In this document: positions 1 through 45,543 of the stretch, one piece after another
How the letters are laid out: each line of letters starts with the position of its first letter
How positions within the stretch are numbered: the first letter of the stretch is position 1
From: a virus
Reading direction: 5' to 3' (one strand)
Length of the DNA stretch: 45,543 bases
IMG/VR virus record: IMGVR_UViG_3300033064_001947
Coordinates: 1-45,543 of that record
Made by a program: the position numbers and the translations under genes
Notes under the pieces: generated by a model
Seen by the model: only the letters and a program-made list of their open reading frames with translations
Told to the model about the DNA's origin: nothing
Databases searched by the model: none

Positions 1-150
1 AAAGATATGCCCGATGCAGAACGTAATAATTTACATATCCAGACAGAAAAATATATAACTGATCCTGATGTTTATGGACCGTTTGTGGCCGTAGCTGAAT
101 TTTGGTTAGATAATAATCCATTGAAAGTAGATGTCAATCCACTAAAATGA
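1..150 (+). CDS. Partial hypothetical protein (3' end)
   Basis: An open frame runs from the first base to a TGA at 148-150, giving 49 residues. The 5' end lies outside the window. No motif is recognised; the fragment has aromatic and acidic residues (GPFVAVAEFWLDNNP). Its stop overlaps the next start as ATGA, the arrangement used throughout this plus-strand group, which supports it being coding. Confidence 0.55.
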   Translation, partial: KDMPDAERNNLHIQTEKYITDPDVYGPFVAVAEFWLDNNPLKVDVNPLK

Positions 151-338
151 AAAGGAAAATAAAAAACATGAATATGAAAACAGTAGAATCTCCCAATATT
201 GCAGAGATTGGGTATGATATATCCAACCAAACAATGCGAGTAAAATTCAGAAATGGTCAAATTTTTGAACAAGCAGGCATGTCAAAAAATACATATCATA
301 GTATTCGTCCAATATTGTTGAAATGGCCAAACTCATAA
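147..338 (+). CDS. KTSC-domain small protein
   Basis: Sixty-three residues. From about residue 11 the sequence fits the KTSC domain pattern: S-x-x-I-x-x-I-G-Y-D, then a hydrophobic strand MRVKFRNG, then a Y-H-S-I helix near the end. KTSC proteins are small phage and bacterial proteins without a settled biochemical role. The start at 147 overlaps the previous stop (ATGA); an internal ATG at 168 preceded by GGAAAATAAAAAAC is an alternative that still contains the whole domain. It abuts the radical SAM gene directly. Confidence 0.7.
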   Translation: MKRKIKNMNMKTVESPNIAEIGYDISNQTMRVKFRNGQIFEQAGMSKNTYHSIRPILLKWPNS

Positions 339-1274
339 ATGAGGCATTCGCTATATTGGGATGATTTTGAAAGACGAATCTCCGAAACCGTAACTGCATT
401 AAATAATGGAAATGCCCCTCCAATAAGACGGGTTGCTGTTTTCATAACTGACCGTTGCAATTTCAAATGTCAATATTGTAATTACAGATTCGGAAAAAGA
501 ACTTTAAGCGAAGATCGTTTTAGAGCGGTACTTGATAAATATGGAGATAATGCACTGTTTCACATTACTGGTGGAGAACCATCAACTGTTCCGTGGTTAT
601 ATCCTACATTAAAAAAATTAGGTGATAAATATCGATTTCATTTAAATACTAATGCGTTTATTTATCCACCCGCTAAATATGTGAAACGATTAAAAATTTC
701 ATTAGATCATTATAATGGTGAAATATGGGATAAAATAGTCGGTCGGCGTGCATTTGAACGTGTAGTAAATAATATAAAACGTGCATCAAAAGACGCAGTA
801 ACTTCAATCACTTATACCTTAAGCAAAAAAAATTATCGAGATTCAGTTGAATTTGCTAAATTTGCTAATCGTGAATTTCCAAGTTTATATGCAACATTCT
901 TTTCTGTATATAAAGGGACTAATCCTGAATATGCAATTGTTGATGAAGATATTGATATCTTTTTCAATGAGGTATTACCAAAATTAGAAGCTGAATTACC
1001 AACAGAATCATTGGCGCTAATACACGAAACAATAGATGAAAAGAAACGACTGATTCAAGGAGAAAGATTTCCTAGTAATGGAGCATGTGGGCTCTGTTAT
1101 ATTTCTATGAGTGAACGAGTTATTTCACCCGAAGGTAAAGAATTTACATGTTCCCATTTATATAGGGATCATATTTTTAGCACTGAACCAATCAAATACC
1201 GTGAATGTATATATGGGTGCAATAGACGATTGGTGATGTTTAATGATATGGTAAAAGAGAGGCTCCATGAATAA
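339..1274 (+). CDS. Radical SAM enzyme with C-terminal cysteine cluster
   Basis: A 311-residue protein with the radical SAM signature C-N-F-K-C-Q-Y-C (CxxxCxxC) near residue 42, and GGEP near residue 81, which contacts S-adenosylmethionine. The C-terminal third has further cysteines (CGLC, then TCSHLYRD, then CIYGC), as expected for an auxiliary Fe-S cluster of SPASM or twitch type. Such enzymes modify peptides, nucleosides or cofactors by radical chemistry; the substrate cannot be read from this sequence. It directly follows the KTSC gene and overlaps a 25-codon ORF at its 3' end. A 7-deazaguanine (QueE-like) role is less likely because of the length and the extra cysteines. Confidence 0.85.
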   Translation: MRHSLYWDDFERRISETVTALNNGNAPPIRRVAVFITDRCNFKCQYCNYRFGKRTLSEDRFRAVLDKYGDNALFHITGGEPSTVPWLYPTLKKLGDKYRFHLNTNAFIYPPAKYVKRLKISLDHYNGEIWDKIVGRRAFERVVNNIKRASKDAVTSITYTLSKKNYRDSVEFAKFANREFPSLYATFFSVYKGTNPEYAIVDEDIDIFFNEVLPKLEAELPTESLALIHETIDEKKRLIQGERFPSNGACGLCYISMSERVISPEGKEFTCSHLYRDHIFSTEPIKYRECIYGCNRRLVMFNDMVKERLHE

Positions 1275-1344
1275 ACCAAAAAAATATCCTGTTTTAATCA
1301 TTCAAAAAACAGTAATAAACCCGCACTCTAATATCAATTCGTAG
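1267..1344 (+). CDS. 25-residue peptide ORF coupled to the radical SAM gene
   Basis: An ATG at 1267 overlaps the last codons of the radical SAM gene and is preceded by GAGAGG at a usable distance. It encodes MNKPKKYPVLIIQKTVINPH and five more residues before TAG. Overlapping starts are the rule in this operon, so translation is plausible. It could be a substrate peptide of the radical SAM enzyme, a leader, or a chance ORF; no RiPP precursor family is recognised. Confidence 0.3.
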   Translation: MNKPKKYPVLIIQKTVINPHSNINS

Positions 1345-1361
1345 TGAATATGAATACGAAT
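1337..1361 (+). other. Inverted repeat in leader of the 1400 gene
   Basis: ATTCGTA (1337-1343) and TACGAAT (1355-1361) form a 7-bp stem around an 11-base loop, about 40 bases upstream of the next start. There is no T-run directly after it, so it is more likely an operator or an RNA hairpin than a terminator. Confidence 0.35.
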
Positions 1362-1399
1362 CAATTGAAATAGAATAAGTTTTAAATTGGAGATTAAAA

Positions 1400-1909
1400 A
1401 TGAACATTAAACAAGAATTAATCAATTTGGTAAATAGCCCGTTCTATGGTGAATCAGAATATGTATCAGCCTTAATCGGTATCGTTTATCGTAAGCATCA
1501 GGGTGATACCCTAAAGCTGTTTCTTAAAATCCAAGAAATGGATAGATTGAGAATTGCTGAAGAAAATCAATTGCTTTACAGAGGGCTCGAGGATGGAATG
1601 CACATGTTTTCCCAGATCGCCCAAGCGTTGGAAGAAAATCGGGATAGTCGCAAAGCCAAGAATTATCTGACAATGGTGCTCAGCGGTAATCCGAGCCCTT
1701 ATGCCTTAATAAATATATGTAAAGCATATTTTAAAACTGGGAATGCAGAGGGCGCGTCTGATGCAGGAAGATGGTTTTTTAATGAGTTTAAAAAAATAAT
1801 CGAGGAAACCAAAGAAAAATATCAAGAAGGTGGTTCTAATTACGATTGGGCAAAACGATGTGACCATTTGGATTACATTAATTTAGTACTTGACAATAAT
1901 CCAAAATAA
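1400..1909 (+). CDS. Hypothetical helical protein
   Basis: A 169-residue protein with a good ribosome site (GGAG, 8 bases before ATG). It looks largely alpha-helical, with a tetratricopeptide-like rhythm around NPSPYALINICKAYFKTGNA, but no family is recognised. Its base composition is visibly less AT-rich than its neighbours (for example the stretch around 1580-1700), hinting at a separate origin. Confidence 0.65.
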   Translation: MNIKQELINLVNSPFYGESEYVSALIGIVYRKHQGDTLKLFLKIQEMDRLRIAEENQLLYRGLEDGMHMFSQIAQALEENRDSRKAKNYLTMVLSGNPSPYALINICKAYFKTGNAEGASDAGRWFFNEFKKIIEETKEKYQEGGSNYDWAKRCDHLDYINLVLDNNPK

Positions 1910-1941
1910 AGAGTAAGTTAAAGCTATGTTAGAGGAAAAAA

Positions 1942-2328
1942 ATGAAAATTGATCTACGTACTTGTAAAAAAGGTGACATATTAATTTCAAAACATGATTT
2001 AATAGTGGAATATATTGAACCATTGCCAGCAAACGATTATTATGATCATAAAGTATATTATCCACCGACGGTTGAATGGCCAAACGGATCGTATGGAACA
2101 AGGACTCATGACGGCCGTGTATTTAGAAACGTGCGTCAACCGGAAGATCATGATATAGTAAAAATTATACATAAAAAACTGAAAAATAATATAGAAACTG
2201 CAGTCACAAAGCTTCAAAAATATATGAATACCTACGATACTCAATATGGATATAAAGATTATCGTGTAGAAACATTGATGATGTATTATATGGTCTTGGA
2301 ATTTCACTCGATTCGAAATTTGAAATGA
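1942..2328 (+). CDS. Conserved phage protein, GDILISKHD / GTRTHDG type
   Basis: A 128-residue protein. The first 75 residues carry a pattern I recognise from other phage hypotheticals: C-K-x-G-D-x-L-x-S-K-H, then YYDHKVYYP, GTRTHDGRVF and DHDIVKI. Its function is unknown to me. The ribosome site is GAGG, 7 bases before ATG. The C-terminal end may be frameshifted: from about 2296 the -1 frame reads on smoothly to 2384 (see the next entry). Confidence 0.65.
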   Translation: MKIDLRTCKKGDILISKHDLIVEYIEPLPANDYYDHKVYYPPTVEWPNGSYGTRTHDGRVFRNVRQPEDHDIVKIIHKKLKNNIETAVTKLQKYMNTYDTQYGYKDYRVETLMMYYMVLEFHSIRNLK

Positions 2329-2384
2329 TTGGTGGATACCAAGACTTTAAAACCTTTTTAATTGAACATATGAATAAGAAATGA
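2325..2384 (+). CDS. Tiny ORF or frameshifted tail of the preceding gene
   Basis: A 19-residue ORF (MIGGYQDFKTFLIEHMNKK) bracketed by ATGA overlaps on both sides. The same frame is open upstream as GISLDSKFE, so an alternative reading is that it is the displaced C-terminus of the 1942 gene after a single-base change near 2296. Confidence 0.3.
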   Translation: MIGGYQDFKTFLIEHMNKK

Positions 2385-2944
2385 ATTTAAAAGAAATTAT
2401 TAAAAATATTGATCGATCTGAAATCGTTAAATGGCCGAGTCTAGAAAATATTAAACATGAATGTGGAATATATGATGATCTCTTTGATCGAGAAACATGT
2501 AAATTAAACCCATATTATTTTCAAAAATGGTTATGTACAGATACCTGGGTTGGTGGCCAAATATATTTCTTAGGCGATACTCCAGTCTGTATGAGCTTTC
2601 AAACGTGTAGAAAAGGTGAAGAAAAATTTAAATGGATATCTCATAAATTATTTGAAGAAACCCGGGGATATTTATTAACGCTAATTGATAAAGAATCAAT
2701 TACATTCGATCTTACTATACTCACCAGCGACGAATTAAATGAAGATTTAGGTAATGGATATACGTTAACATTCGCGAATTCATTTTTAGTTGATACTGTA
2801 ATTGAAATTGACTCTGACCAGACGCTGAAAATTTTGGATACGTATCGTGAAGAACAAATCCCGCAAAGATTAAACGTAGAATATCCAGATGGTACTCAAA
2901 AAGATATTTCTACTAATAAAGTAATGATACCATTTAACAAATGA
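2381..2944 (+). CDS. Hypothetical protein
   Basis: A 187-residue acidic protein with no recognised family. Its start overlaps the preceding stop (ATGA). It contains a few cysteines and tryptophans (KWLCTDTWVGGQIYFLGD) and no membrane segment. It is followed after 13 bases by the repeat-containing gene with ribosome site AAAGGAAATATA. Confidence 0.6.
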   Translation: MNLKEIIKNIDRSEIVKWPSLENIKHECGIYDDLFDRETCKLNPYYFQKWLCTDTWVGGQIYFLGDTPVCMSFQTCRKGEEKFKWISHKLFEETRGYLLTLIDKESITFDLTILTSDELNEDLGNGYTLTFANSFLVDTVIEIDSDQTLKILDTYREEQIPQRLNVEYPDGTQKDISTNKVMIPFNK

Positions 2945-2957
2945 AAAAGGAAATATA

Positions 2958-3455
2958 ATGTCAAAAATTAAACAAATTCTAATTCCCGGAACGGTACTAT
3001 CTGCTATTAAACTATTTTTAAACTTTGGGGACGAAACTAATGGCAAGGTACATAATGGATATTATGCTAAAGGTGGTTGGCCACACGAAGTATTGAAAAA
3101 ATTCTTAGACGATCCAACCGGAGAAATAAAAATTCCATCTTTAGAAAAAGAAATTCCATCTTTAGAAAAAGAAATTCCATCTTTAGAAAAAGAAATTCCA
3201 TCTTCAGAACAAGAAAATATACTTTCAATTTATTGGCAGATGCTGAGGGAAATAGAAACTCATGCAACTACCAAAGAACGTGGACGAACTAAAATATGGA
3301 AAGCATTTCAAGCTTCTAAGCCACCCTTTAAAGACCGAAAATATTCATTTACAGCCCCTGTTGGCATTCAAATAGTTATTGAATGTTCAAATGATCGGGT
3401 CGATCCAAACGGAACTTGGATAACATGGATTGGAATTCAGGGAGTTAACTCATGA
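2958..3455 (+). CDS. Hypothetical protein with internal heptapeptide repeat
   Basis: A 165-residue protein. A globular N-terminal part (LNFGDETNGKVHNGYYAKGG) and a C-terminal part (TAPVGIQIVIECSNDRVDPN) are joined by four tandem copies of IPSLEKE. The repeat is charged and probably helical, acting as a variable-length linker. The protein family is not recognised. The stop overlaps the next start (ATGA). Confidence 0.6.
   Translation: MSKIKQILIPGTVLSAIKLFLNFGDETNGKVHNGYYAKGGWPHEVLKKFLDDPTGEIKIPSLEKEIPSLEKEIPSLEKEIPSSEQENILSIYWQMLREIETHATTKERGRTKIWKAFQASKPPFKDRKYSFTAPVGIQIVIECSNDRVDPNGTWITWIGIQGVNS
3132..3215 (+). repeat. Four in-frame 21-bp tandem repeats
   Basis: Four 21-bp units encode IPSLEKE three times and IPSSEQE once. 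The first three DNA copies are identical and the fourth has two changes, which points to recent slippage expansion. Confidence 0.9.
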
Positions 3456-3691
3456 ATGAAACAACAGTAGATAAATTAAGAGCCGATATGATGAAAGACG
3501 CTTCATATGAAACGTTTAAAGATCAAATCGAGGAAACATTGGTATCACAGTATGAATTTCCCAAATCAGACGCCAAAAAATTAGCATCTGAAGACTTTTG
3601 GTTAGATTATTATATCGAGGATTGGGATGCAAAACCCGCAGTTGAAACAGAAATGCGAGAAGCTGAAATCGTAACGGGAGATTATTCATGA
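3452..3691 (+). CDS. Hypothetical acidic protein
   Basis: A 79-residue acidic, helical protein coupled by ATGA to both neighbours. No motif is recognised. The end (AEIVTGDYS) overlaps the start of a 24-codon gene. Confidence 0.55.
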   Translation: MNETTVDKLRADMMKDASYETFKDQIEETLVSQYEFPKSDAKKLASEDFWLDYYIEDWDAKPAVETEMREAEIVTGDYS

Positions 3692-3762
3692 TCAGATCAT
3701 ATCCAATTCCAGATCATTATTATACTGGTGGGCCACCAATTGTTAATGGGAGCAGTTCATAA
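3688..3762 (+). CDS. 24-residue micro-protein
   Basis: It encodes MIRSYPIPDHYYTGGPPIVN plus four residues. The ATG overlaps the previous TGA, the TAA overlaps the next ATG (TAATG), and CGGGAG lies 7 bases before the start. The exact fit between both neighbours argues for real translation, although its main role could be to couple expression of the flanking genes. Confidence 0.5.
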   Translation: MIRSYPIPDHYYTGGPPIVNGSSS

Positions 3763-4253
3763 TGTTTAGAATAACTTACATGTCAACAGATTGGGATATT
3801 GGTAGTCAAACCATAAGACTTGTTCAATTTGAAGATTTTGCAAAAATATATTGTGATCATTGGAATGATGTTCTTAAACAATCCATAGAAATTTATGATG
3901 GTATTTGGGAAATATTAACTGACCTTGTAACTCAAATACATAGTCATAAATTACTTAAATATCCTAAATGGGGTGCAGGAATACGCCAACAAAATATTAC
4001 TCCTGAAATGCGCACGTATCGTGATCGGATTATACGCATAAATGAAAAATTTACTGAACAGTATCTCCGAAATTTAAGAGAATCTACTCGCAAAAGAAAA
4101 TTCAGATTTTTACGTCGTGTTTTAGAAATGAATTTAGATAATGATATGAAAACCACTGTAATACAACTTAATGAAAGATATGACGAAGGTAAATTTGATT
4201 ATCAAAAAATAGATTCAATCAACAATAAACATGAATTTCCGTTTGGAGAATAA
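3762..4253 (+). CDS. Hypothetical protein
   Basis: A 163-residue protein of mixed composition, with a basic patch (STRKRKFRFLRR) in the last third that could contact nucleic acid. No family is recognised. The ribosome site GGGAG precedes a TAATG-coupled start. Confidence 0.55.
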   Translation: MFRITYMSTDWDIGSQTIRLVQFEDFAKIYCDHWNDVLKQSIEIYDGIWEILTDLVTQIHSHKLLKYPKWGAGIRQQNITPEMRTYRDRIIRINEKFTEQYLRNLRESTRKRKFRFLRRVLEMNLDNDMKTTVIQLNERYDEGKFDYQKIDSINNKHEFPFGE

Positions 4254-4256
4254 AAA

Positions 4257-4466
4257 ATGATAGACACAAATAGAATATCTAATGTTAAAGTAGAAGATAT
4301 TAAAATGAATGATTATCCAAAGTTCTGTGATGCTTTTATTGCAGAGGCGGATTATGAAGAGGAAGATGGAACTGTCAGGGAATTGACCGATGAAGAACTT
4401 GATGAATTAAATAACGGTGATTATGGTGATTTTATTTATAGTCAAGTAGAAAAAGAACTTTATTAA
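4257..4466 (+). CDS. Small acidic conserved phage protein
   Basis: A 69-residue acidic protein (MIDTNRISNVKVEDIKMNDY at the start, then a run of E and D). I recognise this pattern from other phage small proteins, but no function is known to me. GGAG lies 8 bases before the ATG. Confidence 0.6.
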   Translation: MIDTNRISNVKVEDIKMNDYPKFCDAFIAEADYEEEDGTVRELTDEELDELNNGDYGDFIYSQVEKELY

Positions 4467-4645
4467 ATGCTATTAATATTTGCCATTCAATTTCAGATAT
4501 CAATGTTCAAGGTAATGATAAAAATCTTAATAAGAGAATACGAGCAAAACAACATTATTGGGCACATTTACGAATGCTCAGTCGAGATAAATACTATCGT
4601 GGAAAATATCCGTGGATGTACAAAATTAATCAAAATATCTCTTAG
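4466..4645 (+). pseudogene. Possible broken ORF lacking a start codon
   Basis: This frame stays open for 60 codons and has a protein-like composition (IRAKQHYWAHLRMLSRDKYY, then GKYPWMYK), but it has no ATG, GTG or TTG near its 5' end. It may be the tail of a longer gene that lost its start. It overlaps the 3' end of the minus-strand gene at 4626-4742. Confidence 0.25.
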
Positions 4646-4742
4646 GTGATTCGCTATATCTACGTTTCGCCTTTTTAATATTCTGATATTTCTTCCATTC
4701 CCAATGTGATTTATTCTTTTTATGATTTTTACTTATTGGCAT
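4626..4742 (-). CDS. 38-residue basic protein
   Basis: It encodes MPISKNHKKNKSHWEWKKYQ then NIKKAKRRYSESPKRYFD, strongly basic. A textbook ribosome site AAGGAG sits 5 bases before the ATG. It is the last gene of the minus-strand trio (5068 to 4626) that starts at the 5092-5120 element. The charge suggests nucleic-acid binding, but no family is recognised. Confidence 0.55.
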   Translation of the reverse strand: MPISKNHKKNKSHWEWKKYQNIKKAKRRYSESPKRYFD

Positions 4743-4750
4743 AATTCTCC

Positions 4751-4984
4751 TTATAATGTATATACTGCATATCCAATTCCTATAATAACTAAATCATATA
4801 AAAGCTGTTTTATTAATTTATAATTTAATTTAGAATTTGAACGAGGATACATTTTTGATTTTGGGACGTAACGACTTTCAGGTGCAGATGGATATTTTAA
4901 TGGGGTTGAATATCCAGGATCATAATAAGGATCACTATAGAGACAAGACCCACTAATTGCAGTAACTTCGTGTGTATCTTCCAT
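4751..4984 (-). CDS. Hypothetical membrane-anchored protein
   Basis: A 77-residue protein: a tyrosine- and proline-rich N-terminal part, then one hydrophobic segment at the C-terminus (LVIIGIGYAVYTL). AGGA lies 7 bases before the ATG. It sits between a 24-residue membrane peptide and a basic micro-protein. A tail-anchored inner-membrane protein is likely; its role is unknown. Confidence 0.55.
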   Translation of the reverse strand: MEDTHEVTAISGSCLYSDPYYDPGYSTPLKYPSAPESRYVPKSKMYPRSNSKLNYKLIKQLLYDLVIIGIGYAVYTL

Positions 4985-4993
4985 TTTTAATTC

Positions 4994-5068
4994 CTAGTGT
5001 TTTTTCGTTTTCATACTTACAAATAACGCTATAACTAATATGACTGCGCACACAATATATATAACCAT
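4994..5068 (-). CDS. 24-residue single-pass membrane peptide
   Basis: It encodes MVIYIVCAVILVIALFVSMK plus TKKH: one transmembrane helix followed by a short basic tail. AGAGG lies 7 bases upstream of the ATG. It is the first gene after the minus-strand promoter-like element at 5092-5120, so it is probably expressed together with the next membrane gene. Confidence 0.5.
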   Translation of the reverse strand: MVIYIVCAVILVIALFVSMKTKKH

Positions 5069-5091
5069 TTTTAACCTCTATTTTATAATAA

Positions 5092-5120
5092 TATATAGAA
5101 CCTAAAACGGTCAAACATCA
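5092..5120 (-). promoter_or_regulatory. Minus-strand promoter-like element, copy 1
   Basis: On the minus strand this reads TGATGTTT, 8 bases, TAGG, 3 bases, TATATA. The same layout recurs at 7066-7094 and 7600-7628. TATATA is suitably placed as a -10 for the 5068 gene. TGATGTTT could be an activator box in the manner of a T4 middle promoter. A GTTTGACC within it could also serve as a conventional -35. Confidence 0.55.
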
Positions 5121-5137
5121 TTTTATTTAAAAAATCC

Positions 5138-5166
5138 TTGTTTTTTCTTATAAATAACTGTATATT
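5138..5166 (+). promoter_or_regulatory. Plus-strand early-type promoter, copy 1
   Basis: TTGTTT, 17 bases, TATATT. The flanks TAAATAACTG before the -10 and CA(A/G)TACGTGA after it are shared almost exactly with copy 2 at 7103-7131, well beyond the sigma-70 hexamers. It drives the 5201-6374 genes. Confidence 0.65.
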
Positions 5167-5200
5167 CAATACGTGAAAGAGAAATTAAAATGAGGAATAA

Positions 5201-5515
5201 ATGAGTATTTACAATCCAGTAATTGGTATAATTAAAAACACAACCAAAAATACACATCATCCAATTGTATTTACGTATTACCCGATGCCGGGTAAAGTAG
5301 AGTCAACAAGAATGAAATCAAAAATGCATCATACAAATGGATTTGATACATGGGAAAAAGCAATTGAAAATATTAACACTGTACTATTAAAACAACTTAA
5401 AGCTCATTTTATTGGTGAACCTAAGATTGATCTTGATGCCGAAATGAGTTGGGATGGTGAAGATATTCCTGCTGTAGTTGCATTTTTGGTTGATAATAAA
5501 TTAACGTTTTTATAA
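5201..5515 (+). CDS. Hypothetical protein
   Basis: A 104-residue protein, the first gene after the plus-strand promoter copy 1, with ribosome site GAGGAATAA before the ATG. No motif is recognised. Its TAA overlaps the next ATG (TAATG). Confidence 0.6.
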   Translation: MSIYNPVIGIIKNTTKNTHHPIVFTYYPMPGKVESTRMKSKMHHTNGFDTWEKAIENINTVLLKQLKAHFIGEPKIDLDAEMSWDGEDIPAVVAFLVDNKLTFL

Positions 5516-5730
5516 TGGAATGGTCAAAAGAATATTGTATGATATCACATTTGGGTGAATTTAGCATCCAAAAATTATGGGTAACTGTAGAAAGATTTAA
5601 TGATGGATCCGCCGATTTAAAAAAATGGTATCCGGGTTGTCAATTCACACCTACAATAGAACATTTTAGTACAGTTAAACTAGCCAAGTTAGCGGGTGAA
5701 GCTTTACTTAACCAGCCCCGGTATAAATGA
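5515..5730 (+). CDS. Hypothetical protein
   Basis: A 71-residue protein translationally coupled to both neighbours (TAATG upstream, ATGA downstream). No family is recognised. It contains a tryptophan-rich stretch (KKWYPGCQF) and no membrane segment. Confidence 0.55.
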   Translation: MEWSKEYCMISHLGEFSIQKLWVTVERFNDGSADLKKWYPGCQFTPTIEHFSTVKLAKLAGEALLNQPRYK

Positions 5731-6176
5731 AAACCACACTATTATCTAACGGTCAGACTAGAGAGGAGTTTGCCAATGAAATCGCTGGGGATTATGGAGA
5801 AAACTTCGGATATAAAACTCCATGTGCCAGTAATTGTGCAAATTTTTTAGGTGTAACAAACACTGTACGATATTTACAAACCATATATGATTTACTTCGG
5901 GCGGTACGTAATAAATGGACAGTGGAAGCAATTACACTTGATATTGGTGCTACAGTGAATCAATTAAAACTAAAATTATTTTTATCTAAAATTTTTATGT
6001 TTACACGATTCAATGGTTATTATCTCATTCGGTGTCATCCAATAGACGATTGGTGCCATGGACATGTATTAATTATAAATTCTTTCGGAAAAACAGTAGC
6101 TGATACAGTAGAAAAAGAACTGGACTCATGGGAAATTTCACATGTTTATAAAATTTTTAAAGTTAAGAGAAAATAA
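5727..6176 (+). CDS. Hypothetical protein
   Basis: A 149-residue protein with a C-A-S-N-C-A-N-F motif near residue 33 and a C-terminal C-H-P-I-D-D-W-C-H-G-H-V segment that could bind metal. No family is recognised. Coupled to its neighbours by ATGA and TAATG. Confidence 0.55.
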   Translation: MKTTLLSNGQTREEFANEIAGDYGENFGYKTPCASNCANFLGVTNTVRYLQTIYDLLRAVRNKWTVEAITLDIGATVNQLKLKLFLSKIFMFTRFNGYYLIRCHPIDDWCHGHVLIINSFGKTVADTVEKELDSWEISHVYKIFKVKRK

Positions 6177-6374
6177 TGAAATGGATTAATGTAAAAGATA
6201 ATGCCGGAAAATAGTAACGATTCATTATATATCGTATATACTCGTGATAAACAAGTTAAGGCTACACGACAAAATTCATATTTTTGGAATAGGTATTGTG
6301 AATGTGGATGCCATGGAGAAGATACGATGTATGTTACTCATTGGATGCCGATGCCGGTGCCCCCGAAAAAGTGA
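6176..6374 (+). pseudogene. DUF551 protein gene with a frameshift
   Basis: The ATG at 6176 (coupled to the previous stop) encodes MKWINVKDNAGK and stops at once. The +1 frame from the ATG at 6201 continues as MPENSNDSLYIVYTRD and ends VTHWMPMPVPP. Together they give the DUF551 layout: W-I-x-V at the start and V-T-H-W-M-P-x-P-x-P-P at the end, with a cysteine cluster CECGCHG between. The two parts are out of register around 6195-6200. The downstream 57-residue ORF could still be made alone. Programmed frameshifting is possible, but no slippery heptamer is seen. Confidence 0.6.
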
Positions 6375-6477
6375 ATATTTCTTCATAATTTAATTTTTAG
6401 GTGCCCAGTAATCAGTACAAGGTATATTGATCCATCACTTCATCTTCCTGCGATATTGGCACACCAATTTACTTCCA

Positions 6478-6678
6478 TTAAATTATATTTAGTTCATCAC
6501 GTGCACGTTCTTCAATTTCCAATTGTTTCTTTCTATTTTCACGTATTATAAATGTAGCACATGCTTTAATTGAGTCCTCATCTTGAATCCAGGACGATCC
6601 ATCCGTCCGTAATTCATATTCATAACCAACACCGTATTCTCGTAATTTTTTAATTAGTTCTTTTTTCTCCTTAGTCAA
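6478..6678 (-). CDS. Hypothetical small charged protein
   Basis: A 66-residue, highly charged, mostly helical protein. Its start overlaps the end of the 6671 gene by 8 bases. At its stop (TAATG) another reading starts, giving 12 codons to a TGA and then 18 more open codons; I do not call that a gene. From 6375 to 6477 nothing else is seen. Confidence 0.5.
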   Translation of the reverse strand: MTKEKKELIKKLREYGVGYEYELRTDGSSWIQDEDSIKACATFIIRENRKKQLEIEERARDELNII

Positions 6679-6985
6679 CAGAATCCCCCTCCATTAATGC
6701 CACGAATGCTCGGATTTTCTTATCATCCTGCAATTGCTTTATATTTTTTAGTGATTGTTTAAATGCTTCATATGGTTCTCTTAATTCTGCAAAGTATGTA
6801 TCAATTAAAATACTATCAAAAAATATAGATATATTAAAAATTTGTTTTGTTGCTTCCACACACAATGATACTTTAGGAAGCTCGGGATGCACCCAATATT
6901 TAATACCATCCATTTTCCAATCAATTTTCCAATTTGTAGGATTAGTTTTTAATAATTTTATTATTTTGTCTATGTTTGGTTTCAT
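6671..6985 (-). CDS. Hypothetical protein
   Basis: A 104-residue protein without a recognised family. AGGAG lies 5 bases before the ATG. It overlaps the stop of a tiny cysteine-containing ORF upstream (TAATG) and the start of the 6478 gene downstream. Confidence 0.55.
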   Translation of the reverse strand: MKPNIDKIIKLLKTNPTNWKIDWKMDGIKYWVHPELPKVSLCVEATKQIFNISIFFDSILIDTYFAELREPYEAFKQSLKNIKQLQDDKKIRAFVALMEGDSVD

Positions 6986-7065
6986 TATTCTCCTATATTT
7001 ACCCGTTTAGTTCGCCCGAAATCACACGGCATACTACAAGGATATTTAATATCACGTTTTAACAA
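6985..7065 (-). CDS. Tiny cysteine-containing ORF, TTG start
   Basis: From a TTG at 7065, with AGGA 8 bases upstream, the frame encodes 26 residues including YPCSMPCDFGRTKRVN. Its TAA overlaps the next ATG. The caution is that the TTG lies directly beside the TATATA of the promoter-like element at 7066-7094. If that element is the promoter, only a shorter product from the ATG at 7032 (15 residues) is possible. Confidence 0.3.
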   Translation of the reverse strand: MLKRDIKYPCSMPCDFGRTKRVNIGE

Positions 7066-7094
7066 TATATATGTCCTAAATTTTTAAAACATCA
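7066..7094 (-). promoter_or_regulatory. Minus-strand promoter-like element, copy 2
   Basis: TGATGTTT, 8 bases, TAGG, 3 bases, TATATA on the minus strand, identical in spacing to copy 1. It sits back-to-back with the plus-strand promoter copy 2, as copy 1 does with its partner. Confidence 0.55.
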
Positions 7095-7102
7095 CTTTTT
7101 TC

Positions 7103-7131
7103 TTGTTTTTTAATGTAAATAACTGTATATT
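7103..7131 (+). promoter_or_regulatory. Plus-strand early-type promoter, copy 2
   Basis: TTGTTT, 17 bases, TATATT, with the same extended flanks as copy 1 (TAAATAACTG and CAGTACGTGA). It drives the 7186 gene. The region just after the -10 is duplicated (7129-7184). Confidence 0.65.
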
Positions 7132-7184
7132 CAGTACGTGAGAAAGAGAGAAACAAATTCAGTACGTGAGAAAGAGAGAAACAA
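7129..7184 (+). repeat. Two exact 28-bp tandem repeats over a transcription start
   Basis: Two perfect copies of a 28-bp unit, beginning ATTCAGTACGTGAG and ending GAGAGAAACAA. The unit contains the end of the -10 box and the predicted initial transcribed region, so the duplication lengthens the leader and doubles its purine-rich (GAGAAAGAGAG) segment. Confidence 0.9.
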
Positions 7185-7185
7185 T

Positions 7186-7440
7186 ATGATTGACTTAAAA
7201 CGAGAACGTCCAAAACAGGGAACCCGAGGTAATGACAGTTGCCGTGTTACTCATATGAAACATGGTAAAAATGTTGAAGTTCGGGAGTTTGAATTTTCAG
7301 CATCATTCATGCAAAAACGGTTACATGCCTGGTTAGAACGTGAAACTAATAAAGGACACGTTTTAGTAGAATCTGGAATAGATGGCGACCGAAGATGGTT
7401 GGCGCCTTTTAATCGTGATGAATGGTTTTGGATTGAGTAA
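7186..7440 (+). CDS. Hypothetical small protein
   Basis: Eighty-four residues from the ATG at 7186. An in-frame ATG-like extension to 7138 only translates the tandem leader repeat and is not preferred. The N-terminus is basic (MIDLKRERPKQGTRGNDSCR); a tryptophan-rich C-terminus (GDRRWLAPFNRDEWFWIE) is reminiscent of small phage modulators, but no family is recognised. Confidence 0.55.
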   Translation: MIDLKRERPKQGTRGNDSCRVTHMKHGKNVEVREFEFSASFMQKRLHAWLERETNKGHVLVESGIDGDRRWLAPFNRDEWFWIE

Positions 7441-7595
7441 GCCGATTTAACCGTTCTACCTTTTCGTTAGCAATACTTAAAAAATTTGCAATAATTTCAT
7501 CTGCATAATCCAATAAATCTTGTTGTTTACGATTGAAATTATTGAAAATCTTAATATGGTTTTACACGGTATTGAAACTCTTGCTGAATTTGCAT
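7409..7595 (-). pseudogene. Possible frameshifted small gene
   Basis: An ATG at 7595 gives 14 residues and a stop. In another frame the strand then stays open from about 7556 to 7409 with coding-like composition (RKQQDLLDYADEIIANF). Joining them needs one frameshift. Its 3' end overlaps the plus-strand 7186 gene, so support is weak. The stretch 7441-7714 otherwise holds only the third promoter-like element and a terminator. Confidence 0.2.
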
Positions 7596-7599
7596 AACG

Positions 7600-7628
7600 T
7601 TTATATGACCTAATCTTTGGAAACATCA
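7600..7628 (-). promoter_or_regulatory. Minus-strand promoter-like element, copy 3
   Basis: TGATGTTT, 8 bases, TAGG, 3 bases, TATAAA on the minus strand, the same layout as copies 1 and 2 but without a plus-strand partner. It lies just past the terminator of the late operon and would drive only the possible broken gene at 7409-7595. Confidence 0.4.
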
Positions 7629-7642
7629 CATTTATTTTATGC

Positions 7643-7670
7643 AAAAAAAAGGGACACCGAAGTGTCCCTT
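7643..7670 (-). terminator. Rho-independent terminator of the late (capsid) operon
   Basis: On the minus strand: AAGGGACAC, loop TTCG, GTGTCCCTT, continuing into a run of T. The 9-bp stem with a UUCG tetraloop and U-tract lies 45 bases past the capsid gene stop. It is the clearest terminator in the window. Confidence 0.93.
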
Positions 7671-7714
7671 AATTATACTAGTAAACTGACTTTTAAATTA
7701 ATCTAATCCTAAGA

Positions 7715-9361
7715 TTAAACGTAATTTACGTCTGCTACGATTACTTGACCATAAAATTCCGGCCGTACAATCTTCTTAGCATAACGCGTCATGACGCCCT
7801 TTCTGGGGGTGAAATTTACTGGATCATACACCAACGGTGTCATGATCAACGGTACATACGGAGCATATACAGCACCAGTTTCTAAGAAGTTGTTACCTCT
7901 GAAACCGATCAATATTGTATTTTCTAACATATAAGGGTTCTTATATACAGTCCAACGGTTATTTAACATACCGACTTTCTGTACACCCATTGCGAATTGA
8001 CTGGTTGTTGCTTCCCCAGTTGTATCTGCTGCGTATCCTGGAATCGATTCAATGATTGTTGCAGTTTCAGGGCTTATCACCATGAAGTTTGCACCACCAC
8101 GTAATGTTTTCTGATGGATTGCATTTGATACAGACTGGATCTTGTTACCAAGAGTCTGGAACCATTCGCCCTTTGTATAGGCATTTGAGTTACCAGAGCT
8201 TTCTGCAAATACACGTGTCTGAGTATTAAACTCATAACCTACACGTGTTGACCAGAATTCAGTTTTTGCGTATGCATTTGCTCTTAACATATCTAAGATT
8301 TCCAAATCAATTTCCATTGAAATGTATTCACTTAACATAGCGGTTAATTCTGCTTCCGCATCTACACTATGATATGCATTTAAATCTTGTGCTAATTCTG
8401 GAGTCCATACAGCCTTTAATTTACGAGTTTTTGCGACGATAGATACTGAACGCATCTGAATGTCAATTTCTGGAATATCAATATCATCTGCACTATTTGG
8501 TGCCGGTACTGTGAACGTTGTTTGTTCAAAGTCGCCACGCGTGATTGATGTATTGTCTCTGTGATACTTAACTGTAAACGAACCACTAAGTGGTGCGGTA
8601 ACAGTTGCGGCCGGTGCTACGATAAACTGGACGTTGGATCCAGTTACTTTCGTGTATGCTGGATAAAACGTTGCTACTTGTGTCTGTGTGACACCTGTTA
8701 TACCAGAACCACTAATCGTAAATGCACGGACGCCGTTATTATCTTGACGAGTTAACTGTGAGGTTGCAAACCAAACACGGACTAACTGTGAACCGGACGA
8801 GATTGATGCTGATAATGATTGATCAAATTCAACATCTTCCCAAGTCGCAGAACCAGAAGACCAGTTTGCATCTGCTACGGTTGCACTCTGATCATTAATA
8901 GAATATCCGAATTTACCTGCGCCATAAAGACCACCGGATGCATCTACATTAGAACCAGAAGTGTTACCAAAAATATCTGAACCTACGTTATGTTGGCTCG
9001 TTTGGGATGTACCGTACTTATAATCTAGATAGAAAATAAGACCAGATGGTAAGTTCATTGGCTGAACTGATACAAATTCCTGTGCGGCTAATTCACCAAA
9101 AATTCTACGAACTAGTGGCAATGCTACACCTGACCATTCTTCTGAGTTTGCGGCTGTGCTTGTCTTTGAACTTTCGTCAATTAACTGGCGTGCCTGGTTC
9201 TCTAAAAGAACTGCCATACTGTGAATTCTATTCTGATCGTCTATACCATCAAGTAATCCGGTTGGTTCCCATTTATTAACTAATGCTTTAGACTCTTCCA
9301 AACGCTTACGCTGTGGACTGTAGCCTTCCATTAATTTTTCAATAGTTTCAAAACTACCCAT
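7715..9361 (-). CDS. Major capsid protein, T4 gp23 type
   Basis: A 548-residue gp23-type capsid protein that builds the hexamers of the head shell. The N-terminus (KWEPTGLLDGIDDQNR, then VLLENQARQLIDE) matches the gp23 prodomain and its junction. The motif L-I-D-E at residues 60-63 followed by serine fits gp21-type maturation cleavage, close to the T4 site at residue 65. The middle has a serine-, threonine- and glycine-rich insertion (residues about 130-290), probably the insertion domain. The gene lies directly after the scaffold gene and before the terminator. AAGGAG precedes the ATG. Confidence 0.95.
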   Translation of the reverse strand: MGSFETIEKLMEGYSPQRKRLEESKALVNKWEPTGLLDGIDDQNRIHSMAVLLENQARQLIDESSKTSTAANSEEWSGVALPLVRRIFGELAAQEFVSVQPMNLPSGLIFYLDYKYGTSQTSQHNVGSDIFGNTSGSNVDASGGLYGAGKFGYSINDQSATVADANWSSGSATWEDVEFDQSLSASISSGSQLVRVWFATSQLTRQDNNGVRAFTISGSGITGVTQTQVATFYPAYTKVTGSNVQFIVAPAATVTAPLSGSFTVKYHRDNTSITRGDFEQTTFTVPAPNSADDIDIPEIDIQMRSVSIVAKTRKLKAVWTPELAQDLNAYHSVDAEAELTAMLSEYISMEIDLEILDMLRANAYAKTEFWSTRVGYEFNTQTRVFAESSGNSNAYTKGEWFQTLGNKIQSVSNAIHQKTLRGGANFMVISPETATIIESIPGYAADTTGEATTSQFAMGVQKVGMLNNRWTVYKNPYMLENTILIGFRGNNFLETGAVYAPYVPLIMTPLVYDPVNFTPRKGVMTRYAKKIVRPEFYGQVIVADVNYV

Positions 9362-9387
9362 TACTATTCTCCTTGTTTAAAAATTAA

Positions 9388-10488
9388 TTATTTAATGTTT
9401 GCTAATTTTCGAAATCTTTCCTTCAATACTTGACCTTCAGTGAGTATTTGCTCACCTGCAGGTTTTGTCGATGCCACTGGCTTCGATGAAGAACCTTTTT
9501 TCTTGATTTCTCTGATTGGCAACTTTTTGCCGGCACGTGCTTTCAAAGATTCAGCTAATGTTGAATATACCAACTTAACTTCTCTAAGATTATGTGCTCG
9601 GTCGAATGTTTCTACAACATTCATTTTCTTGCTATTGTCTAATTCAAAAGTACGGAACAATTTGTTCGTGTACAGCAATTTAGCATTTAACAAAGTAACT
9701 TCCTGTAAAGTGCCACGCATCTGTTGGATTACGTTGCGATGTTCATCAAGTTCACCTTGTAAAGAAGCGATTTTTTCTTTCAATGCGTTAACATCTTCTG
9801 CTGGATCGTCATCTTCACTTAAAGATTTAAGAATTTCTTCAATACTGATATCGTCCTCGACTTCCTCATCGTCTTCAACATCAAATATTTCTTCGTCATC
9901 TTCTTCGGTTAACTTACCTTTACCTGGATCTTCCTCATCACTTGCGTCTGCGACATCTACTTTATTGTCAGTTTTTCCAATATCTGAAGAACTGGATTGT
10001 TCGTCGATGTCAAATTCTTCTTCATCTTCAACTTCATCTTCCATTTCATCTTCATCTTCAAGTTCACGTAAAACTGCTTCGAGGTCTAATTCATCTTCAT
10101 CTTCTTCATCTTCATAGTCCATTTCCTCTTCGCCTTCTTCCATTTCTTCATCTTCATCTTCTAAATCAATGTCAATGTCAGCATCTTCGATTTCATCTTC
10201 AACTTCGTCTTCCAACTCATCTTCGATTTCATCGTCTGGTGCTGGCTCATCTTCAAATTCTGCTTCTCCAACTTCTGGTTCAACTGCTATATCTAATTCT
10301 TCCTCATCGTCCATTTCTTCTTCATCGGAATATTCTTCCTCATCGTCCATTTCTTGCTGAATCTTTTTAGAAAGCATAGATTGAATCCTCGGTGTAAAAG
10401 CTTCTTGAAGTGCTACTTTTGCATTTTCTAATGCTGTTTCTTTTACCGTCTTTGCATCGGCAATAGCGTCTTTTAAGAGATCACCCAT
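9388..10488 (-). CDS. Prohead core scaffold protein, gp22 type
   Basis: A 366-residue protein. Residues 1-50 are an amphipathic helix (LLKDAIADAKTVKETALENA, then VALQE at residues 25-29 before alanine), containing a gp21-type cleavage site. Residues about 48-225 are extremely rich in aspartate and glutamate. The C-terminal third is a helical, basic-to-neutral domain (SLQGELDEHRNVIQQMRGT). Position before the capsid gene and this layout fit the T4 scaffolding core, which the protease digests. A second site, ILTE before glycine, lies near the C-terminus. GGAG precedes the ATG. Confidence 0.85.
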   Translation of the reverse strand: MGDLLKDAIADAKTVKETALENAKVALQEAFTPRIQSMLSKKIQQEMDDEEEYSDEEEMDDEEELDIAVEPEVGEAEFEDEPAPDDEIEDELEDEVEDEIEDADIDIDLEDEDEEMEEGEEEMDYEDEEDEDELDLEAVLRELEDEDEMEDEVEDEEEFDIDEQSSSSDIGKTDNKVDVADASDEEDPGKGKLTEEDDEEIFDVEDDEEVEDDISIEEILKSLSEDDDPAEDVNALKEKIASLQGELDEHRNVIQQMRGTLQEVTLLNAKLLYTNKLFRTFELDNSKKMNVVETFDRAHNLREVKLVYSTLAESLKARAGKKLPIREIKKKGSSSKPVASTKPAGEQILTEGQVLKERFRKLANIK

Positions 10489-10729
10489 TTTATTTTCTCC
10501 ATAAAAATATATTTGGATTTAATAAAGTTATTAGGAACTTTAATGCGGTTTATTTTTGGTACATTATATGATGGTCGAAATGACCGATAATGTATTTTGT
10601 TATATATAAATAGTATGTAAAACTGGAAAACGTCAGTTTTATTTTAATTAATTTTTAAAATGCTTGGTTTTGAATAATTTGGGATTGACCTTTGGAGGTT
10701 TTCATTTATCAATACTTAATTCTGATTTT
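10489..10729 (-). promoter_or_regulatory. Structured leader before the scaffold gene
   Basis: There is no gene in these 241 bases. Two hairpins are visible: GGTC-GAAAT-GACC near 10573-10585, extended by ATTAT/ATAAT, and AAAACTG...CAGTTTT near 10620-10641. Between them TATTTATA (minus strand, 10605-10612) matches an element found in other gaps of the late region. This is a likely place for a separate late promoter and long 5' leader for the scaffold and capsid genes, with the second hairpin acting as a weak terminator for upstream transcripts. Confidence 0.4.
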
Positions 10730-10954
10730 TCATCGCTCTGATTCGCCAGAATCAACTGAAATACTATCTCCATCATCTATATTTCTAAGCCATGGTATAA
10801 TAATTTTTTTAATACCGGCACGGTTTTCAGTAAACTCCTTATCGAGTTCGCCACCGGTTCCATATAAAGTAATCCAATAGCCACGTTTAAAAGAACCTTC
10901 TTGTAAATTTTGAATTTCTTCTCTAATTATTTGTCTTAATTCTGATTGTTTCAA
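10730..10954 (-). CDS. Leader-tagged small protein, TTG start
   Basis: Seventy-four residues starting at a TTG, chosen because AGGAG lies 7 bases before it and because translation then begins exactly with the shared leader MKQSELRQIIREEIQNLQE. Predicted cleavage after LQE leaves a 55-residue cargo beginning GSFKRGYWITLYGTGGELD, which is not recognised. An upstream ATG in frame (11029) lies inside the neighbouring gene and is not preferred. Confidence 0.7.
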   Translation of the reverse strand: MKQSELRQIIREEIQNLQEGSFKRGYWITLYGTGGELDKEFTENRAGIKKIIIPWLRNIDDGDSISVDSGESER

Positions 10955-10971
10955 TGTAATTCTCCTAAGAT

Positions 10972-11526
10972 TTAGGCAAATGGCGTTGCGCCGGAACCGG
11001 TAGTGAATACATGCCCAGTTACCTGCCATTTACTATCACTAACTGCACGATATGAAATATGACTTCCGATAAAACGTCCTTTTGCATCTTCATCAGCTAC
11101 AAACTGATAATCTGCGACATCTGGTACTGAACACGACATTGCTAAGCTAATTCCGGCAGAACCTGAATTAGAGGTATAGCATACACCTTCTAAAGTATCT
11201 GCGGATGATGCGGCAACTACTGAGAATGCACCTGAACCAGTAATAGTTGTACCTACATGAAAATCAAAATATAGGCCTGCTTCTGCGGCAGGTAAAGTAT
11301 GAGCTGTACCACCATCAAAGTTTAACAAGTATATATTACCTGAATCTCCAGCTGTTAATGTTGCAGTAGCTAATGCATTAGTATTTACATCAATTACTGG
11401 TCGTGTATTATGACAACTATCTATTAAATTACCCATAACGGTGCCTTCAAGTTTTCCAGCTCCGCCCCCATACGTAGCTATATTAGTTACGCTATTTTTT
11501 AATCCTGTTTTTGATATTGTACTCAT
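10972..11526 (-). CDS. Probable structural or decoration protein
   Basis: A 184-residue protein rich in serine, threonine, glycine and alanine with beta-strand character (NALATATLTAGDSGNIYLLN). It has no leader and no (L/I)xE start motif, unlike its neighbours. The position between scaffold and cargo genes and the composition fit a head decoration or other virion surface protein; no specific family is recognised. AAGGAG precedes the ATG. Confidence 0.55.
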   Translation of the reverse strand: MSTISKTGLKNSVTNIATYGGGAGKLEGTVMGNLIDSCHNTRPVIDVNTNALATATLTAGDSGNIYLLNFDGGTAHTLPAAEAGLYFDFHVGTTITGSGAFSVVAASSADTLEGVCYTSNSGSAGISLAMSCSVPDVADYQFVADEDAKGRFIGSHISYRAVSDSKWQVTGHVFTTGSGATPFA

Positions 11527-11547
11527 TTGTTTGTTCTCCTTAAAAAT

Positions 11548-11706
11548 TTAATCATATATTTTGTCATCATCACCTACGTAAAAATGTACTTCACCAAATG
11601 ACTTTGCCAATTTAGTTAAATATTGCCTTAATTCTTTAGATGAAATACCTTCATTTAATAATTGTATTTCTTCTCGTATAATTTGCCTTAATTGTGATTT
11701 TTTCAC
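11548..11706 (-). CDS. Leader-tagged micro-protein, GTG start
   Basis: Fifty-two residues from a GTG with GGGAGGA 5-6 bases upstream. It starts with MKKSQLRQIIREEIQLLNE followed by glycine, so the cleaved cargo is only about 33 residues (including ELRQYLTKLAKSFGEVHFY). It directly follows the bS21 gene stop. The short cargo with an intact leader is useful evidence that the leader itself is under selection. Confidence 0.7.
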   Translation of the reverse strand: MKKSQLRQIIREEIQLLNEGISSKELRQYLTKLAKSFGEVHFYVGDDDKIYD

Positions 11707-11913
11707 TTAAAATCCTCCCAACTCCTCGCTTTCCATTACCCTATACTTTTCACGTAATATTCCACGTAATTTTCGTTCCCTGCGTTTCTGTGATGGCTTT
11801 TTGTAGTATTCACGTTTCTGTAATTCTACTAATAATCCACTTGTTTTTACTTTTCGTTTTAATGCTTGTATTGCACCCTCTATGTCCTTATTATAGACTT
11901 TTATTTCTATCAT
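11707..11913 (-). CDS. rpsU: Ribosomal protein bS21 homologue
   Basis: A 68-residue basic protein that follows bS21 closely: I-x-V-Y-x-x-D-I-E-x-A-I-Q-A-L-K-R-K at the start, then SGLLVELQKREYYKKPSQKR. bS21 sits at the anti-Shine-Dalgarno end of 16S rRNA in the 30S subunit and affects initiation. Phage copies are known in large and marine phages and may replace or compete with the host protein. It has no capsid leader, so it is presumably made and used inside the infected cell, although it lies among late tagged genes. Confidence 0.9.
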   Translation of the reverse strand: MIEIKVYNKDIEGAIQALKRKVKTSGLLVELQKREYYKKPSQKRRERKLRGILREKYRVMESEELGGF

Positions 11914-11928
11914 TTATACCTCTTTATT

Positions 11929-12189
11929 TTACCATTTCGTTAAATGTGCGTGTTTATAATATCTATCTTTATTTTTCTTTTCTTCTTTTTCCATCTCGCG
12001 TTTAGTATCACTGGCATCTTGTTTGTCATCTGTATAATAAGTTCGCGCTTCATCTCGTTTACCATTTACAGTAACAACTACTTGATATTCACCATCTACC
12101 TTTTTTATTTTAAAAGTCGCGGATTCCCAACTTTCTTGTAGCACCCGAATTTCTTCTCTAATAATTTTACGTAATTCTGATTTTTTCAT
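11929..12189 (-). CDS. Leader-tagged small protein
   Basis: Eighty-six residues: leader MKKSELRKIIREEIRVLQE, predicted cleavage before serine, then a charged cargo with a possible beta-hairpin (ATFKIKKVDGEYQVVVTVNG). The cargo family is not recognised. The start overlaps the upstream stop (ATGA). Confidence 0.72.
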   Translation of the reverse strand: MKKSELRKIIREEIRVLQESWESATFKIKKVDGEYQVVVTVNGKRDEARTYYTDDKQDASDTKREMEKEEKKNKDRYYKHAHLTKW

Positions 12190-12599
12190 TTTTTTGAGCC
12201 CCCATAATTACTAATAAATTTTAAAAAATTTTTTAATGCCATTACAAGTTTAACTTGGGCGTCTTTAACATATAATTCAGGGAATTCCATATAAACATTT
12301 TCATCTGCCATTCGCAATTTTACTGGTAATCCATTATAATGTAAATCAAGACCATATGTACTTTCATTTAACTCACCCCGGAACCCAGCTTTTATCAAAC
12401 CATCTATAAATTTTCTATCTTCTCCGGAATCAACATGCGCCGTAGTAATTTTAGCTAATGGAATTTTCTTTTCTTGCAATGTTTTAGCAGTAGTTGTATC
12501 ATCTAATGTTGGTAAAGGTTCTCCAAATGATCGTTCAAATGAATATTTTTCTGCTAATAATTCTTTTAATTTTACTGGTCTTTTTACTGGTCTTTTCAT
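12186..12599 (-). CDS. Protein with long KYSFERSFGEPLPTL-type leader
   Basis: A 137-residue protein from the ATG at 12599, chosen because GGGAG lies just before it; a longer in-frame ATG falls inside the upstream gene. The leader has a duplicated KRPVKRPVK, then LKELLAEKYSFERSFGEPLP and a second cleavage-type motif (TLQE before lysine). The same leader is found in the next gene upstream and at 13954-14238. The cargo (HVDSGEDRKFIDGLIKAGFR) is unrecognised. Confidence 0.68.
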   Translation of the reverse strand: MKRPVKRPVKLKELLAEKYSFERSFGEPLPTLDDTTTAKTLQEKKIPLAKITTAHVDSGEDRKFIDGLIKAGFRGELNESTYGLDLHYNGLPVKLRMADENVYMEFPELYVKDAQVKLVMALKNFLKFISNYGGSKK

Positions 12600-12600
12600 T

Positions 12601-13008
12601 TTACTCCCTAGATGCAATATTAAATTGTCGTTTCTTTTTATCATATGAGCCTCTATATGATCCTTTAAAGAAATGTTTGAATACTGATATTAACCACGTT
12701 ACCATTTCATCGGTTCTTTCAGAAAGTTCTTTTGCCATTTGAATTGTATATATTTGATATCCACCACCGTCAGGTTTTATTTTAGGTGTAACAAAATAAT
12801 CTTTAACTGATTTTGGACCATATACTTTATTCAATTCTTTTACTATATGTCGCATTGCTGATTTCATCGGCGCTGGTGCTAATTTTGGTAATTTTTCTTG
12901 TAATTTAGCCTTCGTAGTATCTTCTAACGTCGGAAGAGGTTCTCCAAATGATCGTTCAAATGAATATTTTTCAGTTAATAATTCTTTTAATTTTATTTGT
13001 TTTTTCAT
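12601..13008 (-). CDS. Protein with long KYSFERSFGEPLPTL-type leader
   Basis: A 135-residue protein. The leader runs LKELLTEKYSFERSFGEPLP then TLEDTTKAKLQE, with possible cuts after LLTE and KLQE. The cargo is a basic domain (MKSAMRHIVKELNKVYGPKS) that does not resemble the cargo of its paralogue-leader neighbour, so only the leader is shared. It is separated by one base from the next gene. Confidence 0.68.
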   Translation of the reverse strand: MKKQIKLKELLTEKYSFERSFGEPLPTLEDTTKAKLQEKLPKLAPAPMKSAMRHIVKELNKVYGPKSVKDYFVTPKIKPDGGGYQIYTIQMAKELSERTDEMVTWLISVFKHFFKGSYRGSYDKKKRQFNIASRE

Positions 13009-13017
13009 TATTTTTTC

Positions 13018-13392
13018 TCACTTTATTAATAACTCATATTGTTTTTTACTCTTAATTGTTATATCAACATATTTTGTTGAACCTTTAGCAAACGGTTTTT
13101 CTGAATCATAAAATAAATTATTTGCTGCTTTTTTAATTTTCCAAAACATTGGACCTGCTACGGTTATACCTTTTGCTACACCCACCACTTGTCCATTATT
13201 ATCAACAGAAAATTTAAACCCAAATCGCATTTTTGTTAATTTTTCTAAATCTTGTAATACAGGTATTAATTTTTGTAGTTCACTAATATCCTTATTTACT
13301 TGCGATATAGTTTTAGAAATATCATCTGTAAATGATTCGGTCAATAATTGAATTTCTTCAGTTATCATTTTTCTTAATTCTGATTTTTTCAT
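13018..13392 (-). CDS. Leader-tagged small protein
   Basis: A 124-residue protein: leader MKKSELRKMITEEIQLLTE before serine, a helical segment (KTISQVNKDISELQKLIPVL), then a basic alpha/beta domain. The cargo family is not recognised. ATGA coupling with the upstream gene. Confidence 0.7.
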   Translation of the reverse strand: MKKSELRKMITEEIQLLTESFTDDISKTISQVNKDISELQKLIPVLQDLEKLTKMRFGFKFSVDNNGQVVGVAKGITVAGPMFWKIKKAANNLFYDSEKPFAKGSTKYVDITIKSKKQYELLIK

Positions 13393-13775
13393 GCAAATAC
13401 TCCAAATTTGTCTGCATACTTTTCTAATGCAAATAGAAATTTTTGTGGATCGCTTTTAATACTTTTAATTGAGTTTCTTACGCCATTTACGTTTACAAAT
13501 TTTTTCAATAATAATATTTCGTTTTTACTTAATTTAGTTCGCTGTGGAAATCCAAGGTCTGTGTGTTCTATTCCTTTAAGAACTGGAGTTTCTTTTATTG
13601 TCTCATTTAATTCAATATCATAGCTTCCACATTTTGGACATTGTACCTCAAGATTTTTTCCAATCTTCTTTTTAAATTTATATCCACATTCCATACATTC
13701 AAGCTTAGTAGAAGCGTCTTCAAAAAGTTTTTGAATTTTTTCACGAATCAATTGCCGTAATTCTGATTTTTTCAT
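13389..13775 (-). CDS. Leader-tagged zinc-ribbon protein
   Basis: A 128-residue protein: leader MKKSELRQLIREKIQKLFE before aspartate, then a four-cysteine zinc ribbon (CMECGYKF ... CPKCGSYD) at about residues 27-51. The remainder is helical. The ribbon suggests nucleic-acid or protein binding. This arginine-8 is encoded CGG, where other leaders use AGA or CGT. Confidence 0.75.
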   Translation of the reverse strand: MKKSELRQLIREKIQKLFEDASTKLECMECGYKFKKKIGKNLEVQCPKCGSYDIELNETIKETPVLKGIEHTDLGFPQRTKLSKNEILLLKKFVNVNGVRNSIKSIKSDPQKFLFALEKYADKFGVFA

Positions 13776-13777
13776 TT

Positions 13778-13957
13778 CTACTCCTTATACGGAAATTTCT
13801 TATTTAATAGGTTCCTACGTTCAGAACATCCATTACACTCTCTAATTGTATCCTTAAAGACACGTTTAATAGCACGTGACACTGTATCACCTAAACCTTT
13901 ATCGTTCTTGATTACGGTACGTTTAATCGTGTTTAAATCACTTTTAGTTAGTTTCAT
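13778..13957 (-). CDS. 59-residue protein with CNGC motif
   Basis: It encodes MKLTKSDLNTIKRTVIKNDK, continues with a helical segment and ends CNGCSERRNLLNKKFPYKE. The C-x-G-C-x-x-R-(R/K)-x-x-L-N ending is a pattern I recognise in other small phage proteins. It may bind metal. ATG overlaps the preceding stop (ATGA), and the next gene follows within 3 bases. It lacks a leader. Confidence 0.65.
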   Translation of the reverse strand: MKLTKSDLNTIKRTVIKNDKGLGDTVSRAIKRVFKDTIRECNGCSERRNLLNKKFPYKE

Positions 13958-14238
13958 ATTGATGTTATTTCCCGAACTATACCGTTTGCCAAATTAATAA
14001 TTTGCCCTTTTAATTTAGTACTAACCGGTTGGTTATTCATTACAGCTTTTTTGGCGGTTCGTACTGTAGATTGCAAATGACTTACCTGCTGTTCAATATG
14101 TTTAATGACATCTATTCCAAAAGCTTCCGTTAATCCATTAGATTTTGCATCTATCGTATTTTGAAGGGTCGGCAATGGTTCGCCAAACTCACGTTGAAAT
14201 GAATATTTTTCGTTTAATAGTGCTTTTAATTTTTTCAT
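13954..14238 (-). CDS. Protein with long KYSF-type leader
   Basis: Ninety-four residues: leader MKKLKALLNEKYSFQREFGE then PLPTLQNTIDAK and GLTE before alanine, so a cut near residue 38 leaves a 56-residue helical cargo (DVIKHIEQQVSHLQSTVRTA). Both ends are coupled by ATGA. Confidence 0.7.
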   Translation of the reverse strand: MKKLKALLNEKYSFQREFGEPLPTLQNTIDAKSNGLTEAFGIDVIKHIEQQVSHLQSTVRTAKKAVMNNQPVSTKLKGQIINLANGIVREITSI

Positions 14239-14408
14239 AATTTTACTCCATTTATACTTTCTATTGTGGTGTGATCTCGTACTACTATATATTGAGCATT
14301 TCGCTGCTTACAATAATCTATTCCAGCATTAATTTTAGCTACATCATTTTTTGTTATTCGGCCTTTAGCTTCTATCATTATAGGAGTACATATGTTCAGT
14401 ACCACCAT
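14235..14408 (-). CDS. Small ORF overlapping the CxxC gene; possible frameshift product
   Basis: A 57-residue frame from the ATG at 14408, reading MVVLNICTPIMIEAKGRITK and then NDVAKINAGIDYCKQRNAQY. Its TGA forms an ATGA overlap with the next gene, which supports real translation. I-E-A-K-G followed by a helix resembles the core of some nuclease-fold proteins, but this is weak. It overlaps the 14365-14499 ORF in a different frame, so the two may be halves of one frameshifted gene. Confidence 0.45.
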   Translation of the reverse strand: MVVLNICTPIMIEAKGRITKNDVAKINAGIDYCKQRNAQYIVVRDHTTIESINGVKL

Positions 14409-14499
14409 CCCGTAAATATTTTATATTATGACAATGTTTTTTGCTCCATACTTCATCGGTATTAAAAATACCAGTACAAAATTCACACACTTTAATCAT
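14365..14499 (-). CDS. 44-residue CxxC/HCH protein
   Basis: It encodes MIKVCEFCTGIFNTDEVWSK then KHCHNIKYL and ends shortly after. C-E-F-C plus H-C-H could bind one zinc. The ATG overlaps the upstream TAA (TAATG). It may be the intact first half of a gene whose second half is the 14235-14408 frame. Confidence 0.45.
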   Translation of the reverse strand: MIKVCEFCTGIFNTDEVWSKKHCHNIKYLRDGGTEHMYSYNDRS

Positions 14500-15158
14500 T
14501 ATTTTTCATCCGCGGCTTGCCAATTATTCTCAATATAAGTATAAAAAGCTTTCTTTTTTCCATCATCTAAATCTTCTGGAGATGTAACACCATATTTCTT
14601 TAATGCGGACCTAAAAAATTCTTGATATTTAGAATCTTCTTCTTTAATATCTTTCTTCTTTTTACCACAACCACCTTCACTTTGAATATCATAGTACTTC
14701 CCAAGGATGAATCCCATATTTTCATATAAGTCTTCCATTCGTCCTTGAATTCCCGATGCTTCACTAGCAATCTTATTGAATTCTTGTGCATATCCATTTA
14801 ATGATTTCATATTTTTATTAACTGATATCTTATCCATCCAATCTTCAGTTTCTTTAATAGCATGAGTTTTAGCAGTTTCGGCCATCTTAGATAATCGTTG
14901 TGCTAATTCTTGTAAATTACCTTCTCGGTAAATCATTTTACCTAAAGAACCATATTGATTAACTTCAGATAAAAATCCCTTTACATCAACATCCTCGTCT
15001 TGCTGGCCATATACCTCTTCTACTAATTCTTTAAGCTTAGGAGATTTAATATATTTTGGTCGAGGTGCAGGGGCAATTGATATATTATTAATTGCTGGTG
15101 TACCTACTATACCGCCTAATCCAAAAAATTCTTTTAATAAGTTTTTCTTTTTCTTCAT
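14499..15158 (-). CDS. Conserved phage head-associated protein with LLKE leader
   Basis: A 219-residue protein beginning MKKKKNLLKEFFGLGGI, then a helical body and the C-terminal pattern DDGKKKAFYTYIENNW. I recognise this start and end from other marine T4-type phage hypotheticals. LLKE before phenylalanine could be a cleavage site. The glycine- and lysine-rich segment (EGGCGKKKKD) separates two helical parts. Its role is unknown; an internal head protein is likely from context. Confidence 0.6.
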   Translation of the reverse strand: MKKKKNLLKEFFGLGGIVGTPAINNISIAPAPRPKYIKSPKLKELVEEVYGQQDEDVDVKGFLSEVNQYGSLGKMIYREGNLQELAQRLSKMAETAKTHAIKETEDWMDKISVNKNMKSLNGYAQEFNKIASEASGIQGRMEDLYENMGFILGKYYDIQSEGGCGKKKKDIKEEDSKYQEFFRSALKKYGVTSPEDLDDGKKKAFYTYIENNWQAADEK

Positions 15159-15180
15159 TATTTTACCCTCTTTAATCCTT

Positions 15181-15531
15181 TTATTTAAGATATTTTTTTA
15201 CCAATTTATCAATTGCTTTATCAGTAGTATCTACAATTTTAGAAAATTCTTTCATAATACTTTCAGGCATTTGATCCCAATTATCCATATCATCACCATA
15301 GTTTAATTTTTCTTTACCTTTGATCCAATCACGATTTGACTCTGAATCTGTAATGCCTATTGATAACCATCTCTCATGCACAGTACCATTTGGATTATTA
15401 CTCGTCGCTATAGTTCCGGTAATATATTTACCTTTTGCATATGCCGAACCATTACCATGTTTGCCGGTTTGAATTTCGTTTAATTTTTGAATTTCTTCTC
15501 GAATCATCTGTTTTAATTTTGATTTCTTCAT
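15181..15531 (-). CDS. Leader-tagged small protein
   Basis: A 116-residue protein: leader MKKSKLKQMIREEIQKLNE, cut before isoleucine, then an unrecognised cargo (NGTVHERWLSIGITDSESNR) ending in a lysine-rich helix. TAATG coupling with the upstream gene. Confidence 0.72.
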   Translation of the reverse strand: MKKSKLKQMIREEIQKLNEIQTGKHGNGSAYAKGKYITGTIATSNNPNGTVHERWLSIGITDSESNRDWIKGKEKLNYGDDMDNWDQMPESIMKEFSKIVDTTDKAIDKLVKKYLK

Positions 15532-15692
15532 TATTCAACCTCTAATTTTAATGCTTTTAAATCATCTAAAATTTCAGTCAAGTCCATAATATCTAACTGA
15601 ACTCGTTTTAGTGCAACTGTCATATATTCATCAGACGATTTATTTTCCTTTTTTAATTTGTTTTTATGTTTAATTGCCATGTCCAGTTTCAT
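15531..15692 (-). CDS. 53-residue helical protein
   Basis: It encodes MKLDMAIKHKNKLKKENKSS, then two acidic helices ending LDDLKALKLEVE. It is probably an all-helical or coiled-coil protein. AGGAT lies upstream of the ATG, and its stop overlaps the next start (TAATG). No leader or family is recognised. Confidence 0.5.
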   Translation of the reverse strand: MKLDMAIKHKNKLKKENKSSDEYMTVALKRVQLDIMDLTEILDDLKALKLEVE

Positions 15693-15697
15693 AATTT

Positions 15698-15988
15698 TTA
15701 TCCTTTAAAGTTTTTTTCAACATAATCTGAAAATATTTTTCTGTTAGAACCGTCCATATATTCAAAAAATTTGATTACATTATTATTATATTTATGAAAT
15801 TTTTTCAACATATTTGGACCATCTTTTCCAAACATCTTATTAAAATCTTCCTGTTGCCAATGATTCATAAAAAGTCCGATTTTCATAAGAGCATCATATA
15901 CTTTACTTTCAGTAAGTATTTCTTCACGTTCACTTAATCTAAAATCTACCCATTTACGTTGCATTCCCAATAATGTTAATTTATCCAT
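15698..15988 (-). CDS. Small protein with ILTE-type leader
   Basis: Ninety-six residues. The N-terminus MDKLTLLGMQRKWVDFRLSE runs to EEILTE before serine at residue 28, resembling the third leader type (tryptophan, then an aromatic, then (I/R)L...E). The cargo is an alpha-helical domain (FMNHWQQEDFNKMFGKDG), not recognised. Confidence 0.62.
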   Translation of the reverse strand: MDKLTLLGMQRKWVDFRLSEREEILTESKVYDALMKIGLFMNHWQQEDFNKMFGKDGPNMLKKFHKYNNNVIKFFEYMDGSNRKIFSDYVEKNFKG

Positions 15989-15989
15989 T

Positions 15990-16271
15990 TTATTCTCCTG
16001 AATGCGCTTTCTCTGTTTCTAAAAATGATTTCAATACGCCCCTACCATATAATGTAGAATATACATTATTAAAATTACCTTGCTTTGCATATTTATTTAC
16101 TTCAAACGCATATCGTTTAATACTTGATTGTAATTGTTTTCTAGTCATTACACCATATCCTGGAACTTGCACCTTTGCTTCTAATGGTGTTTCGGTTCCC
16201 TTTTTAGGTGCAGTAATATCAGCTTCCTTTAAATTCTTTACTAATGATTTTAATGAGATGTTTCTATCCAT
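15990..16271 (-). CDS. Small protein with NLKE-type leader
   Basis: Ninety-three residues. The leader is MDRNISLKSLVKNLKE followed by alanine; the cargo is basic, with a proline- and glycine-containing strand (EAKVQVPGYGVMTRKQL). It is not recognised. Its stop is followed directly by the next gene. Confidence 0.62.
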   Translation of the reverse strand: MDRNISLKSLVKNLKEADITAPKKGTETPLEAKVQVPGYGVMTRKQLQSSIKRYAFEVNKYAKQGNFNNVYSTLYGRGVLKSFLETEKAHSGE

Positions 16272-16721
16272 TTACTTAAGCGCCTGCCACTCTCGGCCAT
16301 GATCCCTATAAATCCATTTTTTATCTTTTACAGACCAAAGATAATCGTATTCTTCACCGGATACATCTTCCCTATCTTTCACTGATTGAACACCATCCTG
16401 TTTCTCGCCTCGATCTCTACCATAAAAAACAGTTTGACCATCTACGGGATCTTTAAAGGTATGCCCTTCAGCACCTTTATAATCCTTGTTTAATGAAGAA
16501 ATTCCAGCTTTTCCTAATTTAAGTAATTCTTTTACTTTTTTAGTATCAGAATAATATTTTTTAAGAATTTTACCATTCCATGAAGTACCTCCATCCCAAT
16601 GGCAATACGTGGTTAAGACTCTACCATTCGGCATTTCTATACCAATAGTAGACCTAGTACCCTCAGTAAGAATGTAATCATTCCATTTTTTATCTATTTG
16701 TTCATATATTAATTTTCTCAT
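16272..16721 (-). CDS. Protein with YEQI...YILTEG leader and HWDGG domain
   Basis: A 149-residue protein. The leader MRKLIYEQIDKKWNDYILTE is followed by glycine and is closely matched by the 17710-18006 gene. The cargo begins with N-G-R-V-L-T-T-Y-C-H-W-D-G-G and continues NGKILKKYYSDTKKVKELL, a domain I recognise from other phage and bacterial proteins of unknown function. Upstream, the ribosome-site segment GGAAATTAAA is tandemly repeated. Confidence 0.72.
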   Translation of the reverse strand: MRKLIYEQIDKKWNDYILTEGTRSTIGIEMPNGRVLTTYCHWDGGTSWNGKILKKYYSDTKKVKELLKLGKAGISSLNKDYKGAEGHTFKDPVDGQTVFYGRDRGEKQDGVQSVKDREDVSGEEYDYLWSVKDKKWIYRDHGREWQALK

Positions 16722-16742
16722 ATTAATTTCCTTTAATTTCCT

Positions 16743-17045
16743 TTAATTTCCCCTGGATATATTATGTCTAATTTTATCCCATAATTGTTGAATGAAATCT
16801 CGTTCAAATCCAGTTGTTGCTTTAATATCACCCTGCTGAATAGTTCTATGTAGGTCTAATGGTGTATATTTTTTAGATTTAAAATCACTAGTCATAATTT
16901 TAGCAATATCGTTTTCTGCTTTTCTAAGTATTGTTGTCATCTTACCCAGCGATTCCTTAGATCGTTTATTACTAATTTTGGAAGTATATGGCGGAGATGC
17001 TAATTCATCTAATTCCATTATTTGTTTGTATATTGATTTAGTCAT
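16743..17045 (-). CDS. Hypothetical small protein
   Basis: A 100-residue basic, helical protein. The N-terminus MTKSIYKQIMELDELASPPY resembles the YEQI leader type and has L-D-E before leucine, so it may be a diverged tagged protein. The start overlaps the end of the upstream gene by 8 bases. Confidence 0.58.
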   Translation of the reverse strand: MTKSIYKQIMELDELASPPYTSKISNKRSKESLGKMTTILRKAENDIAKIMTSDFKSKKYTPLDLHRTIQQGDIKATTGFERDFIQQLWDKIRHNISRGN

Positions 17046-17478
17046 TGATTTCCTTAATCATTTTTCTAATTACTAATCGTAAAATATCTTCTTTTTTTAA
17101 TCTACTTTTTTCTGCACGGCCGCGATTTTTAGATTCCTCTTCAAACCCCGCGATTTTACCATCTTTATGTGAAGCATCTAATTTATCACCATTACCATAT
17201 GTTCCTTTTTGACGATTATATTTATTCAATTCTGCTCTGTACTTTTTAGATTTAGTAGAAGACTGAAATTTCTTATATTCGTCCTTGTAATCTCGCTCTT
17301 CTTTAACTCGTGTGGGTAAATCACCTTCTGTAGATGCATAATCTTCAACATCCTTGTCAGACATATCTTTTGCGGCCTTCTTTATTTCATCACTAACCTC
17401 AGCAGGTTTCAGCTTGCCGGCTTTATATGATTTAACAAGGTTAAAAAATTTTCGTTGTTGGTCTGATTTTGCTGGCAT
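17038..17478 (-). CDS. DUF3008-like plus YRAELNKYNR fusion with C-terminal leader-like helix
   Basis: A 146-residue protein. Residues 1-50 (KSDQQRKFFNLVKSYKAGKL) match a small domain common in phages (DUF3008-like). Residues about 80-130 (KKYRAELNKYNRQKGTYGNG, then DASHKDGKIAGFEEESKNRG) match a second phage domain, often annotated as hypothetical. The last 16 residues (DILRLVIRKMIKEIND) resemble the shared leader helix but at the C-terminus. No N-terminal leader is present. Confidence 0.65.
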   Translation of the reverse strand: MPAKSDQQRKFFNLVKSYKAGKLKPAEVSDEIKKAAKDMSDKDVEDYASTEGDLPTRVKEERDYKDEYKKFQSSTKSKKYRAELNKYNRQKGTYGNGDKLDASHKDGKIAGFEEESKNRGRAEKSRLKKEDILRLVIRKMIKEIND

Positions 17479-17479
17479 A

Positions 17480-17710
17480 TTAGATCCATTTCTCTAACGT
17501 TTTAATAAATCTTTGAGCTATATCGTGCCAGCCATAAAAAGAACGAGGATATTTTTCAGCCCATGCAATTGCTTTTTCTACTTTAACTTTTTTGATAACT
17601 GCTACTAAATCCTCAAGTAAACCTTCCATAGCATACCGAATATTTTCTGGATCTATATGTGCCTCGTTAAGCTCCGTTTTAATTATTTGTCGTAATTCTG
17701 ATCTTTTCAC
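17480..17710 (-). CDS. Leader-tagged small protein
   Basis: Seventy-six residues: short leader MKRSELRQIIKTELNE before alanine, then a helical cargo (EDLVAVIKKVKVEKAIAWAE). Not recognised. The start overlaps the upstream stop by one base. Confidence 0.7.
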   Translation of the reverse strand: MKRSELRQIIKTELNEAHIDPENIRYAMEGLLEDLVAVIKKVKVEKAIAWAEKYPRSFYGWHDIAQRFIKTLEKWI

Positions 17711-18006
17711 TATCTTAATCGCTTTTTAAGTTCAGTTTTAATTTCTTTAGCTACAGGGCCCGTCCAACTTCTGGCATTTGATAAAAAATATGCAACAATA
17801 CTAACACCACTATCTTGATAATACTTATCAGTTATTTTTTCAAGTGAATACATAGCTTCTAAATATGGTTTAGCCGCATAATTAACTTTTTTCCAGTCAT
17901 TACTGACTATAGCTGCTATTTCACTAATAGATTTAGTTGAGTACTGACCTTCTGATAGAATATAATTCGCCCATCGTGTTTCTATTTGTTCGTATAATTT
18001 TTTCAT
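17710..18006 (-). CDS. Small protein with YEQI...YILSEG leader
   Basis: Ninety-eight residues. The leader MKKLYEQIETRWANYILSE is followed by glycine and is a close match to the 16272-16721 leader, whereas the cargo (EIAAIVSNDWKKVNYAAKPY) is different. This pair defines a third leader type. Confidence 0.68.
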   Translation of the reverse strand: MKKLYEQIETRWANYILSEGQYSTKSISEIAAIVSNDWKKVNYAAKPYLEAMYSLEKITDKYYQDSGVSIVAYFLSNARSWTGPVAKEIKTELKKRLR

Positions 18007-18029
18007 TTATATTTCCTTCCAATCAACTC

Positions 18030-18278
18030 CTAATCAAAATTCATCATGTGCATTTTATAATCACGTTGATGATCTATAGCTAATCTGACCGTAGAATATT
18101 TAGGCTTCATTTTTCCATATTCTTTTTTAATCTTTACTATAGCTTCTTTTTTAGATTTAGCTCTAACTGTATTCCAACCTCCACCTTCAAATTCAAACAT
18201 CCATTCATCTTTTGCGGAAGTTTCATTAAGTTTTCTAATTTCTTCCCGTATCATTTGTCTTAATTCTGATTTTTTCAT
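18030..18278 (-). CDS. Leader-tagged small protein
   Basis: Eighty-two residues from the ATG at 18278, chosen because GGAAG precedes it and the leader MKKSELRQMIREEIRKLNE then sits at the exact N-terminus; an upstream ATG lies in the neighbouring gene. The cargo (WMFEFEGGGWNTVRAKSKKE) is a small alpha/beta domain, not recognised. Arginine-8 is AGA here. Confidence 0.7.
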   Translation of the reverse strand: MKKSELRQMIREEIRKLNETSAKDEWMFEFEGGGWNTVRAKSKKEAIVKIKKEYGKMKPKYSTVRLAIDHQRDYKMHMMNFD

Positions 18279-18279
18279 A

Positions 18280-18486
18280 TTATTTCTTCCAAGTAAATTT
18301 TGCTCCACCTTGAACTGTAATTGTTATTTCTTCAAGTTTGAAATGTTTATATAAATTAGGCTGAATTTCAGGAAACCACCTCATAAAAGTATTCCAATCT
18401 TTTGCGGTATGGGTTTTTACTTCTGTCAATAAATTTTGAAATTTTATTTCTTCTTTTATAGTTTGCCTTAATTCTAATTTTTTCAT
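18280..18486 (-). CDS. Leader-tagged small protein
   Basis: Sixty-eight residues: leader MKKLELRQTIKEEIKFQNLL then TE before valine. The cargo (DWNTFMRWFPEIQPNLYKHF) has a helical, tryptophan-rich start and a short beta ending. Not recognised. Confidence 0.68.
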   Translation of the reverse strand: MKKLELRQTIKEEIKFQNLLTEVKTHTAKDWNTFMRWFPEIQPNLYKHFKLEEITITVQGGAKFTWKK

Positions 18487-18487
18487 T

Positions 18488-18934
18488 TTATATTATTCCA
18501 TTTTCTTCAAATTCTTTAGTTAAATTAAATTTTTTCCCCATCTTTTCAAAATGATTGGCCGCTTCTATGGTGTCGGCCCAGCTCATTGATTTATTTGAAA
18601 AGTCATGCTGCCAATCCAATGCTTGTTGTCTTGCATCTTCCTTTGTTTTTACGTTCTTCAATTTTGCCTCGTTTAATCGTTTAATTTCTTCTCGTTTAAT
18701 TTCTTCTCGTATCATTTGTCTTAATTCTGATTTTTTCATTTTTGATTCATATCTAATTTTATTTATATCATTTTTATGTAATAATTCATTTCCCTTAACA
18801 CTATTATACGTTTTATAAACAGAATTAAATCTATATTCGTTCCCATCAACTTTAATAGATTTCATTATTTTGTCTGTCATTGGATGCTTAATTTGTTTGA
18901 CATAACCATCTTTAGATATTTTAATATTACTCAT
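18488..18934 (-). CDS. Two-part protein with internal leader
   Basis: A 148-residue protein from the ATG at 18934 (AGGAG 9 bases upstream). Residues 1-65 form a small separate domain (KISKDGYVKQIKHPMTDKIM). The shared leader starts at residue 66 (MKKSELRQMIREEIKREEIK then RLNE before alanine), with an IKREE duplication caused by a tandem DNA repeat. A helical cargo follows. No ribosome site precedes the internal methionine, so a single protein cut by the protease is more likely than two starts. Confidence 0.65.
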   Translation of the reverse strand: MSNIKISKDGYVKQIKHPMTDKIMKSIKVDGNEYRFNSVYKTYNSVKGNELLHKNDINKIRYESKMKKSELRQMIREEIKREEIKRLNEAKLKNVKTKEDARQQALDWQHDFSNKSMSWADTIEAANHFEKMGKKFNLTKEFEENGII

Positions 18935-18938
18935 ATTC

Positions 18939-19553
18939 TTATTCTCCTCGTAAAATCTGACCAATTATATATTCAACCTTACACCAATCACCACAAGTTC
19001 GTGTTGTTGTGTCAACACTTTCATTCATTGGATGCATAAATGCTCCATGTGTAGATGGATTACTTACAAAATCCCACGCGACAATCTCGAAGTCATCTTG
19101 AACTACATCCGCTTCATCGCCAGTTCCTTCATTCATTCTTTCAATAGAACCTAATCCTCTTGAAGAAATACCAAGTTTAATGCCGGCTTTAAATAATTCT
19201 TTTAAAATATTACCAGCTGGTGTTCCCAATACTTCAATTTTACCTACTAAATCGTCTGCTCTCCAATGCATTTCTAAAATATTATGAGATGTATTTTGTA
19301 AATTTACTACTGAACTATCTGGGTGGTCCAATTCTCCTAATGCTCGTTGTTGTTTAACAAATTCTTGTAGGTATCGTTTAGATTCACGCATTAAAATACC
19401 CTTGGGATAAATTCTCTCATTTTGATTTTTTGCATCTGCACGCTGTAATACTCCAGTCACAATAAGTTTATTATGTTTTGATATAGATTCATCAAGTTGT
19501 TTTCTGTCAAATTCAAACGGGATAAAATCAACCAATAATTGCCTATTACCCAT
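18939..19553 (-). CDS. Prohead core protease, T4 gp21 type (peptidase S80)
   Basis: A 204-residue serine protease of the herpesvirus-assemblin-like S80 family, which matures the prohead by cutting after (L/I)xE. Visible motifs are GELDHP with His77, GISSRG with Ser130/Ser131, and the AWDFVSNPSTHGAF block near residues 159-172. A likely self-cleavage site HPMNE before serine lies near residue 178. In T4 this gene also precedes scaffold and capsid; here about 25 small genes lie between, most with leaders bearing its expected cut site. A homing endonuclease gene overlaps its start by 8 bases. Confidence 0.93.
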   Translation of the reverse strand: MGNRQLLVDFIPFEFDRKQLDESISKHNKLIVTGVLQRADAKNQNERIYPKGILMRESKRYLQEFVKQQRALGELDHPDSSVVNLQNTSHNILEMHWRADDLVGKIEVLGTPAGNILKELFKAGIKLGISSRGLGSIERMNEGTGDEADVVQDDFEIVAWDFVSNPSTHGAFMHPMNESVDTTTRTCGDWCKVEYIIGQILRGE

Positions 19554-20409
19554 ATATTGCCTCCTTACGAATAATTTCTAATGCTTTACATTTTAAATTA
19601 CATACTAAATTTGTAAAAGGAACTTTATCCTTATTTTGTTTAGTTTTATTATAATTTTTAATGAAAGCTTTTAATTCTGTATAACGATCTAAATTAAAAA
19701 TTTCATTTGATTCTAAATTTTTAACAACAAATCGTGTTGCTTTAGGACTATTTTTTAAATTCCAATCACTAATTTTTTTCTTCACTAACATGGTACCAGA
19801 TTTATTATTTTTACTTATCTTATGTTTTGTTTCAATAGAATGGTTTAACGTGCCATTTATTTTTTTTGTATTAACCATTTTTTTACTTCTACTTGAATTT
19901 AAAATTGCTAATTGATATTTTTGTGATGATTTTACTCCAGTTCCAATTTTAAATTTATGATCATCTGATAATGGTACTCCTAACTTGTCTTTATTAAGTT
20001 TTTCTTTAACCTCAGGTCTGTTCATCGCTCGTTTTGTTCCGATACTTATTTTTTTACGAGTTTCAATTGATGGACTAATATTATGTTTGCCAATATTATT
20101 TTTACTTCGCAATTTAATTATTTCAAGTTTATTTGGGTGATTGCTTGTAGTATCACCACCCTCTCCTCCAGACGTAATATTATATCCATCTCCAATAGCA
20201 TTTAATTTATCAATCCAAAATATTTCTTGATCATTTATACTTTCAACGGAGCAATATTCTAAAATTTCTTTTTTAAAATTTTCTTTTCCATATTTAGCAA
20301 TCGCTTTTTGTAATATCATACCGGAACCAAAATACGCAGGATTATTTTTTGAATCTTTTCCAACATAAAATTTACCATTTATTGTATTTGTTGTTTTATA
20401 AATTATCAT
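19546..20409 (-). mobile_element. GIY-YIG homing endonuclease gene
   Basis: A 287-residue free-standing GIY-YIG endonuclease. The catalytic domain begins MIIYKTTNTINGKFYVGKDS, followed by YFGSG, AIAKYGKENF and E-I-F-W-I. The C-terminal half carries NUMOD3-like DNA-binding repeats (ETRKKISIGTKRAM). It overlaps the core-protein gene upstream (ATGA) and the protease gene downstream, so it inserted without breaking either. It probably spreads by cutting the head-gene region of related phages. Confidence 0.9.
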
Positions 20410-22148
20410 GAGGTATCGCTTTCAAATTCGCTAACATATTCATGTGCTAATTCTTGTTGAATTTTCTTTGGAAATAAATCATTAACTTCACCACCATATT
20501 CTTTAACGTATAATTTTGCTCCAGTATTTACCAAATATAAAAAAGCTTTCTGTGCAAGAGCTTTATTATACTTGCCTTGTTGTTTTTTTAAAGTTAAATT
20601 TTTATATATTGGTGCCCTGATTTGTTGTTTTAAATTACTAGCATCAATAAATGCACGAAGTTCTTTTACTTCACCAGATATTTCTTTGATTATTATTTGT
20701 CTAATAGATTCCCTAAGACCTTCCATATATTTTGTATATTTTGTTGCTAATGTACGTTCACGATCATATGAAACACCTTCTCCTCTACGTCGTAAAGACT
20801 GAGGCATTGTTTCTTCATCACCTTCATTTACAAAATGTGAAATTCTACGTGCATCTACACCGTAGGTTTTTCGCCATTTATTTTCTGGTAACGATTTTAG
20901 CCAACCGCGGATTGTTTTTGCAGTTGTTCGTTCATTAATTGATTCTTTAATATATTTAGTCTCAATCGCTCTTTTAGAACGAAGCATTGCTTGTAATAAT
21001 TTTTTAACAATCTTACCATCAGCATTATCATACATATGATGAGTCCTACCTACAAAATCTTTTATTTTTATATTTAATCGAGCAAAATCTACTTTACCAT
21101 CTGAGGTTTCTAAATAGAATTCGCCCATGCCCATATGTTTCAATTCGGAATTTGGCAATACACCTTTAGAGCGGTTTAAAAAGTCACTATCTACATAAAT
21201 ATCCTTACCCTTTTTAGAAAAATGCCCAATATAATCACTTGCTTCATTTACAGATTCGTTAACAGGATTACCATTAACTGTAATTCTAACATCTAGCCAA
21301 TGTTCTTGTTTTTTCAATTTATTTGCATCTTTAGTTATAAGTTTAATAAATTGTTTATGATCGTCATTATGAGTTGATCTAGTTAACGATGCTCGTACCC
21401 ACCCACCGGTCTTAGTAAGTTTATACTGAATACCATATTCCTTATATTCTTCATTTAAAGGAATAATTTTATAATTACTTCTAAATTGCCAATCCATTCC
21501 ATTCAAAGTATCGTTTGCATCTTTTTCTGATTTAAATTGTGAAGCATCTTTTGTAGTTTTAACATCCCGGGCTTTACTACTTAAAAATCTATTTTTATCA
21601 TTTTTATATTGTATAACATATAATTCATTTATAGATTCATTCTTTTTCCAATATGATTGTGCGGCCTTTTCAATAACACGTTTTACAGCAGATGGTACTT
21701 TTTCATAATATTTAATTTCCTGTTTATTATAAGGAGCAGAAATATGTGCTATATTTTTATATTCTCCATAACTAACTTCACGATTTTTATCTGATATTGT
21801 AAGACCATTTCCAAACTGACCCATAAACAAATCATACTTACCAACTTTATTACTTTCATCGAGCAATTTAATAAAATTTTCTGGTAAATATTTCTTACCT
21901 TTTAAACCAGAACGACCTCTTAAATCAGGGTCTTCAACAATATGATATCCTAATACATCAGGTTTCTTATGACCACCAAAATATCCTGCTTTAGCCTTTT
22001 TCTTACCAGATTTTCCTCTGAATGCCATTGGTGTATCATATTCACCACCTGCAGACGCTGTAGTTGAAGCTTCTTCTAATTCCTCGTCTTCTAATTCTTG
22101 CTGAATTAATTCTCTAATATAATTTCGTAAAGCATCTTCATTAATCAT
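20406..22148 (-). CDS. Large internal head protein with repeated cleavage motifs
   Basis: A 580-residue protein from the ATG at 22148 (GGAG 10 bases upstream). It occupies the place of T4 genes 67/68, between portal and protease. It starts with a leader-like helix (NYIRELIQQELEDEELEE before alanine). It contains at least five protease-type sites: SINE at 175, PLNE at 233, VNE at 298 and 302, SINE at 406, FVNE at 442, and a leader-like IRQIIIKE near 489. These divide it into domains of about 60-110 residues, as in a polyprotein. None of the domains is recognised. Confidence 0.7.
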   Translation of the reverse strand: MINEDALRNYIRELIQQELEDEELEEASTTASAGGEYDTPMAFRGKSGKKKAKAGYFGGHKKPDVLGYHIVEDPDLRGRSGLKGKKYLPENFIKLLDESNKVGKYDLFMGQFGNGLTISDKNREVSYGEYKNIAHISAPYNKQEIKYYEKVPSAVKRVIEKAAQSYWKKNESINELYVIQYKNDKNRFLSSKARDVKTTKDASQFKSEKDANDTLNGMDWQFRSNYKIIPLNEEYKEYGIQYKLTKTGGWVRASLTRSTHNDDHKQFIKLITKDANKLKKQEHWLDVRITVNGNPVNESVNEASDYIGHFSKKGKDIYVDSDFLNRSKGVLPNSELKHMGMGEFYLETSDGKVDFARLNIKIKDFVGRTHHMYDNADGKIVKKLLQAMLRSKRAIETKYIKESINERTTAKTIRGWLKSLPENKWRKTYGVDARRISHFVNEGDEETMPQSLRRRGEGVSYDRERTLATKYTKYMEGLRESIRQIIIKEISGEVKELRAFIDASNLKQQIRAPIYKNLTLKKQQGKYNKALAQKAFLYLVNTGAKLYVKEYGGEVNDLFPKKIQQELAHEYVSEFESDTS

Positions 22149-23031
22149 TAAGTTTCTCCGCCGTTTGACGTTTAAGAGACTTTCCAACTTCTTCAACTAA
22201 TTGATAATATCGCATTAATGCAACAACCTGTTCATCTTTTACGACCTTACCCTTCGTAATTCCGGGCAATTGTTTCAAACTTTCAGTCAATTTAATTCGT
22301 GTTATTTGATCATTTACTTTTGATAAAGATTTAGTCAAAACCTTTTCAACCTTAACAACCTCCTCATTAATAAATTCACGTAATTTATTAGTATTAGAAA
22401 CATTATAGATATATTCACGCAATAATGTTTGTTGGGATTTATTTAATGCCTTACTATACCTAGCATTGAATTTATCTACAATTAATTTATAAGCTAATAA
22501 TCTTAAATCCTTATCTTGTCCGGCAAATTCATCCATTCTACTATTTGATTTATTAGATTCAACAATCGATTTAGCTAAATGCTCTAAAATCGTATATCTA
22601 TTATCAACTAATTCTTTGGGTGGTGCGACATCCTGACCAGATTCCATTAAAAATAATTTATAAATTGATGCAAACACCTTATAATTCTGCAATCTCGCAT
22701 TGAAAAAATCATCAAGGTTATATTGATCTTTAATTTCCTTTATCAAATTATATTTTTCCCTACGTAAATTTGCATTTCTCAACTTTTGCCTGGAATTTAT
22801 TACTGCATCAATAAGATGATTACATTTGGATTCTGAGGCATAATTTTCTTTTAATAAAACTTGGTATAATTGCAACTCCTTACCAAGCTCAGTATTCTCA
22901 TTAAAATACTGCTTAATTAAATTCACAGTTTTAGATTGGGTATTATCATTTAAAATATCCGCAGTAAGTTGTCTTGATAATAGCTCAAACAAAATCCCAG
23001 TATTTTTTAATTTATGATGCTTAATTTGCAT
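22141..23031 (-). CDS. Conserved head-cluster protein (KHHKLKNTGILFELL type)
   Basis: A 296-residue, all-helical protein. The start at 23031 is preferred because GGAG lies 6 bases before it; two earlier in-frame ATGs lack this. The N-terminus HHKLKNTGILFELLSRQLTA is a signature I recognise from other T4-type marine phages, where the protein lies next to the portal gene. The role is unknown; a core or portal-associated protein is likely. Its stop overlaps the start of the 580-residue protein. Confidence 0.72.
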   Translation of the reverse strand: MQIKHHKLKNTGILFELLSRQLTADILNDNTQSKTVNLIKQYFNENTELGKELQLYQVLLKENYASESKCNHLIDAVINSRQKLRNANLRREKYNLIKEIKDQYNLDDFFNARLQNYKVFASIYKLFLMESGQDVAPPKELVDNRYTILEHLAKSIVESNKSNSRMDEFAGQDKDLRLLAYKLIVDKFNARYSKALNKSQQTLLREYIYNVSNTNKLREFINEEVVKVEKVLTKSLSKVNDQITRIKLTESLKQLPGITKGKVVKDEQVVALMRYYQLVEEVGKSLKRQTAEKLND

Positions 23032-23065
23032 AAAATTCTCCATTGTATATATAAAGTTATTCAAT

Positions 23066-23073
23066 TATAAATA
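23066..23073 (-). promoter_or_regulatory. TATTTATA element before the core-protein gene
   Basis: On the minus strand TATATTTATAATTGAAT lies about 40 bases before the 23031 start. The same 17 bases occur before the 43873 gene. TATTTATA also lies in the gaps before the 10488, 33314 and 34669 genes. It may be a late promoter, though it is the reverse complement of the T4 late box TATAAATA. Confidence 0.35.
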
Positions 23074-23087
23074 TAAAAAACTAAAAT

Positions 23088-26018
23088 TTAAGACTTCTCA
23101 GACGAGGAAATTTCACTTAAATACTCCTCGACTACATCATTTGCCTCAGTTATCAATTTTTTATCTTCCTTTGAAGTAAATTTAATCATTGAATTTTTTA
23201 AATTAGCATAATGTGCTAATGCTAATGATTTTCCATACTTTCTATTACCACTAGCTGCTTTTTTCATATCATGAGCACCGACCGGATCTCGGCCTCGCGC
23301 CGAACCATCTTTTCCAAAATGATTAGCTTCTTCTGGACGTCCTGCTCCAACGCCTTCTTCACTATCATCATCCATCGTACCGGGTGTTCCTATCGCCTCA
23401 TGAGATTTTACAGGATCATTACCTTCCTGTTGAATTTGTTCGTATCTAAATGTACGTTTTTTATCTTGAATTACACCAAGTCTCGCTCGTTGCTTTTCAT
23501 CTTCAGTGAATTTGAATACATTTTCATATATCCAATCACTATCTACTAAATCACTATCCTTTAAACTATTTGCAAAATCAATTCGTGCGTTCCATTTTTC
23601 AAGTTGCTCTTGTTCATAAATAATTGATGGATTAGTAAGTGCTAATTCAAAATTAAGTAAATCTTTTTCTTCAAATCCTTGAGCTACTAAATGTACAATT
23701 GCAATTTTAGTTAATTCAGAAACTAGTGTTCGTTGAATACGTTCAATCGTTCGGCCAAACCGAACATCTTCTGCGGCAAGCGTTGCTTTACTATTATGAA
23801 TTATTACTCCGGCCGCAGTAGCAAAATTATGATATTTTTTAATAGTTAAATCACATGTATCTTTAGTTTCCGTTAAAAATTCAATTGATCGCACTACATG
23901 ATTTAAATATTGTTTTTCATACTGTCTGTAATTTTGCATAAAATGTTTATTCTGTAATGCTAATGGCATATTATTAAAAATAAAATCAACCTTATCAATG
24001 GTGTTATATTCAAAGATTCTGTTTAAAGTATTTCTATCAATATTACCTAGTTTACATTCCAATTCTTTCAATGAACTACAATCTTTTGCAACATTCTTCA
24101 ATACATCAACTTCAACTATAAATTTAGTATTATATCGTCGTTTCCCGACAAAATATTTAGTTGAACAATCTATTGAGCAGCACTGTTGATTTTTAACATG
24201 TGGTTCAGTATAAAATTCATCTCCACATTCTACACATAATTTAAATTTACCAAGTAATTTCCCTTTATTCCATGGAACATGTGTACGTGCATACTCAGCT
24301 AATTTATCAACCGATTTCAATCCTCCCTTTCTACCTGCGATTACAAAATGATTAGATTCTTTTTGGGATTTTACCCGTTTAGCAATATTCTCTGGTGAAT
24401 TTAAAGTTTCTGCAATTAATTTCCCATGATAATCACGATGTTCCCAAAAAGTCATAGAACAATCAAAATTCTCTGGATTATTATTTTTCTTATTGAAATC
24501 GGTGTGATGTACAACCCTACCACTTCCTTGGTATATCATATCATAATATTCAGCTACCATTCTATGTGTAGATTGATACTGTTCAATACCTGGATGATAT
24601 ATAGTAGTATATCCCAATCTATCCTCATCTAAATATAATGGCATTAAAGATTGACTTTCTTGTAAATTTTGGGCTTCAATCCAACTACCGTCACGCATCA
24701 AAAACTTATGATTTGGCGTGCAATCAATAAATTTATCATTATCCAAATTAACCCGAACTAAATTAGCATTTCTACTAGTAAATCCTGCCCACTCAATTTC
24801 ACCAGGGACCATCTTATTATTATCGGTATTCAATGTATATGTATAATGTGTAATACCATTTTCATAATCATCAATAATCTCTTGAACTGTTTTCGTTTCC
24901 CCATTTAATAATGGTATTTTAGTTTCTGGAACAACACATCCAAGCCCTTCTTCATATCCTAAGAATGCTTTCGGAATAACTAGAGCGGCCATCATTCTAT
25001 TTTTCAAATATTCAATATCTTCTATTGCATCATATTGAAGACCACTTAAAGTTTCAATTTCAGTACCACTATCTCCTCCACGAACCGGTAAAAAGAAATC
25101 TTCTGTGATATTTTGCATATTATATTTAAGATTATATTCACCCTGTTCATTCATTACTGGTGCTTTCTTCATCTTATCAATAATACGTTTCATATATGGC
25201 TCAACTTCAGCTGGAGCTATATTTCCAATATCAATTTTAAATATTCTACGTTCTGGTGCTCTCATAATACGTTGAATTAACATTGCATCTTCCATCAATA
25301 CCACTTGTTTCCAAGTTTTACGCGCACCTTCAATCATGCTTTTACCATATGGCATAAAATTAGAATCACTATTTAATCTAAAATGAGCAATTTCATATTC
25401 TTCATATGTCTGTTTTCTATATTGTCGCTGAGTATGACGATTATCACCACCAGCAATTTCAAATCCAACTTCATCTGGATTTTCTGGATCTTCTCCTTCA
25501 ACACGTACAACATCATATGCTGAAATAGGTATTGTATTTGTAATACCAAATTTTTCCATAATATTCAAATACAAATAAAAATCGCCATATTTACACATAT
25601 TGCGTGTCCATGGCCATAAATTAAATTCTATATTCAATACATCATAAAATAGATTGTGTAAAATATCTCGAATATTATCCGACTCTGAATAAATTTCAAG
25701 TACATTACCATAATCAGATTTCATAGTTGATTCATCTGCATAAATATTTAACGCTGAAGATATAATTGAATCAGCATCCATTGTTTCATAATCTTTAAAT
25801 AAAGCTAGCCGTTGTGCGGCCATAAAAAGTTGCTGGGCTCGACCTGTTCCACCCGCCATTGATGAATATAATTTAGTATATCTGTCTACAAATCCCTGAC
25901 GCACAGCCGATTGAATCTGATTCGGATCAGCTATTTTAAGTTTTCCACCGCCTTGATTTGTTATTATAATATTTGTTGAGAATAATTTTCTTAATCTCGA
26001 CCTTAATGTATCTGCCAT
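23088..26018 (-). CDS. Portal protein, T4 gp20 type, interrupted by an intein
   Basis: A 976-residue precursor. The exteins (residues 1-360 and 743-976) make a 594-residue portal protein, the dodecameric ring for DNA packaging and head-tail joining. Recognisable portal segments include RAPERRIFKIDIGN, LPVRGGDSGTEIETLSGLQY and MMAALVIPKAFLGYEEG, and after the intein SKATLAAEDVRFGRTIERIQ. The C-terminal tail has ITE before alanine, a possible maturation site. The intein lies in the most conserved part of the protein, as is usual. Confidence 0.93.
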   Translation of the reverse strand: MADTLRSRLRKLFSTNIIITNQGGGKLKIADPNQIQSAVRQGFVDRYTKLYSSMAGGTGRAQQLFMAAQRLALFKDYETMDADSIISSALNIYADESTMKSDYGNVLEIYSESDNIRDILHNLFYDVLNIEFNLWPWTRNMCKYGDFYLYLNIMEKFGITNTIPISAYDVVRVEGEDPENPDEVGFEIAGGDNRHTQRQYRKQTYEEYEIAHFRLNSDSNFMPYGKSMIEGARKTWKQVVLMEDAMLIQRIMRAPERRIFKIDIGNIAPAEVEPYMKRIIDKMKKAPVMNEQGEYNLKYNMQNITEDFFLPVRGGDSGTEIETLSGLQYDAIEDIEYLKNRMMAALVIPKAFLGYEEGLGCVVPETKIPLLNGETKTVQEIIDDYENGITHYTYTLNTDNNKMVPGEIEWAGFTSRNANLVRVNLDNDKFIDCTPNHKFLMRDGSWIEAQNLQESQSLMPLYLDEDRLGYTTIYHPGIEQYQSTHRMVAEYYDMIYQGSGRVVHHTDFNKKNNNPENFDCSMTFWEHRDYHGKLIAETLNSPENIAKRVKSQKESNHFVIAGRKGGLKSVDKLAEYARTHVPWNKGKLLGKFKLCVECGDEFYTEPHVKNQQCCSIDCSTKYFVGKRRYNTKFIVEVDVLKNVAKDCSSLKELECKLGNIDRNTLNRIFEYNTIDKVDFIFNNMPLALQNKHFMQNYRQYEKQYLNHVVRSIEFLTETKDTCDLTIKKYHNFATAAGVIIHNSKATLAAEDVRFGRTIERIQRTLVSELTKIAIVHLVAQGFEEKDLLNFELALTNPSIIYEQEQLEKWNARIDFANSLKDSDLVDSDWIYENVFKFTEDEKQRARLGVIQDKKRTFRYEQIQQEGNDPVKSHEAIGTPGTMDDDSEEGVGAGRPEEANHFGKDGSARGRDPVGAHDMKKAASGNRKYGKSLALAHYANLKNSMIKFTSKEDKKLITEANDVVEEYLSEISSSEKS
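23793..24938 (-). mobile_element. Portal intein with HNH endonuclease
   Basis: A 382-residue intein (residues 361-742 of the precursor). It starts at Cys361 (CVVPETKIPL), has the TxxH block (TPNHKF, 434-439), and ends DLTIKKYHNFATAAGVIIHN before extein Ser743. All splicing residues (Cys1, TxxH, penultimate His, Asn, +1 Ser) are present. The middle carries an HNH-type region (VVHHTDFNKKNNNPENF then EHRDYH) and a cysteine cluster (CVEC ... CC ... C), so both splicing and homing may be active. Confidence 0.92.
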
Positions 26019-26031
26019 TTTTACCTCTTAT

Positions 26032-27198
26032 TTAATCTATTAACCATGTTAAACTTTCTTTTCCGTGTACAGTATCCCATTCCCACGAATCATTTTTATT
26101 TACCTCTGCTGAGGTATATACGCCTGTACCAAGCATTTTGTCTAACGTTTTCTTTTGTAATGCAATCCCTTCGGCACGTAATCGCAACGCAGTATCACGT
26201 ATCCATAAACCAATTGCTAAACTCATAACCAAATCATCATTATAATTTTCCATTGCTTCTGCTCTATCACCTTTATAAACAAATGTAAACAATTCATCTA
26301 ATAATCGTTTGGAATGAACAATTATCGTTTCTTCCCGGAAAAATTCTTCTAATTTTGCCACCAATAATGGCCGAGTTTTTGATGTTGTACTAAATCCAGG
26401 AATCATCTTTCGTTCTTCACGATTGATTTTATTACTTAATTGATGATACACATCTACATATTTTAAATCTTTACTTGTATAAAATAAATTTGGATATTCC
26501 CGATCAATTACTTGTTGAATTGCGGCCCAACCAATATTATTATTTTCAATAATTAATAATGCATCATTATATTCTTTTGCAATATTAACACATAAATTAC
26601 CAAAATCTTTCGTTGATATTAATCCTCTATATTCAGCAACCTGTTCTAAATTTTCGACATCAATTACATGAAATGCTGAATAATCTCGGGCATCACCTCG
26701 TGAGACATCTGCTGCTACTATATATGTTTTATCAGATTTATAAACTGGTTGTTTCCATATCCATAAATTCCCATCCATATGTCTACGTTCTATAGGATCT
26801 TCCTGATAGTCATCACGGTATTTCTGTAAAATTAATGCATCAATTACTGTACGACCTGACTTTAAGAAATCACAATTATGAGATACAATATTATCTACAA
26901 TAAAAATATTATCATCTGCAACATCAATAATATCAAATAATTCAATATTATCATTAATTAATTCTATATTATCAACCCAAACATCACTCTCTGAATCTAT
27001 GTTGGTTCCTCGTTTTAATTCATTTGCTAATATTGGAATTCCATCTAAAATAAATGGATGATCAACCGAACATCGTATATGCTTTCCTGTATTTAAAGTT
27101 ATGGCAATATATTGTAATTTATTAGTTTTTCTAATACCTTTAAATGGTTTATATCCACTTGGCGTTAATATTTCATATTTGTTGTTTTCTAAATACAT
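26032..27198 (-). CDS. Terminase large subunit, C-terminal part with C-intein
   Basis: A 388-residue precursor. Residues 1-108 are the C-terminal half of a split intein. From Cys109 (CDFLKSGRTVIDALILQKY) the gp17-type terminase continues with its RNase H-like nuclease: AADVSRGDARDYSAFHVID (Asp164), LLIIENNN, and DDLVMSLAIG near the end. Joined to residues 1-252 of the other part it gives a 532-residue terminase with sequence QECE-CDFLKSG across the splice, the normal uninterrupted order for this family. The ATG at 27198 directly follows the probable ancestral stop of the endonuclease gene. Confidence 0.93.
   Translation of the reverse strand: MYLENNKYEILTPSGYKPFKGIRKTNKLQYIAITLNTGKHIRCSVDHPFILDGIPILANELKRGTNIDSESDVWVDNIELINDNIELFDIIDVADDNIFIVDNIVSHNCDFLKSGRTVIDALILQKYRDDYQEDPIERRHMDGNLWIWKQPVYKSDKTYIVAADVSRGDARDYSAFHVIDVENLEQVAEYRGLISTKDFGNLCVNIAKEYNDALLIIENNNIGWAAIQQVIDREYPNLFYTSKDLKYVDVYHQLSNKINREERKMIPGFSTTSKTRPLLVAKLEEFFREETIIVHSKRLLDELFTFVYKGDRAEAMENYNDDLVMSLAIGLWIRDTALRLRAEGIALQKKTLDKMLGTGVYTSAEVNKNDSWEWDTVHGKESLTWLID
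26875..27198 (-). mobile_element. C-part of the atypical split TerL intein
   Basis: A 108-residue segment beginning MYLENNKYEILTPSGYKPFK. It has the TxxH-like block as CSVDHPF and ends FIVDNIVSHN before Cys109. Length, start (ILTPSG) and layout resemble the C-part of the AceL-TerL intein, which is also in a phage terminase gene. Confidence 0.9.
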
Positions 27199-27225
27199 TT
27201 ATATTCTCATTCTAATAAATTCACA

Positions 27226-28071
27226 TCACAAAAAGTTTTCAATTTCTTGTTGCCTAATTACATCCTTTTTCTTTAATATATCATCAACATTAAAATGATG
27301 TTTTTCATCAATTTCTATCACTACATTTTTTTCTTTATCATACCCATCTACAAAATAACCAAGTTTTTTAATATGATACTCTCCGCCGTTTTCTGCGTGT
27401 TTGAAGTTATATCCGTGTTTTTTGCCATATTCTTCTATTAAAGGAATTGAATTTATATTATATCGTGGATAACAATTCCCTGCAGCCGACTCTATATATT
27501 CAATTGTGCTTATTCTCATTTTTTGTTTAGTTTCCAAAGTATGTGACTTATTTAATTGGGTGCGTTTTGGAGCTGGACAATAACGGCAATATTTTCCAAA
27601 TGTATATTTTTTACCACATGCACATTTTAATTTAGCAACATCATAATTATATTCTACAATAAATATTAATTTCTCTGTTAATGTTAATTTTCTATTAAAT
27701 AACGCAGTTAAACTTTGCGTATGTTTATTAATAGACCCATATAATTTTATATCATCTTTAATTAAAGTTCTATATTTTGTTTTACCAATATAAGTTTTCC
27801 AGCTTGTTAAAAGTAAATTTCTCGTATCATACTTTGTATAAAATTCTACCATTAACTCTAACAAACGATTAACCTTTTGATAACTTTTCTTTATTTGTTT
27901 GGAAGTATTTTTTCGTTTTATATTTAATTTTTGTGGGGCAGTGAATCCATCCTGCACTTTTAAATGTGTGCCATACATAATTCTATATTCATTTGTTGTA
28001 AGATTATGCTGCGCCTTTAAATGTTGAAACAATTGTTTAGCTGTATAATTACATAATTTACATTTTAACAT
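27226..28071 (-). mobile_element. Vsr/EDxHD homing endonuclease between the terminase halves, truncated by TGA
   Basis: A 281-residue protein. Residues 4-30 are a MucR/Ros-like zinc finger (CKLCNYTAKQLFQHLKAQH); a second cysteine group CACG...CRYC lies near 165. The C-terminal nuclease has GGEYHIKKLGYFVDGYD, then VVIEIDEKHH, the EDxHD/Vsr pattern. A TGA at 27226-27228 cuts it after ENFL; the frame then continues CEFIRMRI to a TAA at 27199-27201. The relative at 28916 reads FLGCEFIRIKI here, so one base change (GGA to TGA) has removed the last nine residues. Confidence 0.88.
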
Positions 28072-28919
28072 TGTAATTCCTCATATAATTCAGTAAACGA
28101 TTTGTTAACAATTTCGCCCGATATTTTATTCCGTACCGTAATAATTGATTTACCCCATAAACATTCACATTCCTGATTAGCTAAATCTGCGCCTAATAAT
28201 TGTGTTTGGTTATCACGCCATTCTTGATCACGGTCTGGATGTACAGTCCAATGTAATATAATTGGGAAAAACTTGCCTGTTCTATCCTCTGCATGTACCC
28301 AATTTTCATGGAACCAACCACCAACACCATTTGGAGTTGAAATAGCAATACATGCTCCACCAGTTGCAAGTGTTAATGAGGCTGCCGCCCATATTTTATC
28401 AATTTTAGGAATAAACGCCGCTTCATCTAAGATCAATAATGATAATGCTTCCGTACGACCGGCTTCTTCATTACTTGCAATTGCTTTAATCTGTGACCCA
28501 TTTGTGAATCGAAGTCCTAATTTATTATCTTCTACTAATCTAAGTTTTAGCCAAGATGGCAAACTGTCATACATAACTTTAACTTTTAATACTAAATTTT
28601 TAGCGGTTTCCTGTTTAGTTGCAATTACAAGAATATTTTTATCTGCGCCGAACAACATCATATGCAACGCATAGCCAGCAACTAATGTGGAAAGGCCTAA
28701 TTGTCTAGCTTTCAAGACAATAGTAAATTGTCTATCAATAAATTCATCCATTATATCCCGCTGAAAATCATATAATGCAAATGGAATTTTTCCATCAATA
28801 GGATGTTGGATAACCGCATATTTACATAAGAAATATATTGGGTTCATTGCACATTTAGTATATTCTTCTACCAGTACGGCTTTTAATTGTTCTTCTGTTA
28901 TTTGATTTAAGTCAGTCAT
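28065..28919 (-). CDS. Terminase large subunit, N-terminal part with N-intein
   Basis: A 284-residue precursor. It carries the ATPase of gp17-type terminases: Walker A KARQLGLST (residues 70-78), Walker B LLILDE (161-166), and a coupling motif AISTPNG (192-198). Residues 253-284 are the N-terminal part of a split intein. The terminase packages DNA through the portal encoded just downstream. The gene starts in an ATGA overlap with an endonuclease gene and ends overlapping the start of another one. Confidence 0.93.
   Translation of the reverse strand: MTDLNQITEEQLKAVLVEEYTKCAMNPIYFLCKYAVIQHPIDGKIPFALYDFQRDIMDEFIDRQFTIVLKARQLGLSTLVAGYALHMMLFGADKNILVIATKQETAKNLVLKVKVMYDSLPSWLKLRLVEDNKLGLRFTNGSQIKAIASNEEAGRTEALSLLILDEAAFIPKIDKIWAAASLTLATGGACIAISTPNGVGGWFHENWVHAEDRTGKFFPIILHWTVHPDRDQEWRDNQTQLLGADLANQECECLWGKSIITVRNKISGEIVNKSFTELYEELQC
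28068..28163 (-). mobile_element. N-part of the atypical split TerL intein (32 residues)
   Basis: Thirty-two residues, CLWGKSIITVRNKISGEIVN then KSFTELYEELQC, starting at Cys253 of the upstream terminase part. The usual C-L-x-G-x-x-x-I start of inteins is clear. Such a short N-part is characteristic of the atypical class (AceL-TerL has 25 residues). Confidence 0.9.
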
Positions 28920-29785
28920 TTTATTTTAATCCTAATAAATTCACAACCAAGAAATTTTGTAATTTCATGCTGTCTCTGTATATCTTTGTCAATTTGATAT
29001 TTATGATATGGCTCATCAATTTCTATAACAATATTTTTCTCTTTATCATACCCATCTACCCAATAACCTAATTCTTTAACATGATATTCTCCACCATTTT
29101 CTGCATGTTGAAAATTATAATCATGTTTTTTGCCATATTCTTCTATTACTGGAATTGAATTTGGGTTATATGCGGGAAATAATTGACCATGTAAATTTTC
29201 TAACCGTTTTATTTTAGCTAACCTTAATTTTAGTTTAGTTTCATTACTCATCTTAACACCAAGTTTGGGGCCAGGTTTACCATACATAGGATTATTTTTT
29301 CCTGTTCTATCTGACATATTTTTACTTATTTTTCTTCTGGTTTCTAATGAACGTGTTTTTCCAAGTTGAGCTTTTCTCATCTTCAATTTTGTTTCTTCTG
29401 AGAATGGCCGTCTTGTTTTGCCAATCTGAGCATCATGCATCTTTTGTTTTGTTTCTTTTGAAAACGGTTTTCCTAACCAATATTTTGCACTATTTTGTTT
29501 CATTTTTAATTTAGAAGCTTCAGTATGCGTTCTACCATAATTTGGATTATCCTTTCCCGTCTTTCCATACATAGGATTATTTTTTCCGCTCATATTAGGT
29601 CGATTTTCCTTTATTTTTAATATGGTTTCTACAGAATGAGATTTACCATAAAATCCATTATTCTTTCCCATTTTAGAACAAGAACGACATTTAGCATTAC
29701 GTTTTTCTGCACTTTTCATAGTTCGTTTATTTTTATAATGTATCTCAACACCACAATCTATACAGCCTCTAATAAATAATATCAT
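28916..29785 (-). mobile_element. EDxHD homing endonuclease gene upstream of terminase
   Basis: A 289-residue free-standing endonuclease. An N-terminal CxxC...CRSC zinc motif is followed by at least five NUMOD3-type repeats (GKNNPMYGKTGKDNPNYGR and similar) and the EDxHD/Vsr nuclease (NGGEYHVKELGYWVDGYDKE then IVIEIDEPYH). Unlike its relative at 27226 it is complete at the C-terminus. Both ends overlap neighbours by four bases, so it is placed beside the terminase gene without disrupting it. Confidence 0.88.
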
Positions 29786-30150
29786 TTAACATTCCCAACA
29801 ATTATTGATGCTAAAATCATCGTTCCTGAACCGTATATATACCATAAATATTTGTTTTCCCAAAAAGATGGTTTCACCAATTTTATTTTTTCTATATACG
29901 CTTTTTCATTAGCGTGTAATAAATCAATTTGTACGTCTTTTCCAACAAGTAACAATGAATCAATAGTAGCTTGATGTTCTAAACGTGCATTTATTTTAGT
30001 TAAATCGTCAATCTGTACAGTTTGTAGGCTATCTGATTTTTGTAATCTTGCTACGTTATTTGCTATATTTATATGCTCTTGTGGAGTAAGCCCACAATCT
30101 TGACCAAATGCTATTGTAAAAAGTAATAATATAGTTAAAAATAATTTCAT
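29782..30150 (-). CDS. Exported protein with coiled coil and C-terminal membrane segment
   Basis: A 122-residue protein: signal peptide LFLTILLLFTIAFGQDCG with likely cleavage near residue 17, then a coiled coil (ARLQKSDSLQTVQIDDLTKI), then a membrane segment (LWYIYGSGTMILASIIVGNV). This topology fits a spanin-like or other lysis protein; a specific family cannot be claimed. The signal peptide ends in GQ, a style common in Bacteroidota. It is near another membrane coiled-coil protein at 30342. Confidence 0.6.
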   Translation of the reverse strand: MKLFLTILLLFTIAFGQDCGLTPQEHINIANNVARLQKSDSLQTVQIDDLTKINARLEHQATIDSLLLVGKDVQIDLLHANEKAYIEKIKLVKPSFWENKYLWYIYGSGTMILASIIVGNVK

Positions 30151-30153
30151 AAT

Positions 30154-30339
30154 TTATACTCGATCTAATAATGAATTAATATGCTGTAATGCAGTTTTTA
30201 ATTTTTTAATAGTTTTAGAATCTAAGTCACTTGATTTTAATTTGGTCGTGATATTCTGAGCCTGTTTCACAAGCTCACTATAATCAACCTCATTAATTAA
30301 TTCTTCACGGATAATTTGTCTTATCTCTGATTTTTTCAT
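30154..30339 (-). CDS. Leader-tagged small protein
   Basis: Sixty-one residues: leader MKKSEIRQIIREELINE before valine, then a 44-residue helical cargo (DYSELVKQAQNITTKLKSSD). It lies between two membrane-protein genes. Not recognised. Confidence 0.68.
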   Translation of the reverse strand: MKKSEIRQIIREELINEVDYSELVKQAQNITTKLKSSDLDSKTIKKLKTALQHINSLLDRV

Positions 30340-30341
30340 CC

Positions 30342-30656
30342 TTATTCTCCGGCAAACTTCTTCAGAAATTTCATAGCATCTTCAACATCATCTTTGCCAT
30401 AGACATCTTCCATATCTTCAATTTCTTTTTTAGTTTTATTAAGTTTACGTTTTAATTTAGTAATCTCTTTTTTATTAGCTTCTTTGTCGTGCTCTAAAAT
30501 TTCCAATTCTTTCTCCACTTGTTTTTCTGCTTTCTTATTTTCTTTAATTACCTTATTAAGTTTTTTTACTTCTTGCGGTTTTTTAGAAAAAATAGCTAAT
30601 ACAATTCCACCAATGAGAATAATAATTGCCCAAATTGATTTAAATATATTTTTCAT
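30342..30656 (-). CDS. Inner-membrane coiled-coil protein, i-spanin-like
   Basis: A 104-residue protein: one N-terminal membrane helix (SIWAIIILIGGIVLAIFSKK), then a long lysine/glutamate coiled coil (residues 30-85) and a short acidic end. The topology is that of an inner-membrane spanin (Rz-like), and 29782 could be its partner. The sequence does not identify a family. Confidence 0.55.
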   Translation of the reverse strand: MKNIFKSIWAIIILIGGIVLAIFSKKPQEVKKLNKVIKENKKAEKQVEKELEILEHDKEANKKEITKLKRKLNKTKKEIEDMEDVYGKDDVEDAMKFLKKFAGE

Positions 30657-31198
30657 TTTGTTACCTGCCTTACTATTTCACTTAAAGAAAATTCAGATTT
30701 TTCATCTTTGCGTGGTTCATCGAAATCACTATCATCACGTTTTTCATATTTACGGAATCCCTGTTTATCTACGGAAATTTCTATTAATGCGTCTTTAACA
30801 CGCACCTTTTCGGCGCTTGATAAATAATTTCCTATGTTTATCCAAAATTTTCCAAAGTCTGGTTCCATATGTTTAGCACCGGTAGATTTTATCTGATACC
30901 AATACCTAATGCCATTATTAACACTTGAACGCCCTTGTATATCACGCCCTACAGTAATTCCTCCTATCTTAAGCATTGTAGGTCTAACAGCTTCAGTGAC
31001 AGTAAATCGTTTATTTCTGTAGCCCGTATCTTTATCGACTATTTTATAGCCCTTCTTTTTTAATAAACTTTCTGCGTTATGCATATCTTTATCATCAAAA
31101 AAGAAAATTACTGGATATCCATGTACATTTGGAGTAACTGAATCAGTTTTAATTCCTTTTGATATTAATAATGTTGCTACTTTTTTTGATAGATTCAT
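30653..31198 (-). CDS. Hypothetical protein with internal VTEA site
   Basis: A 181-residue protein. An N-terminal alpha/beta part (GYPVIFFFDDKDMHNAESLL) ends at FTVTE before alanine (residues about 65-70), a possible protease site. A second part includes RYWYQIKSTGAKHMEPDFGK. The C-terminus (FSLSEIVRQVTK) faintly resembles the leader helix. Not recognised. Confidence 0.55.
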   Translation of the reverse strand: MNLSKKVATLLISKGIKTDSVTPNVHGYPVIFFFDDKDMHNAESLLKKKGYKIVDKDTGYRNKRFTVTEAVRPTMLKIGGITVGRDIQGRSSVNNGIRYWYQIKSTGAKHMEPDFGKFWINIGNYLSSAEKVRVKDALIEISVDKQGFRKYEKRDDSDFDEPRKDEKSEFSLSEIVRQVTK

Positions 31199-31207
31199 TT
31201 CTAATCC

Positions 31208-31447
31208 TTATTTTTTATATTTCCATTTTGAATAATTCCAATCACTTTTTATATTACCATCAAATAATTTAAAAATCTTAGTTGATAATCCAGATTGATT
31301 ATGGGATTTTTCTAAACCTTTAGCTATTTTTATTAAATCTGCAATTCTACTTAATAAATCTACACTTGTTGATGGAGCTTCGCCATCAGTTGTACCATAT
31401 TCATTAATTTCCTCTCTAATAATTTGTCTTAATTCTGAGCGTTTCAT
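31208..31447 (-). CDS. Leader-tagged small protein
   Basis: Seventy-nine residues: short leader MKRSELRQIIREEINE, then YGTTDGEAPSTSVDLLSRIA and a helical, lysine-rich end. Not recognised. Its stop overlaps the next start (ATGA). Confidence 0.68.
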   Translation of the reverse strand: MKRSELRQIIREEINEYGTTDGEAPSTSVDLLSRIADLIKIAKGLEKSHNQSGLSTKIFKLFDGNIKSDWNYSKWKYKK

Positions 31448-31680
31448 TTTTTTCCCTTTAAACGTTTTAATCTCTTATAAAAATTGCCTATAACTACATC
31501 TATTATTTTAATAATGTCGTTCGATTGTGGACCTAAATCTATTTTATGATCTCGCTCAATTTCTTCTATAATTCTAGTATGCCAATTCCAATAATCATCT
31601 AAAATTGCGCCTGCTACCCACCGAGTTAATTGGGATTTAGTATATTTTTTATCTTCATTTAATATATCTTTTAATTTCAT
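31444..31680 (-). CDS. Small protein with MKLKDILNE leader
   Basis: Seventy-eight residues: leader MKLKDILNE before aspartate, of the short MIKLKNILLE type that dominates the downstream enzymes. The cargo is helical with a tryptophan-rich part (LTRWVAGAILDDYWNWHTRI). Not recognised. Confidence 0.62.
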   Translation of the reverse strand: MKLKDILNEDKKYTKSQLTRWVAGAILDDYWNWHTRIIEEIERDHKIDLGPQSNDIIKIIDVVIGNFYKRLKRLKGKK

Positions 31681-32225
31681 TTAATTGCCGATCCCTTTAA
31701 CCACGCTCCAATGAGCCATTGATTAGCCTTCTTAAATTGAACGCCGGCCGCACTATACCATACTTCAGCATGATCTAAAACAAACTTCTCCGCTTCATTT
31801 TCAGTATCAAAGATTTTATCATACATGATAACTTTATCTAGTTGATTCCAATCTCCAGAATGTGTTTGTGCTTCTCGGTCCTCACCTTTATATTCGCGTT
31901 TTGTATCCGTTATATATTTTTCCACCTTTTTTTGAACGACTGATTTTTTACCAGTATATGTCCTTATGGATGGACTCGAACCTTCAGTTAATACTTCCTC
32001 TCTAATTATTTGCTTTAATTTAATTCTACCTTCTTGTTTAGGTTTATCATAATCACCATCATCAAATATATTTAATTTTTTATGAATACGGAACGTCGCT
32101 ACCTTACGTCCATTAATAGTTGGCATTCCATGGTCATCTTTACCGATTTTTTTAATTACGGTTTTTTTATTTTTAAATTTTCCCGTTAAAATCGTATCCC
32201 CAATATTTACATCTATTTGTATCAT
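31677..32225 (-). CDS. Two-part protein with internal leader
   Basis: A 182-residue protein. Residues 1-55 are a small beta domain I recognise from other phages (GDTILTGKFKNKKTVIKKIG, then PTINGRKVATFRI). A leader-like segment IKLKQIIREEVLTE before glycine lies near residues 68-81. A cargo domain follows (YDKIFDTENEAEKFVLDHAE). As in 18488-18934, the leader joins two domains and cleavage would separate them. Confidence 0.68.
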   Translation of the reverse strand: MIQIDVNIGDTILTGKFKNKKTVIKKIGKDDHGMPTINGRKVATFRIHKKLNIFDDGDYDKPKQEGRIKLKQIIREEVLTEGSSPSIRTYTGKKSVVQKKVEKYITDTKREYKGEDREAQTHSGDWNQLDKVIMYDKIFDTENEAEKFVLDHAEVWYSAAGVQFKKANQWLIGAWLKGSAIK

Positions 32226-32509
32226 TAATACTCCACATTACCACTTGCAATTTTTTTATCAATTTGAATATGTAGTTTAAAATTCGGCGGAAGAACTTTT
32301 GTATTCCAAAGTGTTTCATAATTCTTTATATTTTCAACATCTTGGTTTGAAAACGGCCCGACAATATCAGCTGGCCATTCACCAAAATATTCTTTAACTT
32401 TATATGGCAAATCATCGGTAATATCACCTGCAACTAATTTGGCTCCGGTAATTAATTTTTTCTTTTCTTTTGCATCTGTTTCAATGAGAATTTTCATTTT
32501 TAACGTCAT
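32225..32509 (-). CDS. Small protein with MKILIE-type leader
   Basis: Ninety-four residues from an ATG with AGGA 6 bases upstream. The start MTLKMKILIETDAKEKKKLI has L-I-E before threonine. The cargo (LVAGDITDDLPYKVKEYFGE) is not recognised. One-base overlap with the 31677 gene downstream. Confidence 0.58.
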   Translation of the reverse strand: MTLKMKILIETDAKEKKKLITGAKLVAGDITDDLPYKVKEYFGEWPADIVGPFSNQDVENIKNYETLWNTKVLPPNFKLHIQIDKKIASGNVEY

Positions 32510-32517
32510 TTTAATTC

Positions 32518-32832
32518 CTAATTAGCTACCTTTACTAAACTTCTAATTGCCTGTTTCTTCGTTGGTTCTTCAATACCATCAATATCATCATCAACAGGAG
32601 TTCCAATCCATGATTCGCCAAACATCTTATCAAGTTTTTTCTGAACTACTCCTATCTGCTTTCCATAAAATGATACTGAAAACATTCCTTTACCAACTTT
32701 ATGTATATGCACTGCTTCATCAATATCAGGTTTTTGTGCAATTCCCGTATGAATACCTCCAAGAAACACTTTTGCTCCTGGTGGTGCCCCAAATGCTAGC
32801 TCTTGTAATATTAGTTTTTTTAATTTTATCAT
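32518..32832 (-). CDS. Small protein with MIKLKKLILQE leader
   Basis: A 104-residue protein: leader MIKLKKLILQE before leucine, then a glycine-rich stretch AFGAPPGAKVFLGGIHTG and an alpha/beta domain. Not recognised. Coupled by ATGA to the upstream hydrolase gene. Confidence 0.65.
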   Translation of the reverse strand: MIKLKKLILQELAFGAPPGAKVFLGGIHTGIAQKPDIDEAVHIHKVGKGMFSVSFYGKQIGVVQKKLDKMFGESWIGTPVDDDIDGIEEPTKKQAIRSLVKVAN

Positions 32833-33314
32833 TTAAATAATTTCTTAAATTTTGGACCTATATCAATTCCATTATCTTCTAAATACACTAAAGTTTTAAG
32901 ATATTTAATCTTTTGCCTTGGGTTTGGTTTATCATGTAAATTAACATACATATCACACAATTTGATATTCAATGCCTTATGTGATTTCTTTGCTAATATC
33001 AATACATATTCTTTATATGGATCCCCACGTCGATGTGTCAATAATTTAACAAATGCCAATACTTTATTACCAAACATCTGTTTTATCTGTGTTTCAATTT
33101 CTGCAGGATTTTTACTATCTTCAACCGTGTCATGAAGCCACGCTACTATTTGTTCAACCTCACCTAACCCCAGCTTTTTACATAATTTAGCCACCTTTTT
33201 TGGATGTGTAATATACGCTTCACCTGTACTACGCAATTGCCCAGAATGACTTGTTTTTGCAAACTCTTCAGCCTGTTCTAATTTCCCTTCTATTAAAAGT
33301 GTTAATTTAATCAT
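32829..33314 (-). CDS. SpoT/MESH1-like HD hydrolase with capsid-type leader
   Basis: A 161-residue protein: leader MIKLTLLIE before glycine, then an HD domain of the RelA/SpoT hydrolase type. Visible residues are His23 (TSHSGQLRSTGEAY), His37 (THPKKVA), the HD pair His61-Asp62 in LHDTVED, and Asp121 with Asn125 (KLCDMYVNLHD). Small enzymes of this type remove the 3' pyrophosphate of (p)ppGpp. A plausible role is to blunt the stringent response, possibly from the moment of injection if it is packaged. Another nucleotide substrate is possible. Confidence 0.85.
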   Translation of the reverse strand: MIKLTLLIEGKLEQAEEFAKTSHSGQLRSTGEAYITHPKKVAKLCKKLGLGEVEQIVAWLHDTVEDSKNPAEIETQIKQMFGNKVLAFVKLLTHRRGDPYKEYVLILAKKSHKALNIKLCDMYVNLHDKPNPRQKIKYLKTLVYLEDNGIDIGPKFKKLFK

Positions 33315-33342
33315 GTGTATTTACTCATATATAAATATCAAT

Positions 33343-33897
33343 TTATAAAAGTTTTGAAAGTTTATCTTTAATTTCATTTTGTTGTTGTTTAAAGCCTGCT
33401 ATAGCATCGTCGGCCGTCTTCAGTAACAATTCAGTATTGCCAGTCCATTTTTCTTCATCAACGGTCACACCATCTGCCGCAACTTGATTATAAAATTTTG
33501 GTAGTGGAGTTTTTTTCCATTCTACTACTGACGCTATTTGATCATCCAACCAAGATAATTTATTATTTAATATTATTTTCTGTTCATATTGCTTATATGT
33601 TCCATTAATTCTCATTTGCGTCTCTTCGGCCGTTACACAATTAAAACATTTTTTTCGTAGTACCCAAAATTTACTATCTAATTTAGTACGCATACCTTTA
33701 CCACACGCAGGGCAAACATATGGTGTACGAAATTCTTTAAATATTTCCAATCGTTTTTCTGCCTGGGCACTAGATTCATCACGTTTTTTCTTTTCTGCAT
33801 CACGAATTTCATTATTATCATTCATTGATACAAATATTTTTTTACTTGGCTCTCCACCATGTAAAATACTCTGTATAGCCCTATCTTCCTTTTTCAT
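33343..33897 (-). CDS. Zinc-finger T4-type phage protein
   Basis: A 184-residue protein with a four-cysteine finger CPACGKGMRTKLDSKFWVLR then KCFNC near residues 62-87, followed by a long helical part (LSWLDDQIASVVEWKKTPLP). I recognise the finger from conserved hypothetical genes of marine T4-type phages. It lacks a leader. Its role is unknown. Confidence 0.68.
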   Translation of the reverse strand: MKKEDRAIQSILHGGEPSKKIFVSMNDNNEIRDAEKKKRDESSAQAEKRLEIFKEFRTPYVCPACGKGMRTKLDSKFWVLRKKCFNCVTAEETQMRINGTYKQYEQKIILNNKLSWLDDQIASVVEWKKTPLPKFYNQVAADGVTVDEEKWTGNTELLLKTADDAIAGFKQQQNEIKDKLSKLL

Positions 33898-33898
33898 A

Positions 33899-34669
33899 TT
33901 AACCTCTTTTCGTTATTCCGTATATTTTTTTATATTTATAATAAGTTGGTATACTTATACCTAATTCATCACTTATCTTTGTCGCCGGCAATTTTTTTAA
34001 TAAAAAATTAACCATTTCATCACGAGTTACCTTGGGCGTCCAACATTTTTTCCGACCTTCAAGCACTCGCTTTCTATATTCAGGATCTTGCCATAAAATT
34101 TTATTCGCTTTAGTAACCGATTCACTAATTTTTTTACGAACCGCTGGATCTTGCATTGCTAATTTATGTTTTTTAGAATTTTTTATTCCATATGATATAT
34201 TAATACATGTTTTTTTAGAACGTTTCCGGCCGGAATGAGTTTTTTTCGCATTTTTTGCAAATAATTGTTTATTAGCTAAAGAGTGAGTTTTACCATAAAA
34301 CGGATTTTTTTCGCCGATCCTATCAATATTTCTCATTACAATTAATCCCTCAGGTGAATATATTTCTTCCCATGTTTTTCCTCGTTTCTTTTTATTAACA
34401 ATAACAGCAAATTCATTATACCCGCCTATTCCTCCCGGATATAAATTATATTCAGGATTTAATGCTTTTATCCAATAAATTTCACGATTATTTAATTCTT
34501 CACACGATTCACATAATTCAATAATAGTTTTTTTAAAATTCTCTTTACCATATTTTTTAATTGCACGCAAAATAAGTTTTCCGCTACCTAAATATAATTT
34601 ATTATTAGTAGATTGTTGGCCAACATATATTTTACCATTTATTAAATTTGTAGTTTTATATATAAACAT
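33899..34669 (-). mobile_element. GIY-YIG homing endonuclease gene
   Basis: A 256-residue protein from the ATG at 34669, chosen because AGGGAGG lies 6 bases before it. The GIY-YIG domain starts MFIYKTTNLINGKIYVGQQS, with YLGSG, AIKKYGKENF and NREIYWI. NUMOD-type repeats and a C-terminal helix-turn-helix (PATKISDELGISIPTYYKYK) follow. It is related to the endonuclease at 19546. It lies between a zinc-finger gene and the nucleotidyltransferase-ligase gene. Confidence 0.9.
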
Positions 34670-34719
34670 AAAAACCTCCCTGTTTAATATAAATATCAAA
34701 AAATTTAATTTTACAGGAG

Positions 34720-37107
34720 TTATCTATTAAACTTTAACATTCCAATAATCTGATTAAGGCTACTATAATTTCCGGTTATCTTAAAAAGTTCTCCTTTATA
34801 TAAAAATGTTATACCTTCGGAAGGAACAATTTTTTCAAGTCCACCATAAGAATTAATCTTTTCCAATTGTTGTGTTAATAATTCTATTTTTTTAGGGTCC
34901 CCACCCGATTGAATTTGTTTAATAGTATTATCTACATCCTTCTTTATTTTTTGAACTGCAATTTCCGGATTAGCAGTAAGGAATCCACTCATATTACTTA
35001 ATATTTCAGTACCCAATTCAAAAAATAACTTTTCAAACGGCAAAATATTTTGCTTAACATATTTTTTATGATCAGTTTTATCAAATGTTAATGCCCACTC
35101 AAGAAATTTTTCATTTTGAATAGTTTTTTTCATTTGTGGAATTGTATATGATTTATCAAAAAATGCCCAACGCTTAGTCAATTTTACTAAAATACCATAT
35201 GGTATTTGATATTTATTTTGTTTTGCACTATTATAAATAAACTCTTCCCAAAATTTTTGATGATATAATCCAAATGAATCTTTATCAGATAAATTATATT
35301 GTTTCTGCAATTTGTTTAATATTGATAAAAAATATTTACGTTTCTTTGTAAAATCTTGATGTTTAGGAACTGTTAATATTTGAGGTTTAATAATTTTATA
35401 TTTAGATTGAATATGTTGATTTATTTGCCTAATCATCCCTTCAAGAACTCTCGCATCAGATTTTATATATTCTATTGGATTACCCAATTTATCAAACCGT
35501 GTAGATCCATGAAATTGTAAAACTGCTTTATCATAATTAATAACATTAGCGGAGGCCGGCCAGATAACTTCAAGATTCATAAATTTTTCGCCTTCGGCAA
35601 ATATTTTTTGTTTTTGTTTATCACTTAACCCACTAATAGCTTTTTGCAAATCTTTCATCGCAAATACAAATGCGTCCTTAATATCGCCACGACCACTAAA
35701 CTTAGAAACCATACCATTTAAATCTAATGCATTTTCACCAAAATTCTTTCGGTCGCCTTTATTTCTAGCCGCAATAAGTTTATTATTTTTCCAGCTGATC
35801 GCGAGTGCTTGACCATCCGTCTTTTCTGCTACGTCACCCTCAACATCCAATCTACCCGATAATCCTAACGTAATAATTCGTTTAAAATCTCCAAAAGTCA
35901 AATTTTTATTATCAAACGGATGCTGAAGATGACCGAAACTGCCCCCTTCTAATAATAACTTATCTTCTAACACACCACTAACCTCTTTATTAACCTCTTC
36001 ATGCAATCCGAGTTTTCTCAAAATATCATCTGTATTTCCAGTATCTCCATCCGCTCCAGGTAATTCAGGGGCTTCTACATCAACACCGGTTGTAGTACGA
36101 TCCTTGACTCCTAACCAAGTAACTACCCTCCAACCCAACGGAGCCAAAACATCTCGCATTTGATTTTTATATTTTTGTACTGGATTTGCATATCCCTGAC
36201 CGTCACCGGATTTACCATATGCTACTGCTGGAACAATATTGTAAGACATTGTATAATCAATTTCCGGATCTTCTGCACCAGTGGATAAAATATATTGTAC
36301 AAGTTTCCAACCCACATCTTCATACATTGATTTAATCCATGCACTAGATTGAGTTTTATATTCTGTAAATGATTTATAAAAAGTTGGCGGACCATCATCA
36401 ACCGGAGCCAATGTTGTTTCTGTTGCTTCTTTTAGAATAGAGGCAATATCATTTTCTGCAATAAATTCAATAATTAAATCTTCATTTAAATATGGTGTTA
36501 ATGGTTTAATTTCTCCTTCATTAAATTTTTTAATCATATTACCATATATGTGTTCATCAAAATAACCAAATATTCGTTTAAAATCTTCTTTTGTTTTTAA
36601 ATGCTTGCGTATTTCAGTACCGCTCAATTCTTTTTCACCAAATTTAACAGAAACGTGTGGGACTTTATAAACATAACCATGCACATTATGACCTTCTAAT
36701 GCACTATCATCAAAATGTTGAAAATAAGATTTTTCACCACTCTTTTTTACCCCAGGTTTTAAACGAGATGCATCTTTTTCTCCTAATATATAAACAATTG
36801 CATATTTCTTAGGATCATATCTTTCAGTTACAGATTTAGCAATATATGGACTTTTTTCAAGCGCAATACGATTTTTAGGAACTCCCATTTTAATCAAATG
36901 TTTGACTTTTTCTTTAAAATCTAGTGGGCTATTTTTATCTACTTTGTTAGATGTAGAAATAAACACTTTATCAAATTTAGTAAGTAACGCCTCATATACT
37001 TTTTTATGATGTGGACCAAATGGGTTGAACCTGCCGGGATAAACTGCAATCACTTTACGCTTAACACCGTCCACTTTTAATTCCAATAAAATATCTGTCA
37101 ATAACAT
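34720..37107 (-). CDS. Nucleotidyltransferase and ligase-like fusion with capsid-type leader
   Basis: A 795-residue protein. After the leader MLLTDILLE, residues about 18-170 form a cytidylyltransferase-superfamily domain (YPGRFNPFGPHHKKVYEAL at 23-41, LSGTEIRKHL at 161-170). A middle part follows. After LLLE387 before glycine comes a domain with K-T-D-G (429-432), the lysine motif of ATP-dependent DNA/RNA ligases, then RNKGDRKNFGENAL and FMNLEVIWP. Sites ILKE227/A and LLLE387/G could release three pieces. I recognise the ligase-like region (FGHLQHPF ... KTDGQALAISW) from other marine T4-type phages. NMN or FAD-type chemistry and RNA repair are possible roles. Confidence 0.8.
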   Translation of the reverse strand: MLLTDILLELKVDGVKRKVIAVYPGRFNPFGPHHKKVYEALLTKFDKVFISTSNKVDKNSPLDFKEKVKHLIKMGVPKNRIALEKSPYIAKSVTERYDPKKYAIVYILGEKDASRLKPGVKKSGEKSYFQHFDDSALEGHNVHGYVYKVPHVSVKFGEKELSGTEIRKHLKTKEDFKRIFGYFDEHIYGNMIKKFNEGEIKPLTPYLNEDLIIEFIAENDIASILKEATETTLAPVDDGPPTFYKSFTEYKTQSSAWIKSMYEDVGWKLVQYILSTGAEDPEIDYTMSYNIVPAVAYGKSGDGQGYANPVQKYKNQMRDVLAPLGWRVVTWLGVKDRTTTGVDVEAPELPGADGDTGNTDDILRKLGLHEEVNKEVSGVLEDKLLLEGGSFGHLQHPFDNKNLTFGDFKRIITLGLSGRLDVEGDVAEKTDGQALAISWKNNKLIAARNKGDRKNFGENALDLNGMVSKFSGRGDIKDAFVFAMKDLQKAISGLSDKQKQKIFAEGEKFMNLEVIWPASANVINYDKAVLQFHGSTRFDKLGNPIEYIKSDARVLEGMIRQINQHIQSKYKIIKPQILTVPKHQDFTKKRKYFLSILNKLQKQYNLSDKDSFGLYHQKFWEEFIYNSAKQNKYQIPYGILVKLTKRWAFFDKSYTIPQMKKTIQNEKFLEWALTFDKTDHKKYVKQNILPFEKLFFELGTEILSNMSGFLTANPEIAVQKIKKDVDNTIKQIQSGGDPKKIELLTQQLEKINSYGGLEKIVPSEGITFLYKGELFKITGNYSSLNQIIGMLKFNR

Positions 37108-37862
37108 TATTTTTTTGCTTTCAATATTTTTTGATTTTCAATCCATCTACGGCCAATTTTATTTTTAACTGGAGCTTTAGCAAATTTATCAATATGCTGT
37201 TTAGCTATTGGGCCAAAATGTTTTTCTGGATCGTTAAGAAATTTTGAATTATCTACAACCACAAAATTTTTACCAAACAATTGATGGAACTTTCCAATAT
37301 TTTCTTGTACGCCATTCCATGCTAATTCAACAAATTTCGGATCGAGTTTACGTGCACGAGCCATATTACGTTTTTGCGCTATAGCAAGTGAAGTATTTAC
37401 AAATACCATAAAAGTATCATACCCTAAATCTTTTAATTCTTGCTGTTGAGATTGTATATTATTATAATTACGCCCTGTACCATCTATTATTAATCCTAAT
37501 CTGCCATTCATATATAATTTTTTACGTTGAGCAGTTAATTCTTTTGCGAATGATCTTAAAGATGCGCCTAATTCTTCAGTATCTTTATGAGTTAAATCAT
37601 AAAATACTTCTTTTGGCATTTTATCCAAATCAGTACCAAATCCATATTTCTTTAATAATGTTTCTAATTCAGTATCAGAATTAACCATCTTCATACCTGT
37701 GTATGAAATATTAATTTTATCTGGCACTCCAAATAATTGCTTAGTAACAAATGTTTTACCACTTCCAGGTCCTCCTGCTAAAAACACCGCTTTAAGAATG
37801 CCTGGATCATAAACTCCTTCATTCAATAATTCTGCTAATTTAATTATTTCCGTTTTCGCCAT
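37107..37862 (-). CDS. P-loop kinase (zeta-toxin-like) with capsid-type leader
   Basis: A 251-residue protein: leader MAKTEIIKLAELLNE before glycine, then Walker A GGPGSGKT (residues 30-37) and a kinase-like fold with LGLIIDGTGRNYNNI and an arginine-rich lid (AQKRNMARARKLD). It resembles the AAA_33/zeta-toxin group, which phosphorylates nucleotides, sugars or polynucleotide ends. Its position between the ligase fusion and the SWIM protein may suggest polynucleotide end repair, but the substrate cannot be read. It overlaps the SWIM gene end by 19 bases and the ligase start by one base. Confidence 0.82.
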   Translation of the reverse strand: MAKTEIIKLAELLNEGVYDPGILKAVFLAGGPGSGKTFVTKQLFGVPDKINISYTGMKMVNSDTELETLLKKYGFGTDLDKMPKEVFYDLTHKDTEELGASLRSFAKELTAQRKKLYMNGRLGLIIDGTGRNYNNIQSQQQELKDLGYDTFMVFVNTSLAIAQKRNMARARKLDPKFVELAWNGVQENIGKFHQLFGKNFVVVDNSKFLNDPEKHFGPIAKQHIDKFAKAPVKNKIGRRWIENQKILKAKK

Positions 37863-38341
37863 TTTAATTTCCCTAAATCTTTTTTCTTGATATATTCTTT
37901 AACTATTGGCCACGATGCAGTAATATGTTTACAAAAACTTAATTTATATTCAGGATTTGTAATATCTGGCATTCGACCATTACTTTCAACTCTTCGCGCT
38001 GAATTTCTTTTCCACAATACTGTTTCCCAACGATATTTAAAATCTGGGCACGTACAATTTGCATAAATTGACATATTACCTTGACCGATTCTTTTCCAAT
38101 TATCTTCAGTAATTGGCATTGTAGTCGGCGTTCTAAAATTTATATCGTAACTTGTACCAGATTTTGATTGAGATTGTGCTTTACATAAAAATCGCATCAC
38201 TCCACCTTTAGCAGTCTGCTTTCTAATTACCGTAGATAAATGAGCATTAATACTTTCCGCACGGCTTTTACGCATGGGATCAGTACGTTTATTAATTACA
38301 TTTAATCTAAGTTCGTTTAATATATTTTTTAAATTAATCAT
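37844..38341 (-). CDS. SWIM zinc-finger protein with capsid-type leader
   Basis: A 165-residue protein from the ATG at 38341, chosen because it starts exactly with the leader MINLKNILNE before leucine; longer in-frame ATGs lie inside the upstream endonuclease gene. The SWIM motif C96-x-C98 ... C137-x-H139 (NCTCPDFKYRW ... FCKHI) is complete. SWIM fingers bind DNA or proteins. Confidence 0.78.
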   Translation of the reverse strand: MINLKNILNELRLNVINKRTDPMRKSRAESINAHLSTVIRKQTAKGGVMRFLCKAQSQSKSGTSYDINFRTPTTMPITEDNWKRIGQGNMSIYANCTCPDFKYRWETVLWKRNSARRVESNGRMPDITNPEYKLSFCKHITASWPIVKEYIKKKDLGKLKWRKRK

Positions 38342-39032
38342 AATCACTTTTTCGCCCTTTGGATAAATTTTCCCGCCAGGGTAACATTTGTAAATTTTTA
38401 AAATTACCAATTTTTTCGTATGGAATATTTTTAAAAAACCCATCATGGATTGAAATTTTATGATCTAAGTGGTATGCATTAGGATTAATATCACATCTAC
38501 CCCGCTTCTCAATATTTTCTAATAAATATAATGGTTGTTTATTTGTTTCTCTATTTACCAATAGCCTATACCGTTTATATTCGGGTAGCCGTTTTAAAAA
38601 ATCATCATATGACATTCCCCACAAACCATAAAAAGATTTTTCGCGATGATCCAGGTGAGCTTCCTCTGTCATATTTTGTAAATACTTTTTACTACCGATT
38701 CTTAAATTCTCAATCCATTTTTTTGTAAATGTTCTTCGTTTCCCTAAATACCTATTACGAGTAATTTCAATCATTTTTTCACTCTGTAAATGACAGGTTA
38801 AACAGTTTCTACCTTGTTTAATTGCATATAAATAAGATCCTTTATTTTTATAAACCACTTCATTTTTACATTTTGGACATATTCTTATAAAAATTCCCTT
38901 ACTCTTAATCCTATTATATTTAGCCCTACATGGAATACATACAATATTATTTTTTATTGAAGTCTCATATGCCTTTTTATATTTATATTTAATATATTCA
39001 TCACAATCAGGACATTCTTTTTTATATATCAT
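38334..39032 (-). mobile_element. HNH-type homing endonuclease gene
   Basis: A 232-residue protein with four CxxC zinc motifs (CPDC 7-10, CIPC 32-35, CPKC 52-55, CLTC 77-80) and a C-terminal HNH-like region (YHLDHKISIH, then NFKNLQMLPWRENLSKG). It is a free-standing insertion between two cargo genes, overlapping the upstream one by a base and the downstream one by 8 bases. It has no capsid leader, unlike both neighbours. Confidence 0.8.
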
Positions 39033-40471
39033 TATTTATACTTCCTCAATACGTTTTTCACCACGCTCATAGCCTGCGATCTCGTGATTCTAGGATTTTC
39101 TAAATATTCCTCTTCAACAGCTTTTAATAATACACCTAACAATGGACCCGGGTTTAAATTAAATTTTTTCATAATATCATTACCATTAACTGGTAAAACA
39201 ATTTTTCCACCCTGACCCATATCTAAATCTTTTAATCTATTTCTAATTCCAGGAATCTGATCTGGCATATTATAATCTGGATGGTGTGCATTATTATCGC
39301 TTGCTATGACATCTAATGTTGCCTCCAAATGATCACCTAAATCTCGTTTTAATTTACGTAATGCCTTATCTGAGATTTGATCTCCTTTTGGGCCAGCTTG
39401 TTTAGTTCTCATATGACTACTAACTATTTTAACAACCACATTTATAATGTTAGAGGGATATTTTAACCGCATCATAATATCACGCGTTATCTCACCAGAA
39501 ACCCGCTCGTGCTCATAAAAATGTATTTCTTTTTTAACCACCGTTTTTGTAGCAGATTTACCAATATCATGAAAAAGGGCAGCTAATCTTGTTGTTAAAT
39601 CGGGCGGAACATTTTTTAATACTTCTAATGTATGTTTTCCTGCTGACCACTTATGAAATTTATTTTGTTTTAATTTATGCAATTTATCGAGTTCTGGAAT
39701 AACAAACTTTGATAATCCAGTAATTCTCATTAATTTAACTGCTTTATCTGGATATCCTGTTACTAACATTTTATCTAATTCATCACGAATACGTTCCATT
39801 GATATATTTTTCAATTGTAATGCATTTTTCTTTAATGCACGAATCATAAACATTGGAAGTTTCCAGTTATATTTAACAGTAAATCTAATCGCCCTTAACA
39901 TTCTAAGTGGGTCTTCCGTAAATATTATATCTGGATCCATTGGTGTTTGAATAATACCAGACCTAATATCATTTTTACCTTGACCAGTAAAATCTAATAT
40001 TTCACCGGTTGTTAAATCCTTCAGTAAGCTATTCACTGTAAAATCACGACGTTCAACATCTTGTTTTAATGTTCCAGTGCCAACTTCTGGTTTACGGCTT
40101 CCTTTAGTATATTTTTCTGTTCTGGCCATAACCGCTTCAATTTCCAACTCTGATAAATCAACACCTTTATGCTTTACACCATACAATTGAAATTTAGCAG
40201 TACCAAACTTTGGGTAAGTTACAGGATTACTGCCACTTTTATATTTACCAATTTTCTTTGTAATCCACTCTGCAAATTTTATTCCACCATCTGGAGTGGA
40301 TACAACTAAATCAATATCTTTTATCGGCAATCCCAACAATTCATCACGTACTGCGCCTCCTGCCACATAAACTTTACCTTTAAATGGTGATTTTTTAATC
40401 ATCTTACTAAGATAATCCATTGCCGCTTTCTCTTTTTTACCCTCTAATAATATGTTTTTTAATTTAATCAT
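39032..40471 (-). CDS. CCA-adding/poly(A) polymerase-type nucleotidyltransferase with capsid-type leader
   Basis: A 479-residue protein: leader MIKLKNILLE before glycine, then a class II tRNA nucleotidyltransferase: GGAVRDELLG with DIDLVV (Asp pair), RRDFTVNSLL, EDPLRMLRAIRF, then an HD domain (LAALFHDIGKSATKT ... YEHERVSG). The family adds CCA to tRNA 3' ends or adenylates RNA; the HD domain acts as a phosphohydrolase or phosphodiesterase. A role in repairing or altering tRNAs early in infection would fit packaging in the head. ATGA coupling with the neighbouring metalloprotease gene. Confidence 0.9.
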   Translation of the reverse strand: MIKLKNILLEGKKEKAAMDYLSKMIKKSPFKGKVYVAGGAVRDELLGLPIKDIDLVVSTPDGGIKFAEWITKKIGKYKSGSNPVTYPKFGTAKFQLYGVKHKGVDLSELEIEAVMARTEKYTKGSRKPEVGTGTLKQDVERRDFTVNSLLKDLTTGEILDFTGQGKNDIRSGIIQTPMDPDIIFTEDPLRMLRAIRFTVKYNWKLPMFMIRALKKNALQLKNISMERIRDELDKMLVTGYPDKAVKLMRITGLSKFVIPELDKLHKLKQNKFHKWSAGKHTLEVLKNVPPDLTTRLAALFHDIGKSATKTVVKKEIHFYEHERVSGEITRDIMMRLKYPSNIINVVVKIVSSHMRTKQAGPKGDQISDKALRKLKRDLGDHLEATLDVIASDNNAHHPDYNMPDQIPGIRNRLKDLDMGQGGKIVLPVNGNDIMKKFNLNPGPLLGVLLKAVEEEYLENPRITRSQAMSVVKNVLRKYK

Positions 40472-41001
40472 ATATTATCTATTATATAATCCAAATTTGG
40501 ATTTTTGCCCTTCAAATCTTTCCAATACTGTGATGTTAAAAATGGTTTATACAATGAATCCATATTTGCATACGCTTCTTTTTCCCACGGAAGATTTTTA
40601 TATGTATTATTTTTAGTCATTATTTTTTTATAATCCAATACTTTAATTATTGGTTTATTTTTCCATAATAAAGTTTTCCAATCTGTTGATACTGTCAATT
40701 CCTCACGAGAAATTTGTTTTACGTGTGTCAATTCATGTATTAAAACTTTTATAATGCCAGGAAAACTTAATGTTGGATTGAAATGTAAATAAAATTTGTC
40801 CTTATTTAACGAATTATTATTTAATACAATATCACCTGAAATATTAGGATTTTCCTTTTTCTTTACAATTATTTTAGAATTAATTCCATATTTTTTACTC
40901 ATAAAGTCAATGATTGATTTAGATATTAACGTTTCATATGATTTCATTTTCGTATCTGAAACAAACATACCTTCTAATAATATATTTTTTAATTTAATCA
41001 T
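40468..41001 (-). CDS. HExxH metalloprotease-like protein with capsid-type leader
   Basis: A 177-residue protein: leader MIKLKNILLE before glycine, identical to that of the CCA-adding enzyme. A zinc-protease signature HELTH lies at residues 89-93 (VLIHELTHVKQ), and a candidate third ligand in W-E-K-E-A-Y-A-N near residue 140. The remainder is not assigned to a family. If packaged, it would be a protease delivered to the host. Confidence 0.78.
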   Translation of the reverse strand: MIKLKNILLEGMFVSDTKMKSYETLISKSIIDFMSKKYGINSKIIVKKKENPNISGDIVLNNNSLNKDKFYLHFNPTLSFPGIIKVLIHELTHVKQISREELTVSTDWKTLLWKNKPIIKVLDYKKIMTKNNTYKNLPWEKEAYANMDSLYKPFLTSQYWKDLKGKNPNLDYIIDNI

Positions 41002-41528
41002 TTTAGTTTATAAATATATTTTTTATCATTTTTACTTGAAAATATAATCTTATCAACCATTATTTTTACACCCCGAAATGTAGTATTACCAACCAAATGA
41101 CTGTTTGAAAATTTCTTAACATACGCTAATGTTACATGAGGATTATACTCCTTATATGTATTATGGTTTTCCAATTGTTTTTCTAAAAAATAATGAACTT
41201 TTTCTAAATATTTACTCTTAACATTAATTATTACTACATCATAGTCATCTGGATCGGTAAATTTATCTATTTCGTCTAATTCAACTATAAATGGTTTAAG
41301 TATTTTTAATATTTTAAACGTTTTCTTTGGAAGTTCTTCCTCAATACCATATAATATTGTAAAATGTATTTCATCTTCGCGTCCATCAGATGCTAAAGTG
41401 CTATCTAATATTTCACTTTTTCCAAATGCAATAATTTTATTGGCTAATATTTTATCTATATCAAATTGAGTAGATGAATAGTCATATGATACTCCAAGGT
41501 TCTCTAATATATTTTTTAATATAATCAT
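40998..41528 (-). CDS. 2H phosphoesterase with capsid-type leader
   Basis: A 176-residue protein with two H-x-T motifs, His55-Phe-Thr57 (EIHFTILYG) and His131-Val-Thr133 (NPHVTLAYV), the signature of 2H phosphoesterases (2'-5' RNA ligase-like). Members act on 2',3'-cyclic phosphates or 2'-5' oligonucleotides; phage and viral members can degrade cyclic-oligonucleotide alarm signals. The leader is MIILKNILE before asparagine, a less typical cut site. Coupled to both neighbours by ATGA. Confidence 0.82.
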   Translation of the reverse strand: MIILKNILENLGVSYDYSSTQFDIDKILANKIIAFGKSEILDSTLASDGREDEIHFTILYGIEEELPKKTFKILKILKPFIVELDEIDKFTDPDDYDVVIINVKSKYLEKVHYFLEKQLENHNTYKEYNPHVTLAYVKKFSNSHLVGNTTFRGVKIMVDKIIFSSKNDKKYIYKLK

Positions 41529-41821
41529 CTCAACCGTATTACATTTTTATCAAACTTACGAGCATTCTTTTTTTCTTGTTTCATTTGTTTAACAATATCT
41601 GACAATTCCCGCGTCCAAAATTTTATATCATCACCAAGATGAGATGTCCACACAGACGTGGTTTTCAAATTAGCCAATATAATAGCAATATCATCATTCG
41701 TACTATACCAATAAAAATATCCCTCTCCACGTTTAAGTTTAATACCATATGGCTTCGCAATTTTATTCACGTTATGAATAGTTAATTTACCTTCTTCTAA
41801 TATTTTTCGTAATATAATCAT
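41525..41821 (-). CDS. Small protein with MIILRKILEEG leader
   Basis: Ninety-eight residues: leader MIILRKILEE before glycine, then an alpha/beta cargo (VNKIAKPYGIKLKRGEGYFY then SDIVKQMKQEKKNARKFD). Not recognised. Coupled by ATGA to the neighbours. Confidence 0.65.
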   Translation of the reverse strand: MIILRKILEEGKLTIHNVNKIAKPYGIKLKRGEGYFYWYSTNDDIAIILANLKTTSVWTSHLGDDIKFWTRELSDIVKQMKQEKKNARKFDKNVIRLR

Positions 41822-42636
41822 TTTATAAAAATAAATTCAAATCCCGCTATTTGTACAAAAACACATTGTTTATTTCCCCACTTTGAAATATAAGTTCCAG
41901 CAGTTGGATCACTACGGAAACCATCTGTAATCCATTCTTCCGGAGTTTCATCGTCATCTAATAAAGATGATAAATTTGCCATAAATAAAAATTTCTTAAT
42001 TGAAATTTTCTTTTTATTTTTCATCATGAGTTGCCAGTACTGCTCATTAGTATCATTTTTCATACGAAGTTTATCACATTGACCTATATATTTATATTTA
42101 GGTTGAGGATTCACTGCCTCATTCATTCCCAATATCTTTTTTAATTTACTTATTGTATCACTTGCTGATCTATGATATATTGCAATGCCACCGTTTTTCT
42201 TCCAAGATTTAATATTTTTAACTGTATCATCAATTAAAATATAATTTGATTTTGCATATCTACCCTTTTCACCCCTAGAAATTATTGCCGGAACATTACC
42301 CAATTCTCGTGAAATCCAAATTTTCTTTCCTTTAATACTATTAGCTTTTTTTGATGGTTTTGTCATTATAGTAGTATCAAAATTTTTATTGGCGAAATTC
42401 CATAGTTGCTTTGCATCCGGCATCCAACTCATATTTGCCCAAAATTTCAATCCTGCTTTATCAATAATAGACCAAAATTCTTTTGTACCATATTTATTCT
42501 CAAATTCCGTGCCGGATTTCATATTTTTGATACCTGTTAATGCAATAAAATCTCCATCAAAATCTGTAAGCACACCATCTAAATCCACAAACAGTTTATA
42601 CCGTTGTTCTTCTAATATAGGTTTTAATTTAATCAT
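41818..42636 (-). CDS. HAD 5'(3')-deoxyribonucleotidase-like protein with capsid-type leader
   Basis: A 272-residue protein: leader MIKLKPILEE before glutamine, then a HAD domain with the nucleophile motif D18-L-D20-G-V-L-T-D, a KPSKKAN segment (motif II region) and ILIDDTVKN (motif IV). This matches the 5' nucleotidase, deoxy (NT5C) group that dephosphorylates dNMPs. Near residue 178, M-N-E before alanine could release the C-terminal domain (residues about 180-272), which is separate and unrecognised. Confidence 0.82.
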   Translation of the reverse strand: MIKLKPILEEQRYKLFVDLDGVLTDFDGDFIALTGIKNMKSGTEFENKYGTKEFWSIIDKAGLKFWANMSWMPDAKQLWNFANKNFDTTIMTKPSKKANSIKGKKIWISRELGNVPAIISRGEKGRYAKSNYILIDDTVKNIKSWKKNGGIAIYHRSASDTISKLKKILGMNEAVNPQPKYKYIGQCDKLRMKNDTNEQYWQLMMKNKKKISIKKFLFMANLSSLLDDDETPEEWITDGFRSDPTAGTYISKWGNKQCVFVQIAGFEFIFIK

Positions 42637-43022
42637 ACCGAAAATTTCTTATTGCTCGTTTTAAAATCTTTTTTTCTCATAATGGTTTTTGCAACCATTT
42701 CAAATTCATGCGCATGTGGGTCCCATTTCAATACAAATGGAACATTAACATCTGTTCGCATATCTTTCAATACAGCTTCGGCGTGATCACCTAATTTTGA
42801 AATTGATTTGCCATATTTTTTATAGGTTTGTTGGAAAAGTCTGATTACTTCTGCAGGTGTAATTTCTTTTATATTTCTATAATCATTTACCCTATCTAAA
42901 AAATGCCTGGTAAATTCAATATCAATACCTACATAATCCCACAGATTATCTAAATACTGTTCAATTTTCTTCAATTGACTTGACGTAATATATTCTACCA
43001 ATAATCTTTTTAATTTAATCAT
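42633..43022 (-). CDS. Conserved phage protein with MIKLKRLLVE leader
   Basis: A 129-residue protein: leader MIKLKRLLVE before tyrosine, then IEFTRHFLDRVNDYRN, TPAEVIRLFQQTYKKYG and a C-terminal VAKTIMRKKDFKTSN. I recognise this conserved body from marine T4-type phages; its function is unknown. It is coupled to the HAD gene. Confidence 0.72.
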   Translation of the reverse strand: MIKLKRLLVEYITSSQLKKIEQYLDNLWDYVGIDIEFTRHFLDRVNDYRNIKEITPAEVIRLFQQTYKKYGKSISKLGDHAEAVLKDMRTDVNVPFVLKWDPHAHEFEMVAKTIMRKKDFKTSNKKFSV

Positions 43023-43326
43023 TTATTTTCTCTAATCTCCGCGGTGGGTCTGGTAATTCATCTTCTACATTTAAAAAATTCCATGGGCCAGGGGCAAACT
43101 GTATAGTATATTCCTTTCCATATATATCATAAACTAAAAACAATATATTATTATCAGAGGTGACCATCATATATCCCACTGACATATCTAATGTTATCCA
43201 ATTTGCATTCATTTGTTTAGTAGAATCATTGTATGAATAAATCAGAGTTTTCCATAAATTAGGAGTACTTTCTTGGGCAACTAATGCGCCTACTAAACAT
43301 AGTATAATTAATATTCGTTTAAAAAT
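43015..43326 (-). CDS. Exported small protein with probable non-AUG start
   Basis: The first ATG (43212) gives 65 residues, but the frame is open upstream and encodes a classic signal peptide, FKRILIILCLVGALVAQ before E-S. No ATG, GTG or TTG occurs upstream in frame; an ATT at 43324-43326 lies 6 bases after AGGGGG and gives 103 residues. ATT is used by infC in bacteria. The mature protein is acidic and proline-rich at its end (DELPDPPRRLEKIND); its function is unknown. It overlaps the end of the peptidase gene. Confidence 0.6.
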   Translation of the reverse strand: MFKRILIILCLVGALVAQESTPNLWKTLIYSYNDSTKQMNANWITLDMSVGYMMVTSDNNILFLVYDIYGKEYTIQFAPGPWNFLNVEDELPDPPRRLEKIND

Positions 43327-43873
43327 GATAATCCCCCTTTAAAATTTGCGATATAGTATAATGTGTATATTTAGTTTTTTCATCTATCTTTTTAGCAATA
43401 CTACATTTTTTACGATTATTATCAAAAGTATAACTCAAATGCACCCAATTTCCAAATTCCCATATACACTGATTAAATTCTAGGCCAGATTTTTTAATAA
43501 TCCAACTCCAAACATCCGTTACTGATACTCCCGCTATAACAAAATCAACAGCATTGCCTAATACATGATGTGAAGTATCATGACTTCCAATTATTCTATT
43601 CAATTCTATACATCTAAATCCACTTGTAACAAATACAGGTTTATTAAAATGTACACGTATAGGTTCAAGAGTATATTTACATACACTTATGAGATTTTGA
43701 ATTTGTTCCGGATTTGGAGTATTATTAATATTATTGCGGATTGCTGTTTGACTACGTATTAACTCACCATACGTAAAATGTGGTGTTAATTTATCGTCAG
43801 GTTTGTAAATATCCATTATTTTACCAGTCCGGTGATAGTATTTTTTCATTAAATCAAAAATTTTTCGGGACAT
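43319..43873 (-). CDS. Peptidase M15-type (D-Ala-D-Ala carboxypeptidase-like) endolysin candidate
   Basis: A 184-residue protein with the Peptidase_M15_3 layout: FTYGELIRSQTAIRNNI, SGFRCIELNRIIGS, the zinc motif S-H103-x6-D110 (SHHVLGNAVDF), and His145 (NWVHLSY). M15 enzymes cut peptidoglycan peptides, and phage members serve as endolysins or virion-associated lysins. There is no signal peptide, so export would need a holin or tail delivery. GGGAG lies 7 bases before the ATG. It is the first gene of this minus-strand run. Confidence 0.88.
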   Translation of the reverse strand: MSRKIFDLMKKYYHRTGKIMDIYKPDDKLTPHFTYGELIRSQTAIRNNINNTPNPEQIQNLISVCKYTLEPIRVHFNKPVFVTSGFRCIELNRIIGSHDTSHHVLGNAVDFVIAGVSVTDVWSWIIKKSGLEFNQCIWEFGNWVHLSYTFDNNRKKCSIAKKIDEKTKYTHYTISQILKGDYHF

Positions 43874-43916
43874 AATTCTTCTCCCATATTACTGTTTTTC
43901 ATTATAATCATTCAAT

Positions 43917-43924
43917 TATAAATA
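43917..43924 (-). promoter_or_regulatory. TATTTATA element before the M15 peptidase gene
   Basis: On the minus strand TATATTTATAATTGAAT lies about 45 bases before the 43873 start and matches the element at 23066-23073 over 17 bases. A TATAAT (GATTATAATG) is 13 bases further downstream and may be the actual -10. Confidence 0.4.
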
Positions 43925-44020
43925 TATAACTTTTTAATTATCCTACATAAATTTTTAATTCAAATTTCTTTAAAAATATTAGTACGGAAGAAAATTATAG
44001 TTAAATTTTAATAAAACCCC

Positions 44021-44049
44021 TTGACTTTTACCACAATTATGTTTATATT
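44021..44049 (+). promoter_or_regulatory. Sigma-70-type promoter of the lone plus-strand gene
   Basis: TTGACT, 17 bases, TATATT: close to the bacterial housekeeping consensus, 32 bases before the 44081 start. It does not share the extended flanks of the early promoters at 5138 and 7103. Confidence 0.75.
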
Positions 44050-44080
44050 AAACCATGATAAACAAAAAAGGGATAGTAAA

Positions 44081-44515
44081 ATGAAATTATCAATGTTAAT
44101 CTCAGAGCCGGATCAGGATATGGTTGAATTAAATAAAATGAATCTGAATTCCGGATATCCAAATTGGAATATCAATCACAATGACTATGAATATTTTTTG
44201 ACTGTTACTGGTTTAATTATCATTCAAAACTCAACTAACTCCAGCGATGTACTGGCGGCTTTTGTGGGCAATGAATGTCGTGGGGTGGCGTCCGCTACTC
44301 TAACATCTGAAGGTTGGCTTTGGTTTCTAATGGTTCGAGCGAATGTTGACGATGAGACAGTCACATTCCGGATATGGGATGCTGACCAGAATACGGTCTT
44401 GTGTGTTAGTAACGAAATTGTCTTCATAAGTGGCAACGCGTATGGGACTATAAATACACCATATCTTTTGGAAATCAACCCACCAATGCTGATGTTTCAG
44501 TCAAATGATAATTAA
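44081..44515 (+). CDS. Host-like secreted-domain protein (moron candidate)
   Basis: A 144-residue protein from the ATG at 44081 (GGGATAG upstream); an apparent earlier start lies inside the promoter. The body follows a pattern seen in secreted proteins of FCB-group bacteria: W-x-I-N-x-x-D-Y-E-Y-x-x-T-V-T, then LAAFVGNECRGVA and VTFRIWDADQNTVL. It has no signal peptide. Base composition from about 44220 to 44420 is clearly richer in G and C than its surroundings. Plus orientation, its own promoter and host-like sequence fit an acquired accessory gene. Confidence 0.65.
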   Translation: MKLSMLISEPDQDMVELNKMNLNSGYPNWNINHNDYEYFLTVTGLIIIQNSTNSSDVLAAFVGNECRGVASATLTSEGWLWFLMVRANVDDETVTFRIWDADQNTVLCVSNEIVFISGNAYGTINTPYLLEINPPMLMFQSNDN

Positions 44516-44523
44516 ATTAATGT

Positions 44524-45543
44524 TTATTTTACTAAATATAAATCTACTGTCCGCGAAATGGATTTCATTCGTACCCAATTTGATGACATTGGTTGATCCT
44601 TTAATACTGGCATTTGCCCCATCAATCCTACAAGGCACCATTCTTTGCGTTTTGGCCGTGGTATATATTTTAATTTTTTATCAAATCGTGGATTTAAAAT
44701 CCGGCGTTGTAATACACTACCATCACTGTCCACTGAACTTGAAATCGCCCCCTCTGGTATAACAATATCATCAGGAATTTTATCAACTTCATAACTAACT
44801 ATACTTCCACTTATATCTGGCCATCCTACAATAGAATAATTTTCATATAAATATCCACCAAAATCATCTTTTAAATATTTACTTTTCCAATGATTCCACG
44901 GATCGTTTCCAACAAATCCTGGTGCTTCGGGTGGTCTAATTACACCTATAGGTGTTTCATTTATTCGTGCAAGTCTTATTTTTTCGTCAACTAACACCAC
45001 AGTAGTTCCATATGGTATAGTGTCACCAGATAGCGTTTCAAAATATTCAGCATAATCAGCCGCAGGCCCCGTCCATGCTACATCAGCGTACCCAGTACCA
45101 TTTCCTGCAAATCTAAACACTGTTCCTGTAGTTGAATCAAATTCTGCAAAATCAAATTTGGTTGAAGTTGCTCTATTAACATCAATTTCTAATACATCGC
45201 TTGTAAATGACGCATTACGAGCATCAATTTTCACATTAACAACATTATCGGCTTCCCACGTATGTAGTATTGAACTTGGATTAGTAGTTCCAATTCCTAT
45301 ATTTCCTGTTCTATCAATTCTAACCTTTTCGCTAAATGTGCTTCCGTCAGCTGTAGAAATAGTTCCAAAAACAAAACCAGAAGTTGAAGTAATATCGCTT
45401 GGAACATAGAGCATCATGTTTTGGTCACTAGTGCCTAATCCAAACCTAGAATTTGCATTTGTCCTTAAACCAAACACTTGGTCAGCTCCAGTAATATCAG
45501 TTGAAATACCCAAATCAAGACTGACTAAAGGTGTTGTTGTTCC
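44524..45543 (-). CDS. Tail fibre or spike protein with Peptidase_G2-like domain (5' partial)
   Basis: The frame is open to the window edge (339 residues visible), so the apparent TTG start at 45513 is internal. It includes a tail-fibre type repeat DRTGNIGIGTTNPSSILHTW, then the intramolecular chaperone/autoprotease pattern ADYAEYFETLSGDTIPYGTT, RLARINETPIGVIRPP, and GNDPWNHWKSKYLKDDFGG. Peptidase_G2-type domains trimerise fibres and then cut themselves off. It converges with the 44081 gene. Confidence 0.82.
   Translation of the reverse strand, partial: GTTTPLVSLDLGISTDITGADQVFGLRTNANSRFGLGTSDQNMMLYVPSDITSTSGFVFGTISTADGSTFSEKVRIDRTGNIGIGTTNPSSILHTWEADNVVNVKIDARNASFTSDVLEIDVNRATSTKFDFAEFDSTTGTVFRFAGNGTGYADVAWTGPAADYAEYFETLSGDTIPYGTTVVLVDEKIRLARINETPIGVIRPPEAPGFVGNDPWNHWKSKYLKDDFGGYLYENYSIVGWPDISGSIVSYEVDKIPDDIVIPEGAISSSVDSDGSVLQRRILNPRFDKKLKYIPRPKRKEWCLVGLMGQMPVLKDQPMSSNWVRMKSISRTVDLYLVK

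Follow-up and report, generated by a model that had tools for sequence, protein, structure and literature searches.

The tagged proteins injected by bacteriophage T4 number a handful, and all whose role is understood serve in anti-restriction or host takeover. The T4 capsid-targeting sequence is known for IPI, IPII, IPIII and Alt (Mullaney and Black 1996, reviewed in PMC9026906); targeting depends on its residues 4 and 7, and processing on residues 8 and 10 (PMC9026906). T4 Ip1-3 are injected and have an anti-restriction role, and at least ten IPs have been reported in T-even relatives (PMC12373910). Nine substrates are described for SPN3US, with propeptides of mostly 111-254 residues and AxE sites (PMC10052503). 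The protease families S77 and S80 share a distant kinship (PMC5694885).

The window analysed here is the whole 45,543-nt stretch of IMG/VR virus record IMGVR_UViG_3300033064_001947 (positions 1 to 45,543), and the leader region under study covers positions 10730-43022. An initial annotation had described about thirty unrelated proteins with shared N-terminal leaders, and our census bore this out: 35 minus-strand genes were candidates and 29 were clear, with the leader at the start of the protein in all but one, in which it was internal. The leaders are 9-24 residues long and end in (L/I/V)xE. Thirteen belong to family A, 13 to family D, three to a K class (a D-like leader plus a shared second module), three to a W-type (W..(Y/F).LxE) and three are weaker; the 29 clear cases are the A, D and K classes. 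The first 22 residues tied 32% of the window proteins to another protein, versus 3% for internal 22-mers (BLOSUM62 at least 35), and of 66 proteins, 35 had (L/I/V)xE in the leader position, compared with 15.7 +/- 3.4 after shuffling.

The family A leaders, all on the minus strand, were located at 10898..10954 (LKQSELRQIIREEIQNLQE, with a TTG start within ORF 10730-11029), 11650..11706 (GTG start), 12133..12189, 13336..13392, 13719..13775, 15475..15531, 17663..17710 (GTG start), 18222..18278, 18421..18486, 18668..18739, 30289..30339, 31400..31447 and 31983..32027. The starts listed in the initial annotation all translate as described, although what it called gene ends are the start positions of minus-strand genes. 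One of the two copies that it considered internal is truly so (RIKLKQIIREEVLTE at 31983..32027, residues 67-81 of ORF 31677-32225); the other, within ORF 18488-18964, begins at an ATG of its own (18739) and may be a plain gene start.

The remaining leaders are also on the minus strand. The K leaders comprise two D-like sequences, MKRPVKRPVKLKELLAE (12549..12599), followed by the module SFERSFGEPLPTL, and MKKQIKLKELLTE (12970..13008), followed by a GEPLPTL module, as well as the T4-register leader MKKLKALLNE (14209..14238), again followed by GEPLPTL. Family D, whose leaders are short, basic and hydrophobic, includes MKLKDILNE (31654..31680), MTLKMKILIE (32480..32509), MIKLKKLILQE (32800..32832), MINLKNILNE (38312..38341), MIILRKILEE (41792..41821) and MIKLKRLLVE (42993..43022). 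Its other members precede cargo with a recognisable relationship: MIKLTLLIE (33288..33314) an HD_4 alarmone-hydrolase-like protein (32829-33314), MLLTDILLE (37081..37107) a cytidylyl/NMN-adenylyl-transferase-like protein (34720-37107), the D-like MAKTEIIKLAELLNE (37818..37862) a zeta-toxin/AAA_33 kinase (37107-37862), MIKLKNILLE a CCA/poly(A) polymerase (leader 40442..40471, cargo 39032-40471) and, in a second copy, a metallopeptidase-like protein (40972..41001 and 40468-41001), MIILKNILE (41502..41528) an Acb1/2H phosphoesterase-like protein (40998-41528), and MIKLKPILEE (42607..42636) an NT5C-like nucleotidase with a weak Pfam score (41818-42636). The W-type leaders are MDKLTLLGMQRKWVDFRLSE (15929..15988), MRKLIYEQIDKKWNDYILTE (16662..16721) and MKKLYEQIETRWANYILSE (17950..18006), and possible leaders are MKKKKNLLKE (15129..15158), MTKSIYKQIMELDE (17004..17045) and MDRNISLKSLVKNLKE (16224..16271).

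The ten-residue family D leader is in the register of the T4 capsid-targeting sequence, with hydrophobic residues at positions 4 and 7 followed by I/L8-x-E10. In IPIII, replacing the final E of the leader by D is reported to leave entry intact but to prevent cleavage. This motif occurred six times in the window versus 0.14 times in shuffles. Among called T4 genes, the regular expression M..h..h[LIVF].E matched only IPII, IPIII, gp24 and 61.1; elsewhere it matched six window proteins, nine proteins in one relative and none in two control contigs. The family A and W-type leaders exceed the T4 register in length, yet retain LxE at the end. For family A, homology with the T4 sequence is not demonstrable, which counts against a capsid-targeting reading.

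Taking a gp21-type protease and T4-type head genes as the criterion for membership, the leader-bearing genome qualifies. The only Pfam match of the prohead protease (18939..19553, minus strand) is Peptidase_S77 (E 1.7e-29), and the protein aligns with T4 gp21 via ALGEL(D/N)HP and G(I/V)SSRGLGS. Its assignment to MEROPS S80 (phiKZ gp175 type), made in the initial annotation, was wrong and was rejected in view of this sole match to the T4 gp21 family. The head genes are likewise on the minus strand. The major capsid protein (phrog_138; 7715..9361) contains LIDE, directly followed by SS, at about residue 64, the counterpart of FLTE65 in T4 gp23, and its LxE sits at the gp23 cut position. A very acidic protein in the position of gp22, the scaffold (9388..10488), has ILTE near its C-terminus; the protein at the gp67/gp68 position (20406..22148) has a weakly family A-like N-terminus; and the gp20-type portal protein (phrog_213; 23088..26018) carries an HNH-bearing insert.

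Among the cargo are proteins related to Acb1, alarmone hydrolases, CCA/poly(A) polymerases, zeta-type kinases and cytidylyltransferases. The Acb1-like protein matched PF23474 (E 4.9e-9), and its two HxT motifs (EIHFT and NPHVT) aligned with Acb1 chains; it meets the criterion for a 2H phosphoesterase of the Acb1 anti-CBASS kind as judged from sequence, with no data on cyclic-nucleotide cleavage. When this protein was used as a query for relatives, none was found. The protein at 32829-33314 matched PF13328, with RelA/SpoT and small alarmone hydrolases as its top PDB matches, and has an HD hydrolase domain of the RelA/SpoT kind, which makes it a putative (p)ppGpp hydrolase without substrate data. 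Leaderless HD homologues begin at the predicted start of the mature window protein; cargo homology thus sets in directly after the predicted cut. For two window proteins, the matches lay within large phage families (phrog_12810 and phrog_23027), in domains that are internal or C-terminal there. One observation from outside the window counts against capsid targeting: a tagged protein there (L309:1725-2969) has a lysozyme/M23 peptidase domain, which is usual in tails.

Our analysis demonstrates the leaders and where they begin and end, their LxE terminus and T4 register, their distribution over unrelated cargo and their association with S77 and T4-type head genes. We are highly confident, without virion protein data, that the leaders are capsid-targeting propeptides and that the window has a T4-type targeting system, greatly expanded and with several leader classes. 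About thirty unrelated proteins of this T4-like bacterial virus each carry one of a few short, probably removable tags, most likely for packing into the head and injection with the DNA. By analogy with T4, the tagged proteins would be made late, the amphipathic leader would bind the assembling prohead core so that the shell encloses the protein, and the S77 protease from the same gene block would cut after (L/I/V)xE. The mature protein, again if T4 is a guide, would stay in the head and enter the next host with the DNA. The cargo would then supply ready-made enzymes and inhibitors for the first moment of infection, together with many small unknown proteins; the Acb1-like protein, alarmone hydrolase, CCA/poly(A) polymerase, NMN-adenylyl/cytidylyl-transferase and kinase could form an early-acting set. 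It counts against capsid targeting that a core might be unable to hold so many tagged proteins.

Injection is the step disputed by the alternative that survives best, although we regard it as improbable: the leaders target the prohead and are cut, but the cargo consists mainly of prohead-core components or aids to head size, which are degraded or retained. The T4 protein IPIII influences head assembly and copurifies with gp22 (PMC9026906), convincing Pfam matches are lacking for several of the small cargos of family A, and the N-terminus of a core-position protein is similar. With the family A profile, the window's own gp68-position protein scored only close to the 99th percentile for internal segments (1.8 vs 1.3, maximum 4.9), and we therefore do not claim that family A descends from it; in related contigs, gp68-position N-termini were enriched among weak family A profile matches (30/56 vs 41/1526, related sequences). 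However, several cargos are recognisable nucleotide and tRNA enzymes, which a scaffold does not need, and the T4 proteins Ip1-3 are injected and anti-restriction (PMC12373910).

Still less probable is that the leaders act as amphipathic helices and bring proteins to the membrane or to some other cell site, with LxE as a helix cap and no cut. The composition of family D would suit such a role, but LxE is retained far above chance at the leader end, the register is identical to the mapped T4 sequence, and the leaders co-occur with the gp21-type protease and the head module.

In IMG/VR, 147 of 166 family A pattern matches were at protein starts, on 90 cargo clusters, and [LIVMF]xE followed 95 of 121 family A leaders versus 30 +/- 5 after shuffling; the 26 leaders without an obvious [LIVMF]xE at the expected place count against capsid targeting. 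The D leader occurred on 59 cargo clusters, and the scanned leaders together on about 150. Around 80 S77 genes, 83 leaders were found in 1565 ORFs, with one internal, versus 0/1065 in cellular controls. A search of 257 Gb of cellular genomes gave 50 leader matches, all chance-like and none convincing. S77 was present in 9/10 leader contigs of at least 99 kb versus 5/20 controls (Fisher p 0.0014). Thirteen leader contigs of at least 50 kb lacked S77; all 13 also lacked a T4-type capsid gene and are therefore fragments. The portal was missing in 12 of these and cut at the contig end in the remaining one. These associations compare fragments, and related contigs are not independent. The T4 register, this link to the protease and head module, and the absence of convincing leaders from the cellular genomes searched support the greatly expanded capsid-targeting system originally proposed; packaging, cleavage and injection are inferred. 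A tblastn search of isolated phages with a 20-residue leader gave no matches, the query probably being too short at that sensitivity. Flavobacterium phage vB_FspM_immuto (host Flavobacterium LMO8) is a leader-bearing isolate, with candidate tagged proteins at locus L504 that comprise an NT5C-like protein (2955-3554), one with MRLLELLRE (5360-5674) and one with MKKSQLRQ (6287-7045); no proteome paper was found for Mel-JY01 or immuto, and a full-text literature search on leader peptides returned no paper.

Similarity among the leader genes begins at the start codon and ends at LxE. Beyond this motif the sequences had been called unrelated, which applies to most; the three K proteins share a module, and other pairwise comparisons of the mature parts gave no convincing similarity (best E 0.011, composition statistics off). 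Upstream DNA was not similar (identity 0.34 vs 0.33 for other genes), and the T4 late promoter TATAAATA was not enriched on the leader strand (7 vs 8.2 expected). Family A arginines use several codons, as reported, although the variable arginine is residue 7, not 8. The earlier statement that the peptide and not the DNA is conserved was overstated: identical residues shared codons more often than under independent choice (A, 0.71 vs 0.53-0.56; D, 0.85 vs 0.55-0.59), so there is some DNA-level relatedness among the copies. This codon identity is the one point in favor of a recently duplicated DNA cassette (a translation enhancer or recombination hotspot) whose peptide has no role, an explanation left with almost no credibility by the dissimilar upstream DNA, the varied arginine codons and the recurrence of the same peptides in distant phages.

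Returning to capsid targeting, we lean, with some reserve, toward a broader view in which the leaders are an address code that marks an extensive set of injected proteins, with tens of them in each phage and hundreds of families in an abundant T4-like phage group, among them ready-made counter-defence and nucleotide-repair enzymes, with interchangeable leader classes served by one protease and one prohead core. If this is true, injected proteins could be read off genomes because well over a hundred protein families in other viruses carry these tags; dozens of tagged effectors per genome would become predictable in environmental phages. For unknown genes, where and when they act could then be tested, and proteins of the Acb1-like or alarmone-hydrolysing kind may be active ahead of all phage gene expression.

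Among known systems, phiKZ and SPN3US resemble the window in that N-terminal propeptides of head proteins are cut by a related protease (gp175/gp245, MEROPS S80) after a short motif ending in E; the window protease, in contrast, is of family S77. Phage P1 Dar/Hdf are likewise injected head proteins that counter host defence, a likeness drawn without sequence comparison, and we know of no comparable short leader family there. The polyvalent proteins (Iyer et al. 2017, PMC5512222) are similar in being a group of enzymes for which packaging, and injection when infection starts, have been proposed; however, they are large fused proteins, whereas the window cargos are separate and carry one tag each. 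T4 shares the short N-terminal leader on otherwise unrelated proteins, the (L/I)xE end, the gp21-type protease and, for family D, the same register. It has three IPs and Alt, whereas the window has about thirty candidates in 32 kb, with leaders of 16-24 residues that make up two or three additional families.

The 45.5-kb IMG/VR virus record (GC content 31%) carries a T4-type head gene block on its minus strand, comprising the terminase (28065-28919 and 26032-27198), the portal (23088-26018), a protein in the gp67/gp68 position (20406-22148), the prohead protease (Peptidase_S77; 18939-19553), an acidic scaffold-like protein (9388-10488) and the major capsid protein (7715-9361). Among and upstream of these genes, on the same strand, lie 35 candidate leader genes; no leaders of these classes were seen on the plus-strand genes of window 1-7440. 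The terminase large subunit is split: what looks like an intein start (CLWGKSIITV...) closes its N-terminal part, its C-terminal part opens with a Hint-like stretch ending in VSHN/CD (26032-28919), and a separate ORF with a zinc-finger-like start (27226-28071) lies between them, an arrangement resembling the atypical split inteins of phage terminases. The 976-residue portal gene contains an insert that carries HNH and whose ends look intein-like (CVVPETKIPL... and VIIHN/S). Also within the head block, ORFs 19546-20409 and 33899-34699 are putative GIY-YIG homing endonucleases by sequence resemblance.

The leaders fall into family A (M-K-K-S-E-L-R-Q-x-I-R-E-E-I..LxE), family D (M-I-K-L-K-x-I-L-x-E), a D-like set of three that share a second module, three proteins with a W..(Y/F).LxE leader and three weaker candidates. 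Over the first 22 residues, 32% of the window proteins were linked to another protein at a score of at least 35, compared with 3% over residues 31-52; the same first-22-residue comparison gave 2% and 8% in two control virus contigs. LxE occurred in the leader zone of 35 of 66 window proteins, against 15.7 +/- 3.4 with residues shuffled. The initial annotation held that the sequences after the leader are unrelated, and an all-against-all BLAST of the leaderless proteins bore this out, with no convincing match except among the three 'GEPLPTL' proteins. The upstream DNA of leader genes was no more similar than that of other genes. Since neither upstream DNA nor cargo is similar, what the genes have in common begins at the start codon and ends with LxE. 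Copies do vary in their synonymous codons, as had been claimed; however, codon choice is not independent. Identical codons at identical residues amounted to 0.71 (0.53-0.56 expected under independent choice) in family A and 0.85 (0.55-0.59) in family D, and this excess indicates that the leader copies are also related by descent.

In several proteins a second module, approximately [FW]xRKFGEPLPTLxD, directly follows LxE behind differing leaders. We found 42 distinct examples of this type, whose remaining sequences form 10 clusters; carriers include window 12186-12599, 12601-13008 and 13954-14238 and, among others, loci L020, L025, L034 and L314 outside the window. The module would become the mature N-terminus after a cut at LxE, and its role is unknown. 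At 31677-32225 the leader is preceded by an N-terminal stretch of about 65 residues (GDTILTGKFKNKK...GKDDHGMPTINGRKV), a long propeptide that would be lost if LxE were cut.

Scanning of fetched IMG/VR stretches with a degenerate DNA pattern for ELRQxIREE gave at least 166 matches. Among the matches listed, 147 sit 2-6 residues past a methionine, the 110 distinct cargos form 90 clusters, and [LIVMF]xE follows in 95 of 121 (30 +/- 5 when shuffled). The family D pattern occurred at 90 IMG/VR places, nearly all open-frame starts, with 59 cargo clusters; the two families together have at least 150. In 257 Gb of cellular sequence, from 84,980 genomes of bacteria and archaea, none of the 50 matches to the A pattern had a convincing leader context, and nearly all lay inside long frames. 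A 484-kb metagenomic phage has about ten A-like leaders in its terminase-protease interval. Of the 90 family D starts in IMG/VR, 21 (2.6 expected) have TATTTAT in the preceding 50 bases; this motif matches a portion of the T4 late promoter core in reverse complement and is possibly a late promoter.

Of the contigs tested for Peptidase_S77, most of which were fragments, 19 of 42 with family A leaders and 12 of 29 with family D leaders carried it. At a length of 99 kb or more, the protease was present in 9 of 10 leader contigs and in 5 of 20 control virus contigs (Fisher p 0.0014), each control having either a chance match or an HD homologue without a leader. All 13 leader-bearing contigs of at least 50 kb without S77 also lacked a T4-type capsid protein; the portal is absent from all but one of them, where the contig end truncates it. 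Within 80 neighbourhoods of close protease relatives, leaders stood at the start of 83 of 1565 ORFs, and the leader expressions matched once at internal methionines. Cellular control loci gave no match at 1065 starts, and control viral loci gave 3 in 1695, one of them in an S77-containing contig. The association is strong, yet it does not prove use, and the contigs are not independent. In contigs G027 and G010 an open S77 frame requires readthrough of two or three TGA codons; TGA may be recoded in these leader-bearing phages.

Mutagenesis of the T4 IPIII leader assigned targeting mainly to residues 4 and 7 and processing to residues 8 and 10 (PMC9026906). A single expression summarising these positions, M..h..h[LIVF].E, was applied to all called genes. 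In T4 it matched only IPII, IPIII, gp24 and 61.1; Alt also fits by eye, although the gene caller chose an earlier start for it. Six window proteins matched (shuffled mean 0.14), as did nine in a 155-kb relative (0.53 shuffled) and none in two control contigs, which places family D in the T4 register. At about residue 64 the capsid protein of the window reads LIDE/SS, the counterpart of FLTE65, the cleavage site of T4 gp23, and a similar protease specificity is thus expected for the window phage. By analogy with T4, the leader would bind the prohead core, the shell would then close, the gp21-type protease would cut after LxE, and the mature cargo would stay with the DNA and be injected. Of this scheme, the analysis shows the leaders themselves, where they begin and end, their register and the association described above; core binding and every later step are inferred.

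The cargo includes an Acb1/2H phosphoesterase-like protein in which both HxT motifs are present (40998-41528), a CCA/poly(A) polymerase (39032-40471), a zeta-toxin/AAA_33 kinase (37107-37862), a 795-residue cytidylyltransferase-like protein (34720-37107) and a RelA/SpoT-type HD hydrolase (32829-33314); NT5C and metallopeptidase matches were weak. HD homologues of leaderless phages start at the predicted mature start of the window protein, and its matches to solved structures start at residue 10-18. Orthologous cargos can keep leaders of differing sequence: in Microcystis phage Mel-JY01 the cytidylyltransferase begins with MGKLINILLSE, at IMG/VR locus L257 the kinase begins with MIKLKDILNE, and in the isolate Flavobacterium phage immuto an NT5C protein begins with MKKVMGNLADLLLEE, beside A-type and 'RMQKLAGI' leaders. 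An unexpected cargo, with Peptidase_M23 and tail-lysozyme domains, follows a family D leader at L309:1725-2969.

In T4, the injected proteins Ip1-3 inhibit type IV restriction enzymes and have nothing but the leader in common (PMC12373910). The window cargo suggests a broader kit of signalling-nucleotide, tRNA-end, NAD-related and alarmone enzymes. The principle of leader-tagged proteins is already known from T4, and a review has suggested that leaders of this sort allow T4-like phages to load varied proteins (PMC9026906). Our literature search, which left out most subscription journals, found no paper that describes the leader families reported here, how many occur per genome or what they carry. 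We therefore class the system as a variant of that of T4, new in form.

What the first reader, a model, noticed from the sequence alone, without database searches (positions are those of the whole stretch)
26032..28919. Fractured terminase gene: atypical split intein with an endonuclease gene in the gap
The upstream part ends in a 32-residue intein start (CLWGKSII...), the downstream part begins with a 108-residue intein end (...IVSHN) before CDFLKSGRTV. The exteins rejoin to QECE-CDFLKSG, the continuous family sequence. An EDxHD/Vsr endonuclease gene fills the gap with overlapping or abutting ends. This matches the fractured-gene layout known from metagenomes, and the short N-part resembles the AceL-TerL split intein, also in a terminase. 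A new natural split intein with such a short N-part has mechanistic and practical interest.
Basis: partly seen in the sequence, partly recalled or inferred. Interest (0 to 1): 0.85.

Follow-up and report, generated by a model that had tools for sequence, protein, structure and literature searches.

The report
Split-intein phage terminase with gap endonuclease
A phage's DNA-packaging motor gene is broken in two, and each half carries part of a self-splicing 'intein' that should rejoin the two proteins, with a homing-endonuclease gene in the break; this is a clear new example of a known but uncommon arrangement, and its relatives show how the intein can shift position by two codons and how the endonuclease decays.

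Summary
TerL-N (252 aa) is fused to a 32-aa IntN at 28919-28065. An endonuclease ORF lies in the gap (28071-27226). A 108-aa IntC is fused to TerL-C at 27198-26032. IntC's best intein match, by sequence (E 2e-14) and by fold (Z 12.0), is Cat, the consensus of AceL-TerL and GOS-TerL. Protein trans-splicing is by far the likeliest mechanism, though no splicing could be tested.

This is a new member of a known kind. At least four other viral-contig lineages share this intein at the same hinge. Cultured Vibrio, Aeromonas, Providencia and Serratia phages carry related split inteins there, and E. coli/Yersinia T4-like phages carry one at the Walker B site.

New details:
(i) All 77 uninterrupted homologues with a readable site read QE-C-x-C-x-F. 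The window's intein precedes the second Cys, its four close relatives' the first: a 6-bp register shift within one lineage.
(ii) The window's endonuclease carries a TGA that removes its predicted last core strand, and in L005 the gene is reduced to 37 codons, yet the split persists.
(iii) L095-L098 have TerL in three pieces, with two split inteins and two endonucleases.

EDxHD/Vsr assignment of the nuclease is suggestive only.

The parts
28164..28919 (-). TerL N-extein (ATPase domain), 252 aa, ending ...ANQECE
   Evidence: ORF; Pfam Terminase_6N E 1e-11, PHROG TerL E 1.5e-42; 252/253 junction located
28068..28163 (-). IntN, 32 aa: CLWGKSIITVRNKISGEIVNKSFTELYEELQC, with Cys1; stop codon at 28067-28065
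   Evidence: Same ORF; 43-50% identical to IntN of L002/L003/L005 at the same place
28077..28082 (-). Shine-Dalgarno-like GAGGAA inside the last codons of IntN, 5 nt before the endonuclease ATG
   Evidence: Upstream sequences printed; position counted from the sequence; function inferred
27226..28071 (-). Gap endonuclease ORF, 281 aa: N-terminal Ros/MucR-like Cys2His2 finger, helical middle, C-terminal PD-(D/E)XK/Vsr-like nuclease domain; truncated by TGA at 27228-27226
   Evidence: 57-59% identical full length to L002 HEN; ROS_MUCR E 1e-4, below cutoff; model of L002 HEN: Foldseek 3r3p and 1vsr rank 2-3, VIA Z 6.8 (3r3p) and 6.7 (Vsr 1cw0)
27199..27225 (-). Cut-off tail of the endonuclease frame after the TGA: CEFIRMRI then TAA, directly abutting the IntC ATG
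   Evidence: Sequence; relatives end LGCDFVRIAT, LNCEFIRIKYESK, LQCKFIRIRI, LGCEFIRIKIK
26875..27198 (-). IntC, 108 aa, MYLENNKYEIL...IVDNIVSHN, with SVDH block B-like motif and penultimate His plus terminal Asn
   Evidence: PDB 6dsl CatC E 2e-14; fold Z 12.0 over 101 aa to 6dsl
26032..26874 (-). TerL C-extein (nuclease domain), 280 aa from CDFLKSGRTV, plus stop
   Evidence: PHROG terminase hits; T4 gp17 3cpe Z 27.0

Best explanation
The terminase large subunit is made as two polypeptides, TerL-N+IntN (284 aa) and IntC+TerL-C (388 aa). IntN and IntC associate into a HINT-fold intein, excise themselves and ligate E252 of the N-extein to Cys+1 of the C-extein, giving a 532-aa TerL that reads ...QECE-CDFLKSG.... 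The gap gene descends from the element's homing endonuclease, which would cut uninterrupted terL near its QE-CD-CD-F codons so that IntN-HEN-IntC is copied in by repair. Shown here: both halves, in order, with splice-junction residues, the predicted fold of IntC, the continuous family sequence at the junction, and recurrence of the layout in related contigs. Inferred from the family: trans-splicing itself. Inferred: homing, and weakened or lost nuclease activity in this copy because of the TGA. Also inferred: the element slid by one 6-bp repeat unit (TGTGAT TGTGAC) between the register of its relatives (QE|CD) and that of the window (QECE|CD). The D-to-E change in the window keeps Glu at -1 and Cys-Asp at +1/+2 in both registers.
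For: ORFs and junctions. IntC matches Cat by sequence (E 2e-14; the joined intein also matches gp41-1 and VidaL more weakly) and by fold (Z 12.0, rmsd 1.9, 101 aligned; Foldseek E 2.7e-7). The C-extein matches T4 gp17 (Z 27.0). Relatives L002/L003, L005, L092-L094 and L095-L098 carry the same split at the same hinge. All 77 uninterrupted homologues with a readable site have Cys at both positions of QE-C-x-C-x-F. HEN, IntC and TerL diverge at similar rates between lineages (pN/pS 0.42-0.62 for HEN and IntC, 0.34-0.59 for TerL), as expected if all are kept or move together (synonymous sites near saturation). No intron family was found.
Against: No splicing, expression or homing was or could be tested. 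No other terL was found in the record, but it may be a fragment of the genome. IntN is short and only 31-44% identical to that of its relatives. The intein tree is poorly resolved at depth. The register shift could also be two independent insertions. No second sequence of the same phage was found to check that the TGA is real.
Confidence: 0.92

Rival explanations
1. Genes in pieces without splicing: the two TerL halves assemble non-covalently (as described for a phage ribonucleotide reductase split by a homing endonuclease gene) and the intein remnants are inert tails.
For: The break lies near the ATPase-nuclease hinge, so two folded domains are plausible. A functional two-piece nucleotide reductase is known (cited in PMC10448857).
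Against: Both tails keep intein sequence and the splice-junction residues (Cys1, H-N at the end of IntC, Cys+1) in every hinge-site relative. IntC has pN/pS of 0.50-0.62 and folds like Cat. Unused tails should decay.
Confidence: 0.04
2. A group I or group II intron, not an intein, joins the halves at the RNA level, with the endonuclease as the intron ORF.
For: Introns with endonuclease genes do interrupt phage terL (ICP1 terL, PMC10448857).
Against: No Rfam match at gathering score in the window, and only a chance snoRNA hit on the other strand at E 0.6 in 25900-29000. The flanking codons encode homologous intein halves, and almost no non-coding sequence is left in the gap.
Confidence: 0.01
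3. The gap endonuclease is still an active homing nuclease despite the TGA: by readthrough, because the tail is dispensable, or because the TGA is a sequencing error.
For: The rest of the ORF is intact and diverges like a gene under purifying selection (pN/pS 0.42-0.54). The nine missing residues form only the last predicted strand (residues 285-290 of the L002 model). One base separates TGA from a Gly codon.
Against: All three full-length relatives and the upstream paralogue keep the tail. TGA is a normal stop in this phage, ending 12 of the 32 ORFs examined. L005 shows that the element survives loss of the gene.
Confidence: 0.4
4. The locus is an assembly or pseudogene artefact.
For: One internal TGA in the endonuclease, and another in L005 TerL-C, show that the contigs are not flawless.
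Against: The same three-gene layout, with open frames, occurs in several contigs at 45-65% protein identity, and comparable layouts occur in cultured phages.
Confidence: 0.02

Closest known systems
Cat / AceL-TerL / GOS-TerL atypical split inteins (PDB 6dsl; PMC11766414)
   Same: Host protein TerL, short IntN (32 aa here; 30, 25 and 37 there) with long IntC (108 aa here; 104, 104 and 115 there), Cys+1; IntC 36% identical to Cat with the same fold.
   Different: Only ~36% identical to Cat; here the nuclease gene in the gap is visible and the close relatives are known. GOS-TerL has Ser1, this one Cys1.
Fractured genes of Dassa et al. 2009 (cited in PMC10448857 and PMC12350094; paper itself not held)
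   Same: Gene broken by a split intein with a free-standing endonuclease gene between the halves (layout from memory and the paper's title); the EDxHD/Vsr endonuclease family is attributed to that paper by PMC12350094.
   Different: Endonuclease truncated here; terL of a T4-like phage whose nearest named relatives are Flavobacterium and Microcystis phages.
Cultured phages Providencia PSTRCR_127 and Serratia 92A1 (L101, L109)
   Same: Three overlapping ORFs, TerL-N+IntN / free endonuclease / IntC+TerL-C, at the same hinge.
   Different: The endonuclease looks GIY-YIG (by eye, not scanned), the insertion is one codon upstream (QEH|C), and IntC is only ~31-33% identical.
Aeromonas PX29 genes 17A/17B and Vibrio VP-1, K469, 1.244.A terL
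   Same: Split TerL at the same hinge; PX29 annotated as 'putative N-intein' and 'C-intein'.
   Different: GIY-YIG endonuclease fused to IntC (PX29, annotated) or IntN (Vibrio, by eye) rather than a separate gene.
Coliphage HY03 and Yersinia phage TG1 terL
   Same: Free endonuclease-like ORF between split-intein halves, overlapping ends.
   Different: Split at Walker B (IYIDE|CAFIP in TG1), with an endonuclease that by eye resembles the TnsA-like one of L095.
I-Bth0305I (3r3p) and Vsr (1vsr, 1cw0)
   Same: Predicted nuclease domain of the full-length relative aligns to both (Z 6.8 and 6.7).
   Different: No significant sequence match; other PD-(D/E)XK proteins score as high or higher; different DNA-binding part.

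Membership tests
Atypical TerL split inteins (AceL/GOS/Cat) | Naturally split, short IntN (~25-37 aa) and long IntC (~104-115 aa) | tested here: met
   32 + 108 aa in separate ORFs; lengths from PMC11766414
Atypical TerL split inteins (AceL/GOS/Cat) | Homologous IntC with HINT fold | tested here: met
   6dsl E 2e-14; Z 12.0, 36% identity over 101 aa
Atypical TerL split inteins (AceL/GOS/Cat) | Splicing residues: Cys1 (or Ser1), C-terminal His-Asn, Cys+1 | tested here: met
   CLWGKS......IVSHN, CDFLKSG
Atypical TerL split inteins (AceL/GOS/Cat) | Splices in trans | not testable with these tools
   Needs protein expression
Fractured gene with free homing endonuclease | Separate endonuclease ORF between the intein halves of one host gene | tested here: met
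   28071-27226 between IntN and IntC; same in L002, L092, L095
Fractured gene with free homing endonuclease | Endonuclease cleaves the empty allele | not testable with these tools
   Copy is truncated by TGA relative to relatives
EDxHD/Vsr homing endonucleases | Vsr-like PD-(D/E)XK nuclease core related to I-Bth0305I | tested here: inconclusive
   I-Bth0305I and Vsr are Foldseek ranks 2-3 at E 0.2 and have Z 6.8/6.7, but unrelated PD-(D/E)XK proteins score as high or higher; no sequence match. Conserved E...D...ExDExxH in the close relatives, largely kept in more distant ones
Group I / II intron | Conserved intron RNA structure in the gap | tested here: not met
   No Rfam intron at gathering score or E<1
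T4-type terminase large subunit (gp17) | ATPase and nuclease domains homologous to gp17 | tested here: met
   Pfam/PHROGs; 3cpe Z 27.0

The most novel reading that the evidence does not exclude
One lineage of homing split intein has changed its insertion register by exactly one 6-bp unit of the tandem Cys-Asp repeat in terL (QE-CD-CD-F). Four relatives sit before the first Cys and the window before the second, with a compensating D-to-E change at -1 in the window and loss of the second Cys in the relatives. With the more distant inteins at this hinge, three registers are occupied in all, always directly before a Cys. Inteins would thus be able to slide by microhomology to a nearby acceptable junction rather than being locked to one site.
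Probability: 0.5. Interest if true: 0.6.

Novelty: new member of a known kind. Interest (0 to 1): 0.5.

Why it matters
It adds a natural split intein with Cys1 and a 32-aa N-part, a format useful for attaching short synthetic peptides to proteins. More useful is the comparative series around it. At one hinge of one gene there are empty sites, split inteins with an intact, truncated or nearly deleted endonuclease, GIY-YIG nucleases fused to either half, and a terminase broken into three pieces by two split inteins. That makes testable how split inteins persist once homing is lost, and whether inteins can slide between neighbouring Cys codons.

Tried and rejected
Intron hypothesis: Rfam at gathering score and at E<1 gave nothing relevant. 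Sequence profile of the HENs against the PDB: no match, including to I-Bth0305I. Pfam for the HEN: only a sub-threshold zinc-finger hit. Exact-pattern search for another copy of the HEN end, to decide whether the TGA is real: none. IntC alignment against GTDB genomes: no relative by tblastn. Recoding of TGA in the window considered and rejected: 12 of 32 ORFs examined end in TGA. Dassa et al. 2009 is not held, so that comparison rests on other papers' citations and on memory. The deep order of the intein tree is unresolved and is not used. The gap HEN tail is not a frameshift: it is a single in-frame TGA where relatives have a sense codon.

Full report
What is there. On the minus strand three ORFs follow each other. 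ORF 1 (28919-28065, 284 aa) is the ATPase half of a T4-type terminase large subunit; after 252 residues it continues with CLWGKSIITVRNKISGEIVNKSFTELYEELQC. ORF 2 (28071-27226, 281 aa) starts inside the stop region of ORF 1 (7-nt overlap), preceded by a GAGGAA ribosome-binding motif lying in the last IntN codons. ORF 3 (27198-26032, 388 aa) begins with 108 residues ending IVSHN and continues with CDFLKSGRTV... The two exteins give a 532-aa protein. No other match to the IntC/TerL-C query exists in the record, a 45.5-kb viral contig that may be a fragment.

The intein. IntC matches the solved consensus atypical intein Cat (6dsl) at E 2e-14. The joined intein also matches gp41-1 (E 0.001) and, at a level not significant alone, VidaL. 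The predicted structure of ORF 3 places residues 1-106 on Cat (Z 12.0, rmsd 1.9, 101 aligned, 36% identity) and the C-extein on T4 gp17 (Z 27.0). Cat was built from GOS-TerL and AceL-TerL, whose IntN are 37 and 25 aa (PMC11766414). The intein joined from IntN and IntC also hits the Pfam intein splicing domain, below its cutoff.

Relatives with the same break. L002/L003 (near-identical to each other), L005, L092-L094 and L095-L098 carry the split at the same hinge. The gap-endonuclease relatives in L002, L092 and L095 are 47-59% identical to the window copy full length. HEN, IntC and both TerL parts diverge to similar degrees between lineages, compatible with common descent or joint transfer; synonymous sites are near saturation, so the ratios are only a guide.

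The empty site and the register shift. All 77 uninterrupted homologues whose site could be read have Cys at both positions of QE-C-x-C-x-F; the commonest DNA form is CAAGAGTGTGATTGTGACTTC, a 6-bp tandem repeat. Flavobacterium phage immuto and Microcystis phage Mel-JY01 agree. In the window the intein precedes the second Cys (QECE|CDFLKSG). In L002, L005, L092 and L095 it precedes the first (QE|CDTEF, QE|CDADF, QE|CDTDF, QE|CDADF). In both cases the junction reads E|CD. The window has CE in place of the CD of the empty sites, which makes -1 a Glu. In the relatives the second Cys has become Thr or Ala. A shift by one repeat unit within the lineage is the simplest reading, but independent insertions are not excluded. 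More distant inteins at this hinge use the second-Cys register (Vibrio VP-1, K469, EniLVp02) or the one between (PX29, PSTRCR_127, 92A1) (alignment by eye).

The endonuclease. It has a Cys2His2 Ros/MucR-like finger (Pfam E 1e-4, below cutoff), a helical middle and a C-terminal nuclease domain with a conserved E...D...ExDExxH pattern. The full-length L002 protein was modelled (nuclease domain pLDDT mostly around 80-95). I-Bth0305I and Vsr are Foldseek ranks 2 and 3 at weak E-values, with VIA Z 6.8 and 6.7; three mitochondrial-ribosome chains and other PD-(D/E)XK proteins score as high or higher. So a PD-(D/E)XK/Vsr-type core is likely, and EDxHD membership is unproven. In the window an in-frame TGA replaces a sense codon; the following 27 nt read CEFIRMRI* and end exactly at the IntC ATG. 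The nine missing residues cover the last predicted strand (285-290 of the L002 model). In L005 the gene is cut down to a 37-codon ORF whose stop overlaps the IntC start, and the gap is 104 nt instead of ~865. The split therefore outlasts its endonuclease. Retention of the mini-ORF for translational coupling is my inference.

Related arrangements elsewhere. 57 phage records match IntC, most of them at an annotated terminase gene. PSTRCR_127 and 92A1 have the same three-ORF layout at this hinge. HY03 and TG1 have it at Walker B. PX29 has the endonuclease fused to IntC, Vibrio phages to IntN. EniLVp02 is split with no endonuclease. SRB7757 and VmeM-32 have contiguous inteins at Walker B. L095-L098 have five ORFs: TerL-1+IntN, a TnsA-like endonuclease, IntC+TerL-2+IntN, the window-type endonuclease, and IntC+TerL-3.

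Verdict. It is a new member of a known kind with an informative comparative setting.

Noticed in passing
L095 1476-5882 (also L096, L097, L098): TerL broken into three pieces by two split inteins (Walker B site VVDE|CAFIDN and hinge QE|CDADF), each gap holding a different endonuclease gene (TnsA-like and window-type): a five-ORF terminase.
   Followed up: partly
window 28916-29785 (-): A second endonuclease gene with four NUMOD3 repeats and a C-terminal domain 71% identical to that of the gap endonuclease, ending in an ATGA overlap with the TerL-N start; absent upstream of terL in L002 and L005.
   Followed up: partly
window 23088-26018 (-), intein about residues 368-742: The next gene, T4-type portal, carries a contiguous intein with HNH endonuclease matches; the L002 portal is intein-free at that place (FLGYEDQVGSKSTLAAEDVRF). 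L092's portal has an HNH intein at a different position.
   Followed up: partly
L005 5887-6003: Endonuclease reduced to a 37-codon ORF keeping the zinc-finger part; its stop overlaps the IntC ATG.
   Followed up: yes
L005 6445-6447: TGA in TerL-C where relatives have a Trp codon (LWIW); mutation, error or recoding not decided.
   Followed up: no
L108 1075-3213 (Vibrio phage vB_VmeM-32): Contiguous intein at the Walker B site and an intein C-terminal part just before the Walker A TT in the same TerL ORF, whose N-terminal part lies outside the annotated gene.
   Followed up: no
L103 1008-6281 (Campylobacter phage IBB_35): TerL region spread over several ORFs with at least two intein insertions and an ORF annotated MobE endonuclease.
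   Followed up: no
L107 3447-5573 (Salicola phage SCTP-2): TerL ORF that starts with an IntC and contains a second intein further on; the N-terminal part of TerL is not adjacent in the fetched stretch.
   Followed up: no
L194 3662-5443 (uncultured 484-kb phage LR756508): An intein-containing ORF close downstream of an uninterrupted terL whose site reads RECDCNF; the same phage has a relative of the gap nuclease domain at 295505.
   Followed up: no
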